The position numbers were made by a program, and so were the translations under genes. Below are positions 1 to 64,000 of a DNA stretch of 64,000 bases, piece after piece; position 1 is the stretch's first letter; the number at the start of each line of letters is the position of its first letter. The DNA lies in assembly GCA_963971405.1 (NCBI GenBank), contig OZ020490.1:434001-498000 (forward strand). The letters are read 5' to 3'. The notes below the pieces were generated by a model. The model did no database searches and was not told the origin of the DNA. It worked only from the letters and a program-made list of their open reading frames with translations. Source of the stretch: Psococerastis gibbosa (lineage: Eukaryota > Arthropoda > Insecta > Psocodea > Psocidae).

Positions 1-600
1 CAATCAATTTCGAACAATTTTAGTACGTATATGTAGTAAATAATAATATGCATTATGTAGTATTATTAGGGATTGTGTTCTTAGATTTTTTTTTAAATTG
101 GGGTACAGTTGTTACCTGTGTGCACTTAAGCCTATTGGCCTATTGTGCCCCCTACAACAAAGTATCTACATCACTTCTACATCACTTTCTCGAGGCCTAT
201 CTCCCTCAGGAGACCCAGGATCTTGAGGGGATTCAGAAGTGGTAAGTCTTTTACACGTAACTGCAAGCTTCCCGAGCATGCTGTTCTTCGTCGTAAGATT
301 GCATCGCATCGCATCGCAGGTCCTCCGCACCTTCATTACAGAATCTGCAAGACTATAGTTGTCTCCCCAAGAGACTCCAGATATTTAACCCCAGGACCAA
401 AGACGCCAAGACCTGCTCTTGGTTTTGAACTTCCTAGCCTAGAGCCATCAGTAAACCACTTGATTGTGTGACTATTGAGAATTGTTCGTAGATTAAATGA
501 GAAACAAATCAGAAATTAATACTAAACATATATAATACATAATATTGTATTACTTACTGTTTACATAAATTATAAATTGATTGGGGTTGCCAATGAAGTT
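1..600. other. AT-rich stretch, no recognisable gene
   Basis: Nothing here resembles a known protein. A short open frame at 145-471 has no recognisable motif and no clear splice context. A small GCATC-type microsatellite (about 3.5 units) lies at 298-318. The stretch may be the intron of an Asn-rich family member whose promoter block lies at 1132-1345 on the minus strand, with its coding exon left of the window; that is inference. Confidence 0.4.
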
Positions 601-1110
601 TCGCTTCTGGTTTTGGTTTTTTTAAATTAATTAATCATTTTTCATGGTAATTGAATTTTTTTTTGACTCCAGGGGCAAGCTTTTAAGGGGCAACCAACCT
701 ATTGGGTTAAAGTGATCTTAATAATGATTACAATATTTCTATGTGAATTTGAGGAAAAAAATCGTTGGAGCCGTGTTTGATAATTTTTTTAAATGTTTTT
801 TCTAATATTAGGAGGGAAAACCCCCCAAAATTGAGTAAGCTCAAAGTAAAAAAAAACGGACCCGATGGATGATTATTATGAACCTACGAGTACATGCAAA
901 ATTTCATCTAAATGTACCGAGTAGTTATCCCACAAACCGACGAACAGGCAGACAGACGGACAGACAGACATTTCGTAAAAAGCACTTATTGTGTTTGGTT
1001 CCTGGGGCCTCAAAAGTGTAAATGCACTGAAATCCCGAAATCTAAAATCTCGACCACAAAGGTTTCCTTTTACGGATAAATAGGAAAGCAACAATTGCAG
1101 GGCAAATAAG
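600..1110 (-). repeat. Interspersed repeat family R1, copy 1
   Basis: Read on the minus strand this contains a CTGTCTGTCTG run, a block reading GAGGCCCCAGGAACC, and the words GGCTCCAACGATTT and GGGGGTTTTCCCTCC. The same order of landmarks occurs at 29065-29958, 32125-32890 and 34370-35010 on the plus strand. Short open frames inside are incidental. The class of element is not clear; no protein-coding remnant was seen. Confidence 0.6.
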
Positions 1111-1131
1111 AATTATTTATAAGGGACTTAC

Positions 1132-1345
1132 GAAATATCAGCTGCAGTGGTAAACAGTGTCAGTTAAACTGTTAAGTTGAAGTGTGAAGTGAAGTGACAC
1201 GTAAACCTATAGGCTACAGTTCCGAGTGAGTGAAGCCATGACTCTTCACAGATTAGATAACAATAGATTAGCAATATATGACTAGAAATTAACAAATACC
1301 GCAAATAGCTACTGTTTTTTATCCAATAGGTGTACTGAATCAGGG
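1132..1345 (-). promoter_or_regulatory. Orphan promoter/first-exon block of the Asn-rich family
   Basis: On the minus strand the block carries TTATCTAATCT (AGATTAGATAA at 1250-1260) and, 118 bp further, a splice donor TTTC|GTAAGT (exon end at 1132). It aligns over about 200 bp with the blocks at 1885-2108 (+) and 8472-8685 (-), which precede family members in the right orientation. No coding exon of the family is visible on the minus strand between 1 and 1130, so the partner exon is either left of the window or lost. TTATCT is also a GATA-factor core; that role is inference. Confidence 0.5.
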
Positions 1346-1649
1346 CTGGATTTATAATTGGTAGGCGGGTTAACTTTTCCGAAGTGGTACAGTAGCATGT
1401 ACGTTATTGGGTAACACTGCCTGTATTGAGACCAATGTACCAATGTAATTATATTGTAATTTGTATACTTGAAGAAAAATACACGTTATTTTTACTTATT
1501 TTTATATGCAGTATATCCAAATAATTTCAATTGCCGATTATTACAATTTCCATTGAATGGGTTAGAAGTGTCTATGGGGCGTCCGGCTCAATTCTAGAAA
1601 AACAGCCTTGAAGCTTGATGGCCTATATGGTTTTGATGGTGTTGCTTTC

Positions 1650-1770
1650 ACCAAAATTAACGGTTAAGACGACGCCCCGGATAGGCGTAGATCGTGGGTT
1701 CGAATTCCATCAAGCCCAGGTTTTTCCATATCCTCTATAATTTCGGTTATAACGAGGAGGTTGCCTCTTC
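1650..1770 (+). repeat. tRNA-derived SINE fragment (type 2)
   Basis: The sequence has a pol III B-box-like GGTTCGAATTCC preceded by a GGTTAAGACGACG segment that could be a decayed A box. A related sequence lies on the minus strand at about 9590-9690. It is not a functional tRNA: no acceptor stem pairing or anticodon arm is evident. Confidence 0.5.
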
Positions 1771-1884
1771 AACCAAAGTTAATTTAATGTCAGTGTTATC
1801 TTGAATGTTTTTAATAATACTAGGGATACAATAGTCTCCATAATTTGGGTGTTATATGCTACCAGTTCGGATAAAGCTAGCCTG

Positions 1885-2108
1885 CCTGCCACTGATTCAG
1901 TCCGCCTTTTGGATAACTAACCGATAAGATTTTCGCGTTGGTTGCGGATTTCACAAGATAAACTGCCTAACCATTTTTATCTAATCTATACCCCATCATA
2001 GCTTCACCCGTAACAGTAATACTTTACGTGTGTCTTTATATACGTGCTGTGTCTACACTTCAACTCAAGAATCTTCAATAACCCCTTTATAATAGCAACT
2101 CATATTTC
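1885..2108 (+). promoter_or_regulatory. Promoter/non-coding first exon block for the 5.1-kb Asn-rich gene
   Basis: It carries TTATCTAATCT at 1977-1987 and a donor ATTTC|GTAAGC with exon end at 2108. It is strongly similar to the minus-strand blocks at 8472-8685 and 1132-1345, sharing segments such as AGCTTCACCCG, TACTTTACGTGTGTCT and GCAACTCATATTTC. Orientation fits the coding exon starting at 5079, about 3 kb downstream. A SINE and a Tc1 relic have landed in the intervening intron. Transcription start is not determined. Confidence 0.55.
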
Positions 2109-2119
2109 GTAAGCCCCTT

Positions 2120-2640
2120 TTATTACTAATTTTCACTGTGAATTTATTTTTATTATTTTCTGAAAGCTTTATTGCATACAAGCGATTGATTGAATACCTA
2201 TATACCTATATATGTACCTATTGTATATATTGGATTCCGAATATCTTGTTTCTTGTCATTCTTAATACTTAATAATTATTTTACCGGGTCTTCAATAACT
2301 GTAGGGAACATAGGTATCTTACTGTTTTATGCAGTAAGTTATTGCAGTAATAGTTTCATATAGGTTAGGTAAATATAGTAATATAAAATAAGTAGTAAAT
2401 CATGTCAGGTTTGATTATAGCTAATAGGCTCACCTAAATAAAGTCATCGCTTGCGGATATATCGCACAGCATAATGTTTTGCGGTGCAAAAAACATGCAG
2501 TGGAGTGTCTCAAATTAGTGGGGCTACGCAGACTAAATACAACCCAAAGGCAGAATAGTTCGCACACCTGAAAAATTTACAAATCCTGCTTTTAAAAATA
2601 ATAATAATAATCCTATTATAATATAATAGGATTATTGTTA
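2120..2640. other. AT-rich intronic/intergenic stretch
   Basis: No coding potential was recognised. It is low-complexity AT-rich DNA between the first-exon block and a degraded element. A short palindromic AT stretch (2597-2640) precedes the next relic. Confidence 0.4.
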
Positions 2641-2642
2641 TT

Positions 2643-3212
2643 ATGGAGCCAGACAAAGACGTCATCATATGGTCAGATGGATGTACGTATCAAAACAGGA
2701 ATGCCGTAATGTCGAACGCATTGCAGCAAGGAAAAGAACATAAAAATATTCCAAAAGTACCTAGTAAAGGGTCACACGCAGATGCCAGTCGACAGTGTTC
2801 ACGCTACAATCGAAAGGAAACTAAATAACAAGGACATTTATGACCCATCGGACTACGTTCGACTATGCCAAGAAGCCCGGAAAGTTCCTACTCCTTACAC
2901 TTCAATTCTTATGTCACATGAAGATTTTAAAGACTACTCCATTAATATGGTGTACTAAAGTATAAGACCAGCGAAAACATTCCAGAGTGCACCTACGGTT
3001 GTAGAAATAAGGAAATTACTATACAGCGAAGGATCAATTTCGACACAAACTCATCAATCTAGCAAGTTCCAAGAACTACCCCTGCCAAGGAAAGGAAAGC
3101 CTGAAATGAAAGTTACTTTATCGGAGTTCCCTGCTCTACATAGTAACAGAATAAAAATAAAAAAAAAGTTTTGCCATTTGATGGAGCTAAAGTCAATTAT
3201 TCCACGTGATTA
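2643..3212 (+). pseudogene. Decayed transposon-associated protein (QNRN-type)
   Basis: Frame 1 begins with IIWSDGCTYQNRNAVMSNAL; after a one-base shift near residue 40 another frame continues with GHTQMPVDSVHATIERKL and a C-terminal part containing DYVRLCQEARKVP and LYSEGSI. There is an in-frame stop near 2956. This type of uncharacterised protein, with WSD-G-C-x-x-QNRN and GHTQM-x-D-S-x-H motifs, occurs in many copies in invertebrate genomes and is regarded as transposon-derived. Only the C-terminal half is present, so it cannot be functional. Family attribution is from memory of motif pattern. Confidence 0.5.
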
Positions 3213-3642
3213 GTGGCATTTCTTTGAGTCGATTCCGAATAAATAAAGCATTGTTTCTTTTTTTAATCGAATTTTCCTGTAATGAATATAATTATCTCGT
3301 CAAGAAAATAATTTCGTAACTTGTATGAATGTATTGTTACGTATAGCCTAGGAAGTTTAGAAAAATAGCTCGTATGTAGACTATCTTAGCATAACAATTA
3401 CACGTATGTGCATTTATTCAGTACCTAGTCAAAAAAATATATAAAAAAATTAAAATAATCATTCCTGTAAGCCTAAAGTTTTTAATATTGCCAGTGAAAA
3501 TGACATTTATCCTCAAATAACTTAGTAATTCAGTTTTATGTCTCCCCTGTAAAGTTTTCAAATTGGCGCTTACGTGGTATTGGAATGACAACGTCGATAT
3601 GATATTATAAAGAGTACTTGCTATCAGTCGATAGAGGACATG

Positions 3643-3902
3643 TAGTCAGAATGGCGTAGAGGTAACGACTCGGACTATCATCCAGAAGGTGACTGGTTCG
3701 AGTCCCACCCGAATGCCAAAATTTTCTAGTGGTACAATTATTTATCTTCTGACTACCATGCTTCGGAGGGCATGTAAAGCCGGCGGTCCCGGCAGTCTTC
3801 CCTGACTGTCAATAGGTTAAACAGGAGGCTGTTGATGCAACCTGAAAACTCCTGTACCACGGGTAGTACCACCCCGACACGAATTTACTTTACTTTTACT
3901 TT
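3643..3902 (+). repeat. tRNA-derived SINE (type 1) with target duplication
   Basis: A pol III A box (TGGCGTAGAGG) and a perfect B box (GGTTCGAGTCC) are followed by a conserved core TGCTTCGGAGGGCATGTAAAGC and a TTTACTTTTAC tail. The element is flanked by an 8-bp direct repeat AGGACATG at 3635-3642 and 3903-3910, typical of LINE-mobilised retroposition. Related copies are at about 12180-12345, 31745-31862 (-) and 32437-32645. Confidence 0.85.
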
Positions 3903-4079
3903 AGGACATGATAAAGTATATCTAGCTACATTTACTTTGAATATATGAATATTGACTTCAAGACCGGAGTCATGCCCCACCTGTAGGAAAACTCTTAGTG
4001 AACCATTCTCTATAAGAACTTAATGAAGGGTCATGAAGGAAATAGGTGACAAATTAATTTCAGCGATGAAAATGATCGC

Positions 4080-4750
4080 GCATTCAAGGCGTCAAACACG
4101 AAGAAGGTTACAACCAACGGGCTAGAAACTTTTTTAAATGGCCAAAGACCGCTGGAAAACAATTGTTTGGTCCGATGAGTCACGGTTTGTTCTACATATG
4201 GGCAATCAAGGACCCAAAGTCGTCAGGTTGAAGCCTGAAGCTTATCAGCCACAATGCATAAAACAGACGGTCAAGTACCTGACCAGCGTAATGATGGGGA
4301 TGCTTGAGTTCGAAAGGAGTTGGTCACCTGTACTTCGTTGAAGGCACTGTTAATGACCCTAAGTATTTAGAAATTCTAAACAGCCATCTTTTACCGTCGA
4401 TAAGTGCCCTACATCCCGATGGCAATTTTGTATTTCAGCAAGACCACTTGTCACACTTCAAATTCTGCTAAACAGTGGTTTGGTTAAAAAAAACGATTCG
4501 GTTTTGGCATGGGTAACTAATAGCCCAGATTTGTCACCAACTGAAAACCTTTGACTCATCATGAAGAAGGTAGTAGCCAAAAAGAGCCCGAAGGCAAAGT
4601 AAGGACTGAAGAAGGCCCTCCAAGATGTGTGGGGTGGTATTACACCAGCGATGTCTAGTAAAATTGTTACTTCAGTGCACAAAAGAATTGCCGCTGTTAT
4701 AAAAAAACAAAGGAGGGGTATCGCAGTACTGATAGACAATTCATTTTGAC
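4080..4750 (+). pseudogene. Tc1/mariner-type transposase relic
   Basis: The open part reads WKTIVWSDESRFVLHMGNQG, the classic Tc1 'W-x-x-V-x-(W/F)-SDES-x-F' block containing the first catalytic Asp. Downstream, in shifting frames, come FVFQQDHLSH (matching QQDNAPxH, second Asp), PDLSPTENL (matching SPDLNPIENLW, third catalytic residue) and a C-terminal KRIAAVIKKQRRG. At least three frameshifts or stops (for example after position 4341 and around 4468) break it. The N-terminal paired-type DNA-binding domain and terminal repeats were not found. It sits in the long first intron inferred for the 5.1-kb Asn-rich gene. Confidence 0.85.
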
Positions 4751-5078
4751 TGTGCGAACAATTACGCCTCCCAAGTTGTTGAAACAAATATTAATCCTGA
4801 ATTGTTCATTTGTAGCCTCAGTGCGTTCTCATGTTTTACCATGCTCACCTATACCAACGCTGTACACCCTACCAAGTTTGCTGCGATTTTCAACAAGTGG
4901 GAAAAGGCAATTAATTCTAGTAAATTGCCTACTAAAAACATATACAGGCCTACATTAGAGGTTTTGCTTGTTAATTGATTTTTCATTTAAATTCCTACCG
5001 TTTCCACTTTACCACAGGCATGCCAGCATCGGTAATATTTATGATAAAACAAGAGCAATGGAAAAATTATTGTTTCAG

Positions 5079-5324
5079 GTCAAAATGTCGGGGCAAAGTC
5101 CTAGTCCCAACACTCCAAACGCTCATCAAACCAACAGTGGCAACATTGGCGCCAACAACAGTGGTCGCGTGTTCAATCCGAGTATGTTTGGCAACACCAT
5201 CACGGGCTCACCAATTACCGCAAATTTCGGGAGCGGCAAAGTTTCCACCGACAGTCACAATTGGACCAACAGTGGCAGAAACGTTCAGCAAACCGGGAGT
5301 ACTCTCGACGAATCGAAAACAGTT
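5079..5324 (+). CDS. Asn-rich repeat family, member 1 (first coding exon)
   Basis: I do not recognise this family. The exon starts after a clear acceptor (TTGTTTCAG), six bases before ATG at 5085, and runs 80 codons to a phase-0 donor GTT|GTAAGT at 5324. The product is rich in Asn, Ser, Gly and Thr, with no signal peptide, membrane segment or Cys. It contains two internal blocks (an N-terminal QTNSGNIGANNSG, then the family core ITGSPITANFGSG and SHNWTNSGRNVQQ). This member is the most diverged in the core. No following exon was identified before the inverted element at 5869. A promoter block in the right orientation is at 1885-2108. Confidence 0.65.
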
Positions 5325-5399
5325 GTAAGTACTTATAACCTACATGGGTCTGGAATAGTCCAGCAGCCCTATTATGGCGATTTGGGATTAACATAATAT

Positions 5400-5868
5400 C
5401 TGGTCAATTGGTATAAACAAATGATCAAATTGATAAATTTAATCCTCGGCTATATTTTTGGTGAGCTTTCAATTTTTTTCTCCTTTACATGTGGACAAAT
5501 CAATTAAAATTCATATTATATTTCAAAGTTATACCAGTGCATCTAAATGTTTATTAGTATTTCCTTCAGTTATAAAATGAAGCACCCATTCTCTTGTATT
5601 CCAATAATTTATAAATTTGGATATCCCGCTCATATGTTAACAAGGTCATGTGACACCTACTTATGCGGTAGGTATTAAAAAATAAACCCAGCATTATGTC
5701 AATTACAATTCTCCGTTATTCCCTAAAATGTTTTTCAATAAGTGAGTTGAGCCTCGCTTTAGCACATTCTCATTTCTTATGCACGCAAACAAATAACAAA
5801 ATAAAAAACAACAAATAAGTTAAGGTTTAGGACAGTATGCTCTATAAGCCAAAGGCACTGTATACCCG
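5400..5868. other. Stretch without recognisable gene
   Basis: AT-rich DNA downstream of the member-1 exon. A further coding exon and poly(A) site of that gene would be expected here or beyond, but none could be supported by both splice sites and family similarity. Confidence 0.35.
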
Positions 5869-6139
5869 GGTATTGTCATCCGCCATGTTGTATCTCATAT
5901 TTCCTATATGGTAAGTATTGTAAGACAAGTAAAAGATTGAAAAATATTGAAAAAAAACTAATACACGTGTTAGTAATTTTTATTAAACACTTCCCTAATT
6001 GGTATAGCACGTTTTTTAAATAAAAATAAATAAATAAACAACGATAAATTTCTAAACATAAATAGGTAAACACCCAATGCTTGGCTTATACACCACACTT
6101 ATAATAGGCCTAGATACAATATGGCGGATGACAATACCT
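5869..6139. mobile_element. MITE with about 27-bp terminal inverted repeats
   Basis: GGTATTGTCATCCGCCAT... at 5869-5896 is the inverse complement, with one mismatch in the first 25 bases, of the sequence ending ...ATGGCGGATGACAATACC at 6139. The 271-bp interior is AT-rich and non-coding. Target duplications are not obvious, so the superfamily is undetermined. Confidence 0.65.
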
Positions 6140-6306
6140 GTTTAATATAGAGCCCTACTACAAGTATAAGCTAATGTAAACCTTGTTTTTGTTTATGTTG
6201 CAGAAAACCGACGTCAAAGCTGAAGTTAAGTTATGGTGACGTAACATTGCACTACATAAAATTGTGCATGAAAAAATATGTTTAGAATAAGTTACTGTAT
6301 TAAAAC

Positions 6307-7039
6307 CAGTAGCGTAACGAGGGGGGGGGGGGGGACTGGTACACCCAGGCGCCTCATCGCCTAAGGACGCCAAATTGGGCAAAAAGTAGTCAATTTATTA
6401 CAATAGACTATATTAAAATTATATGACAAAAATCTTACTACCATAAAAAAATTAAAATGACAGTTTATAGGCAGCAGGCTACCTGCAATGACACTGGTTT
6501 CTTAAATTTTTGACAATTTCTCTATTGTTGCCACATGCGAGAGGACTTTCTCTGTAAAAGAATTAATTTAAAAAAAAAATTTACGAATGATAATTACTCC
6601 AGAAAGGCTGTGCTCTCTTTTGCCCCGTGCACTAAGCTAATAAGGCCACCGCACTTAAAACCCCACACTTTTGTAGAAACTCCACATTTTTCGCCTGCTT
6701 ATTCAAAAAGATGTTCCGCTGGGGGAGACCCGGTCCTAATGTTTCCTGTTTTGTTAATAAAGTCTTTGTCTGTAAAATGAAAATTCTTTGCTTTGCATTA
6801 AACCCCACTATTGTGGCCTATTTTCCAAATAATTCCACAGAACCCCAGCCCTATTCTCGGTCCGTAAAACGTAAACGTTGCTGCTATCAAAATATGTAAA
6901 ACCCCACTATTGCAGCCATATTTAAAAAAAACGTTCCCATGTCTTCATGTCTTGTGGGCTTTTTAAAAGTTTTTCCTAAATTTTAATGAAAGTTGAGTGA
7001 TAGAGATCCCTCCTTCGAAAACCTATCGTTACGCCACTG
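6307..7039. mobile_element. Non-autonomous hAT-like element (733 bp)
   Basis: The termini CAGTAGCGTAACG and CGTTACGCCACTG are inverted repeats (12 of 13). The element is flanked by an 8-bp near-perfect target duplication, ATTAAAAC at 6299-6306 and ATTAAAGC at 7040-7047, diagnostic of hAT insertion. A long poly-G tract follows the left terminus. Small open frames inside have no transposase motifs, so it must rely on another element's transposase. Confidence 0.88.
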
Positions 7040-7047
7040 ATTAAAGC

Positions 7048-7590
7048 GTGTTACCTACTTTATACTTCATTGTAATTGCAATACAAGATATTATCATTAA
7101 CTGTTCGTTATTACATTTTTCCATTATAGATAGGTAAGTTGCTTTCTGTGTAGTATAGCACGATAAAATGATTCTTTGACTTCCAGTCGGCGAGCAATAA
7201 GTGAGTTATATAAATATGGAACAAAGACAACCCTTAATATAATCGTGAACTAGAGTGGTCCAACGTTTTTAAATCTGGGTCATACAAATTGGCATTTTAT
7301 TTTGCTACAGCTCTGTCGCAGCTAGAAGTACAATAACGCAGATAAAGAGTATACAGTATTTTGTCGGAGACAATTTTTCATGAGTAATTTTGCATGGATT
7401 TTGGCTTCTTCCGTTGAAAAATGCATATTATCTTTTTCACTTCTACTTATATATAGGCTCTACCTTGGATTAGGTACAATATGTACTATTGCATGGATAT
7501 AGCTTCTCTGTGAGATATTTAGGTTAAGCCATGAACATCTTGTAGAATATTCCCTAGTTTAATATGAATTATTGGAAAGTAATTCTCTGA
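7048..7590. other. Stretch without recognisable gene
   Basis: Non-coding AT-rich DNA between a hAT element and the 3' end of member 2. Nothing recognisable was seen. Confidence 0.4.
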
Positions 7591-7597
7591 TTGTGTT

Positions 7598-7603
7598 TTT
7601 ATT
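7598..7603 (-). promoter_or_regulatory. Poly(A) signal of Asn-rich member 2
   Basis: AATAAA on the minus strand (TTTATT on plus), about 30 bases after the stop codon of member 2. The position suits a short 3' UTR. Confidence 0.55.
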
Positions 7604-7632
7604 AAAACATTCTTGAACGGTCTCATATAGGA

Positions 7633-7920
7633 TTAACTGTCGGTGTTAAGGCTGTTGTTCCCGGTAGTTGTAGCTTGTGGTGAGTTGGTGAAGGTGTTGT
7701 CAAAGTTACTCTGAGCCTGCACATTACCACTGTTTTGGGGACCAACGTTGTTACTGTTGGTTTGTTGATAGTTTGGTCCGCTGTTGGACCAGTTGTGACA
7801 GTTGTTGTTGTTACTGTTATGCCCGACATTATAGCTTATTGGCGAGTTAGAAAAGGTGTCGCCTCTAATAATAGTGTTGTTGTTCCCTTGAACATTTGCG
7901 ATTGTCCCCGTCATTTTGAC
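7633..7920 (-). CDS. Asn-rich repeat family, member 2 (single coding exon, 93 aa)
   Basis: Function unknown. After the acceptor (TTGTTTTAG) and six bases, ATG at 7914 opens 93 codons that end in a stop at 7633. Residues 10-58 are an excellent match to the family core (GNNNTIIRGDTFSNSPISYN, then VGHNSNNNN, then WSNSGPNYQQTNSNN). Residues 66-90 hold a degenerate half-repeat, NTFTNSPQATTTGNNS. There is no signal peptide or membrane segment and one Cys. The promoter/first-exon block lies upstream at 8472-8685 in the same orientation, giving a first intron of about 550 bp. The whole gene, from TTATCTAATCT to AATAAA, would be only about 1 kb. The antisense frame at 7735-7932 is a shadow. Confidence 0.75.
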   Translation of the reverse strand, partial: VKMTGTIANVQGNNNTIIRGDTFSNSPISYNVGHNSNNNNCHNWSNSGPNYQQTNSNNVGPQNSGNVQAQSNFDNTFTNSPQATTTGNNSLNTDS

Positions 7921-8471
7921 CTAAAACAATGATTTTTCCACCAATCATTCTTTTATCATCAACATAACGGATGTGGAGTGGCCTAAGATAAAGTGAAAAG
8001 GTAGAAATTTTAATTATTAATCAATCATCAAGCAGAACTTCTACTGTATGCCTATACACATTGTTTCATTATAGTAGGGGCATATAGGCAATATACCCTT
8101 TATTTCCATTTTTCCCAATTTTTCCCACTTATTTTTTACAGTAGGCTATATATCGATTAATAATACATTGTCGTGGTGCATCTGGGGTGGGCCATAATAT
8201 TGTATTCAAATAATTATTATAAAACGGGCTGGCTTTTGACACCTAAATACAGCTGCTGGTTAAAATATTGGATTGTTCCAATTAGTGATACTGGACAAAC
8301 GAAGTATGTAAATAACTTACATATTATTTGTAAATAGGCCTAAATTCATTTAATTATCTTGACAAACCATATTACTTCCGTGTGAACTCTTGAGTTCAAC
8401 AAGTGCATTTTGCCTGTATAGCCTGTGTATAACATGTAACATTGTAATTAACTGACTAATAATGAACTTAC

Positions 8472-8685
8472 GAAATATGAGTTGCTGTTATTTAGAGGTT
8501 AGGTATTGGCTGTTGAGTGAAAAGTGTAGACACACGTAAAGTATTACTGTCGCGGGTGAAGCTATAACGGTGTACAGATTAGATAAAAACGTTTAGAGAT
8601 AATATTCAGTGAAATCCGCAACTACCGCAAATAGCTGTCTGATCGGTTCTTTTCCGAAAGGTAGACTGAATCAGGGGCGGATTTA
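8472..8685 (-). promoter_or_regulatory. Promoter/non-coding first exon block of member 2
   Basis: Minus-strand TTATCTAATCT (plus coordinates 8576-8586) is followed 104 bp later by donor ATTTC|GTAAGT (exon end 8472). The sequence following the donor, GTAAGTTCATTATTA, is shared with the donor of the 23.8-kb gene at 22912. The upstream edge abuts a hAT-like terminus (CAGGGGCGGATTTAG at about 8674), as does the orphan block at 1345, so these blocks may have been duplicated with an attached transposon end. Confidence 0.6.
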
Positions 8686-8689
8686 GAAT

Positions 8690-9585
8690 TTGGGGACCAC
8701 CTCGCCTAGAGGTACCAAAGTGGACAAATAACTCTATATGTGCAGGCAACGACACATGTGAGAGGTTTTTCTCAAAATGAAAATAAATAAATAGCTATTT
8801 ACGAAGGGAGGCGGAAGAAGCGACCACCCAATTTTTAGGCGAATAACAATTACGCATTAGAGTAAACGAGTGTCTAAAGTTTCTAGTTTCTGCGAAACAA
8901 ACATTTAGATAACTGACTCAAGCATAGTAATGTAAGACTTACATTTCCGTGATTTTCTCAAATAGCTTAATAGAATCAATGCACTCTGCCATTTGCCAAG
9001 CATCGCGAAATTCGTCAGCATATTTATCATAGCATTGGAAACATTTGAAGGTATGTTGGCGCAGTAATTACATACGGGTGCAGTTGGACTTTGTTGAACA
9101 TTGAAGCTCGATCATAGCTCAAAAAGTACTAATTTGTTATAGTAATAAGGAAAGCAAAGCTTAAGACACATTATTACATCTACGTAAAATTCCGATATTA
9201 TGCAGTTTTTAGCTACTACATCTGGTAGGCTATATTAGGCATTTCTTCAATGTTAATTAGTTTTAGTATTTACAGTCCACAAACAATCCAAAACAGGAGT
9301 TTAAGAGTCTGAGGTCGTAAAAAACAGCTTTAATAATGTTAAATCCAGACATCCATTTGATAGCGTGTGTAAATATTATATATATAATATTATGTCATAT
9401 TACATCTCATACCGATATCATTTGATAGCATACCGTACTTTTTATTGCAATGACATCACAAATCATTAACTTCGGGAGTTGCCATAATTTTGTGAACTTC
9501 GCCCATACTCCTGCAACACATAATACACAAGTCATTACATGCATTCAATGCATTAGTTTTATCGTAATAATCACGATCTAATTAT
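8690..9585. other. Intergenic stretch, no gene seen
   Basis: Low-complexity AT-rich DNA. Apart from the hAT-like terminus at its left edge nothing is recognisable. Confidence 0.4.
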
Positions 9586-9589
9586 TAGA

Positions 9590-9690
9590 GAATCAAGAAA
9601 AATCTGGACTTGGCTGTAAACGAACCCAGGATCTATGCCTGGCAAGGGGATCGTGTTACCTTACACGCCAGAAGCCCCCCACGAGCAGAG
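9590..9690 (-). repeat. tRNA-derived SINE fragment (type 2)
   Basis: On the minus strand, TGGCGTGTAAGGTAACACG is followed by a GATCCTGGGTTCG B-box-like block and then AGTCCAGATTTTTC. The latter resembles AGCCCAGGTTTTTCC after the B box of the copy at 1650-1770. It is too decayed to be a tRNA gene. Confidence 0.45.
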
Positions 9691-9923
9691 TTCATTTGAT
9701 TTTCAAAATGTATATCATTCTCTTCGAAAAGATTCGTATTGTTAGGCAGGTTAGTACAGCTACTCAACTAACCAAAGGGAAGGGGTCTGTAAGCTACTTT
9801 ATTGAATAAAGGCAATGATTTATTTAATTATTCATTCGTTTCATTGACTTATTACGTTGAAGAGGCACCTCCTCATTTATCAAATGAAATCAGAGGCTCA
9901 TGGAAAATCTAGATTTTTCGGGA

Positions 9924-10166
9924 TCATCGCTTTGCCGGAGCATGCAATTTAGTACAAAAACGAATTTTAGAAAAAAATATCCATAGTAGAGCTATCAATA
10001 ATATCGCATTCATTAGGACTAGAAGTACACCTCTACATTGTGAAATATGAGAACCGATTTCCCACAGTTTTATAGCTCCATCTACCAGGTCCGCACACAA
10101 AACATTTTTTCCTTTTACGAATTCATTCCGATAATTGTGATCAATCGGAGTTAGAAATTGGCACAT
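9924..10166 (-). CDS. Possible exon encoding a membrane segment
   Basis: An 80-codon frame ends with a hydrophobic stretch (GVLLVLMNAILLIALLWIFF) followed by a short basic tail and stop. It lies 220 bp downstream of the member-3 exon on the same strand, and an acceptor CATACAG precedes it at about 10168. However, splicing to member 3 from its phase-0 donor would enter a different frame and stop after eight codons (YVPISNSD). It is therefore either a separate exon, a chance frame, or unspliced sequence. No homology recognised. Confidence 0.2.
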   Translation of the reverse strand: MCQFLTPIDHNYRNEFVKGKNVLCADLVDGAIKLWEIGSHISQCRGVLLVLMNAILLIALLWIFFSKIRFCTKLHAPAKR

Positions 10167-10387
10167 ACTGTATGGAGATCATGTATTAAAATGCTGAAGC
10201 TCCTTCAGAGGGGTGTGATATTTTTGACAGCTCTGCGGTTGATATTTCATGGCATATTTTATTTTCTCACATATTATTTCACCTTCCGATTGTCTCTTAA
10301 TATTTCTTCCACAATAGCAATAGGCCTTGCCTTGATTATTACATACTTTAGTATCTGTACGTACGTCTTCCCTCTACGAGTACTTAC

Positions 10388-10579
10388 AGTTTTTTGAGAT
10401 CCAGTGTAGCTGCTGTGTGTTTGCTGGTTGCTGCTCCCAATTTTGGAGTTATTGTTACTGTTGGTATTTCTACTATTATGGCCGACGGATTCACTCCTTG
10501 GCGAGTTAATATAGGTGTCTCCGTTAGTTAACGTGTTGTTATTTCCGCTGAAAGTGTTGCCGTTCCCGTTCATCTTGGT
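10388..10579 (-). CDS. Asn-rich repeat family, member 3 (coding exon)
   Basis: Function unknown. Acceptor AG, six bases (ACCAAG), ATG at 10573, then 62 codons to a phase-0 donor ACT|GTAAGT at 10388. The core reads GNGNTFSGNNNTLTNGDTYI, followed by NSPRSESVGHNSRNTNSNNN, and ends in SNQQTHSSY. It is most similar to member 6 (23.8 kb), including the ending S-x-Q-(K/S)-T and a downstream intron starting GTAAGTACT in both. A likely first exon ends at 10965 with donor CTCT|GTAAGT. The downstream exon is uncertain; a short terminal exon at about 10167-10140 is possible. The frame extension shown by straight translation past 10388 is intronic. Confidence 0.7.
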
Positions 10580-10964
10580 CTAGGTCTGCACCTATAAGAA
10601 TTTCATTGTTATTATGGTTTGCTAAACAATTATGGCAGCACTTGCTATATATGTATACGCAGTACCTATTACTGTTGCCATGATTGCCACAGTGCAGTGC
10701 TTACAGTCCTATCCCATTATTATTAGATTACTAAGGCAGTAGGTTATTATTTTATCAAACTTGCTCCATTCATATCCCCTTGCATTCATGCAATTTCATA
10801 ATGAGTCGATTCATGACTGGTGATAGCATGATGGAATATTATGTTATGATCCATACGCAGCCTGCGTCTAATACGAAGCGACGGATCCTAATTAATTACC
10901 ATTGTTGTACGTTAACATAGATAAAAGACACTGTCAAAGAATGTGAAACAATGAAGGAACTTAC

Positions 10965-11085
10965 AGAGTATGAACTGCAAAAGTTGACTGTTAGATTGTC
11001 TGAAACCCTGTCGGATGTAGCTGGGATTTGATTACATCGTTCATCCATAGGCCAATAAATAGGCAGCCCCGTATCTAATCTTTAG
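10965..11085 (-). promoter_or_regulatory. Probable first-exon region of member 3
   Basis: A minus-strand donor CATACTCT|GTAAGTTCC has its exon end at 10965, about 390 bp upstream of the member-3 coding exon. The TATCTAATCT word occurs at 11072-11081, but on the plus strand, so inverted relative to the other members. Similarity to the other blocks is otherwise weak. Confidence 0.35.
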
Positions 11086-11099
11086 TTACTAAACACCTC

Positions 11100-12175
11100 A
11101 AAATTGTGAATGGAGATCTTATCTTGGAAGGCGGACAAATATGCGGATGGATTTTTAGGACAAGTGGGTGAGTCATTCGAATTTAACATCCAGCAGGGCT
11201 TCGCCATTAATATTTTTAATGCAAAAATGTTGCATTTTAACTATGAGAAAACTTGTTAAAAATTCACTAGCATTTAAGGGTAAATGAGATTAGATTATAA
11301 TAGAGCTCATATTAGAGACCACAACATTCTGCATTCTCGGGATTTGCTGTTGGGAAATCCTCGGATATCTTATAGTAATTACTCACGGCAAGATTTTGAT
11401 TTCTTTGTAAGCCTATACTGAGGACTATGTTTAATAATTTTACCGCATATCAATATTACCATATTACTCTTGCTTCTATAGGTAATATTGTAATACATCT
11501 GCATAAAATGGTAATGAGAATGAACATTTCCACTCTCCTGCACAGGATAAGTAAACAGTATCGGCGGTGTTGTTTAATCTGGGGTTGTTTTCTGAGGTGA
11601 TGAACTTATTGTTGCTTTTTGAGGTATTTTTCATTTCGGGGTTTTTATTCGGAGGCATTGGGGGAAAATTGGTTAATCAGTGCTTATCTTTGGAGCGGCC
11701 AATGACATTGATAAGGGAAAAGCTAATATAGTATAGAGTGCAGGAAACCCCATGGACCAAGAATTGATAGGGGGATAGAGTGTCTGATGCCCCAACGGAT
11801 TAAGTCATTGAAACCGATGCTGAAGCTGATTGGATTATGCATAATTGTTTCGTAAACTGCAACACAGCAAGCAGCTTTGGATGTAATCAGGTTACTCAAC
11901 TCTAGATTGGCAGCCATTATTACATCATCAGTTTAATATTATATGGAAAAGCAGGTGATTTTATCGCAAATGAATCACCTCATGTCTGTTAGACCTATGA
12001 ATTGATGTTATCGTTCTTTACTCAATTCTCATGTTATTGGGTTTTAGTCGTTAGCTTCTAGTCACAATATCGAACAAAAAGTACGAATCTAGAGTCAGCA
12101 GTGTGTCTACCATATTGGTTTTCCTGCCCCCTCTACATCGTCCACGGGTGTCATTTCAGTATTTTTCAGTGGGTT
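11100..12175. other. Intergenic stretch with one weak Asn-rich frame
   Basis: On the minus strand at 11658-11570 a frame with KNTSKSNNKFITSENNPRLNN has the amino-acid bias of the Asn-rich family but lacks its core motif and convincing splice sites. It could be a decayed tail exon. Nothing else is recognisable. Confidence 0.25.
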
Positions 12176-12179
12176 AAAC

Positions 12180-12345
12180 TGACAATTAGTTGTCAGGACA
12201 TGACGAGTAGTGGTACGGACTCTAACTTTCACTCAAATCCTTGTTGGTTCAGGTCCCACACTGGCTTAATTTTCCGGCCATACTTCGGAGGGCATATGTA
12301 AAATAGATCCTAGTTGAGTGTGATAGAACAAGAACTCCTTTTTTT
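12180..12345 (+). repeat. tRNA-derived SINE (type 1), decayed copy
   Basis: Contains GTTGGTTCAGGTCC (mutated B box), TACTTCGGAGGGCATATGTAAA and CCTAGTTGAGTGTGATAGAACAAG, in the same order as in the better copies at 3643-3902 and 32437-32645. Confidence 0.7.
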
Positions 12346-12922
12346 ATATTTTTTATTTTTAAACACGGTACAAGGTAAGAAATTCTTCGGTAGACGGAGT
12401 CAAATTTTTATTTTGTATTTTTTTTTTTTAATCAAATCTTAGGGTATAGGGGCTGCTTCTCTGGAGCCCCGATTCACGCCCTTGACACCGTCCATCATCA
12501 ACTTTGCACACCATAAAACGCCAAATAAAAAGATTGTACAGGGCAGACAAAAAGTGTTTGAAAATTGACATGAAACCGATAAAACTAATTAATTAGAATA
12601 TCTCGTAACCCTCATTTCAATATTACGTTGTTGCTAACGGCCAAATATTTCCTTTCTAATAATGTTGCTGATGGGCAACACGCAGGCTACAACTAGCTTT
12701 AATTCTCATTTTAAAACAAATAAGATATTATGTAGAGTAGTATTAATAGGTCTGAACACTTTTTGTAATGAGGGGGTATAATTTTTATGGAGAACACAAT
12801 ATGGAAACTTTTTGACGTTGCCTCCAAGACCTTCCTAGGTATGCCAACAATTCAGCTTTTTTCAAGTGAAAATGACTTTCAATTTCAAAATTTATATCCT
12901 CAAAGCTCTGCATAGGCCTAGT

Positions 12923-13835
12923 CATTGGCGTAAATTCCCAAAATTTCTGGGGGGGGGGGGGGCTTTAGGACCCCAAGACCTTGTTCCACCGGAGAAAAAA
13001 AAAATCTATAAATGGGCCAAAAATTAGCGAGGTCTTACGCATGCATACCCTGGAGAAGTAAAAGTGATAATTGGGCCGAAATTAGTGAGGTTTTACGAAT
13101 ATTCTAACCCGGAGAAAGGGGGGCCCGGGCAAAAAATTGATGAATATGCCCAAATTAGGGAGGTTTTACGCATTTTTCAAGCATTACAGTTGCGATTTTA
13201 CAGACGAATAAACCTACCATTGAGGGGGGGGGGTCTTCCCCGAAGTAAATTTTTGAAAAAATCGGTCTGAAATATTGGGGTTTTAGGCATTTTGAGTAAT
13301 ACATTTTTTGTGAAAGTACTTGGTCAATATGGTGATTTTTTTTCATATAAAGTAAGCATACTAAGAATTAATCTCCCTTTCATTATTGTGGATACTATGC
13401 CTTTAGCCTCCACAGCGTCTTTGTCGCCAGAATCCTGGGGGGGGAGGCTACGGGTGCTTTTGGGGGGACAGGACCCCCCTATTAACGCCAACGTTTGAAA
13501 GCAGTACAATTTAGATATTATAACGACGAGTAAACCTACCATTGAGGGGGGGCCCGGGTCTCCCCCGGAGAAAAATTAGGAAAAAATAGCTCTAAAGTAT
13601 TGAGGTTTTAAGCATTTTGAGTAATACATTTTTTGTGAAAGTACTTGGTCAATATGGTGATTTTTTTTCATGTAAAATAAGCAAACTAAGAATTAATTTC
13701 CCTTTCATTATTGTGGATACTATGCCTTTAGCCTCCACAGCGTCTTTGTCACCAGAAATCCTGGGGGGGGCTACGGGTGGACCTGGGGGGGGCTAAGCCC
13801 CCCCCCCCCCCAGGACCCCCCTATTTACGCCAATG
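12923..13835. mobile_element. hAT-like element (913 bp) with perfect 8-bp TSD and internal duplications
   Basis: Termini CATTGGCGTAAAT and ATTTACGCCAATG are perfect inverted repeats, flanked by identical 8-bp duplications GGCCTAGT (12915-12922 and 13836-13843). Inside, a unit of about 325 bp is tandemly duplicated (13205-13490 and 13530-13800, sharing for example GAGTAATACATTTTTTGTGA). Three shorter degenerate units with AAATTAG(T)GAGGTTTTACG occur at 13020-13200. There are long G/C homopolymers. No transposase is encoded. Confidence 0.9.
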
Positions 13836-13982
13836 GGCCTAGTATCTAGATGAACAGTGGCCTTTCCAACCTTCTTAGTTATGTTATCATAATAGCAGTG
13901 TGAACATTAAGTCTTACGTGAGCGTATAAACTCACAATTAAACCATTTTTATGCCAACTGAGTGTATAAGCCGAGAGTTATA

Positions 13983-14135
13983 TTATCTAATCTTTGCTCG
14001 CATGAATTCACGATTGTAGGCCTACCGGTTAGGACGAAATCAACTGATGTCAACTCCGTACTTTACAGTATTGCGGCAACTACCGCTACCTATTGTATGT
14101 CCATCAAATATATGATTAGTTACAAGTTCTGAGCT
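13983..14135 (+). promoter_or_regulatory. Promoter/non-coding first exon block of the eight-exon Asn-rich gene
   Basis: TTATCTAATCT at 13983-13993 is followed by a region with CGTACTTTACAG and CAACTACCGC (words also found in or near the other blocks), and by donor GAGCT|GTAAGTTC with exon end 14135. The coding acceptor at 14642 lies 507 bp downstream. Confidence 0.5.
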
Positions 14136-14642
14136 GTAAGTTCTTTAGTTCATAATTATTAATTCGCTAGTAGGTACCGTACGCAGCTGTTCTTGTAATA
14201 TTGCCTGTGATATTGGAGACTTTCCTTGTAACATTGTTGCACAATAAATATGAGAAAGAAAACAAACACAGTGCAGAACGATATAGGAACAGTATATGGT
14301 GTCACTTTGAGAAGTAGGCTAAATAATTTGCAGAGTGGCCGAAGCTTGTGGATTTTGGTTTAAGAATAGAGTGACTTATTTGTTTGTAACATTGTGCAAT
14401 AATTGGATAGATAGGCTACCTTTTATTTCTTCCGGCAGCCTATTGTAAATTGAGATGGTGGTTATAGGGGGTCTCAAGATTACTACAGTTCCGCGCTCAT
14501 GCTGTACAAATTATAATTGGATACGGTAGTGTTAGTTAACAACCTTTTTAGTCTGTATACTAAGCTTAATAGCTGTCTGGCGCGCTATGATTATTTCTTC
14601 TTTCATAATAATAATGAAATAACGGAGTACGACAATTTTCAG

Positions 14643-17600
14643 ACAAAAATGAATGGGAATAACAGACATTTTCGTGGCGATAATGTTATAATAAGAAACG
14701 GAGTGGTCATTACCAATACCCCACTGAACTTCACTGTCGGTGACAATGAAAACAACCACAACAGCAACCAGTCGTTTGACAGTGGCCACAACAATCAGCA
14801 AATCATTTCCAACCAAGAAGCTGGTTCTCATAATAATGGAAATGTGAGTGCGGTTAGTTGAATGAGGCTAAATACTGATCCTCGAATAAAATTAGTGTAG
14901 AATTAAGTTTGACAAAAGAAACATGGAGCAACTATAGGTCACATCAGTCATCCATTGGAAATATTTGAAAAATCTTCATGTAGGTGACTTAAATTTGTTA
15001 TTAATATACGGTACATTGTTATTAATTTGGAACCGTGTTTAATACCATACTATGCAACTACGGGTACTGCAGGACGCTTAATATTTCTTCCCTGAAATAT
15101 TTATTTTAATCAATAAATTAACATTTTGCAGGGAATCGAAAAGAACGCAGATAAAAACGTTTCTGAGCCCAATGTACCCAACCAAGCCAATCCTGAACTG
15201 AATGTTGCGGATGGGACCAACAAGGATGAAAGTAGTGGCAGCTCAAAGCCTGCTCATGCCCATAACCAAAGCAGCGGAAGCAACAACTTTGTTCCTCAGA
15301 ACAGTGAGGTAGTTATGCCAATTTTCGTCCAACTGTAGATTTTTTCCATATTCATTAAATTTAAAAAAATATATTCACATTTTTTCTTAGTCAGTCAGTT
15401 CTTTGGCTTGGGCAGCCCTCCTAGCAAATTAACTTCTGCGTCATTACTTAACATTACGTTTTTTAACTTCTTCTAGGCCAGGATCCATGGAACGAACATT
15501 GAAGGTGATAACCGAAATATTGGATGGCTGCACACCATTATTAACTCGCCTATGCATTTCACTGTTGGAGCTAATAGCAACAACTTCAATAGAAACAACG
15601 GGCCTGACACTGGACTCAATATATTTCAACAAACCAACAGCACAATCAACGTCCCTTCTAATGACGTATGATAATTATTATGCCATCTCTTTTAGTACCT
15701 ACATTTATTTTTCTGAGCAAGTCATTAGGCACTTCCAATCTGTAAAATCAATTATTTAATCGACAAACTGGTTTATTCCAGTTGTTAACATGTAATAGCA
15801 GTGCCACAATGCAAAAACCTGAACCATTCGTCCTAGCTGCCATCTTTCTATCTTAAATTCTTTTCGCTTCAGACCAATACAAGTACAACTGGAAACCCCG
15901 ATGATCATCGGCCCAATGAAACCGGGTCATCAAACATGTGTGACGTTGGGGCTAGTAGCAGTAGTAGTAGTAGCAGCAGTGGGAGCAGCAGTCTGATCAG
16001 CGATAACACTTCCAACAGTGACATTAACAGCGACCCTTCTATTAATATTGTAAATACATTAAGAATGATTGTATTGATAGTTGTAATGCTATTGTAGTTG
16101 GCTAACATATCATATATATATATTATTTTAATTGCTGCAGGAACGTCCAATGTTATTAAATGTTTCAGATCAATATGAATGGAAGAAGTGTAAGTGTTGA
16201 CGACAAAGGGAACATTATTGCTTATGGCAACACAATAATCAATTCGCCCATTAATTACACTGTAGGAAACAACAGTAATAACGTCAATAGCAACAATTGG
16301 ACCAACACCGGCGTCAATTATCAGCAGATCAACAGCAACAACGACGGTTTTCCGCCTAGCCACGTAAGCATGCGTGACAAAAGAAAAGCACGGCCTTCCA
16401 TTCCTCTAACATATATGTAGAGGGAGCAAACTTTGTTAAAATAAATAATCTCTCGTTCTCAAATGACAACACAATTTATATAATGAGCATACTAGCAACA
16501 GTCACCGTTGCCAGAAACATGTCTCAAGTCATTTCCTAAGTCTGATTTACTGAAACAAAACGATAAGGCTGTAGACAACTACTTTTTTCGCGAATTCTGA
16601 AAAAAAAAACAGCGGGCGTGGTTCCAAATAATGCTATATCAGCTACAAATATCCAGAATAATGTACCTAACCATTACTTCCCGTTACACAAAAAATGATC
16701 TGCCATGCTCAATTTGCTCATCTTGTTCACTGGTCTGCAACCAATTTTAAATTTTTCCAATTCTTAACCAAGTACTTTGTGATTATTCACAAGATTTACC
16801 TTGATTATTATGTTATTTTCTTAGGAAAATAGTAGCGGAAACGATGGAGGTGCCGGAGGAAGTAACTTCAGTTTTTGGCAGGGGCCCCAGTTTCCACCCA
16901 ACTTCCCATTCCATGATGGTTCTCCATTCCGGGATGGGTTCCCCTTTCACAATGGTTTCCCATTTAACAATGTCCCATTCGGACCCAGGGATAATAACGC
17001 ACGCACCAACCTTCAGGCCAATCAGCAACAAGACCCCAGCAGCAATTTTAATAGCAATGTGAGTATGCTGTTGAAATGGTATTGTCTTTCAATGCTAAGT
17101 AGGATCGGATGAATAAATCTTGATATTAAGTCATCGGGGGTTAATACGGGCAGGGAGTGGATTGGTGGAAATAATTGTTACCTATCTGATTTTCGGTTTT
17201 TGTTGCAATTTCGTTCAATTTCAGCTGGTAACAGTGACCATTAATAAAAATAATTAAAAATTGAAAAAAAACTACTATTGTTACAGACAAATGGAAACAA
17301 CAACAGTTACAGCGGAAATAACAACTATTTTAGTAGTGCAGACTCGTACATTAACTCGCCGATAAATTATAACGTCGGGCATTATAGTAACAACACTAAC
17401 AGTAACAATAACTCAAGAATTGGTCATGATATGCAACAAACCACCAGCAAAAAGAATGGATCGATTAATTGTGTAAGTTGGCAAATGTGTTAGCAGTAAT
17501 AAGATATTGCCGACAAATATAAAAGTCAGGTACACAGAAAAAAATAATGGTAAAGAAATTTTTCACTAACAATTATTAAATTAGATAATATATTAGCATA

Positions 17601-17683
17601 GGCCTATATTATATATTATGTTTCAGGAGACCGGTTCAAAATCAGCGAAACCACAAAAGGACGGACAAGATGGCACTAATTAA
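14643..17683 (+). CDS. Asn-rich repeat family, member 4: eight coding exons, 469 aa
   Basis: Unrecognised protein. Coding exons, all phase 0 to phase 0: 14649-14843, 15132-15308, 15477-15665, 15873-16049, 16169-16363, 16825-17058, 17287-17472 and 17627-17683 (TAA). Exons 1, 3, 5 and 7 each carry one family repeat (cores: TNTPLNFTVGDNENN; INSPMHFTVGANSNN; INSPINYTVGNNSNN; INSPINYNVGHYSNN). Exons 2, 4 and 6 are linkers: polar; Ser-rich with an AGT/AGC run; and a Phe-Pro-Gly stretch with repeated (G/P)-F-P-F blocks. Exon 8 is a short charged tail. The sum is 1,410 nt with no stop. No signal peptide, membrane segment or catalytic motif is seen; Asn and Ser dominate. Start is ATG 14649, six bases after the acceptor; an upstream in-frame coding exon cannot be excluded. 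The exon-2 donor (GAG|GTAGTT) is weak. Exon 3 is read in a frame different from the longest local open frame. Confidence 0.75.
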
Positions 17684-17837
17684 ACAAGTTATGTCTTATC
17701 TGAGGAACGTAACATAGCCGGTTGTCATAATATTGTAAAATTATACAATATATTACATAAGTTACGAATAGATTTTAACTTAATTAACAGGATACAAATA
17801 AGTCATTTAAATTTTGACATTGTAGGTAATGAAACTA

Positions 17838-17843
17838 AATAAA
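17838..17843 (+). promoter_or_regulatory. Poly(A) signal of member 4
   Basis: AATAAA about 155 bases after the TAA of the eight-exon gene, followed by a GT-rich stretch (GTTCGTTGATGTGCTTGT), the usual downstream element. Confidence 0.65.
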
Positions 17844-17936
17844 GTTCGTTGATGTGCTTGTCCACGGTAAACGACGGAAGTGGTCGGCTCGTTTTATTAG
17901 GGCGAACCGGGGTTTCAATAATTCTCTGTTACTTAA

Positions 17937-18322
17937 GGCTGACTGTTCAAAATGTTTTGTAAACAAGAAATTTTGCTGATTTTTTTGACGAAAATAATTT
18001 ATTGCTCATTCCACAGATACAAAGATAACTAAGTGAACAGATAAAAAGCTCATAAAAAATCCAAGTTATCGCAGGAAGTTTATATTTTCTGAACTGAAAT
18101 ATTATTACCTTAAAAAAATTGGATAAAGAGCCTTAAACCCATTTTGTAGCACAGTTGTAAATTTGAAAGGGAAATAGACAGCTTTCACAGAAAGCTCGTA
18201 TTTTCTAAGATTTTTTCATCTGTTCCCTTTTATATCTTTGTGGCTGTGGAACGAGCAATTAATTAATTTCGTCCAAAAAGTACGATAATTCATTGTTTAC
18301 AAAACATTTTGAACACTCAGCC
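17937..18322. mobile_element. TTAA-flanked MITE (386 bp)
   Basis: Inverted termini GGCTGACTGTTCAAAATG and CATTTTGAACACTCAGCC (one mismatch; similarity continues through GTTTTGTAAACAA) are flanked by TTAA at 17933-17936 and 18323-18326, the target choice of piggyBac-type transposition. A diverged copy lies at 43784-44151. Confidence 0.8.
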
Positions 18323-18329
18323 TTAAGTG

Positions 18330-18840
18330 TTATGGACTAGCCTAGATTTATTTTACTCGCGTTGGTGACTTTTACCACTGAAACCGGTCAATTTTTAAAT
18401 AATATTGCGGTATTTTTGCAAAAATAACCTTTTATTTAATTGGGAATTTACAATCCAAGTAGTCACAAGGAAAAATCATTATGAACCCAAATATACATCA
18501 ATTTGCACAGGCTCGTTTGTCGATATAGTCACGACCTGCAACAATATTTTCAATTTGCTGTTTAAAGAGTTTCCCGTATTATGTACTGTACCTAGGCTAT
18601 AAACTATATTATACCAAATAGTGAAATTTGGATAGGTACGGTAGGTATAACTTGTTGATATAGGCTTGTACAATCTGTTTGTTTTCCATCTCCTTATCTC
18701 TGGCGTCTGCAGCAAAATTGATGGGCTCTGGCGGTGTAGCTTAAACTAGCCTAATTCAAGTTCTGTTTTATCAGTAGAAATAAGTTAACTAGTTAGCAAT
18801 GTTCAAATATAGAGCTATAAAGAGAGTAGATACTAAAAAA
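18330..18840. other. Stretch without recognisable gene
   Basis: Short frames on both strands without motifs. Nothing recognisable. Confidence 0.35.
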
Positions 18841-19075
18841 GAACGACTGCTTAACTGGAGGCCAAGGACAATATTCTATATCTGTTTTTGTGCGCCGGAT
18901 TGGGACTGTTTGGACATGCAGGACGAGAAAATGGTTTACGTTGGCGGCTGGGTCATCTAGTAAGAGCCTTCAATCAGCCATCAGGGGGGGACACCAGGCC
19001 ATCCATGCAAAGAAGCACTGGCTGGATGGAGGAGGTGAAGGCTTTATACAAGGGCACCGTAGAGTAACGTGAGGA
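18840..19075 (+). pseudogene. Possible LINE reverse-transcriptase C-terminus relic
   Basis: In mixed frames the stretch resembles the C-terminal 'G-H-x-x-R ... R-W-x-D-x-x-x-x-D' block of LINE ORF2 (for example HAKKHWLDGGGEGFIQGHRR). The evidence is only this short motif-like stretch and the decay is heavy. Confidence 0.3.
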
Positions 19076-19410
19076 ATGCAACCTATGTTTTTTGTTAACC
19101 CATAATTTTAGTTGATATTTTTTAATTTTATACAACAATAGTTAAGTCACATAAAGGTTACAGACTCAACATGAACGCGATGGCAGACTTTAGGGTTTTT
19201 CCAATGCAAATAAACATAATATTATTGAGAATAAACCAGAATTTAATCAAAAGCTATGAACATTAGATCATAATAATAGGCCTTAGTAGTTTTTAAGGTA
19301 TTAACGGTTTCTCACATTTGAACGCTTTTCGGCCGTTTCCTGTATCTTTCAGTCGTTTTATTCTTCTCATAGATTATTTCTGATCCTAAAACAGAGAGAA
19401 ATTTTCATTA

Positions 19411-19850
19411 GGCGCCCATTCCACATACGTACAACGTCAATGAAAATTATGAAATTGAAGGACATTTCAATTTCTCATTGATGGGGGCAATTCCATATGT
19501 TTTTTCAAAAATTGACAATTTTTAATTGAAGCGTATGCGCCAAATTTTTGAAATTTGTTTGCATTTGCTTCTTGAAATTGTATTTGTTTTCTTCGTCGCC
19601 TTATTATTTAATCCTTATTAGAATTTTTATACAGAAATGCTTTCTTTTTAGAGAAATCAATTAAAATAGTTGTACTTGTCATATCACATGACGCCATTTT
19701 TTTAATTTTAGATTGTTTGTTTCATTGTTTGTGATTTTACTCTATTATCAATTGATCATTGATCAATTTTAACAATGGCATAGAGTAAAATTGAAATGTC
19801 CTTCAATTTCATAATTTTCATTGACGTTGTACGTATGTGGAATGGGCGCC
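19411..19850. mobile_element. Foldback MITE, 3-bp TSD family, copy 1 (440 bp)
   Basis: The arms (GGCGCCCATTCCACATACGT... and its complement ending at 19850) are nearly perfect inverted repeats over about 64 bp. TTA flanks both sides (19408-19410, 19851-19853). The central GATCAATTTTAACAATGGCATAGAG is shared with copies at 21581-21963 and 62917-63312. A 3-bp duplication fits PIF/Harbinger-type elements. Confidence 0.85.
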
Positions 19851-20162
19851 TTAGGTCTATGTACGCCAAGTACCAAATCAAAGACTTTCGTAGTTTCAGA
19901 CTTTTCTTTTTGTCAAAGTTTATGTGTGAATCTGCACTGTAATCATGGATATTAAATATTAATATGGTTAAGGTTTTGTGGTGCTAAGCCTCCACCCACC
20001 TCCCCCCCCCCCCTCCCCCCCCCCCGCGGATTTAGTTTTGACAACTAGGGGCACGGAACACATGGGGTTCTGAGGTATTTTGGCAATTATGCCTACACCA
20101 ATGTATGCATATGTGAGATATGTCCGAAAATCTGTCGGAATAACACACAAAAAAACACTCAC

Positions 20163-20327
20163 GCGAGCTCCACAGGTGTGATTTTCGACATGGATAGTGG
20201 AGTTGTCGCCTGTGGATATAAACACGCCGCCATTGATCACCGTTGATGGGGAATTCGCTACGTTCGCGCCGTTCTGCAGAACATTCTCACTTCCTGTCAA
20301 TTCATTTCCCTTGCCATCCATATTAAT
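20163..20327 (-). CDS. Asn-rich repeat family, member 5 (diverged, possibly decayed exon)
   Basis: ATG at 20321 opens 53 codons to a phase-0 donor CGC|GTGAGT at 20163. The product starts MDGKGNELTGSENVLQNGAN and continues ANSPSTVINGGVF, matching the family spacing GxxNxLxxGxxxxNSP, but the V-G-x-N-S-N-N block is replaced by ISTGDNSTIHVEN. The six bases before ATG (ATTAAT) match the family, yet the position of the acceptor AG reads TG, so the canonical splice site is lost. Another acceptor would be needed or the copy is dead. A candidate first exon ends at 20935 (donor AAAC|GTAAGC) with an AATAAGATAA word 90 bp upstream of it. No downstream exon recognised. Confidence 0.5.
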
Positions 20328-20641
20328 CAGTACAGGTACTTAATTTAGTACCTTTTTATCAGAGAAAATTGAAACTCTGAAAATATATTAAAAACAGGGT
20401 AATTTTTAGTTCAGAAGAACGAAGGCTTTCACAGCTATATTTGTGGTACCAAGACGTAGCCTACTTCAAGTACAATCGTGCAATGTCGTAACTCAACACA
20501 AGTATAACCTACAGAATTTAGAATAAGGATTTAGGATAATAAGATTTAGAATAGAAAAATTTAGAAAACTTTGGACTATGGAAAATCGATAAACAAAATC
20601 ATCTGCCTTGCATTGAGGTGGTGCATCTCTATAGATGCAGA

Positions 20642-20852
20642 CAGAAATGGAATTGTTGTTTTTATGAAAGATGTGACGTGCAGTTCAAGTTTTAGTTTTC
20701 GAGATAGACATCGACATAGACATAGACATAAGATAGGCCTATCTTATGGAGAGAGCTAGGTGCACTTCTCCTGCAACAGGGATGTTTATCTCAAAAACTA
20801 AAACTTGAACTGCACGTCAGATCTTTTATAAAAACAACCAATTCCATTTCTC
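20642..20852. repeat. Inverted-repeat (foldback) sequence
   Basis: About 65 bp at 20642-20708 are repeated in inverse orientation at 20787-20852 with few mismatches (for example GACGTGCAGTTCAAGTTTTA on one side). The loop holds a short GACATA microsatellite. It lies in the inferred first intron of member 5. Element boundaries were not resolved. Confidence 0.75.
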
Positions 20853-21580
20853 ATTTCTGAGTTCTCCACGACCACGGTTGATTTCTCCCGAACATAGTAA
20901 ATCCCATTTTTAACATTTGACTAACTAGCTTACGTTTACCTGACTAATAAGGCTACTGTCATGTATTATTGGCATCGCAAGAAACAGATTTAGTGTGTTC
21001 GTATTATATATTGCAATATATGGCAATAAGATAAGCCGATTTTCTCATTACTGACTTTGTGTCACTATATGAAGACGTGTATTCAGTAAAAGAGTACCAA
21101 ACCAAATATACATGGGCATCTGTCTAGGACGGATACGGGGGGAAAGGGGCGGGAGGGGGGATTGCGCACCAAAATGTAGTAAATCTATTGTACGTTAATT
21201 TATTACGCTCTGATTTAATTGATGCTACATATTTTTTTCCTATTTTATATAACAACCCCCCCTCCCTAAGTAGGTAATGGGCTGGATCCGTCCCTGGCAA
21301 GTGTACACAATCTATAAAGTACTGCCATATATATCGTAATTTATTTATTGTAGGAAACAGAATAACCTACCTGCTATATGCCTGTTTAAATTTAAAGCTG
21401 CTTTATGAACTGATAGACTGTGGGTAACATTCATAATGTTATCAGACGTAAGGTAGTGGCTCGTATCTCTGGACATCTGATAACAAACATCTAATCATTA
21501 CGGTTAGATCAATTGTTAGTGCTACTATGAGCTATTTGCCCCCCAAGTCATGTACTATAGATATAGTCATTCTGGGCATA

Positions 21581-21963
21581 GGCGCCCATTCCATTGACCG
21601 GCTAGGGCTATTTCCAACAACGATGACGTGGTAGCAGACATTCAAAACTTAGGTAGCGTTTCCACCGACCTCGCATTGCAGATTGCAAATGACATTGACG
21701 GAAATGTTTGTTTTTTTTTAATAGAAATCTATTAAAATGTTTGTAATTAACATATCCCACGAAGCCATTTTTTAATTTTAGTTTGTTTGTTTGTGATTTT
21801 ACTGTATGATCATTGATCAATTTTAACTATGGCATAGAGGAAAATAAACATTTCCATCAATTCTGCAATGCGAGGTCAGTGGAAACGCCACCTAAGTCTT
21901 GAATGTCTGCTACCACGTCACCGTTGTTGGAAATAGCCCTAGCCGGTCAATGGAATGGGCACC
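21581..21963. mobile_element. Foldback MITE, 3-bp TSD family, copy 2 (383 bp)
   Basis: The arms begin GGCGCCCATTCCATTGACCG and end in the complementary GGAATGGGCACC, and are similar for about 140 bp inward (including GACCTCGCATTGCAGA). ATA flanks both ends (21578-21580, 21964-21966). Arms are closely related to copy 3 at 62917-63312. Confidence 0.85.
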
Positions 21964-21969
21964 ATACCA

Positions 21970-22800
21970 AAAAAGCAAATAAAGGAACTGCGAGCTAGAG
22001 CTTCATGACAACCATCTTTGTTTTCCTGATTTCCGAAACAACACATTCTCAACGACAATGAACCTGTTCATCCAAATTAGCGTTTAGGCTATCTGTTTGG
22101 ATTTCATATTTTCCTGACGATGACCTAAACCGGTCGTCAAATAATATAATTGTTTTGATGATGTGGGCTAAGCAAAGTTATTATTTTGGTTTTTATTATG
22201 TCTAATTTCCTGTAAGTCACCGCAGCCGAGAACATCAAACATATACATATATAGGTATTATATAACACTAGTGTTATATATTCAATGGCATAATGCAGGC
22301 TTAGTTGTGAACTCGAAAACGGAAAGCAGCAAATCAGAGTGGGACTCAAATACAAAAGTCATTATTGACAGCTCTACCAATGAAATTTAATCTTTTACAC
22401 CAATTACAATTTTCCCCTCCGGTTATCTCTGAATTAAAACCATATTGGATAGTGATATGGATCTCTTTCGTAGAAATCCAGAATGTTTACTAGACGTGTA
22501 GCCATCGGTAAAATGATGGCAAACTCAATAACTCAATGATTTTATTGAGCTGATAGACTGATTGGTTGGCTAATTCCCGTACGAGAGGGGTCCACTACAT
22601 AGCCTACATGCGTTTAAGGACCGACAACATTAAATCTATTCAATTATTATTATTCCTGAAATGGCCAAATTGTGCCGTCATCGATTATTTTGTATATTTT
22701 GTAATGTGAATGCTCTATCGCCATATCAGATAAGATAACTATCAGAAAGTTGAGGTGGCAAAACCGATTAGATATGAAGCCATTTATCCACCAATCTAAT
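21970..22800. other. Intergenic stretch, no gene seen
   Basis: AT-rich with no convincing coding sequence or repeat match elsewhere in the window. Confidence 0.35.
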
Positions 22801-22825
22801 GTAATACACTGTATGTGAATAGTCT

Positions 22826-22911
22826 ACATCTAATCTCTGCCTCCAACCGTCTGCAGTGCACACCACATAGGTATATAACCTCTCATACAATTTCATATTG
22901 ATTATACTACA
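22826..22911 (+). promoter_or_regulatory. Promoter/non-coding first exon block of member 6
   Basis: ACATCTAATCT (22826-22836) is followed 75 bp later by donor ACTACA|GTAAGTTCATTATTA (exon end 22911). The first 15 intron bases are identical to those after the donor at 8472 (minus). The coding exon follows 923 bp downstream. Confidence 0.5.
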
Positions 22912-23834
22912 GTAAGTTCATTATTACTACTTTCTTTCTTATTAAACACTGCAGCGGTAGGCCAGGCACCAACAGAAAAGAATAACGAATCCGGAATACG
23001 CGTAAATATTCCGAAATAGCCTACACCCTAATGAATGACCAACAGGAATCATCGTGGAATTAGAATAAAATTACTAATTGTTAGTCAACATAGATTGGTT
23101 ACTCCTCATTATTGTACCATGAACACGAATACGAAGGATTGTTTTTGCTCAGCGTAGAAAATCATTTTAATGCTTTTTAAATGAGAGGGTTAGTTTTAAC
23201 ATCATACCATACAAAAAGTCGTTAATAATTCCCAGAGAGAGCTATTATTTTTCGCTGGTGCTTCGACTGCTGATGCAGAGGGTATTTTGCAATTTACTTA
23301 ATTGGTTGGGATTTCGGGGTCATATGAATACAGGAGGTCTCGGAGGTCCCTACTGCATACTGTATATTTGTAACTTAATTATTAGATTTAGTATCTGGGT
23401 AAGGGGTTACAATCGTCCAGATGGTAGGAAGCTGCGCAATGATACGGAAGGTCGAGATTCGAGGCTGAACATAGCCTACGCGAACATAGCCTACATGGAC
23501 ACATTTTCGATCGGCCCTGAGCCCACCCAAGCCTGATGGGTCCATTTACTAGCAGAGGAAAACAAGGCTTTCGGGCAAGTTACTGACAACAACACCCCAA
23601 ATGCAGTAGGTAATGGCCAACAGAGATGAGGATCCTGTGCCACTATGTATAGACTGACATTGGGTTGTCGTGTCGGTGGGGAGAAACGGGACACGCCAAA
23701 TTATTTATCACTCTTCTTCTGAGATCACAATCACAATGATTGGTTGGCAGCAACTCCCGGTATATCACCCCCCAGCTTTCTCGGGCCTGCGTCCTGAAGG
23801 GCGAATGATGATTATTAATTAATTTTTCTTACAG

Positions 23835-25110
23835 ATCAAAATGGCCGGGCATGGCGGGAACAACAGATTTAACGGAAATAACAATCATTTAAGTAACAGA
23901 GACACGTACACAAACTCTCCCGTAAACTATACCGTCGGGCCCAACAGCAATAACAGTAACAGCAACAATAACTCCAGTATAGGCAACAGTAATCAGCAAA
24001 CAAACAGCAGTTACTATCTGTCGCAAAGCACAGTAAGTACTACAGAGTATAGTGGCTATGAACATAGACAGGCTTTGTAGTGTAATATTTACCGAAGTCT
24101 CGAATTGCTGGAGTAAAGGTATTCTACTACCATCGCAACAAAATAATTATTTTGGAAATCAGTTGTATGCTAACACTTCTGATACAGGAAAATGACTGAA
24201 AAAAATCTGCATACGGCTACACTCGGGCTGACTGCAAAATTTCAGAAATAGCGTGTAAGAGTAGACTGTAGGCTACGTTGTAGCCTGTGTGAATTGAGCC
24301 TAAAGCAGTAGGCCGACACACAGTAACTTTGTTGCACTAATAAAACATGACTAGTAGAATAAAAAATTATTGATTGCTATAGCAATTAATTGTACAAACG
24401 TAGGTATTGGAAAAACACGTTAAGTTTATAACAGCAAGAAGGTTGTGATATTTTCTTATTTCTGCCGTTGTTTCTGGAAAGTTTCAAAATTTCCAAATCT
24501 TTTTGCGTTCGCATTGGGGAAACAGGCTCATTAATTTATTTACAGCTTCCTTTAAGCAATATAAGAATTAAATCCATTGCTATATTTGTATGAATAACTG
24601 TTTCCGCATCATGCTTCCGGATAGGATGAAAGAACATCTAGAACATGGTGAGAATAACCCAAAACTCAGGACATCCATCCATGATGTCTCTGTATCGCCC
24701 AGTAGAGTCTCAATCATTGCTGCAACGAGTCACCTCCCTCGTCGCTTTCATTGTCCAGACACCGGAAAAGGGGACAACCGTGCATTCAGCCTCGTTACAG
24801 AGGAGACGGAATCTGGAATTATTCGAAGCCGACCCATCCTGCCAGTGCAGTGGTGACGGTGACCAAGAAAACTTTTGGCAGTCCAGAGTCCACTAAGAAT
24901 CAGTTCCCATGTTTTTACTAACATAGACGGTCATTCAACGTGTCCAACGATATTTCTTTTTCATAGGTAAACAACACCCCAACAGTGCTTGTCAACAACC
25001 AGGGGGGCTCAGTTACTGTCAACAACATCTTTGTCGAGCCTCAGGACAGCTCGTACTCCGAGTCGTCTTCCCGTTCATCGGATAGCTCAAGCTCATCGTC
25101 CGACGACTAA
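23835..25110 (+). CDS. Asn-rich repeat family, member 6 (two coding exons, 111 aa)
   Basis: Function unknown. Exon 1: acceptor TTACAG, six bases (ATCAAA), ATG at 23841, 64 codons to donor ACA|GTAAGT at 24032. Exon 2: acceptor CATAG, 24967-25110, 47 codons and TAA; both junctions are phase 0. Exon 1 holds a clean family repeat (GNNNHLSNRDTYTNSPVNYT, then VGPNSNNSNSNNNS, then GNSNQQTNSS). Exon 2 encodes a beta-prone VNNTPTVLVNNQGG segment with VTVNNIFV, then a Ser/Asp tail (SSSSSSDD) with possible casein-kinase-2 sites. No signal peptide, membrane segment or Cys. Poly(A) signal AATAAA at 25143. The 24590-24896 stretch in the intron contains two overlapping frames of unknown meaning. This member gives the clearest view of a minimal complete family gene. 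Confidence 0.75.
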
Positions 25111-25142
25111 AGTGCTCAAAAAGATTAAACGGTAGTTAACAA

Positions 25143-25148
25143 AATAAA
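25143..25148 (+). promoter_or_regulatory. Poly(A) signal of member 6
   Basis: AATAAA 33 bases after the TAA of member 6. Confidence 0.65.
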
Positions 25149-25149
25149 T

Positions 25150-25850
25150 CGCAGAACCTCGTGAAAGTATTATGATAAAAAAACATTTTTAACACACGAC
25201 TTTGCACCGCAGACACTTAATAGTCAGTATTACTTAACTTATTGTACTGACTGACCAGCGACTAACCCCCCCCCCCCCCCCATCAATGGACAATATATCT
25301 GTTACAAAACAAATTAATTATACAATAGTGTATAGTAGGTACAATGCATAACCGAAATCGGAGAGGCGAAGACAGACAGCTTTCAAATATCGATCAGACA
25401 GCTTGAAATGATTCGAATGGTATAGGCCTATGCAGTATGCAGTATGCAGTACTATGCAGAGAGTATACGTATATAGCAGGGTACTTCATCTTACAACTGT
25501 GGTACAGCCTAATTAGCGGAGGCATTCAAGTGTTATAGATTGGAATTACTCCATGAACAATTATGCTCGTATTATTGTACGAGTATCTAATAAGCCGTCT
25601 GTACCACTGCAGTTGTATCTCAATTTAGGTATGTGCAGAGATGTTACCGAGATGTAATAAGAGACTGACTGCAGTAGTGTAACGACAGAAGGGCAGGTGG
25701 GGGCACCACATCGCCTAGGGGTGCAAAATTGTAAAACAATTGCCTACATGCTTATGTAATGCAGAAATAATTAAGCATAAAATTAATTAAACATTTTAAA
25801 ATGAAAGTTTTTTTATTTCTATTTTTTAAAAAGGTTAATCGGATACAAAC
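25150..25850. other. Intergenic stretch, no gene seen
   Basis: Contains a poly-C tract at about 25266 and a short GCAGTATGCAGTATGCAGTA repeat at 25432-25456. No coding sequence recognised. Confidence 0.35.
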
Positions 25851-25854
25851 AATT

Positions 25855-26015
25855 TAATGAATGTACCCGATTGACCTCTTTAGTAGTAGGTTAGCACCCG
25901 TGTTGAGTTACGCCACGTCTCCGATCGCATGGCGTGTAGAGACTCGCAGAAGTACGAGCACGCTACAGCCTGGTCATCGAAGTCGGCGGCTAATTTGCGA
26001 TTACGGAGGAAAAAA
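25855..26015 (+). repeat. Interspersed repeat R3, copy 1
   Basis: Words such as GATTGACCTCTT, GTGTTGAGTTACG and ACACGTCTCCGATC-like CACGTCTCCGATCGCATGGC recur at 56490-56650 (+), and partly, in inverse orientation, at 63585-63690. Class unknown. Confidence 0.55.
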
Positions 26016-26117
26016 ACCGCTTGTTGCTGTTTACTCTATGGTCCACTTCTGCACCGGAATACAGAACTTTTCACATACTTAAAAGGCAGTTAACTCGGAA
26101 AAATCCAAACTCTCACC

Positions 26118-26690
26118 ATGGCCAGTTTCGGAACATTGAAAATGCCACAGTTCCATTCCAATTTTGAAATTATAAGGTCACATAATATGATATCAGAGCT
26201 AAACAAGAATGAGCTGGCCACCAGTTTCTTCTCAAAAAATCTGGACCGGTCAATCTCAGTGGATAAGAGCAAAGACTTCGTGCCCCTTTACAAAACCGGG
26301 CCCAAAGGTAAGAGCACAAGTCACTGGGTGGTGGAGTGCTCAACTGAAGTGAGGAAGACGATTACCGGAGCAGGACGGGTGTATTTGGATTGGACCTCCT
26401 GTAAGGTCAAAGATCACGTCGCTGTATCCAGGTGCTACTCATGCCACAAATTTAATCACTCGGCAAAATTTTGCTCCCAGCAAAGTAGCCCAATCTGTGG
26501 ACATTGTGCAACAATAGGTCATGTATATAAAGACTGTCCTACCAAAAATTATCACTCCCCAATTTCCATAAATTGTAAACGAAATGGCCTCCAAGACTTT
26601 AATCATAAGGTTAATTCAGTTACTTGCCCTTCTTATTTAAAAGCCATGAAACAATTAATTGACAATACCAATTATGGCGTTGACTTCTAA
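26118..26690 (+). pseudogene. LINE ORF1 (Gag-like) fragment with two zinc knuckles
   Basis: A 190-codon open frame matches non-LTR retrotransposon ORF1 proteins: a central HWVVECSTEVRK...RVYLDWTSCKVKDHV segment, then two CCHC knuckles, CYSCHKFNHSAKFC (about residues 111-124) and CGHCATIGHVYKDC (about 134-147), and a C-terminus CPSYLKAMKQLIDNTNYG that corresponds to the usual ORF1 end. ORF1 proteins bind the element's RNA. The N-terminal part is missing relative to full ORF1s, and no ORF2 follows; instead the viral helicase relic begins immediately downstream. The frame is uninterrupted, suggesting recent insertion. Confidence 0.8.
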
Positions 26691-26699
26691 GGGTAGTAA

Positions 26700-28525
26700 A
26701 TATTTGCAATCTATCTTTAAAACATTTTCTGGCAGGAAAATTGACCAATGTGCTCCAAGTCAAAATTCTCAACTTTTAGAGCTTTCAGGAATATTAGATA
26801 ATATTAGTCATTCAATAATTCCACACCCAAGAGTAAAATTAATCTTATGTATAACATAGGGGAAGAAGTCGACTTACTTTTTCAAAAGGTATAAGCAAAC
26901 GTCTTAATATGACGTCATAGAGTGAAGAAAAATTTCAGCAATACCCGTTAGTCAGCAATGGTAACTCGTTTTGCCTTAGGCACTGTATAAATGGCATAAA
27001 TTGTTGTACATTGATTCTAGAAATATGGGATTCCACTGTCGGCTTTAAAAGTTTTTCTAGTCTTTTATCAATTGTAGATAACTGGGCTTTTGTCAACTAT
27101 CCCCTTGTTTTAGGTGTAGATATATATATATATACTGTTAGTGGCTACATCGACTTTCCGGCGTTAGATCTACTAAATACTGTACTGATGCAACAAAACT
27201 TAAAATTTGTTTTTTACAATAAGGGTTACAGAAATATTGATTTTCTTCAGATTCCAAGTCATGCCCCCGATGTGCAGCCCAACCCCTCAGGCTACCTTTT
27301 GCATAAAAATCAACAAGAGTTCTATATTAACAGCATGATAGAACTTAGAAATATATTGCTAAATGCCGATCATATGAACGCAGTGAAATATCAGGCTATA
27401 CTTGAGTCAGCACTTTCACCCAGTAATCGCATATCAGGTGCTGCAATTAGTCTAATTAGGTCAACTAACAGAAATATATACAATAATGAGTGCTCCTCGT
27501 TTCTGATCAAAACTAATATTATATATAGGATGGGGTACACTCTGAATGATGGTTATGTTTCCTTTTGTCCCCTCTCCCAAAAATTCAATACTACAGAAAA
27601 ATATATCTTGGTAACAGATAAGACAGAACTAATGCTGAATGCTGAACTGATGCAGTCTATAGGTAAAGTGAACTTATTGGCACGTCCTATGCCTAAGCTG
27701 ACTTTCGTTGAGGCCTGCCCTCGATCAGGCAAATCGCATTGCATCATTCAACAGCACTGCCCAGGGCGGGATCTAATATACTGACCCACACTAGGGAGGC
27801 TGTAAAAGATATAAGAATAGCAACAGAAAAGCGGTTTCCAAACAACAAAAATCTACAGCTTCTCCAGAACTATCGCACTATTTCATCATTTATAATCAAT
27901 TATCGAGGGGAAAAGTATGAAAGGGTTTTTATTGATGAAATTTCGCTTGGTCACGCCGGTTTTATAGGCTTTGTTGCTAATCTTACTCACGCAAAGGAAA
28001 TTGTCCTCCTCGGAGATAATAAGCAAATTCCATATCTAGAGAGAAGCCCTTTCAAAGTTAATTTTCACAGTGTCACTGGGCTGTGCAGTCCGGAAGTTCT
28101 CCTTACTCAGACCAGGAGGTGCCCTGTAGATGTAGCATACGCTTTGTCCACGTCCTACCCGAATATCACGAGTAGGAATCCAATCGTAAATTCAGTTGCC
28201 CTAACGTTATCTAATGGTGAATATTACCAGTTAAAACCTGGTTCGCTCATTTTAACTTTTACTCAAGTTGAGAAACGCAAAGTTTCAAAAGCACTTGAGG
28301 GTAAGTGCTCTGAACCCATCCAAATCTGTACGGTCCACCAGAGTCAAGGGAAAACATCTAAACACGTTGTTTTGTGCAGAATAAATCCATGACCTCTGGA
28401 AATTTACCACAGCATTCCTCACGCCATAGTAGCTATTTCAAGGCACACAAAATCGTTTCAATACCTAACAACTGGAAGCAATGATGATGCAGTTAGCTCA
28501 CTAATAAGGAAGGCTCAGTCAGTAT
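26700..28525 (+). pseudogene. Endogenous viral element: superfamily 1 helicase region of a positive-strand RNA virus
   Basis: The order of motifs is that of the viral SF1 RNA helicase of the alphavirus-like supergroup (virga-, negev- or kita-like arthropod viruses): Walker A ACPRSGKS (27713-27736), motif II VFIDEIS, motif III EIVLLGDNKQIP, motif IV LTQTRRCP, motif V VHQSQGKT, motif VI AISRHTKSF followed by YLTTG. The relic is broken: a frameshift at about 27740-27785, a TGA at 28390 before motif VI, and upstream stops and shifts between 26700 and 26920. A TA-dinucleotide run (27119-27134) sits inside. No polymerase or methyltransferase motifs were recognised. It is non-coding as it stands. 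It abuts a LINE ORF1 fragment, suggesting LINE-mediated integration. Exact virus family is uncertain. Confidence 0.8.
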
Positions 28526-28529
28526 ATAT

Positions 28530-29060
28530 ATATATTATATGGCATATATACTTATTGTGTGGCATAATAAACAATTAAATCAGCCAAATAATAATAAAAT
28601 AAATTTTATAATGGGTGAAAAACCGGCAAGGGACATTAAGTGCTCTGAGTCACTGCCGGAGGTTATGTCACTAAACCATGGCTGTTCAATCAATCAAAAT
28701 TTATTTACAAAATAAATTTTTTACAGTTTTTTGTTTTTTGTTCATCCTAAATTATTAACAACTGCCTCCATGTCTCTTCAATGTAGTACCTACGGCTAAT
28801 ATTAGTAAGCACCCATCAAAATATTTTATTTGTGGGCCTAAAAGCCTTTTTATTTTCTTAAAGTTTAAACATGGCTTGAAAACAAATTAGGCTATATAAA
28901 CAAATCGGAATGGGAGTGTTTATAAATCTTTCAGACTGAGTGGGAGGTTGCGGATATGTATGTCATAAATAATTGTTTTAATTTCTATACTCAAGATGTG
29001 GATTTTAGAATCCAAAATGGTCTCTGTGAATGATAGGCCTACTGATATGCCAACAGCTAC
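28530..29060. other. Stretch without recognisable gene
   Basis: AT-rich with a short TA microsatellite at about 28525. Nothing recognisable. Confidence 0.35.
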
Positions 29061-29064
29061 ACAA

Positions 29065-29958
29065 AGCGGCATATTTTTGCTTTCCAATTTATGCGTAGGC
29101 TAGTATAAGGAAAGCTTTGTGATGGTCGAAATATTCGATTCCGAGATTTCAACGGATTTACACGGTTTGAGGTCCCAGGAACCTAAAAAAGTGTTTTTTA
29201 CGAAATGTCTCTCTGTCGCTCTGTCTGTCTGTATGTCTGTCTGATCATCGATTTCCGGGCAAACTACCTGGCCGATTGTCATGAAATTTTGCATTTAGGT
29301 TAACAAAAATCATACCTCGAGACCATTTATTTTATTTTGGGCTAACTCAATTTGGGGGGTTTTCTTCTCAAAAAAACTCAAAAAAAAACATACAAAAAAA
29401 TTATTTTTCAAAAACGGCTCCAACGATTTCTTTTAAATTCAGATACATTGTAGTCGTTATTAATGTTAACAAAATGCGGGGGTCGCTTGCCCCTTGATAG
29501 TTTGCTTCTAGGGGTAAAAATAAATAAAAATAACTCAATTTTCATGAAAAATGACTAAAAAATAATTTTTCTGCGGAACCTTTCTATCGATGATTTCTAC
29601 CTTCAGGTATGTTTTAGGTGTTCAATAGGGTAACAAAAACGGACAGGTTGCATTCCCAAAAAATCTTTGCTTCTGTACAAAAAAATTATTTTTTGAGAAA
29701 TTAAGACTTATGGAAAATTCACGCTCCAATACATTACGTGCCATGTGTCATTGTTACTACTGTTACAATGTATTGGTCTGTTCGTTCCAGAATATGCCAT
29801 TAAGTTTTAAGGGATTTTTAATATATTGAGGTGGACCCCCCCCCCCCTCGAGGGATCTGAAATTTAACCATAGGGAAATTATTTCCTATGAAATTACACA
29901 TGTGTATATCTGTTAATTTATAAATTGGAAAGCATGTTCGAGTAAACTCGGACCGGTT
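29065..29958 (+). repeat. Interspersed repeat family R1, copy 2 (longest)
   Basis: It starts with TTTTTGCTTTCCAATTTATGCGTAG and ends with AAATTGGAAAGCATGTTCG plus AACTCGGACCGGTT, so near-terminal TGCTTTCCAATTTAT and ATAAATTGGAAAGCA are inverted repeats. The 34370-35010 copy has the same ends, with a shorter interior. Internal landmarks: GAGGTCCCAGGAACC, a CTGTCTGTCTG run and GGCTCCAACGATTTC. No coding sequence. Confidence 0.75.
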
Positions 29959-29999
29959 ATTTAACTAGTATTAATATATTATGCAGTATAATATGTGTG

Positions 30000-30590
30000 C
30001 GGTATACCAGTATAAGTTACGATATTGTCTGTTACCTTGAAAAATAATGAAAATTTTAGGAGTGATTGGTTTTGAGGAGGTTTTGTGGAGGTTTTGAGGT
30101 GGTTTCGTGTCCATTTGTCTTTGTAAAGAAGAGTATTCACTCCATTTTTGTTTGTATTTGTTGTAATTGTTATTTGTGTGGTATATTTTGTATTGGTATT
30201 TGGTATCGTATCAATTATAAGCTATACAGTGTGTTATATAGCTCACAGCGCTGGGCCTTCATTGAGAAAGGCTGAAGTACAAACACTGCATGTAGCCGAA
30301 TGCTGCGACGGTCCTTGGCCCTTCGCACTAGTTGATAGAAGCCGGAACAACGAAATAAGAGCTGAAATGAAGACATAGTCGATAAAGCCCAGGAACGACA
30401 ACAAGTATGACGGGGCTAAGTCGAAAGAAGGCAGCCAGATGACCTGATAAGGCGCATAAAACATATCGAAACTGGGGCAATAAGAAGCCAGCCGGCCAGG
30501 ATAACGGTAGAAAAAAAAGTCCGCCAAGATCTCAAGACTGTATAGGTGCAACTGCAGCTGAACTAGGAGGAGTGGAAGGAACCTGTTGTA
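30000..30590. other. Stretch without recognisable gene
   Basis: Several overlapping open frames up to 140 codons on both strands have no motif or family resemblance. I regard them as incidental. Confidence 0.35.
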
Positions 30591-30592
30591 CC

Positions 30593-30844
30593 CAGGCACG
30601 TAGCCAGGGAGGGGGTTTTGGGGGCTGAAACCCCCCTCCCCCCGAAATGTAAAAAAAAATTGCATTGTTCAGTTTTATGTTCCTCCTGTAATTTTTTTCT
30701 CCCTCTAAAAACACTAAAACTGTGTGTTTTTGCATGTCAATTCTTAAAAATTACCGGGGGGGGGGGACCCGCCGTTTTACTGGGGGTATGCAATAGCCCT
30801 TGGTAGTTAGCCCCCTCCGAAATAAAATCCTGGCTACGTGCTTG
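30593..30844. mobile_element. MITE with CAGGCACGTAGCC ends (252 bp)
   Basis: Left end CAGGCACGTAGCCAGG and right end CCTGGCTACGTGCTTG are inverted repeats. The interior (GGGGGTTTTGGGGGCTG, poly-G, ACCCGCCGTTTTACTGGGGG) is the inverse complement of the element at 41024-41257. hAT-like by its CA...TG ends. The target duplication here is unclear. Confidence 0.75.
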
Positions 30845-30859
30845 TACGTAGGGATAAAA

Positions 30860-31740
30860 GAGAGTTAAAAGTAAAAAGTATAAAACAGTAAATTTGGCGT
30901 GATGAACTGATTATTCAGAGGGCCAACCGTAGCAGTCAAATTGAAAAGATGATGAAGCAGTTCAATGCGGTGTGATGGAGTGATGTTCGCCTGAAAGCGA
31001 ACTTCTAAATGTTTCGTCAACATTTGATCCGCCTTCGAGACACACATGTACTCTAGATCTACTACGACAGATCTAAAAAAAAAAATGTGTATACGAAATT
31101 CTTAAAAGCTACGGTTTTTACTATTGTAGGCCTATTTAAGAAAAAATCTCTCGTGGGGTCATATTTGATTATTCATACAGGTATAGTGCAAGCACTACCT
31201 ACCTCAGCTTTAGAGGGGGGGGGGGGGGAACTTCTCTTCGGGCTGGCTTGGTGGAAATTTTATGGATTCGGGATCTTGCATTGGTGCAGGCACTATTGTA
31301 TCTACGCCTATATGGTGTAAAAATAGCCTCCACTGTGCAAAGCGTTCTGAATGAGGCGTCAGGCGACCATTAAAACCAGGATGTATTTGGCCCACGTAGG
31401 CTCTACGTGCAATATTGCTGTACGTCTGGCCGGTACCTAACTAGCCAAATACTTAATGAAGAATGTAAGGAGACTGTTCAGACTAATTCATATAAGATAA
31501 TATCGGACACATGGAAGGCCTCTGTCTAACTGGTGTTTCAGGTGAACGACGACAAAGTACCTCATGCTCTAGAGCTCAATTTGCAGATAAAACAACTCAT
31601 AATTTGTAACATTGATGTACACTTGAGCACGGATTAAATGTGAAAAGGGGGAAATGAGCTCCAAGACCAGGACTTAAATTAGCCTACTATATAGTATATA
31701 CCGTACCGTACAGTTTACAAAAATAAACATTGACTTTATA
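30860..31740. other. Stretch without recognisable gene
   Basis: Includes a CTTCTAAATGTTTCGTCAAC block at about 31000 that resembles the AAACGTTTCGTC repeat family of 49770-62430. A poly-G tract lies at 31213. No gene. Confidence 0.35.
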
Positions 31741-31741
31741 A

Positions 31742-31862
31742 ATAAATAAATAAATAAATAAATAAGGACTTTTTGTTCTGTTACTAAGCCAACCTAGCGG
31801 AGTTAGGGCTATAAAGCCCTCTCTTACACTCAACTAGGAAGGCCCGGGACCGCCTGCTTTGA
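31742..31862 (-). repeat. tRNA-derived SINE (type 1), 5'-truncated copy
   Basis: In minus orientation it reads GGCGGTCCCGGGCCTTCCTA, GTTGAGTGTAAGAGAGGGCT, then CTAACTCCGCTAGGTTGGC and ends in a (TTTA)n tail. Nearly identical to the 3' half of the copy at 32437-32645. The tRNA-like head is missing. Confidence 0.8.
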
Positions 31863-32124
31863 ACGACATTAAATAATAATTGCCCACTGCATCAGCATTA
31901 GGTTTTCAAAGAAATTTCTTACCAGGGCTAACGTACACAGCTACCTGAGCCATAAGGTAGATTAAGTGTAACCACATACCGTAAATATGAAGGTAGAGGG
32001 ATACAATATGAAATCTCGGTTATAATAGCCGGGGAACTTGGATTACAATATTATGCTGAAACAGTATTGAGTTAAAAAAGAATTAAGTATACTGAACATA
32101 TTTTTGCTTACCATTTAATATTGT

Positions 32125-32330
32125 ACTTAGGCCTGGTATAAGGAAAGCTATGTGCTGATCGAAATTTCAGTGAATTTACACGTTTTGAGGCCCCAGGAAT
32201 AGTCAACGGTCTATCTGTTCGTCGATTTGTGCAAAACTACTCGGTGGATTTGGATGACATTTTGCTATGAATATATATATCGCTACTTATTTGAAAGAAG
32301 AAGAAAGAAGGCACCACTCCAAAATTGTCG
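32125..32330 (+). repeat. Interspersed repeat family R1, copy 3 (5' part)
   Basis: Shares TATAAGGAAAGC, GAATTTACACGTTTTGAGG and CCCCAGGAATAGTC landmarks with the other R1 copies. Its continuation (GGCTCCAACGATTTTCTTTAA) resumes at about 32760-32885, so the SINE at 32437-32645 and flanking DNA interrupt it. Confidence 0.65.
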
Positions 32331-32436
32331 ATTTCGACCTAATAACGCTAAAATATTATTTAAAAAATCGATTTTGCAGTGTGTATATTTTCCGCACATG
32401 GGTAGGTGTGTCGTTTTCTATTTGGCGGGAACCATA

Positions 32437-32645
32437 TTAGGTAGGCTTAGGACACGAAGAGTAGTCGAACGGACTCTGAATTTCACCCGAAAGGTTGTTG
32501 GTTCGAGTCCTACACTAGTTACATTTTCTGGCCATGCTTCGGAGGGCATGTAAAGCAGGCGGTCCCGGGCTTTCCTAGTTGAGTGTAAGAGAGGGCTTTG
32601 TAGCCCTAACTCCGCTAGGTTGGCTTGGTAATAGAACAAAAAAAG
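32437..32645 (+). repeat. tRNA-derived SINE (type 1)
   Basis: B box GGTTCGAGTCC, the core CATGCTTCGGAGGGCATGTA, and CTAGTTGAGTGTAAGAGAGG are present, ending before an A-rich tail. The 5' tRNA-like head is more diverged than in the 3643-3902 copy. It lies inside an R1 repeat. Confidence 0.8.
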
Positions 32646-32699
32646 TCATTATTTAGGCTATTTCATTATTTTAAAAAATTTCTGTAAATTGATACATTT

Positions 32700-32890
32700 A
32701 GAGTTGTGTCATTATTCTTCCGAAGTAGGAAGCGATATGAGTAGGTTCTCCACAAAAATAATATTTCGTTACAATTTATTTTTTTTATTTTCGGGGGACC
32801 TTTATCCTCCAAAATCTCCAAGAAAACCGACTAAAAGATTTTTTTCTCAGAAACGGCTCCAACGATTTTCTTTAAATTAACATAGCCTAT
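32700..32890 (+). repeat. Interspersed repeat family R1, copy 3 (3' part)
   Basis: Carries TTTTATTTTCGGGGGACC, CTCAGAAACGGCTCCAACGA and TTTTCTTTAAATT, matching the interior of the R1 copies at 29065 and 34370. Confidence 0.6.
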
Positions 32891-33106
32891 ATAGAATTAT
32901 ATTTTTAATTACATATTATTTTCGATCTTACTTCTTTGCTCTGTATAATGACTTTGTTACTGTATAAAATCAAACTGTTCTTTTCTTAGTACGTTTTATA
33001 TATATAAAGCACCCCCAGCTGTGTTTCACGTACGTTTTTTTAAACTATAATCATAAAATGCATTTACGGTACTCTGCTCTTTACACAAAAACCCACCAAA
33101 TAGCCA

Positions 33107-34121
33107 ATGAATTTACAAAGTGAGATTGACAGGTACCAGGAAATAACAGACCACAGCTTCTCCCAACATACAGACTTTGAAAACATATTTGGCTCTGGCT
33201 TCAAAATTATGGTAATCAACATAAGGTCCTATAACAGGAACTTTACCGAATTGGCATTACTCTTAGATTCCCTAACAATCAATTTCGATATAATTTGTTG
33301 TTGTTGTTGGATTAATGATTATTTTGAACCAAAAGAAATCCCAAACTATAGCTCCTACTACACGTACTCGTCAAAACAAATTACAAAACGATGGAGTTGT
33401 TATCTATATAAAAAATAGCCACACTCATAGCGTAACGGAAATTAACTTACATGAAGAAAATGGGCTCAAAGTAAAATTTTACATACATAAGCGAGAGTAT
33501 AATTTTTTTGGAGTATACAGATCACCTTCCTATTTAAACCTTACACCTTTTTTAGAGTCACTGCAAGATGCGTTACAAAATTCTGCTGGTAGCAATAGGC
33601 CTACATACATCCTTGCTGGGGATGTTAATATTAATAAATTCGGGAATAATTTACATAACCAGATAAACGAATATCAAGATGTTTTATGTGAATTTGGTTT
33701 GGTGCACTGCATACATAAGCCAACAAGAGTTACTCAACTTAGCAAAACTTGTATTGATCACATTTCTATCAAATCAGATAAAGAAGTTACAGCTGCCGTT
33801 CTTGAAACCGCCATTACTGATCATTATCTGATAGCCATAGAAATCAAACTAACTGAACCTAAACAGAAGAATACTAAGAAAAAAAACTTCAAGAAAGTCA
33901 AACAAACCGACTATATTAATTTAAAACTTTGCCTTTCTTACGAAACCTGGGAATCAGTGTACTGTCAAACGGACTTAAATGAAGCATATAAAATGTTTTT
34001 GCATAATTTTGAAGCACACGTTCAAACGAACACCGTTACATTGCAGACAAAGCACAGACACAAAAAACTGACTCCATGGTCAACAATTGGACTAGTTGGA
34101 ATAAATATATATTTGATTTGA
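33107..34121 (+). pseudogene. LINE endonuclease (APE-type) fragment
   Basis: The N-terminal frame (with INIRSYNRNF) and, after a frameshift near a (TTG)n run at 33297-33310, the main frame (33315-34121) make up an apurinic-type endonuclease domain: FFGVYRSP, LAGDVNINKF (catalytic D-x-N), TCIDHISI and a terminal TDHYLIAIEI (D-H catalytic pair). These nick target DNA for retrotransposition. The frame ends just after KLTPWSTIGLV, where the linker to reverse transcriptase would begin, and runs directly into a (TTTGA)n tail at 34108-34132. It thus lacks the whole polymerase. Confidence 0.85.
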
Positions 34122-34132
34122 TTTGATTTGAT
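34105..34132 (+). repeat. (ATTTG)n microsatellite tail
   Basis: Four or so TTTGA units follow the endonuclease fragment, preceded by GGAATAAATATA. This looks like the 3' tail of the LINE copy. Confidence 0.7.
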
Positions 34133-34369
34133 GTGAGAATAATATGGGAAAACTCCGTTAGAGTTGGCTTTTGATAATGCCCAAGCTCCTTAACCTCCTT
34201 CCTCTTGTTGAATAGCATGGGCGGCAGTGAGGAGCTGCCAGGGGGGGTTTGCTTTGTAGTTGCGTACGTCAAAAACATCCATAATCCCGCACGACATCTA
34301 TTCGCGCGCCTCTGCATGATCTAAAAGTATAATAGTCCATCGTTACGATAATCCACTCAAACTTTATCA

Positions 34370-35010
34370 TTTTTGCTTTCCAATTTATGCGTAGTAGGCC
34401 TATAAGGGAAGTTTAGTGTTGGTCAAAATTTCCGACTCCGAGATTTCAACGAATTTACACGTTTTGACGTCCCACGAACCAAAAAAGTGTTTTTTTACGA
34501 AATGTATGTCTGTCACTCTGTCTGTCTGTATGTCTATCCATCAATTTCCGGGCAATCTACTCGGTCGATTTTGATGAAATTTAGCATGTAAGTTGACAAA
34601 AATCATACCATGGGATCATTTTTTTTTATATTTGGGGCTAGCTCAATTTGGGGGGGGGGCTCATTCTAAAAAAAAATCCAAAAAAAGTCTAACAAAATTA
34701 TTTCTAAAAAACAGCTCCAACGATTTCTTTTAAATTCACATATATTGTTGTCATTATTGATGTTAATAAAATGCGGGGGTGGCTTGCCCCTTGATAGTTT
34801 GCTTCAGTGGGTAATAAAATTAAAATAACTAAATTTTCATGAAAAATATATTGAGGTTACCACACGTTCAGTGACGTCAGATGGACCCCCCCCCCCCCCG
34901 AGATATCCGAAATTTAACCATAGGAAAATTATTTGCTATGAAATGAATAATTTTCTCTATCTACTAATGATTGATAAATTGGAAAGCATGTTCGAGTAAA
35001 CTCGGACCGG
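34370..35010 (+). repeat. Interspersed repeat family R1, copy 4
   Basis: Same ends as the copy at 29065-29958 (TTTTTGCTTTCCAATTTATG and AACTCGGACCGGTT) and the same internal order, with about 250 bp less interior. The poly-G and poly-C tracts in the copies differ in length. Confidence 0.75.
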
Positions 35011-35399
35011 TTCTTTCTATTGGTGAGATCTAGATAGTCTAATGGGCCCGGTAAACTTCGTGTAGCCTAACATACTTCATTGGTTAAAAAAAGAAAAAAA
35101 AAAACAATTTTTCACAATGTCATCAATAGTTTTCGAATTAACGCACAGAGGATAATCAAGTAAAAAACGAGGAATTTTTACATGCCACATATTAATCTAT
35201 ACAGTATATATGCAGAGTGCGGAAGAAAACTGCTGAATTTGAAAGCTCCATAATGCGCGGTTCGCCTATTAAGGGCCTTATGTGAGTCTTGCTGTATCGC
35301 CTGTATCTACATAATGGTCTTCTTATTCCCTTTGTATAACTGGTTGTCACGTATAGTAAAAATTGCTATATCCGTGATATATATTCTTTCCGTCTTATA

Positions 35400-36206
35400 C
35401 AAAAGTGCAATTTCACGGGAAATATTGACATGATTAGGTACGCGGATGACATAACGCTAATCGCAGAAAGTGAAGAGGAACTCCAGGAAGCGCTTACTAC
35501 TGTGAAGAACATCCTAAACGAATACAGCATGAAACTAAACAAGACAAAAACCAAAATTAAGGCTGTCAGCAGTGAAGAGACTCAGACCAACATTTCAATC
35601 GACGGTGTTACCATACAGAATGTCATGAGTTTTCCATACCTTGGCAGTAAAATAACGCACGATGAAAAATCATGCGTCGAAATCTCCAGCAGACTTCAAA
35701 TGGCCCGGCTAGAGTTTAACAAAAAGTCGAAGACATTCGAGGCTAACAACATCGACGTAAATGTTAGAAAAAGACTGCTTAAATCACTATTATGGAGCAT
35801 ACTGCTTTATGGCTGTGAGACATGGTGCATACACGAAAGAAGCAAAAAGAAGCTGGAGGCTTTCGAAATCTGGTGCTATAGGAGAATGTTGAAAATATCT
35901 TGGAGAGACCACATAACGAATGAAGAGGTACTTCAAAGGGTAAACGATAAAAGATCCTTAATTACCTCCATTTCGGTGAGAAGAGCAAAATGGATGGGTC
36001 ACCTGATCAGACAGGAAGGACTCTTAAGCACCATAGTAGAAGGCACAATCCAAGGCACAAATGCAAGGGGGCGGCCAAGGAAGGCGTACGCCGAAGACCT
36101 CAAGATAGATATGAGATGCGGAACCTACTTGGAACTCAAGAGAACGGCCCAAGACAGGGAGGAGTGGAAAAGGAGGTGGAAAGATTTGCTGCAAACCAAT
36201 CGCTAG
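35400..36206 (+). pseudogene. LINE reverse transcriptase, C-terminal half
   Basis: The 258-codon frame begins at the RT active site MIRYADDITLIAES (catalytic YADD) and continues through the thumb and C-terminal region: KTKIKAVSSE, VMSFPYLGSKIT, SILLYGCETWCI, RRAKWMGHLIR, NARGRPRKAYAEDLK and a terminal WKRRWKDLL. Fingers domain and endonuclease are missing (5' truncation, usual for LINEs). The frame has no stops and so may be a young copy. It lies about 200 bp beyond the second exon of the Myb/SANT gene, in the direction where that gene's later exons should be. Confidence 0.85.
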
Positions 36207-36405
36207 CTTGCAACAACGGAAGAAGATTTCTCATGGTCTCATCATTCAGATGGCACATTTATTATATAGCCTATACATATTGTATATATATACGTATATT
36301 AGAAGAATCGCCCCTACTACATTTCCAAGGCGTGCAAGACGTAGGTAGCAGATGACACCACAAATCCAAAGTCCCATGTTTCACATTTAGAGCCGTAACA
36401 CTCAC

Positions 36406-37510
36406 CTAGCATCATCTCAAATAAATGCTGTTCATGGGGTAGCAATCCCAGCTGCTCCGGTATTTTTCGCAGCTGTGCTTTCATATTTTGAAATTTATTT
36501 TGTAAGGCCTCCATACTACGTGAACCCTTCTCGACTTTGTCTGTGTTTTGCCGGTCAAACGCCTGGTTTATGCTCACCCAAGCCGCTTGCCTATCTTCGG
36601 CACTGCTGTTGCCGAAGATGATATCCTTTCGTTTGCCCACCAGGGACACAAGAAGAGCTTCTTCCTGAACCGTGAAATTGCTTTCACGGCTTCTCCTCCT
36701 GCGAGCCTGAAAAGTGCAAGAGACAGACAACAATAAACAAAATTAACATTTTTAATTACAGTAGGCCTACTGTTGTCACGACTGCTGAAAATATATTGCA
36801 TGCTGCCGATGTATAAATGTAAAACATGCATTTATACCGTTAAATTAACTGATAATAAATTAACTGCGATGATTACAGTAGTCACTGTAACTCCCCGCAG
36901 TTGTAATTAATTAGTTTGCAAAATGCGGCACTTAAGCTGCATTCGTATAATTGCATAACTAGGCCTATATAATTATGAAAGGTATCAGTTTGTAAAGTTC
37001 AACAGAAACATGCTGTGAAGTCTGTCTACAAACTCTTGCAGTCGTGCCTAGAGCACATCTCGTGATCGATTCAGTCAATAATTATAGATGGCAAAATAAG
37101 TTATAGCCCTGCTGAGACTAGGGCGGCTGGATCACTCAATCAGTTTAAAACTAAATAAAAATTATATACAGTATTTTCGATAGTACCTGGAGTCCTAAAC
37201 CCTGTTATCTGGCTTCGTAGCGGTACAAACAATGGACCCCCCCCCCGCCCTTTCCCTCTTATGCCTTCCTTATTATCTTCCCCCCCCCCCTCCCCTAACG
37301 TTGTATATACTATATAATTTAAGTTATGTTACTGTGTATCCGTACCTATGGTTAACATGAAAAAAAGACTTTGTAGTCTTATTGTTCGCCAATTGTATTG
37401 TTGCAATAAAGTCGTTATACTCATTCATTTCATTTATAGGTATAAGAAACCGAATTTAGTCTACAAATTGTGTGTACTGTGTGCGCACTTACCTGCTGTA
37501 TCTCTGCCAT
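36406..37510 (-). CDS. Myb/SANT-like DNA-binding protein (first two exons)
   Basis: Exon 1, 37510-37493, encodes MAEIQQ and ends in donor GTAAGT. Exon 2, 36706-36406, begins after acceptor TTTTCAG and ends in CTAG|GTGAGT (phase 1). Exon 2 encodes a Myb/SANT-like domain of the zeste/MSANTD type: NFTVQEEALLVSLVGKRKDI, an AW-x-x-I-x-x-x-F helix and a final MEALQNKFQNMKAQLRK helix, preceded by a basic RRRRSRE. Such domains bind DNA in the nucleus and occur both in host regulators and in PIF/Harbinger-encoded proteins. No further exons were found at lower coordinates, where a LINE fragment now lies. The intron of about 790 bp contains poly-C tracts. Confidence 0.7.
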
Positions 37511-37519
37511 AATGCTTCT

Positions 37520-38660
37520 GCAAAAGGTTGCGATAGGGCCTACTGGTTGAAGAAGCTGTGCTTTCCGTTTTGCAAACGATTTTTCAAGGTCAAAATAATG
37601 TATAGCAGTGCGATTAAATGCGCGATGTGCTGAAAGCCTCCGGCCTCCTCAAGCTCTCAGATAACACTAAGCCTATATGTCACTCTGATGTCTGGATTCT
37701 AGAATATTCTGGAGGAAAGCCGGGTCCATGCACAGATCCCTCCGTGTCACGCACGCAGCGCCGTAGTCAGAAACGCACACGGTGGGACACGTAACTTGCG
37801 ACCTTTGTGTTGACTTATACTTTATAAAAGACCTGCACGCAGAGGTATATTTGGTTTTGGGCGGATGTAGGCACTGCTCTTGTCACCGATATTAATAATT
37901 ATTGCATGTATAGGGGTGGATCCCGGTGGTGCTGACGGGCGCGGGTGGGTACCAGGTTGGAGGTTCCACTGTAACATGGCTGAGGAAACTTTTTCTTGAC
38001 TTTAGGCGTAGGTCTTCTTGCGAGGTGGCTTCTTTCCCATACATCACATGCCTATCATTTAAACTGTAATGTACGCTCGCGTGGATATAGGCATTTGTCT
38101 CAGTTGCCTATATTGGAAAACCCGGCATTGCCTGCACATACAATTCTATGGGAAACACTCCAAACTGACATAAAAACCCTATTTTTTCGAATATAATTGG
38201 TATCATTTACGAAGGAAGAAAAAACCTCCGTCCCGTGAAGCTAGATGCCATCGAGCTACAAGTATATTATCAAACCAAACAAATTAACATTACACTATGA
38301 GTTTACCATGATTGTCTAAAAGAATACGCTACCACTATTAAGTTAATAATGTTTCCCCAATGCACTGCTGATAATCCTAAAACTGCCCCTGAAATAATGT
38401 ACACAATTTATATATAGTATAGTATATAATCATAGTACCGAACACTTAGGTACAAACAATTCGATATAATTAATGCTTAGTGGCAACCTCACAGTTCACA
38501 TTCCTATTAAAGCACTCTGCATTTCTTTTTACAGTTTCTAACTTGGTAAGTGATGATACATAGTAGAAATTAGATGTAAGCTACAATATCATGCCAATAG
38601 TGTATTACACCTAACATCTAATCTTCGCCTGCAAAAATTAAGATATGCAACAATATTAGA
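37520..38660. other. Intergenic stretch between Myb/SANT and LRR genes
   Basis: The part nearest 37520-37800 probably holds the Myb/SANT promoter (5' UTR sequence upstream of ATG 37510). No coding sequence recognised in the rest. A CATCTAATCT word at 38609 recalls the Asn-rich promoter element but lacks the rest of the block. Confidence 0.35.
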
Positions 38661-38669
38661 GTGTTGGGG

Positions 38670-39590
38670 TTATGTTTCCGCACATTGTCCATTTAAATTC
38701 GGATACCGGCCCCTCACTATTCCATGCCATGTCACGTTCTGTGGAGTGCCACAAGGCACTTCTCTGTCCAGTCTATTCTTTTCCATCACCCATTTCATAA
38801 ACGGCCGCAACTTACAGTCACAATCCCACGGGTTATCATGCATCATCATCAACATATTCCGCTGTCTCTTTCGCATAAATAAATTATCCGAAAGATACAC
38901 GAAACGATTCGATTGAAGATACAAGATCCTTATCTCACGATTGTTGCGAAGGAAACCTTCAGGTAGAGCACTTAACGAATTATTACCCAGATTCAGCTGT
39001 CTTAATCCTGGCAAATGAGAAACTGTCTCTTTATAAATCTCTTTTAGACCACAACCAGACAAAACGAGCACCAGCATTGCATTTGAATTTAGAACAGGTT
39101 GGCTTTTTGGTAACTTGAAGTTAGTATTTAATTCTAGAGAGAAATGATTAAATTTAGGTATATTGGCGACGATATCCGGGTCGATTTCGGTTATGTTATT
39201 ACTGGCAAGATCAACTCTAGTTAGTTTGTCGAGTCCTGTAAATGCGTTCTTCTCTATAGCTTGAATGCCCGCATTTATTCCTTCGAACTCAGATAGGTTG
39301 GGGAAACTCTGCACAAACTGTTTTGTTATGACGGGTATATGCGATCTTCTGAGCCAGGTGAGGCCTATCTTTGTGACGTTCGGGTAGGACATGTTGGTGG
39401 GCAGATCTGCTTCGGTAGCGGCAATACAGCTGAAATACGTTTCCAGTACGACGACACATTTTGGTTGTTCCATTCGCTTACTTGTCACTAAGAAGGCTAG
39501 GGTTGCCAAGCGGATAAGAAACCTGCAAACAAAACCAAAAACATTGCAACCTCTCGTATGTTTACGCCCGATGATGGCTAGAGGATGCAT
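38670..39590 (-). CDS. Leucine-rich repeat protein with LRR C-terminal cap
   Basis: Up to 306 codons. About six LRRs of the 24-residue extracellular type are visible (for example LDKLTRVDLASNNITEIDPD, LPGLRQLNLGNNSLSALPEG and IRILYLQSNRFVYL), closed by a cysteine-rich C-terminal cap (NPWDCDCKLRPFMKWV with later Cys residues). No membrane segment follows, so it is probably secreted. A hydrophobic FLIRLATLAFLVTS near the N-terminus fits a signal peptide. An acceptor (TTTTGGTTTTGTTTGCAG) ending at 39523 suggests that the real exon is 38670-39522, with the initiator in an unseen upstream exon. The ATG at 39590 would otherwise give an unusual long N-terminus. Possible roles include cell recognition; not specified by the sequence. 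Confidence 0.75.
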   Translation of the reverse strand: MHPLAIIGRKHTRGCNVFGFVCRFLIRLATLAFLVTSKRMEQPKCVVVLETYFSCIAATEADLPTNMSYPNVTKIGLTWLRRSHIPVITKQFVQSFPNLSEFEGINAGIQAIEKNAFTGLDKLTRVDLASNNITEIDPDIVANIPKFNHFSLELNTNFKLPKSQPVLNSNAMLVLVLSGCGLKEIYKETVSHLPGLRQLNLGNNSLSALPEGFLRNNREIRILYLQSNRFVYLSDNLFMRKRQRNMLMMMHDNPWDCDCKLRPFMKWVMEKNRLDREVPCGTPQNVTWHGIVRGRYPNLNGQCAET

Positions 39591-39599
39591 CGTCCTTCT

Positions 39600-41020
39600 T
39601 CACTGCGTTGCTCTATTTGGGATGTTGTTGTCAGCAACATGCCCAGCAATGATGGCCATTTTTTCCGTAACTTTGAAGATAGCCGTTGAAGAAACCCGGA
39701 ACCCAGGCCCGGTGAACAATTTTTCCTCTTGAATTTTTGGAGTACCGTACTTTGATACAAGAAATGGGTCCGGGGGGACCCCCTCACGGTGCGCACGTGG
39801 CACTAAGAGGGCCGAAGAAGGAAAATAATTTTTGGGAAGAGTACTTACTGAATCTCGCACTTATAATGTTCGTAGTCCAATTGTCTAACTACCAACTGAA
39901 CTATACACCGGATCATAACAAAAGAAACTAAGCCAAACGAAAAGCATAAAGAACTTGCAGCAAAATATAATCAGTATATGACCTGCTATATGTCTGTAAA
40001 GGGATGTAATTACCTACGGAAAATGAAGGAATACTAAGATAGTAACACTAAATCAGAATATAAACATAACCTTCCAATAATAGTATCATTAGGACAGATT
40101 TCTGCCTAAATAAAATATGAAGTTATACAGTTACGCAATAAAGGAATAAGCATTGAATTGGTAGAAAAATGAAATCGCTAGGTAATATAAATTATAATGC
40201 CCTACGCTGTTATTTCCATAATAAAAAATAATTATGAGACAATTCAACAGCCCACAGACTGTTTTTTTTTTTTTTTATATAAAATCCAAATAGACAGAAA
40301 AATGAAAATATCGTTCATAGAGCCATAAATAAAATGTGATCCAAAGCGTATTAATCGAGTCTGCTCATGTTAACTATCCAAATTCTTCCGTTATTGTTTT
40401 TTTGTGTTCATATATTCACTGTCCAATTATTAAGATAGATAAATACGCATAGTTCGTAGGCCTACTTACGTCAACATTTCGCAATGCTACAGCCTTGTAG
40501 CCCAACAGGCAGTGTAAATGGCTAGTTGTAATACGTTAACATACAATGTATATCTTCTGATCTAAACACATGTGTGATTTGCATGCTGCAAACATAAAAT
40601 GTGTACTTTTAGGCTTTGAAATATAATAACACGTTTTCATGCAGAAAAACTCGTCTCCGGAGTCTGGATATTACTGCCTACGGGCATCAACATCGCCAGG
40701 GCCGTATTGGTCACATAGCGTGCATTTGAATCACAGAGCTATTTCAATGCATTGTATATTGTTAGCATTCGGACACTGGGCCATCGGCTACAGATGCCGT
40801 TCACATAGGAAGTAGAAAATAGGAGCATTCTACCAGCACGTAATGCGTAGTACCTACGTTTATCTAACGCCCGTCTAGACAGAACAGAAGTGAAAAATCA
40901 ATATCAGTTGCAGTTATTAGGAATTTCCAGAGATAAGATCAAAGAATAATTTAAAAAATCCCTTTCGGCTCTGGCCGATCAGGAGTAGGGAGATTCCGCA
41001 GACCCTGCTTTTCCTCTACA
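39600..41020. other. Intergenic stretch, upstream of LRR gene
   Basis: AT-rich. It should contain the promoter and first exon of the LRR gene on the minus strand, but no signal-peptide exon could be identified with confidence. The frame at 39391-39732 (+) is antisense to the LRR gene and is a shadow. Confidence 0.35.
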
Positions 41021-41023
41021 CTA

Positions 41024-41257
41024 CAAGCACGTAGCCAGGATTTTATTTCGGGGGGGGGGCAACTACCAGGGGGTCCGGGGGTATGGAATACCCCCAATAA
41101 AACGGCGGGTCTTTTATTAATAAATCAGCTCCATAATAATATATACAAAAAACTCATTTCACTCATTTACAATAATAATCTCCTTTCTTTCTTCCTTTTT
41201 TTACATTTCGGGGGGGGGGCTTCAGCCCCCAAAGCCCCCTCCCTGGCTACGTGCCTG
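41024..41257. mobile_element. hAT-like MITE with CAGGCACGTAGCC ends (234 bp)
   Basis: CAAGCACGTAGCCAGG at the left end and CCTGGCTACGTGCCTG at the right are inverted repeats. The 8-bp flanks CTACACTA (41016-41023) and CTACGCTA (41258-41265) match at 7 of 8. It is a second copy, in opposite orientation, of the element at 30593-30844. Confidence 0.82.
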
Positions 41258-41269
41258 CTACGCTACCTA

Positions 41270-41900
41270 CGTTATGTACTATCTAATAACAAATAAAAAA
41301 TACTTCATTATTTTCCCGACCACAACATCAACACACAAAACACTCTTGTGTTCCAAATTTCGAGCCACAATGCCGACTATGAACTTTTATTTATCAAATT
41401 ATTTTCACTTTGACTGGATGCCATCTTAAAATGGTTGATTTGTCAAATAAAGTAGTGATTGCCATTATCGTAGATAATAATACGGACTTTCAGTCAAATT
41501 TTAATTCATTCCTCTGCGACCAATATTAACTGAGATATGAATTATACAAGGTTTCAATCGGCCCCCATCTTGTAACTAAATAGTGGATATAGCTGGTTAA
41601 CGAACTCGATGAAGGCATTTGTATGATCAATTATTGTGCTAAGTTTCATCAAAATCGGATAATATTTACGGAAGTTAGTGTGTTTCCTAAAATATATATA
41701 TAACGTTTTGAACGGAGGGTGGTTTTAGGCTCAGGGGGTCATGAAATGAAAAGTTGTGAAGAAATTTTCCAAAAGTCGAACATTGGTTGTCATCTCAATA
41801 GGTAGATGAATCTCCCTAACAGGGGCGTAGTTTTCTGTTGAGATTGTTGCTAAACATTTGGATTCTTGTGTATATAAACATAATAGTCTCCTTAGTAGCC
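41270..41900. other. Stretch without recognisable gene
   Basis: No coding sequence or repeat match recognised. Confidence 0.35.
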
Positions 41901-41921
41901 TAACTTTGTAAAACGTGCTGT

Positions 41922-42154
41922 CACTCATTGTTAAAAATTCACTTAGTAAAGTTTTACGTAATAATTTTTTTTTAATTACGTTGTTGTTTCCAACGCCTAC
42001 TTTCAGCATTTCTGCTTTAAGCAACCCTGTTAGCCTGGTGGGGGGAGTGAGTCTGTTTGTTAACTTGAGGCACCCTAAGGGCAGACTCTTTCACCTCGGG
42101 GAATGGGGAGTTGACTGACAGTAAAACTTTACTAAGTGAATTATTAACAATGAG
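41922..42154. repeat. Inverted repeat around a shared interspersed segment
   Basis: CACTCATTGTTAAAAATTCA... (41922-41958) and its near complement GTAAAACTTTACTAAGTGAA... (42121-42154) form a 34-bp stem. The enclosed GAGTGAGTCTGTTTGTTAAC and AGGCACCCTAAGGGCAGACT have a close relative at 61648-61700. Probably a foldback element. Confidence 0.6.
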
Positions 42155-42900
42155 CCTTGTGTATATCCCTGAATTAACTGAATTGAAGAAAGGAGGTAAA
42201 GGAGTTTTCACACTATTGCGTAATCAAATTTTGGAGACGGCACAACGGAGCAACACTTATATTACCTTTTGCGCACAAATTATAGTTATGTTCTTACTAT
42301 TGCATGACTTAGCAGCTGTTTGCATTGTTTTCCACTCATAGAATGGATACTTAGATTACTTACTTGACTTTGATTACTTACTGCTGAATACTGGTGGCAT
42401 TGATCCATTATTAGTGTATTTTCCTTGAAGAAATACAATATTTAGGACTACCTACAGCAACTCGGACTGACTGACTTCTTGTAGGCTATCGTAACTTTTT
42501 AAATGGAAAAGATTTTGGGAAATTCGTAGAAAAATTGAATCATAATCTTAGCAAATACACTACGTCCCTGTCATAAATTAATATTAATCTGTAATCTTTC
42601 CTCTGGAAATTCCCAATAATTACAACTGCTGCAGGAGTTTTATTTGACTTTCCATCTATTGATGATAGCATATAATATTACGCAATATTACGATATTGTA
42701 GTTAGGGCTTTTTATATTATACTAAATATAATAAACAATATTTTAAATTAAAACTTAAATTTGCGTTAATAATGTGAAAAAGTTAATACTTTCAAAAACT
42801 TTATACTATTACGCGCCATTTTTTAATTTTACAACATTCGGTTGGTACAGTTGTCAGCAGAAAGCGCAGTAAGGTGGCAGTACCGCAGTAAACAAGTAAA

Positions 42901-45209
42901 ATGGCCGCCATTAGCAGCGCCCGCAGTATTTGCAAATCTTATTCTCAATTTTCTCCACTTTTAAATTATTTTAGTAAACATTTTATTAGTTCCAACAAGA
43001 GTCTATGTAGCGCGGAAGATGGCGGAGTTGTTGAAAATAAAGAAATCAAATTGGGGGGCTTTGCGAAGGCGTTTATCAAACATCAACAGCCTGAGAAACC
43101 AGAGAGCGCTGCTCCTGAGGAAACATTTGCATCTCTGCTAAGAAATTCCAAATTTATCGACGTGAGTGAATGTTTGTCAGTGTTAATATGCAGGAGTCTT
43201 GTGGGTAGTGGCTAATTCCGTGTTTCACAAGATCTAAACCCGGCATTTAGACCTACACAATTTTTTAGTCAAATTGCAAGCGGCCGGCTAGCTAGCTACC
43301 TGCATTGTGGTTCAAATTAACGTTTGTTAGAATAACTTAGTTGCTGACCACAAGAAGAACCTCCTGATTATAGTGGATTGCGAACCTCTAACTTCTTTTG
43401 ATCAATCTAAGACCTTCTTGCAGTCACTCCGGAATTTTCTGTTATTTGAAGTGACATACATCTTCTAGCTCAAAAGCTCATAGATGATTTTCACTATGAT
43501 TTCTGGCATAATTATGGCTTGGGCCGCCTGCAGTTGAACTTTGAAGAAGCATGTCCCGACAGAATTTAACCAATACAAATACAACTTATTACATGGTAAT
43601 AAATCGCACGAATTCAATTTGTTTTAGCTTGGAGATCCAGAAGGAAAAATAGTTACCGGGAAAATTTTCCACATTGTCGACAACGATCTGTACATTGACT
43701 TTGGCTGGAAATTTCACACAGTTTGCAACAGACCTGCTAAGAATGGAGAGTAAGTCGAGAGCTTTCTACCTCCAGTTTCTTAATGCTGAGATTTCAAAAT
43801 GTTTTGTATTCAAAGGAGGCTTAGGAATTAAAGTAATTAATAATTCGTTTCATAGCTGCAAAGATAAAGAAGTGGTCTTAGGGAAACTTCGAAAAAATAC
43901 AAGCTTTTTCAGAAAGCAAACCCGTCTGATTCCATTCTTTAAAATCTTGTTGTTGCACTTTAAGGTTGTTTTTTCTTGAAGAATAATAATTCAGGTACTA
44001 TAAAAATTCTAATTTTCTGGTAAAGCTTGTGTTTCTTATGTATTTTTCATAAAACCCTTACCTATCTTTGCGGCTGTAAAACGAGGCATTAATCATTTTA
44101 GTCAGAAATTCCATGCCTGGTTTGTTTACAAAATATTTGGAAATTTCCCCCTTAACAACTTCACCATATTCTGTAGGGAAACAATACGGCTCAGATATAC
44201 GGCGCACGGCATATACGGCTGTGGAGCATGTCAAAGCTTATTTCGCCATATATTGCCGAAGTTAATTCAAACTAGCAGCTGCCACTCGTGACAACTCAGC
44301 GTTGGCTTCGCGCCTGGTGTATATTTTCACTTTGAATTTCTTTGTCTTCGATGTTGTAAAATCTTAATATTCAAGACGTTCTTAAGTTACTTATACTAAA
44401 AGTATAAACAGTGTTAAGTGCTATACCCGGTTAAAATATTAAACGAGAAATAAATAATAAATAAGTACCTTTTTTTCCGTGTACCATTTTTTTTTTAATC
44501 GGAATCGATAGTAGACTTATTACATTTTCTACAAAATATTACAGCATATTAACCTGAGGGTTAGCTCATTAACAAATTAGTATAGAATGGTAAATAGATT
44601 ATTGATCTCTATGCATCTCTCTATGTTTTAGAGACGTGCCTAGACTGGGAGACGCTCATGCTTATGGTACTAGGTGCAGTGATAACTTTCAGGTTTCTGT
44701 ACATATAACCAGCAGGTATGAGTGTAAACCAGTCTACGCAGGTGCTAGACTCTTCCAAGAGCTGCCCACGAACATTAGAGGGGGTGACGCCTTTCTTGTT
44801 GCCTGTTAAAGCAACATCCTCTTGAGAAATGTTGTGTATGGAGGACATGATGAAGAATTAGGCAACCGTTCGTGAAATCTGATATGCTTCTTATATTCCT
44901 CAATGCGGATAGTATTGATATTTTAAATTTTATTTCGGACATTATATTTTATGTTACAGTTTTAAGTTATTTGGACACCAATAGTCTTGAGAATGAATCA
45001 ATCAAACAGATATTCTCTATTCTATTCTAATAATTGTTTTTGTCTATTTCAGTGAGTACGTACGTGGTGCAACTGTCCGACTAAAAATCAAAGACCTGGA
45101 ACTATCGGCGAGGTTCCTGGGAACCAACAGAGACCTCACTCTGCTGGAGGCTGACTGTATTCTACTGGGACTTGTCAATTCTCCCGCTAGAGCGCAGCAG
45201 CAGAGATAG
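42901..45209 (+). CDS. MRPS28: Mitochondrial small ribosomal subunit protein S28
   Basis: Three exons: 42901-43161, 43628-43749 and 45053-45209 (TAG), 540 nt in total, giving 179 residues, close to the human length. The product matches MRPS28 (bS1m): an N-terminal mitochondrial targeting region rich in Ser and Arg, [55 protein letters not shown] and [14 protein letters not shown]. It is a structural component of the mitochondrial small ribosomal subunit. Junction phases are 0 and 2, all with GT-AG. Initiator context AAAATGG is good. Intron 2 (1.3 kb) carries a TTAA MITE at 43784-44151. Downstream, 60 bp past the stop, the hAT element begins. The original 3' UTR may have been split by it (AATAAA at 49590 lies beyond). 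Confidence 0.95.
43784..44151. mobile_element. TTAA-flanked MITE in MRPS28 intron 2 (368 bp)
   Basis: Flanked by TTAA at 43780-43783 and 44152-44155. It shares TTTCAAAATGTTTTGT and ATCTTTG(C/T)GGCTGT plus TTGTTTACAAAA with the 17937-18322 element, in the same order, but is more decayed. Confidence 0.65.
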
Positions 45210-45564
45210 CCAAGTCAGTCGTATTTTTATTATTTCATTTTGTACTACTCCTACCTGCAATGGCCGAAATCATGCGCGCCGACTTGTGCAAAATAGTGGT
45301 AAGGCACCGTGGCACGGTAAAACCTTTATATTATATAGTATAACTTAAATATAGCCGGGAATTATTAAGAAAAACACAGTCAACGTACAATGGCTTAATT
45401 ACTGTGCATTACAGTACTGTATATTGTCCAAAGTATAAGTAGTTAAGTACATGTCATTTTTCAATTTCTTTAATGACTATGAAATATGAATACGGTAACA
45501 TTTTGTAACTGTAGTTGAAAGGCAATGCGATTACATTTTTTAAATGAATACATAAATACATTAA

Positions 45565-45954
45565 GAGGATATAGTACGTAGACACGTGGTCACCACAAAT
45601 TCCAACACATTTTATTTTTTTATTCCTTTTATATGAAAGATATCAAAACCCTGTTGCTACCGTGTATGTATTATTCCTCAAGGCATCGTAGTGTTATGAA
45701 ATTTTTAATTTTAGATCTATAGTTTTTTATATAAAGTGAGACTCGTCAGAAATTCGCTGAAGTTCTGACGAGTCTCTCTTTATATAAAAAACTATTGTAT
45801 TGATCGAAAATTAAAAATTTCATTACACTACTATGCCTTGAGCAATAATACATACACGGTAGCAACAGGGTTTTGATATCTTTCATATAAAAGGAATCAA
45901 AAAGTAAAATGTGTTGGAATTTGTGGTGACGACGTGTCTACGTGCTATATCCTC
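45565..45954. mobile_element. Palindromic TTAA-flanked element nested in the hAT (390 bp)
   Basis: The two halves are near-perfect inverse complements over almost their entire length (left begins GAGGATATAGTACGTAGACA, right ends with the complement), with a short asymmetry at the centre (about 45745-45770). TTAA flanks both ends (45561-45564, 45955-45958). Such a long palindrome would fold into a roughly 190-bp hairpin as RNA or single-stranded DNA. Non-coding. Confidence 0.85.
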
Positions 45955-46027
45955 TTAACACATTATTTGCAAATTGTGCTGCATTGCAAATACAGTAGGC
46001 CTATATGTAAATAGACTATAAACGAAT

Positions 46028-48706
46028 TTAAAATAAAGCGAACGTTGCTTTCCTCACTTGATTTTTTTTTATAAAGTCATTTACAATGGGTCTTAAGTCT
46101 AATGCATCTAGTTCCAATTGGTGCGCATTTAAGACAGCTAGATGATTCAGCCTAGCCTGCCCCATAGTGGACCGAAGATACGTTTTCAGACGTCGAAGTG
46201 AGCTGAACGACCGTTCAGCGGTTGCTGTCGTCACTGGAATGGTCCGGAGGATTTTAATGCTCTTTGTCACTTCCTCAACTAGATCTTTTATACTTCCTTC
46301 TTCTACGAGAAATTTTCTTACGTCACGCATCGTGGTGAGTGAGATCTTCCGTTGCTTAGAAATATCATGTAGCATTGACAGATGTAGGGAGAGTCTTCCA
46401 ATGTCTATGTCATTACAAAAAAACTTTTGTGCATTTTCCAACGAGGAAATGCCTTGGGCCACAAAAGATGCAAGCTCTTCTTCCACAGCAACAACAGTAT
46501 TAAGGGAGGATGTCTCAAAGCGCCTCCTTAAGCACATCAAAACTGTGTCGCATACCTCTATGTACATCTGCTTGAAGTAATTCTCTGCTCCTGTAAATTC
46601 GTGTCCTTGTCCTGCACCACCACAACTTTCCAATTTTTTTGGAATACGCCGTTGCCTAGGGAGTTCGGGATTGCCGACGAACTTCATCCTTTCTGTCTCC
46701 TCCAGGCACTGATCCCAGAATTTCTTATACTCCTCACGCCTTGCCGTCATAATGGCTATGAGAAAATCAATCTTCGCCTTAATTTCTGCCGCGCCGATAT
46801 GGGGCGATTGTATTTGTGCGTTAACTTCTTCAAGTGGAGTCATTATTTTGCTGTACAACAAAAGATGAAAAAATGTTTTAAATGACTCCATTTGGTGGAG
46901 ATATCCCGAGCACTTCGCAGCTGCGTCTGACGTATCATTTTCGGAAAACTCTTCGAAAAAAATTGCGATTTTTTCATAATGCTTTAAAATTTTGTTGATA
47001 CTTGAAGCTCTCATCGTCCATCTTGTAGGACATAGGGGACGTAGAGTTTTGATAGGTTTGGCATTACCTGGATCTGGGATATTTTTAAACATTTCCATAC
47101 GCTTTGGTGATTCTCTGATAGTATTGATTAGGTCTTTGGCTAAATTCATAATGTCTCTCATACAAGGGAGGTGCTTTAAGCTATCTTCTACAGCTAAATT
47201 AAGATTATGAGCGGCACAATGTACATACATCGCTTGTGGTTGTAAATCAGCAACAAGTTTTTGCAATCCATTGAATTCCCCTCGCATTTGAGAAGCCCCA
47301 TCATAGCACTGACCCCTAAGCTTGGAAAATGGCAACCCTAATCGAAGAAAAATGTCTTTGACTATCTCAAAAAGAGTTTGTGCCGTGGTATTCGGAGCCG
47401 CATACAAGCCTACGAAGTCCTCAAAAATATCCATATTGTCATCCACTGTTCGCAAACAAAACGTTACTTGCTCATGAACTGATATGTCTGTAGTCTCGTC
47501 CACCATAATGCTAAAATAGCCTCTATTCATTGCCCCTTGTACAACATTCTCCAAAACAGAGCGGCTCAACATTTCCACTATCTCGTTTTGAATATCGTGA
47601 GACATCCAGGTGTATTTTTTAGCTTTATGGCCTAACCACTTTTGCATTTCCGGGCAATCATCTTTTCTCAAATTGACCAGTTGCCAGAAATTTGAAGAAA
47701 CGTCTTCATGGCCGCGGATGGCCAACCCTTGCCGACAAAGAAATCTCAAAGAAGAGAAGAGGCATAATAACGCTGAACGGGCACTCCTCATCTCGTTGTT
47801 CAAATTCTCATTTAGAAGTGTGGATACATTTACGTTTTTCCCCGTTTTAAGAACGCTTTCTCTATGCGAACCACTATTTTCGTGCTTTCGAAAAGTTGCT
47901 GTAGCATTTTTCCAGTAGCTGAATCCTTTTTTTGTGAAAGTCTCCTCCTTCAGTTTACATAAAATTAACAGCCCATTACTTTCAGCTTCCTTACATATTT
48001 TGCAAAACACTAGTCCTCGGGAATACTCCATCCAAGGGTACGTTTGAAGCCATGATTTATTGAATCCCCTTCGCTTAACAGCATTCTTATTTCCCGAAGA
48101 AGAATTTGGAATCGTAGCTTGCGTTAAGGCAGTTCCTGGGCCTGTTGAATAAAAAAAAATATATATTGCAGATATATTATGTTCTTTTAACACATATCTC
48201 ATCGAGGCTTCTTGACCAAAAAGTGCTTAAAATTGTAACTGGAGAAATAACTGTGCAATAGGGTTAACTGCTACGATTGGCCGTAGTCATGACTATATTT
48301 CGGAGGAGGTTCAGATTTCAGAGGTATGGGTCCACCCAGCCCCAAACAATTTTAAACTGTATGTAACGTGTCATTACGAGGTCCTGGCTAAAGCTATCTG
48401 CTATCCTGCTATATCACGACCAGCTTTTTAGACTACACTATTGATTCTTCCCTATAAATCTCCCATTTAATTAATGGCAAGCATATTATTTCCATGTATA
48501 CCTTAAACTGGACGTTAAAAAATAGTTCATATATGTAGTAATTTCCCCTTTTTTTAACAGTCAATAAATGTTGACACATTTCCATTAATTGATTACCTAC
48601 CTGACCCCGCAGATTCCGCCCTTCCGAGAATTGTAGTTGCTGCTGATGTAGAAGGTTCCGTCACCATGGGTGTAGACTTTTCTTTGAAAAATTTTCTGAT
48701 ATCCAT
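46028..48706 (-). CDS. hAT transposase, TTF-type zinc finger family (two exons, 739 aa)
   Basis: Exon 1, 48706-48601, encodes MDIRKFFKEK... and ends in TCAG|GTAGGT (phase 1). Exon 2, 48141-46028, follows acceptor CAACAG. The sum is 2,220 nt with an uninterrupted frame. Order of domains: N-terminal linker; TTF-type zinc finger around residues 55-120 (WLQTYPWMEYSRGLVFCKIC ... HENSGSH); RNase-H-like catalytic core with MVDETTDISVHEQ and CYDGASQMRGEFNG, then YVHCAAHNLNLAVED; and the C-terminal hAT dimerisation region, TATAERSFSSLRRLKTYLRS. This resembles the ZMYM1/'zinc finger MYM-type protein 1-like' transposases common in arthropods. It would cut and paste the surrounding element. The start at 48202, with a longer hydrophobic leader, is intronic sequence and is rejected. 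The plus-strand frames inside are shadows. Confidence 0.92.
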
Positions 48707-49202
48707 GCTTACAGACCCACTAGAACAAAAAACAAGCAAACTTGTGAATTTAAAATGTAAGTTTAAAAGGGGAAAAATAAAATATATTAACCATATAGGT
48801 ATATTATTTTGGCATTTTGCCCAGTTTTCACTTCCAAATTTTAATTTCATTAATTTTTAAACCTACTTTTACGATCACGTGTCGGCCTTACTACATAAAT
48901 TCGAAAGTACCATGTACGTGACAGTCATGTAAAAATATCACGAAGTACATTTATTGCAGTTCTACAATATTTTCTAATCATGATATTATATGATATATTT
49001 TGAATTTTCATTAACTTTATTCTATTTCTTGTTTTAATATTAAATTTTATTTTTATCTGAACTTAATGCTACTTTAAAAAATAAGAAAAAATTGCAACAA
49101 AAATTCCTAATATTACTTTGAAAAGTGGTAAGGCACTGCCTTACCACTTTCCAAAGTGGTAAGGCACGTGCCTTACCATTCTATATGAAGTCGGCGCGCA
49201 TG

Positions 49203-49620
49203 GCCGAAATAACCTGTGGTTATAAATCGGCAAATCTTGTGGAAACACAGTGCTTTCTGTTGGAACCTGACTTCCAGCTACTTGTCATGAAAGTGAGCAA
49301 TCCTAACCGTGAGTATCTGTGTAGTCTGGAACCTGATTTGGATCTTATTGATTCTCTTATCTTGGATTGAGTCAATGGGAAAGAATATCAAGGATTTTAT
49401 TAAAACTGTTTCCGTTGCTGTCTGAGGTTTCACGAGACTTAGCATCATTACGAACCAAAACCTTGTCAGTTGCGTAGGTTTTTAGCTCTTTTGGAGTGGA
49501 TTACTCCTCAGCGACCAAAATTGGCTTGTAAAATGAGAATTATCTGGTAATTGGTTGTTTCGGCCGTTATTTTGTATTTCTATTCAAATAATAAATTACA
49601 TTTTGTTAATAATGCTTTCT
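49203..49620 (+). other. Downstream flank of the hAT insertion; possible displaced MRPS28 3' UTR
   Basis: Before insertion, sequence ending at 45270 would have continued at 49211. A 56-codon frame from ATG 49200 has no recognisable motif. AATAAA at 49590-49595 could be the original poly(A) signal of MRPS28; no nearer signal was noticed between 45210 and 45270. This is inference. Confidence 0.35.
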
Positions 49621-49769
49621 ATTCGCTGTTCCTTGTCATCGTATCACTGTACTCCCATTGTTAACTGAGCCTATTCTTATTAATATTGACTACAAGCACG
49701 ACTGACTGCTTCATTAACTTACCAATTTAGTAGGACTATGTCTACCAATATATTTACAAAGGCTTTCAT

Positions 49770-49945
49770 GGCCGGAGTTACATGATGAATCAGTAGAATC
49801 CGGGATGATAGGCCGTGGTCGTTCTGAAAGTGTACTTTCAAACTTTCAAACGTTTCGTCAACATCTACGGTTGACATCTTCAGTGGAGCTGCATATACAA
49901 TCTTAGAAGTCATAGAAGTACTCTTTCAGAACGGCCACGGCCTAT
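49770..49945 (+). repeat. AAACGTTTCGTC repeat family, copy 1
   Basis: Shares GTAGAATCCGGGATGATAGG, CCGTGGTCGTTC, TTTCAAACGTTTCGTCAACA and GACATCTTCAGTGG with sequences at about 60355-60460 (inverse), 60955-61080 and 62323-62428. The GAACGGCCACGGCCTAT segment near its end is an inverted copy of its start. Probably a short foldback element; no coding sequence. Confidence 0.65.
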
Positions 49946-49949
49946 GTCT

Positions 49950-52280
49950 ACCAATATTTTGAAAACTATTGTCTATAGCCAACTTTGAACATTGCAATGG
50001 GCGAATTTGTTACCTTGTGACCTACTTCTGTCGTGATCTATGGATAGATTTGCAGCAAGTCACTTTATCTTGGCCTTCTGTGTCCAGGGCCGTTCTTTTG
50101 AATTTCAAGTAAGTTCCGCATCTCAATCTTTCCCCCGGCATTGGTGCCCTCAATGGTCCTTTTGAGGTGTAAGAACTCAATGATTCACAGTCAATAAATT
50201 ATTATGTTCAGTTTCGGATACAATCCATCATCAGGATTTATCAGGTACCTTAATCAGATGGATGATAAAGATGATGGATTGTACCCGTAACCGGTCATAA
50301 TAGTAATTTAAATTATGTGGATCATTGCGTTCTTACTTCCCCCTAAAATGTCCTAGTTGGTGCCTTCTGTTATGGCATTAAGAAGTCTTTCATGCCGGTG
50401 GAGGTGCCAAATCCACTTGACTCTTCTCACATTTATTATGGCAATTAGAGCCCTTTTGGCCTACTCTTACAATTAGCGGGGGGAAAAAATCAAAGCTGCA
50501 TTCTGTACATTTGCAATGTATTTTGCCGATGAATGGCCTTTGAATAAGATCACATAGGCCTACAATAAAAATGAGATCATCTAGTCTACTGCAGATACCG
50601 CAAAGTAGTACTAAATGAACAATTGATTCATTGTCGTCATTTTTTGGTGCATTCATATCATTTTCACGAAATCTAATGCATCAATCTTTACAAATTACAC
50701 GTACAAGAAGGTCTTTTTGTTCTTAGGAATAACTGCACTTAAAAGGTGCTTTCGAAGGCAGTGATGAAGCGTCTACTAAGAGTTCACTAAGCTAACTGTT
50801 AATGTTCAAGTTACGATCGCCATTCATAACCTAAAATAGCTGCCCACTCTGGGCTAAAATCAGCCAAGGTATTTCCGTTTTGGAAAGTTAGTTTTCGTCC
50901 TGACTTTCAACAAAGCACCCTTAGGCTGCATAATTTATATTTTCATAATAAAATTGTATAAAATGAAGCCAATCATTAGTTGTTAAAATCATATTGATGC
51001 AAGACAGGAAGAACAGTACCCTGGCACATGCACAATATGCGTACATCAACTATATTAGTGTAAAATGGTGACGTCATTTCTTTCTGGACCCTTAAAAATC
51101 CTCGGATCGCATGGGTAGCGCTACTCGAGCACCGATAAATTCAGTCACGGTAATTGTTCAAATTCTGAATTGGTCCTTGGTCAGCCTGCAAGTCTCCTCC
51201 TTAAGGGCCTTAATACAAATTAATGACATCACTATTTATTACACTAATCATGTTAGCTGTAGGAATTCTTATTTTGTGAATTAGTCATCCTAAATATAAG
51301 ATAACACTTCGCAATACACGGGTTAAGAACTTCTATATATAGTAGAAATCTAAGATGACTGGTTTGGACTGTATTTAATGCAAATTAATTTTATTTACTT
51401 TCTGAAAAATTTACAAAATAAAAATTCCTGTTGCACGTAGTGTAATAGCTGCAATGTTAGAGTAAATGGAAAATATCGACTTATACGATTTAAAAGAAAT
51501 AGCATGCAATAAACATTAGTACAAAATTAATTTAATATGGCAAATCAGCTGATTATTTTGTTAACACATCTTTTAGTAAATGTTAACTAACATACCGTAT
51601 ACCGATATAAATTATATACCAGTATTGGGTTACCTCTATACATCGTATAATACGATATGTATAGGTATATGAAATTCGAACCAGGATCAAGATTATAATT
51701 TAATAATTTAATTTTTGAATAATTCCAATAACATCAGTTGTAGTATGCAGTCTCTGGTTTTTAAGGCCCTACCTCTAAGTCTACTTCATTCTGTACGTTT
51801 AATTAACCCTAAATATAAATTGTCGATGAAAATATAGAATTATATAAATATTTACAATTATTTACATCAAGATAAAGAAGAAACACTAGCAAAACTAAAC
51901 AGATTCGATCACAGATTTACAGTTTACGCGTCAATATACTCGTAGATTCATTACATGGGATTTTAGATCTTAATAGTCTGAGTACATTTTGCATCATATA
52001 CGAGTACGTACCTTGCGATTCAAGGAGTGAAAGGGAAATAATGTTTGAATTATGCGTTCAACAAAATAGTTATAGAAATATGAAGTCGGTCCAACTATGT
52101 AAGAGTAGCCGCACAGTAGCATTAAATCGACGCTTAGTTATTAAACTTACTGTTAAACTATTCTAAAAATTATTCAGTAGTGTCTTTTACGACGATTTTC
52201 TGACATTTTCACAGCTTTTTGCTTCTGGAGATCTAGAATCCCTTACACCCACGTGTAATGAATCACCTTCTACAGCACTA
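49950..52280. other. Intergenic stretch 3' of the sugar transporter
   Basis: An inverted pair of GGATACAATCCATCATC-like words occurs at 50216-50290. Otherwise no gene or clear element. The end near 52200-52288 is the 3' UTR of the transporter on the minus strand. Confidence 0.35.
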
Positions 52281-52288
52281 TCACAAGT

Positions 52289-55200
52289 TTAAAACCTCGT
52301 ATTTAGGCCAGTCTCATTGTCCATGGGTTCCTGCGAACCCTTCTCATAATAAGCCTCAATCTCCAGCAGAGTTTTGTCTTTAGTCTCTGGCAAAAATAGC
52401 GCAGCTACAACACTACCTACTACACAAACAGCACCAAAGAATGAAAACGTGCCAGCTTTGCCCAACATCTCAAACATATCGGGACTCGTCTTTACTACTG
52501 TAAAGTAACATATGAACCCAAAAGACGAAGTAAAGCCACTGCCGATACCCCTCATTTCTTTAGAGAAGAGTTCGCCTGATAGAATCCACGGGATCGGGAC
52601 TATTCCGATCGAGACAAAGCAGATGTAAGAGACTAGACACAATAGAGGAATGCAATGTAGAATGGTAAAGCCTTCTGCTTCTGGCTCTTCTGCTAGCATG
52701 AACAAACCTGTATCATCTGTGGAGTTTACAGGGCCGTGGGTTTTAACTGTTTCTGGAATAGCGTTCAATGCCAAATACATGGAAAGTAAAAATAAACTAG
52801 CAGCTGTGCCAATAGCACTAGCTACGGACAAAGTTTTGCGACCGTATGTTCTTAATAGCAAAACACCAATTACTGAAATAATGAGTCTAACTACGTCAAT
52901 GGTGATTGTTGCGAGGTATTCGTTGATAGTGGGGATCACTTCTTTGAGGATGGTCACGCTGTAGAAGGCAACCGCGTTGACGCCGCTGAATTGCAGAACG
53001 AAGAAGAGGAAGTTGAGGACGGCGAAGGGTTTAAGGAAAGAAGGGCGTAGCATTAGAGCTAGTTTGGAAGGCGGTTCCGTCTGCTGAGTCTGCGCCTCTT
53101 TGTCTTTGGCTAGGACATCAGACCATTGTTGCAAGGATTCCTCGGAGGTACCGTGGAACCATCTGTAGGAGATATCAGCTTCGGTCATTTTTGACTGTCC
53201 TAGAAGCCATAGGGGAGATTCAGGGACGAAGTAGAGAGCGACAATGCCGAGGGCGGGCGTTACGGCGCAAATCCACGCGGTGGTCGACCAGTGGAGGAAC
53301 GTGCCGATGACGTGGACAGCCAGGATGCCGACGGCGACGGCAAGAGGTGAGGCTGAGAGGAGGATGCCGCGGCGCTGCGGATCCGAGATCTCTGCAATGT
53401 AGACTTGGCACATCGGTGCCACGAGTCCGACTATGAATCCGGTTAGCAATCGGCCGACGTACAGACCTGTAATGAAGAGATGAAAGTTAGCCCGGGAACC
53501 TAGTTATTATATACATTAACTGCCTTCGTGGCTGGATTTACATGAATATCTTAATAATACTGGTTATGAAACGGCGTCGGCCCCTTGTGGTTGTCTATAA
53601 TAGAATTCGTCATGGAGATGCCACTGGTAAGCTGAGGCCACAGAAGTGCAAGGTAGAGGGTGACCTGGGGAATATGCTGATGGCTCCGATAGAAGAAAGT
53701 GTGTAAGCTAAGCATGGAAGGATGGATCTCAGAAAAATTGCAGTTGCAGACGAGGAAGATGAATAGAAGGAAGGAAACGTACTATAGCGAAGGCCACGGA
53801 ACCGTTTGAAGAAGAATAAGGTATAGAACGACATGAGAAAGATACCAGGGGCGGCTTGATGGAGAAGGACGACACAGCACATCTCGAGTTGCAGCGAGGA
53901 GGAGTGTGTGCCTTAGCAAAAGTTGGAATTTTCATGGCAGATACAGTAGATGAAGATCTTTCCCATAAAGTACTTGTTTCATAGCGGGCTTTTCAAGGCT
54001 ATGGATATAATAGACGAGAATCATTGCGTTGGTTCATCATAGAAATAATTGACTACAGACAGAATGCGTATGGGACGTGACCAATCCGCTCCTCTTTTTG
54101 GCAGAAGACGTAAATTCCCGTGCCAACGATTCTGTGTTATATGGCAAAGGGTTCATGGCTGTTCAATACGCCCAGGTGCATACAGGTGATGGTTGTGACA
54201 TGCATTATGTCTGCCTATTATTGCACGTGGATGTGCAAACAGTCCGTCTATTGGACGAGACGAATCTTGCAAATTCTGCTTATGTAACGTATTCACATTT
54301 TATAATATTCGCAATATTTGCCTTGTCATTGTTCTCTTGCAAAAAATGAATACTCTTATGCAAACTAGTCGAGTTGCGATGCATCTATACAACCAATTGT
54401 CGTTATTATTGCAAAGGCTTTTTACGTGCACTCTTGATTTTCGTGATATTATGAGTATTGTTTCCGTATGAATTTCTGCCGTTGGCAAACTGATACATTT
54501 CCTCAATGTCAACCCGCACCTAATATCGGTGCCAATGAACAAGCTGCCACATGCTTACCACTACCTCAACGTAGCCGTCGTGATCCAGGCTTAACATAGT
54601 CCGACTCCTAATACGAAGACACTTGGTGAGGCTTAATTTTTTATTGCTGAAAGTAATAAGGCCTCTTATCGTTGACATTGTAAGTTGCTGGCATTAAATG
54701 TGGAATTATGCTTCTTATAAAATGATTCTTAACCTGAATAAGACGAGTATGCCTTCTCTGCATTTAAAAAAATAAGCCTTGCCAAGAGTCTTCGTATTGT
54801 GGTCGGGTAGTATATGTGTGCAAGATGTACATATTTACTTACATGTTACGTCGGTAGAGAGAGCCACTGTCGCCCAGCCTGCTGTGAACAGCACTGAGGA
54901 CACGATCATGGCCATTCGGCGACCAAACTTGTCCATGGGGTAGCTGCTGCACAGACATCCTAGCATCATTGGCAGCGCTGCCATGCTAGCTGCAAAAAAA
55001 AAAAAAAATTGCATTTATTGAATTGAAACTTCTTATGCGAGGGATATAAAATTCTGATCCGCAACCAATTTTGTGTGTCGAAATGCAGCGTTGCCATCTT
55101 GTTTGCTGGGAACCGACTTAGTGGGTGTATCTAGCCTCGCATGTCTTCGGGTATCGGGGTAGAGTGATACGCAATTCTGGTTTTCTTACTTTCTCGTTGT

Positions 55201-58200
55201 TCTCGGTTGCTACTCGAAGGTGTTTGATGAGTAATTAAAAGGCTTCCCTTTAATACTAAAGTTTCACTACTACCGTGTGTAACCCCCCCCCCCCCCCCGT
55301 TTCTGTTTAGTAAGTAAGTAAGTAAACGTGTATTGAAACATAAAACAAATAAACAATAATGTAAGGTCACCCTGAGTAGACCTATAACAATTTTACCTGC
55401 CCTTAAATAAAATATAAAATAAAAAAATAATTAAACATACGTAACTATTACAATTAATTTACATAAATTAATAACATATCCCACCTATAAGTATTTCCGT
55501 ATTTTATCGAAATTTAATCATTGTACTATGCAAAAGAAATAGTTCCTCTGCTGCTTGCGGTAAGGGTCCGTCACTAACAACGATTTGGCCACAGTCATAG
55601 AAGACGAGAGAAGTGCGTTTTCAGTATTCCCCATCGATTATCAATTCTAATTCTAATTATATTTGTGACAATTAGAGTTCTATATAGAAGAGATGGGACA
55701 TTCGCTTCCAGACAAAAATTTAATTTCTAATGCCACGTTTTCTATATGATTGAAAAAAAGTGGTCCCAGGATTCAAAATATATTTTTGGCCGGCTCGATA
55801 GTTCCATCTCTCTTAAATAGACCTCTAGTGACAACCATACTATGCATACAACAATGTCCAGTAACATTTCCTCTACCCTATTAGTCCATTATTGTCTTGG
55901 TGTGTGATAATTCCCTGCAATTTTTTCCATCTACAATTGCACAGAATGTTGAATATTCATTTTAAGTATATGGTGTAACATTGTTAAAAATATGTTAAAG
56001 TTTCCGACGCCATTTACCTGACTCACGATATAATTACAGCCGGGGATTTTCTCCTCTAGTTGTAGGTAAAATTGCGCGTAATGGCTAATAATAAGCATCG
56101 TAAAATACCGTAATTGGTACCAGAACCATGTCGTATACAGACTGAGTAGGCTAACTTTGGTAAATCGCCAAGATCGCATAAAGATTAATATTAATAAGTC
56201 TGCTATACGTTTGAGTGGCAAGTAGGCTTATTAAGCAATAGCCCCAGCAATAATTCGGGATAATTTATGCTTTTGTATTGATGTGACGCCTACTGCACTA
56301 TTTTTGATTTGGGCTTATTTCAAATAAACCAGAGTTACTCAAAGAAAGCGCTTATAAATCAAAATACGAGTAATAATTCAGTCACTTCTTTCAGTATTCA
56401 ATAAACAGACATTTTTTTGGGTGTGTCCTCTTTTTTCATAAAATCTTCCTTTCCCTAATTCCTCTGCCAATTTTTTTTTTAAGGTTACCGATTGACCTCT
56501 TCTGTCACCTCTGTAGGTTAGTACCTGTGTTGAGTTACGACACGTCTCCGATCCCATGGCGTGTAAAATCTCGCACAAGTACAAGTACGCTACCGCCTTG
56601 CCCTCGAAGTCGCTATTGCCTGCACAGACCACCTACCAAGTTACTAGGAATCATATATCACCACATTATAGACTATTTATGCATGATATAATTAATTATA
56701 TTAAGGCTGCCTCGGGAACATGCATTATGCACATGTTGTTTATTCAATATATTTAATACACAGACAAGATAAAATCCAACAGGTTTCTATACTAGTTTTA
56801 ACCGTTTGCAATTACGGTAGGCGTATTATTAAAACTATAGATGGTACATGAAAGTGTATGATGTATGTTAAATTTAAATTACTATCATAAAATCAAACGA
56901 CTTGTTTATGCAGGTTTCAGGCTTTGTAATTATGAGTAGTTATTATGCGTACGAGGTTTGTTTTAACTGACTTAATAAGGGTAGTTAGTCAAGTTACCTT
57001 CAATTGGATGGAAGTCAGCTTTACGGGTTTGGCCAGAAATTGTAAATGCCATACAGCTGAGGAATCCTATTAGCAATTTGCCAAAAAATCAAAACCCCAT
57101 CCCCCTAACATCCGAACAAGGGCGACGCCAGAGAGGGGCAGGGGGAGCCATTCCCCCCCCCCCTAGAGTCTGCTTTGTTTTAGCGTTGGTACGGCAAAAC
57201 ATGCACAGTGTTATATACCTGAGAACAAGCTACATATTTAAAAATAATGTTTTGTTTCATAAAATAATTTTTCAAAAGTACACTTTTGTAGCCTAGTTAG
57301 GAGTAGTGAGATAACTGCATTACTATTACATGCTAAGCTGTAATTATTCTTTTACACGAAACGACTTTTTAAGGGGGTGGGAACCTACCTCCTGCCCCCC
57401 CCCCCTCCCATAGCTGAAATCCTGACGTCGCCCTTGCGGTCGAAGGATCCCGCGACTTGAAAAAATTAATTAACGTACTTTACGGTCATTTAATGCTATG
57501 AACTCTTCTTCCCATAGCCATGAAATATTGTAGGAAGATTCACGCTGACACCAAAGGACTCTGTCATTTTATGAGAAACAAAGAAAGACTGCTTTTGCAA
57601 GCCCTTCCTACCAATGAGGGGTCAATTTATAATGTGCATTTTCTCTCACTTTACTCCTGAGTCCAGATGCTGGTGCTTGAATTAAAAGAACGTGAGATAC
57701 TGACCTATCCATGAGCCCTCGTCCTTGGTGATGGGCAAATCTGATTCGGGATCCGACAGCTGCGGCAGCAGTACTGCGGAGTATCCTGCTGTCATGCCGG
57801 AACTGAGTGCGGTGAAGGCCGCTCCGAGTGCCAGTAGGTACTGAAAAAAAAATATTAAAGCTATTACGCGACTCTGATCGGGGGCGCAGGGTCGTGGGCC
57901 CAAGGGTGATGAAAGGCTTGCCATTGGGAAAATGCCCAAAGGTAGAGTTCTATAAAGGGGAGATGACACTCGCTCCTGACTAAAAAGCTCCGGTGCAACG
58001 TGGCACGTATTTTCAATGTATCATAGGAGTGGCAGGTGGCCCCAGATATTGAAAAATAAATTTTTGGCGGGAAGGGAATACCCAGTGCCGGATTAAGCCA
58101 GCGCTGGGCCTGTAACAAATTCTGTCAAGGGGCCCTTGGTTTGCTGTAGGTTCTCATGTTTATAAAACAAAACTGTTACAAATTAACTTTTCTGGATAAA

Positions 58201-61200
58201 ATATGGACAGGCGCGGGACCCCCAAATTGGCGGGGCCCGTACCATTTGCTACTCTTGCTACATGGCTAATCCAGCACTGGTAATATCCCCTCTTTACTGT
58301 ATAGAACTCTATGTAAAGGCAGTAACATAATTGCAAGTAACATGCCGATTCATAGGGCTGAAAAGAAAAACAAAACGGTACCAATCAGACAGTAAAGTTT
58401 GTTCTGCGGAGTAGTGGTAGTCGCATCCCAACACGAACATGGCCTGGCTAGGGTCTCTGTGTAAGAGTAAGTATATGTGTTGAGGCCCAAATTGCTCCTT
58501 TTGCAGAGGCCCACTGATTCTCTCGACTCTGACCTTCAATGGGGGGGGGGGGAGGAATGAATTCCAGGCTATGGGAAAGATGAGGAATTCATTCCCACCC
58601 TATATTTTTTCATCAATTCGACCACGTCTGATTCAGCCAATCAGACCACGTATAGCGTAATAGCGTATAGCGTAATTGTTAATAATTTGTTTAAGATTTT
58701 AGAGTGAGGACTTAGAAGTGGGTATTGGGGGCGAGGTATACTAAATCAAGAAGTGGGGACACAGTTTGGAACATATTATAACATGAAGATACAATTCCAC
58801 CTGTTTGAAAACTACCATAAACACTGTAAGTAGTGAAATGGACCTTGCTGCAGAGTATGGCAGTACAGTATTGGCCTTGTTGTGAGCACCTTTCTTTTTT
58901 TAACGAGCCTAGAAGTTCAGGTTCAAGCAGACATTGCGTGTTGTTACGGTTCATTGCTTCTTCTGCCTCGACCTTTACAACGAGACCTTCTTTGTCCGTT
59001 TTCTCCTGTTTTTTAAATCCTTCCCTGTTCGCCTTATTGCTCAGGTAAACCAGTCTAATGTCATGTCATTGCAGAACCAACTGAATCACCTTTATTATTG
59101 AGAGGGTCATGTTTAGGGGGATCTTTTTGAATTTTTGGAAAACAATTTGGCGTGAGAGCTAATTAATTAAATTCTCCGACAGTGGCTATATTGGCAAAAT
59201 TGCTCTTTGACCAACCTAAATCTATAAATTGTTATAATACAATAGTACACAATACATTTGCCTATATGAAGTATTGTTAATCTGTGATATAAAATAATCT
59301 AACGCGAAGAATCTGAAATTTAATAGGACTTACTTTATCGATTTTTATGGATTCGCAATAGTTTACAAGACAAAATCTATTGTGTATTATCATAGTTTTA
59401 TGTATTTTGGGAGGTGTTTAACGAGCATTTATGGTCAGTATATAAGGGCTCTGGCCCGAGAAATTCATTAATTAACTCCCACCCCATGTTGTTGTTAAAA
59501 AAAAAAATGGAAAGATTTCCCTTAAAGGTAATTAACGGTGGCTCTGACGACCGTCGGTAAAGCTGCGGAAAATGGAATGCTAAGGAATATACAATACTAT
59601 AGGAATATACGCCATATTTATTCGTATTCCAATGCATGGCAGTTTCCTTCCATATAATATGTGTGCAGTGTATATGCTTCCTCAACACTGTTAGAGGATC
59701 CCCTTTCCTGAACACTGCTCTCTTTGGAATGTTGTGTCCAAAAACATGGCCGACAGCCGCGCTTTTCCCAGTAGACCAGTACACCCATTACGGTTGAGTA
59801 GGCTAAGGCACGGTAAAAATGCATGCCCTCTATTCCGAAAATCATTGGCAGATCCAGGATTCAGGGGGGCAAGGAGGCATTGACACTATCACAATTATCT
59901 TTTCCTTGGAAGAAGACACAACTGTTGAACATACTGAGGAAAACATTTTCGTTCAGAGGGGGGGGGGGGCACATGCGTCCCTCCTGGCTAGTGCCGGGAG
60001 TCGAACCTTCACTTTGAGGTTCATAGTCTCTGGTTTGCGTCGGCGTAATAAAATATTGACAATGGACAATGGAATTCAGGTTGCCTATTAGCGGCTTAGG
60101 GATAATTAAAATGGTCTTGGCGTCTTTTGCACCAAAATAGCTGGTCATAAGCGTCTTATCATACCTATGTACTGTACGTATATCACCTCATTTTCTTATT
60201 TCTTGGACATTTTGAAAAATCAGCACTCCGTCTCGTCTCGGTAAGTGACAGAATTGAGCCTGAATCCTGTTTCTCAAACATTTTTCCAACAATAATAAAT
60301 TGCGAAGGCTTTCAATTGCTACTGAATCTCCGATATTCAATCGGTCAAGTGTACGTTATGCCATTGAAGATGTCGACCGCAGATATTGACGAAACATTTG
60401 TAAATGTAAGCATGCTTTCAGTTCAACCTATGAGCCTGGATTCTATTGTATCATCAATTATCCAAATCTTTTTTTCTCTATAATTTCAAGGAAATATAGC
60501 AGAGAGCTAGAGACAGATAAATCACAATGATTTTTTTAATTGGTAGGAAAGGCCATGACTGCATCACGTTTCAGCGCGAGCATCATAGGCGTGCTCAGTT
60601 GAAGGGCAGTGGAGGTGTGAGGGAAAGGCTTGCAGAACCTTTTCCGGGGTGCTCTAAGGTCGGAGGTTACTGCTAATTACCGTTTCCGGGGAACTGCAAG
60701 ATAAGAGACTTTGGTATTGCTGATTAGAGTTCTGCGCTACAAAATATGCATATTGGTAAACAGTAAACATAAATACAACTTAGGTATTTCTTTGAAAAAT
60801 GCATTAATCAAAAAATAATTAATAATCCTAGATTTAGGGTCGACCGATTCCGCCTAATTACACCGTTTCCGAATCAAATCGAATCAAAGACTAGATTTAC
60901 ATAGATTGGCCCATAAGCTTTTATTGTGAAACAAGGTAAGATTGGATCTGAAATTATTTGATGAATCATTAGAATCCGGGATGATGGGTCGTAATAGATC
61001 TGAAAGGGAACTTTCAAACGTTTCGTCCACATCTGTGATCGACATCTTCAGTGGCACTGCGTAGAATTCTAATATTGTATCTCGGAGACTTAGCAGACGT
61101 CATTTGCACATAGATGATAATATATAATAATGGATATACATAGATGCAAGAAGACCTGCTGATCAGTGAGGTATTCACTTCGAAAATACCCTTTCCTTAG

Positions 61201-61960
61201 TGAGCACACGACTAATTATTGTATTAGAAGAAACCTTCTTCCGAAGCAAGTGCTGATCACAGCATGCCTTCTTCACGATTCGATTCGATTCGATTTCGTT
61301 ACAGCCTATGTATGTTGTTTATAATCAATCAGCGTATCCAGCAGTAGGAGGAAGACATTTTTTTATGGTTTTTCTACAAAATCAAAAAATGAAGCTGCAA
61401 TATGATAATGAAATGTACAGTGCTCGTATCGACCGAAACCAAAAATATCCAATCGATATCAATATCGATTCTCGGCAATCGAAAGAAATAACTTTGCTAA
61501 AATAGCTTGCAAAATTGCATATCCCTTGATAGATAAGATGCAATCGAGCAGCCCCGAAAAAAACGCCATTGAACGATAAGCCCTGGGGACATGTAGAGGG
61601 TCTTCTTTCTTGAATACTGCTATACCTGGCGGGGGGGGGAGGGGAGTGAGTCTGTTTATTAACTTGAGGAACCCAAAGGGCAGGCTCCTTCACTTCGGGG
61701 AGAACTGGGAGAAGGGGTGTTGACTGGCAGGGTGGACCTCCTGATTATAGTGAATTCCGAATTGGTTTTATACAAATTATAGTTAAATTCTCGATATCTA
61801 AGTGTATAGAAACTTTTCTTGGATCTACTGAGTCCTGTGTCATCAAACTTTTACTCACCTGTCTAAAAACCGGCGAGAAATCATCTTTGGACTGGGTTTT
61901 GTTCTCGGTCTCCTTGCAGATCTTGCGGATGATGGTTTTTTTAAGGTTCTCGGCGACCAT
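52289..61960 (-). CDS. MFS sugar transporter, facilitated trehalose transporter (Tret1)-like, 520 aa
   Basis: Four coding exons: 61960-61859, 57840-57705, 54989-54843 and 53466-52289; phases 0, 1, 1; total 1,563 nt, one frame, all GT-AG. The protein is a 12-helix sugar porter of the arthropod Tret1-like group: charged cytoplasmic N-terminus; first helix YLLALGAAFTALSSGMTAGY; DKFGRR (loop 2-3, proton/sugar porter signature); VGRLLTGFIVGLVAPMCQVY with YIAEISDPQRRG; PESPLWLL (PESPRWL motif); QFSGVNAVAFYS (sugar-binding QLSG-like); YGRKTL (loop 8-9); and PETKDKTLLEIE (PETKG). Members carry trehalose or hexoses across the plasma membrane by facilitated diffusion. The substrate is not provable from sequence. 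Introns hold two MITEs (57117-57436, 58083-58279). Confidence 0.93.
55265..55300 (+). repeat. Poly-C tract in transporter intron 2
   Basis: A run of about 17 C residues at 55282-55298, followed by GTAAGTAAGTAAGTAAAC tandem copies. No function assigned; such tracts in this window mostly mark hAT-type termini. Confidence 0.5.
56490..56650 (+). repeat. Interspersed repeat R3, copy 2
   Basis: Contains CGATTGACCTCTTCTGTCAC, GTTGAGTTACGACACGTCTC and GATCCCATGGCGTGTAAAAT, matching 25855-26015. It lies in transporter intron 2. Confidence 0.6.
57117..57436. mobile_element. MITE with CAAGGGCGACG ends (320 bp)
   Basis: CAAGGGCGACGCCAGAG at the left is the inverse complement of the right end (CTGACGTCGCCCTTG) with one mismatch in the first 14 bases. 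Poly-C tracts lie near both ends. Flanks CATCCGAA and CGGTCGAA match at only 5 of 8, so the target duplication is weak. hAT-like by form. Confidence 0.65.
58083..58279. mobile_element. hAT-like MITE (197 bp) in transporter intron 1
   Basis: CAGTGCCGGATTAAGCCAG and CATGGCTAATCCAGCACTG are inverted repeats with few mismatches. The 8-bp flanks GGAATACC and GTAATATC match at 6 of 8. The interior (GGGGCCC... and GGCGGGGCCCG) resembles widespread CAGTGCCGGATTAAG-type hAT MITEs. Confidence 0.72.
58290..60340. other. Transporter intron 1, no additional gene seen
   Basis: Several short open frames on both strands have no motifs. A GGTTCGACTCCCGG word on the minus strand at about 59998-60011 hints at another tRNA-like SINE head, adjacent to a poly-G tract at 59959. 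Not resolved further. Confidence 0.35.
60955..61080 (+). repeat. AAACGTTTCGTC repeat family, copy 2
   Basis: Carries TTAGAATCCGGGATGATGGG, TTTCAAACGTTTCGTCCACA and GACATCTTCAGTGG, closely matching 49770-49945. A further, inverse, partial copy (GAAGATGTCGACCGCAGATA, GACGAAACATTTG) lies at 60365-60405. Confidence 0.65.
61640..61745 (+). repeat. Interspersed segment related to 42030-42120
   Basis: GAGTGAGTCTGTTTATTAAC and AACCCAAAGGGCAGGCTCC plus TTCACTTCGGGGA match the loop of the inverted repeat at 41922-42154. It is followed by ACCTCCTGATTATAGTGAATT, which resembles ACCTCCTGATTATAGTGGATT at 43360 in MRPS28 intron 1. Confidence 0.5.
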
Positions 61961-62180
61961 GGCACTGAAAACCGGAAAAATCACCACTTAAAACTCGTGC
62001 AACTTAAACCGGGATAAATCTTTGGGACCACTGATAATACCGTTAGCGGACGGGACACTACGAACACGTCTGTCCCGGACTCTGGCCAAATGGTCAATGA
62101 AGCTGCGACGGCTTCTCAGACAAATCTTCGGTCTTCGGGGAATTATTGGTAGAGCTCGGATAGTAGCCCAGCATAAAAGT
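61961..62180 (-). promoter_or_regulatory. 5' UTR/promoter region of the sugar transporter
   Basis: Sequence directly upstream of ATG 61960 on the minus strand. GTGCCATGG gives a good initiator context. No TATA box could be assigned with confidence; a non-coding upstream exon cannot be excluded. Confidence 0.35.
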
Positions 62181-62322
62181 TGCTACTAGACAATTTCTAC
62201 ATTCGCATGTATTTTTCCGCCTATACCCGTGAAATATAAAGGGTGGCATTCCACGACAACCTTTGAATAGTGGTCATTGAAAGTCAAATTGTAAAAGTTG
62301 CCACAAATTTCTATTTGACAAA

Positions 62323-62428
62323 GCAGTAGAATCCGGGATGATAGGCCGTGGTCGTTCGGAAATTTCCAAACGTTTCGTCGAAGTACGCTTTTAGAGCGAC
62401 CGCGGCCTATCATCCCGGATTCTACTGC
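62323..62428. repeat. Palindromic AAACGTTTCGTC-family element
   Basis: GCAGTAGAATCCGGGATGAT... (62323-62354) and its complement ...ATCATCCCGGATTCTACTGC (62397-62428) form a 32-bp stem around a 42-base loop that carries AAACGTTTCGTCG. Same family as 49770-49945 and 60955-61080. Confidence 0.75.
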
Positions 62429-62916
62429 ATCGCCGTGAAAGTTTTTGTAATTATAAAATTTTATTGACATTGAAAATAAATGTTTTACTAATTTTTATTG
62501 TATTCCTCTTTGGTTTTAACGAAACAGTAGATGGGTCGTGGTCAATTTCAGTTCAAGTTTAGCTCCAAACGATTTGTCGCCAACTGTGGGCAACATCATA
62601 AGTGGTTCAGTAGCCTCCGGCCTTGTCCGTTTTTCTTTTCTCTCAAATTTTGAATATAATGAAATAAGGCAGGTTGCCTCTTCAATGTAAGCCTGTTTCA
62701 TGTTTTAAAAAACGCATAATGTTATTAATTTGGATGAGAAAATCTGAAGGCATTTCATTTCATAAATTATTTTCCTTTCCCTCCGCTCAGTTGAAAATCT
62801 TGAAAAGAAGTCTTTGCTTCAATATTAGAAGGCGAAAGAACAATATTTATTTTATGTAGATATCCAGTAACTATACGATATGATTTGTTCGATCACATGA
62901 TCACTCGCTCCTCGAA

Positions 62917-63312
62917 GGCGGGGTTTCCACCGACCGGCTAGGGCTATTTACAAAAACGGTGACTTGGTAGCAGACATTCTACACTTAAGTGGCGTTTCCA
63001 CCGATCTCGCATTGCAGAATGCAAGTGGCATTGACGGAAATGTTTGTTTTACTCTATGCCATAGTTAGAATTGATCAATGATTATAGAGTAAAATCACAG
63101 ACAAACTAACTAAAATTAAAAAATGGCGTCATATGGGATGTGTTAATTACAAACATTTTAATAGATTTCTATAAAAAGAAAACAAACATTTCCGTCATTG
63201 TCATTTGAATTCTGCAATGCGAGATCGGTGGAAACGCCACCTAAGTCTTGAATGTCTGCTACCACGTCACCGTTTTTGTAAATAGCCCTAGCCGGTCGGT
63301 GGAAACCCCGCC
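62917..63312. mobile_element. Foldback MITE, 3-bp TSD family, copy 3 (396 bp)
   Basis: Arms GGCGGGGTTTCCACCGACCG and the complementary right end, with GAA on both sides (62914-62916, 63313-63315). Inner arm (TCTCGCATTGCAGAATGC, GACGGAAATGTTTG) and core (ATGCCATAGTTAGAATTGATCA) match copy 2. Confidence 0.85.
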
Positions 63313-63319
63313 GAAGCAA

Positions 63320-64000
63320 ACCCTCTATCTCTACCATTTGCCCCAAGAAGTGAAGGCTATACTTAATAAATGAATTTTATCCATTGGCCTCATTTTTTCT
63401 TTAAAATAGGGAAACAGGTCTGTATTTATTACAAAAACAGGGGTTGCTGAGTAGGTTATGACAACTACCCTGGAGGGGTCAATGACCTCTATTGTCCTCT
63501 CATATCGCCCGTAATTATGTGATTATGCAACCCTGTAAATGCATTTTAAGGGATTTCGGTTTGTACTTATACGAGTATCTGCAAACCTTGCGATCGGAGA
63601 CGTGTCGTAACTCTACACACGTACCTTATAGGTTACTTAGTGAGGCAATTGTAGAGGTTAATCGGACACATTCAATACATTGTTTGTACGCGATTAACCT
63701 TTATTTACAATAATGTCGGTGGTATTGGCTGCTATGTTTATTTGTTTGCTTATTTTGGACTTATGGACCAATGACTGACTCCGAGCATGTGTCTCCCGTC
63801 TCTACTAAAAATCGGTATAGTGTGCAAGACTATGCTATAATCCTAGATAACATGCTCAGGTACTGGTTTAATGAGGTTTACGACTGCGGGATAACAAAAC
63901 GTCTCAAACCTTTTATAAATAATGAGCATGTGTTTCCAGTCTCTACTAAATAGTAGCTAAATCTGTGTATAGTGGACAGGCGTGCGTCATACGTTCAGGT
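63320..64000. other. Right end of window, partial repeat R3 and no gene
   Basis: Positions 63585-63690 carry an inverse partial copy of repeat R3 (CGATCGGAGACGTGTCGTAA). A direct repeat of about 45 bp with GAGCATGTGTCTCCCGTCTC / GAGCATGTGTTTCCAGTCTC and CTACTAAA lies at 63783-63811 and 63923-63951. No coding sequence recognised. Confidence 0.45.

Follow-up and report, generated by a model that had tools for sequence, protein, structure and literature searches.

A small family of genes encoding Asn-rich proteins occupies 28 kb of a Psococerastis gibbosa chromosome. It is tentatively regarded here as a real, lineage-restricted family that spread by local duplication, in which the shared core would be a homotypic assembly module and the four-core member, g4, a scaffold (probability about 0.42). 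Within the window, i.e., the whole stretch of 64,000 nucleotides that was analyzed, six loci (g1 to g6) translate as proposed in a preliminary description, with nine core exons at the positions given there (Table 1). The cluster does not end with these six loci, as it continues for ~3 kb to the left of the window. Two further members are located just beyond that border; one copy, g0, is truncated.

Table 1. Exons of the Asn-rich gene family in the window.
Feature	Position	Strand	Remarks
g1 core exon	5079..5324	+	ATG 5085; acceptor ttgtttcag, donor gtaagt; divergent core
g1 proposed tail exon	6204..6239	+	KTDVKAEVKLW, then stop; acceptor tttatgttgcag; predicted from sequence
g2 core exon, own stop, 93 aa	7633..7920	-	acceptor ttgttttag
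g3 core exon	10388..10579	-	ATG 10573; donor gtaagt; chosen from two possible acceptors
g4 exon A, core 1 with the start codon	14643..14843	+	
g4 exon B, linker	15132..15308	+	
g4 exon C, core 2	15477..15665	+	
g4 exon D, Ser-rich linker	15873..16049	+	
g4 exon E, core 3	16169..16363	+	in-frame ATG behind acceptor, read as relict
g4 exon F, linker in which PF and DG/NG units recur	16825..17058	+	
g4 exon G, core 4	17287..17472	+	
g4 exon H, tail and stop	17627..17683	+	
g5 second-subfamily exon (MDGKGNELTG...)	20163..20321	-	donor gtgagt; no clear acceptor ahead of ATG
g6 core exon	23835..24032	+	ATG 23841; donor gtaagt
g6 proposed tail exon	24967..25110	+	phase 0, Ser-rich end, stop; predicted from sequence

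The four copies of the core that had been reported between 14649 and 17683 are indeed present, and the region is best read as one eight-exon gene with four cores, three linkers and a tail. All eight exons are in phase 0, with AG acceptors and with GT donors between the exons, and together they form a single frame of 469 aa. To our knowledge, it is unusual for a fused member to carry four cores, with core and linker exons in alternation. Putative polyadenylation signals follow the stop codons of g2 (AATAAA, 30 nt) and g4 (AATAAA, 155 nt), as well as those of the proposed tail exons of g1 (ATTAAA, 60 nt) and g6 (AATAAA, 33 nt). Tail exons of g3 and g5 were sought as well, and no settled candidate was obtained.

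Selection was first estimated as dN/dS by the NG86 method. Because dS could not be estimated in 18 of the 36 pairs and ranged from 0.9 to 3.06 in the others, codon maximum likelihood (ML) was used for nine selected pairs of the 28 possible. In eight of these nine pairs, omega is 0.06–0.31 and significantly below 1 (2dlnL 6.6–27.5), from which it follows that these are protein genes, under purifying selection, in agreement with the selection on protein claimed earlier. The exons are moreover 0.61–0.68 identical in four pairs, vs. 0.42–0.53 in their 150-nt flanks, which is at or near the baseline of random pairs (0.44, s.d. 0.05). The exception is g1 and g2, which share 145 bp upstream with 76% identity. 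By codon ML, omega of this pair is 0.48 and not distinct from 1, i.e., selection indistinguishable from neutral, which counts against the reading preferred here.

Whole-genome searches of the 409-Mb assembly were conducted with two cores as queries, exon E and g6, the counts being lower bounds. Exon E had at least 11 matches, nine of these 11 lying in the cluster (C15, 431–458 kb); the remaining two, with E about 3 and one stop each, are weak and at chance level. The g6 core had at least seven matches, and these seven are all inside the cluster. With these queries, copies dispersed through the genome, as expected for a transposon or satellite, were not found, and a dispersed repeat was thereby rejected in favor of the gene family that the preliminary description had preferred over transposon copies. 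A crude DNA pattern, with 237 matches vs. 152 in a reversed control, was uninformative. That the loci are pseudogenes, or low-complexity satellite or transposon-borne sequence mimicking coding sequence, is very improbable. The AAY codons for Asn do make the DNA look simple, g0 is truncated and MITE-like hairpins lie between cluster members, but the omega values, the splice borders, the absence of dispersed copies with the two queries and the near-background identity beyond the exons in four pairs all argue against this explanation.

A core profile was built from seven cores (g2, g3, g6 and exons A, C, E and G), which score 86.0–91.7 bits against their own profile. Of the two cores outside the training set, g1 scores 29.4 bits and g5 9.6 bits, the best score in each of 20 Markov-shuffled windows being 5.4–13.4 bits. 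When each core was left out in turn (E values computed for 2107 six-frame pieces), the seven main cores scored 45.6–68.1 bits (E 5.9e-20 to 6.8e-13), g1 30.9 bits (E 2.5e-8) and g5 13.9 bits (E 0.0054). Since the best shuffled-window match reaches 13.4 bits, g5 alone is marginal among the nine cores; on profile score by itself it is not above chance, and it is the weakest member. In favor of its membership, tblastn finds a sister copy of g5 beyond the window border (E 0.001), and g5 also matches g3 (E 0.003). It lacks the VG...NSNN and QQ parts of the core. Elsewhere, the QQxNS ending described before is recovered as a conserved Q-Q-x-x-S, although it lies near the end of the core and is followed by a variable tail. 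The pattern N-S/T-P-x-x-x-x-V-G is present in all seven main cores, and hydrophobic residues occupy columns 26 (six of seven), 28 (six of seven) and 30 (seven of seven).

The family could not be connected to any other. A set of 5.8 billion proteins, which includes lice and other insects, yielded 969 and 7338 candidates, none of them at E ≤ 0.1, although composition correction penalizes short Asn-rich queries and barkfly proteomes may be absent. The PDB gave no match at E ≤ 10. In Pfam, searched with eight of the nine cores at E up to 1, the matches Hexapep (0.038), Hexapep_2 (0.07), PDE8 (0.077), Epiglycanin_TR (0.16) and Nmad4 (0.24) are far below the cut-off, as is Fibrinogen_BP (0.17), which came from a search with three complete proteins, among them the one with the ninth core. 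This agrees with the earlier impression that no characterized family is involved. Rfam gave no match either. In viral contigs, 15 stretches fitted the single pattern used, and in prokaryote contigs 150 stretches were found; none was confirmed. Among the literature matches listed (titles and abstract openings), there is no description of this Asn-rich family. The many arthropod matches named as support in the preliminary description were thus not found in the protein set searches, and since matches in other arthropods are lacking, the family looks lineage-restricted as far as these searches reach. Arthropods have lineage-restricted orphan gene clusters, and the present one resembles these in its small adjoining genes, variable tails, clustering on one chromosome and lack of detected outside homologs. 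Routine annotation would likely miss such an orphan family, given its short exons and low-complexity composition. It is a clear-cut example all the same, showing purifying selection and an evident logic in its exons.

The family may derive from a two-exon ancestor that would have been duplicated locally in both orientations. In this ancestor, a 5′UTR intron would have ended 6 nt short of the ATG, and a phase-0 core exon of some 62 codons would have been followed by a variable tail exon. Four such units, joined head to tail, would have given rise to g4 with its four cores separated by linkers. The genes are presumably transcribed and spliced, and their products, which lack a hydrophobic leader from the conserved ATG and are predicted to be disordered as monomers, would be cytosolic. 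The best guess for their function is mutual sticking. Short hydrophobic beta-like segments at positions 8, 15 and 21 and then 26-28-30 (I-x-Y-x-V-G), placed between Gly/Asn/Pro turns and Asn runs, could stack as beta-arcs into amyloid-like or condensate-like polymers; members with a single core would join the four-core scaffold, with the tails providing specificity. Such homotypic amyloid-like assembly is suggested by the lack of a leader from the ATG, the predicted disorder and the beta-arc-like Asn/Gly core.

The composition of the proteins is in line with this. Asn makes up 13–27% and Gln 4–8% of the residues, and in five proteins or cores N+Q is about 17–35% and charged residues are about 4–13%. 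Like prion-like proteins, they are N/Q-rich and charge-poor, and AlphaFold2 predicts them to be disordered (mean pLDDT 41.3 and 36.8). With alignments of 7–9 rows, however, such a prediction is expected for an assembly module and for ordinary disordered sequence alike. A serious if doubtful candidate is that these are merely disordered orphan proteins that serve otherwise, e.g., in RNA or partner binding or in reproductive or immune conflict, with Asn-richness as a by-product and no assembly. Besides the predicted disorder and the g1–g2 pair, this is favored by the clustering of aggregation-prone columns, which on the AGGRESCAN scale did not differ from that of permuted columns (fraction 0.49). 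This null was counted against assembly, as was the absence of a match to a Pfam amyloid signaling family. Against a by-product, constraint falls on particular hydrophobic, Gly, Pro and Gln columns rather than on Asn alone.

The proteins could also be Asn-rich and secreted, with a structural or adhesive role (cuticle, egg or silk-like) and a signal peptide from a further upstream exon, spliced in phase to the residues ahead of the ATG of each core exon, which is considered unlikely. The Met at the start of the core exon is kept in g0, g1, g2, g3, A and g6, as well as in E, whereas two inner exons of g4, C and G, lack it, as expected for a start codon. Several ATGs lie within CAAAATG, a usual insect start context. 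Averaged over 15 residues, hydropathy does not exceed 0.77 within the first 40 residues from the conserved ATG, so that no hydrophobic leader is seen there. On the other hand, wherever the acceptor is plain (g0, g1, g2, A, E and g6), the frame stays open across the 6 nt that separate it from the ATG, which would allow reading through from an upstream exon. A precedent is formed by prion-like proteins of Caenorhabditis elegans that reportedly make up a pharyngeal cuticle, outside cells (PMC4232772). These Q/N-rich proteins reportedly share the Asn-rich, disordered composition and the gene-family character, but the barkfly proteins show no leader from the ATG and lack any match in the protein set.

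Returning to assembly by the core, two types of motif invite comparison. HET-s-type fungal beta-solenoid motifs presumably share with it a succession of short arcs that turn at Asn and Gly residues, and differ in repeat number and length; no HET-s-type prion-forming motif was matched in Pfam. RHIM and RHIM-like motifs (RIPK1/3, the fungal PP motif, bacterial BASS3) are likewise short, with alternating hydrophobic positions and a V-G end. The RHIM core is described as G-(I,V)-Q-(I,V)-G (PMC7885112), whereas the present core is mostly Y/F-T/N-V-G, without Gln and without the leading Gly. Membership of the RHIM family was rejected, as columns 27–31 of the seven cores hold S/N/H, Y/F/E, T/N/S, V and G, and neither the eight cores nor the three whole proteins including the ninth matched RHIM in Pfam at E up to 1. 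It is a long shot that the core is a new insect amyloid or condensate signaling motif, independent of RHIM and HET-s by descent, whose single-core adaptors are encoded next to a four-core scaffold, perhaps in a lineage-private innate immune or stress polymer system. If the cores do assemble, they would represent an amyloid motif that arose independently in animals and comes ready-made in a single-copy and a four-copy form; if they do not, the family is still a good model for the origin and multiplication of a new protein family.

Concerning the relationships between its parts, no two linker exons resemble each other at E ≤ 0.5, and linker exon B has one chance-level match elsewhere (E 0.20). 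A tree of eight cores contains no starred fork; exon G, g3 and g6 group together with 84/96.

The Asn-rich family is best regarded, on sequence grounds, as a set of orphan, locally duplicated protein genes under purifying selection; the preliminary description picked out a real feature and interpreted it soundly. Its six loci (g1-g6) are present on both strands and together contain nine core exons, the conserved exon shared by the members. A core profile was built from seven main cores (those of g2, g3 and g6, and exons A, C, E and G of g4), and this training set scores 86.0-91.7 bits against it. The cores outside the set reach 29.4 bits (g1) and 9.6 bits (g5), while top scores in 20 shuffled windows were 5.4-13.4. 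Leave-one-out scoring gave 45.6-68.1 bits for the main cores (E 5.9e-20 to 6.8e-13), E 2.5e-8 for g1 and E 0.0054 for g5. By these two tests, homology is far above chance for eight of the nine exons, g5 being marginal.

The profile detected one further clear member in 164 kb around the cluster, g0, which lacks the first half of the core. With g5 as tblastn query, a sister, g5b, was found (E 0.001), which raises the support for g5 and suggests that both form a second subfamily. The cluster thereby counts eight members over about 28 kb. Of the 11 matches of exon E in the whole 409-Mb genome, nine fall within the cluster, while the other two lie outside it (E about 3, one stop each); all seven g6 matches lie within the cluster. 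The confinement seen with these two queries speaks strongly against an origin as transposon or satellite, and against the dispersed transposon copies considered earlier.

Selection on the protein is indicated by codon differences between members, found at third positions in 44-74% of codons and mostly less often at first and second positions. Pairwise codon models, covering 9 of 28 core pairs that are not independent, gave omega values of 0.056 (g2-E), 0.313 (G-g3), 0.073 (g6-g3), 0.144 (G-g6), 0.224 (A-C), 0.147 (C-E), 0.236 (A-E) and 0.156 (E-G), with 2dlnL of 6.6-27.5. The expected dN/dS below 1 is thus borne out in eight pairs; for g1-g2, omega is 0.477 (2dlnL 2.5, not significant). Exon identity is 0.61-0.68 in four core pairs vs 0.42-0.53 in their 150-nt flanks (random pairs 0.44, s.d. 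0.05). The exception is g1-g2, with 76% identity over 144 upstream sites vs 59% in the coding exon; either intronic or regulatory sequence may be conserved here, or g1 may have changed quickly.

Predicted splice sites and frame are conserved as described: donor-bearing core exons end in phase 0, g2 has a stop in place of the donor, and g0 reaches a stop at a donor-like sequence. Six core exons (g0, g1, g2, A, E and g6) start 6 nt 5' of an ATG, immediately behind a pyrimidine-rich AG acceptor; g3 agrees given one of two possible acceptors. No clear acceptor was found before the cores of g5 and g5b, and C and G have no ATG behind the acceptor. Locus g4 would consist of eight exons with AG acceptors and GT donors, each of a length divisible by three, predicted to encode one frame of 469 aa in which the cores alternate with linkers B, D and F before tail H. 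Since E has the ATG that C and G lack, g4 would fit a fusion of four core-plus-tail units. AATAAA lies 30, 33 and 155 nt behind the g2, g6 and g4 stops, and ATTAAA 60 nt behind that of g1; given a background of 1.2 AATAAA per kb and strand across the window, these poly(A)-like signals lend mild support. Among random in-frame 186-nt stretches (window 26-64 kb), 6.6% are open.

In agreement with the earlier view that no characterised family is involved, no relatives were found among proteins (E <= 0.1), in the PDB (E <= 10) or in the viral and prokaryote contigs searched, and Pfam matches lay far below cut-off. The many arthropod matches hoped for did not appear. As the protein collection contains many insects, the family is probably not common in insects at this sensitivity, with the caveat that short Asn-rich sequences are hard to detect and that the collection may lack the nearest species.

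Positions G3, N23, P25, V30, G31, N36, N38, G46, Q50, Q51 and S54 are invariant in all main cores; columns 8, 15, 21 and 30 are hydrophobic in 7/7, and 26 and 28 in 6/7. Such columns would suit short stacked beta-arcs with Gly/Asn at the turns, for which reason homotypic assembly of cores is favoured, with four-core g4 as a putative multivalent scaffold. No hydrophobic leader follows the ATG, and AlphaFold2 predicts disorder in both models built (pLDDT 41.3 and 36.8). The core may work like an amyloid motif, but it falls outside the definition of the RHIM, an amyloid signalling motif, and is not claimed to be one. This wording is kept because assembly is inferred from the columns and a test for aggregation-prone clustering gave no support.

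Features in and around the cluster (window positions; negative values lie left of the window)
Feature	Position	Strand	Remarks
g0	-2893	-	
g5b	-1503 to -1634	-	
Block upstream of g1	4940-5084	+	145 bp
g1	5085	+	
g1 candidate tail exon	6204-6239	+	predicted from sequence
g2	7914	-	
Block upstream of g2	7915-8059	-	145 bp
g3	10573	-	
g4	14649-17683	+	
MITE-like inverted repeats between members	19410-19851, 20655-20838, 21581-21963		arms 58-102 nt, 93-100% complementary, spacing 68-314 nt
g5	20321	-	
g6	23841	+	
g6 candidate tail exon	24967-25110	+	predicted from sequence
ORFs preceding helicase ORF	26094-26687, 26921-27781	+	
Viral_helicase1 ORF	27712-28389	+	E 6.6e-19
Non-LTR retrotransposon pieces	33294-36206	+	reverse transcriptase E 2.6e-12; endonuclease E 6e-4, below curated cut-off
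Myb/SANT-like DNA-binding frame	36320-36742	-	E 2.9e-12; such frames accompany some transposons
Leucine-rich-repeat protein frame	38673-39599	-	309 aa
hAT-type transposase-like frame	46028-48226	-	732 aa without stops; DUF4371, Dimer_Tnp_hAT
Sugar transporter	52292-53503	-	protein matches up to 66%

The region 26094-28389 may stem from an endogenised virus or from a mobile element that carries a helicase; Viral_helicase1 models the superfamily 1 RNA helicases found in RNA viruses. One preceding ORF has zinc-knuckle-like motifs by eye and no Pfam match. The sugar transporter search gave 186 matches at E <= 1e-30 (7992 candidates scored); among the best 120 of these, two lice rank first of the named species, Menopon gallinae (55%) and Polyplax serrata (47%), ahead of other insects. 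CCTAA/TTAGG repeats, shared with many arthropods, occur at two of five contig ends inspected (the starts of C3 and of C15, the contig containing the cluster). Left of the cluster, at C15:378-409 kb, putative receptor tyrosine kinase and opsin-like receptor pieces were noted by eye. A barkfly is the likely host; two published barkfly genomes have 9 chromosomal molecules (PMC13219991, PMC11303940).
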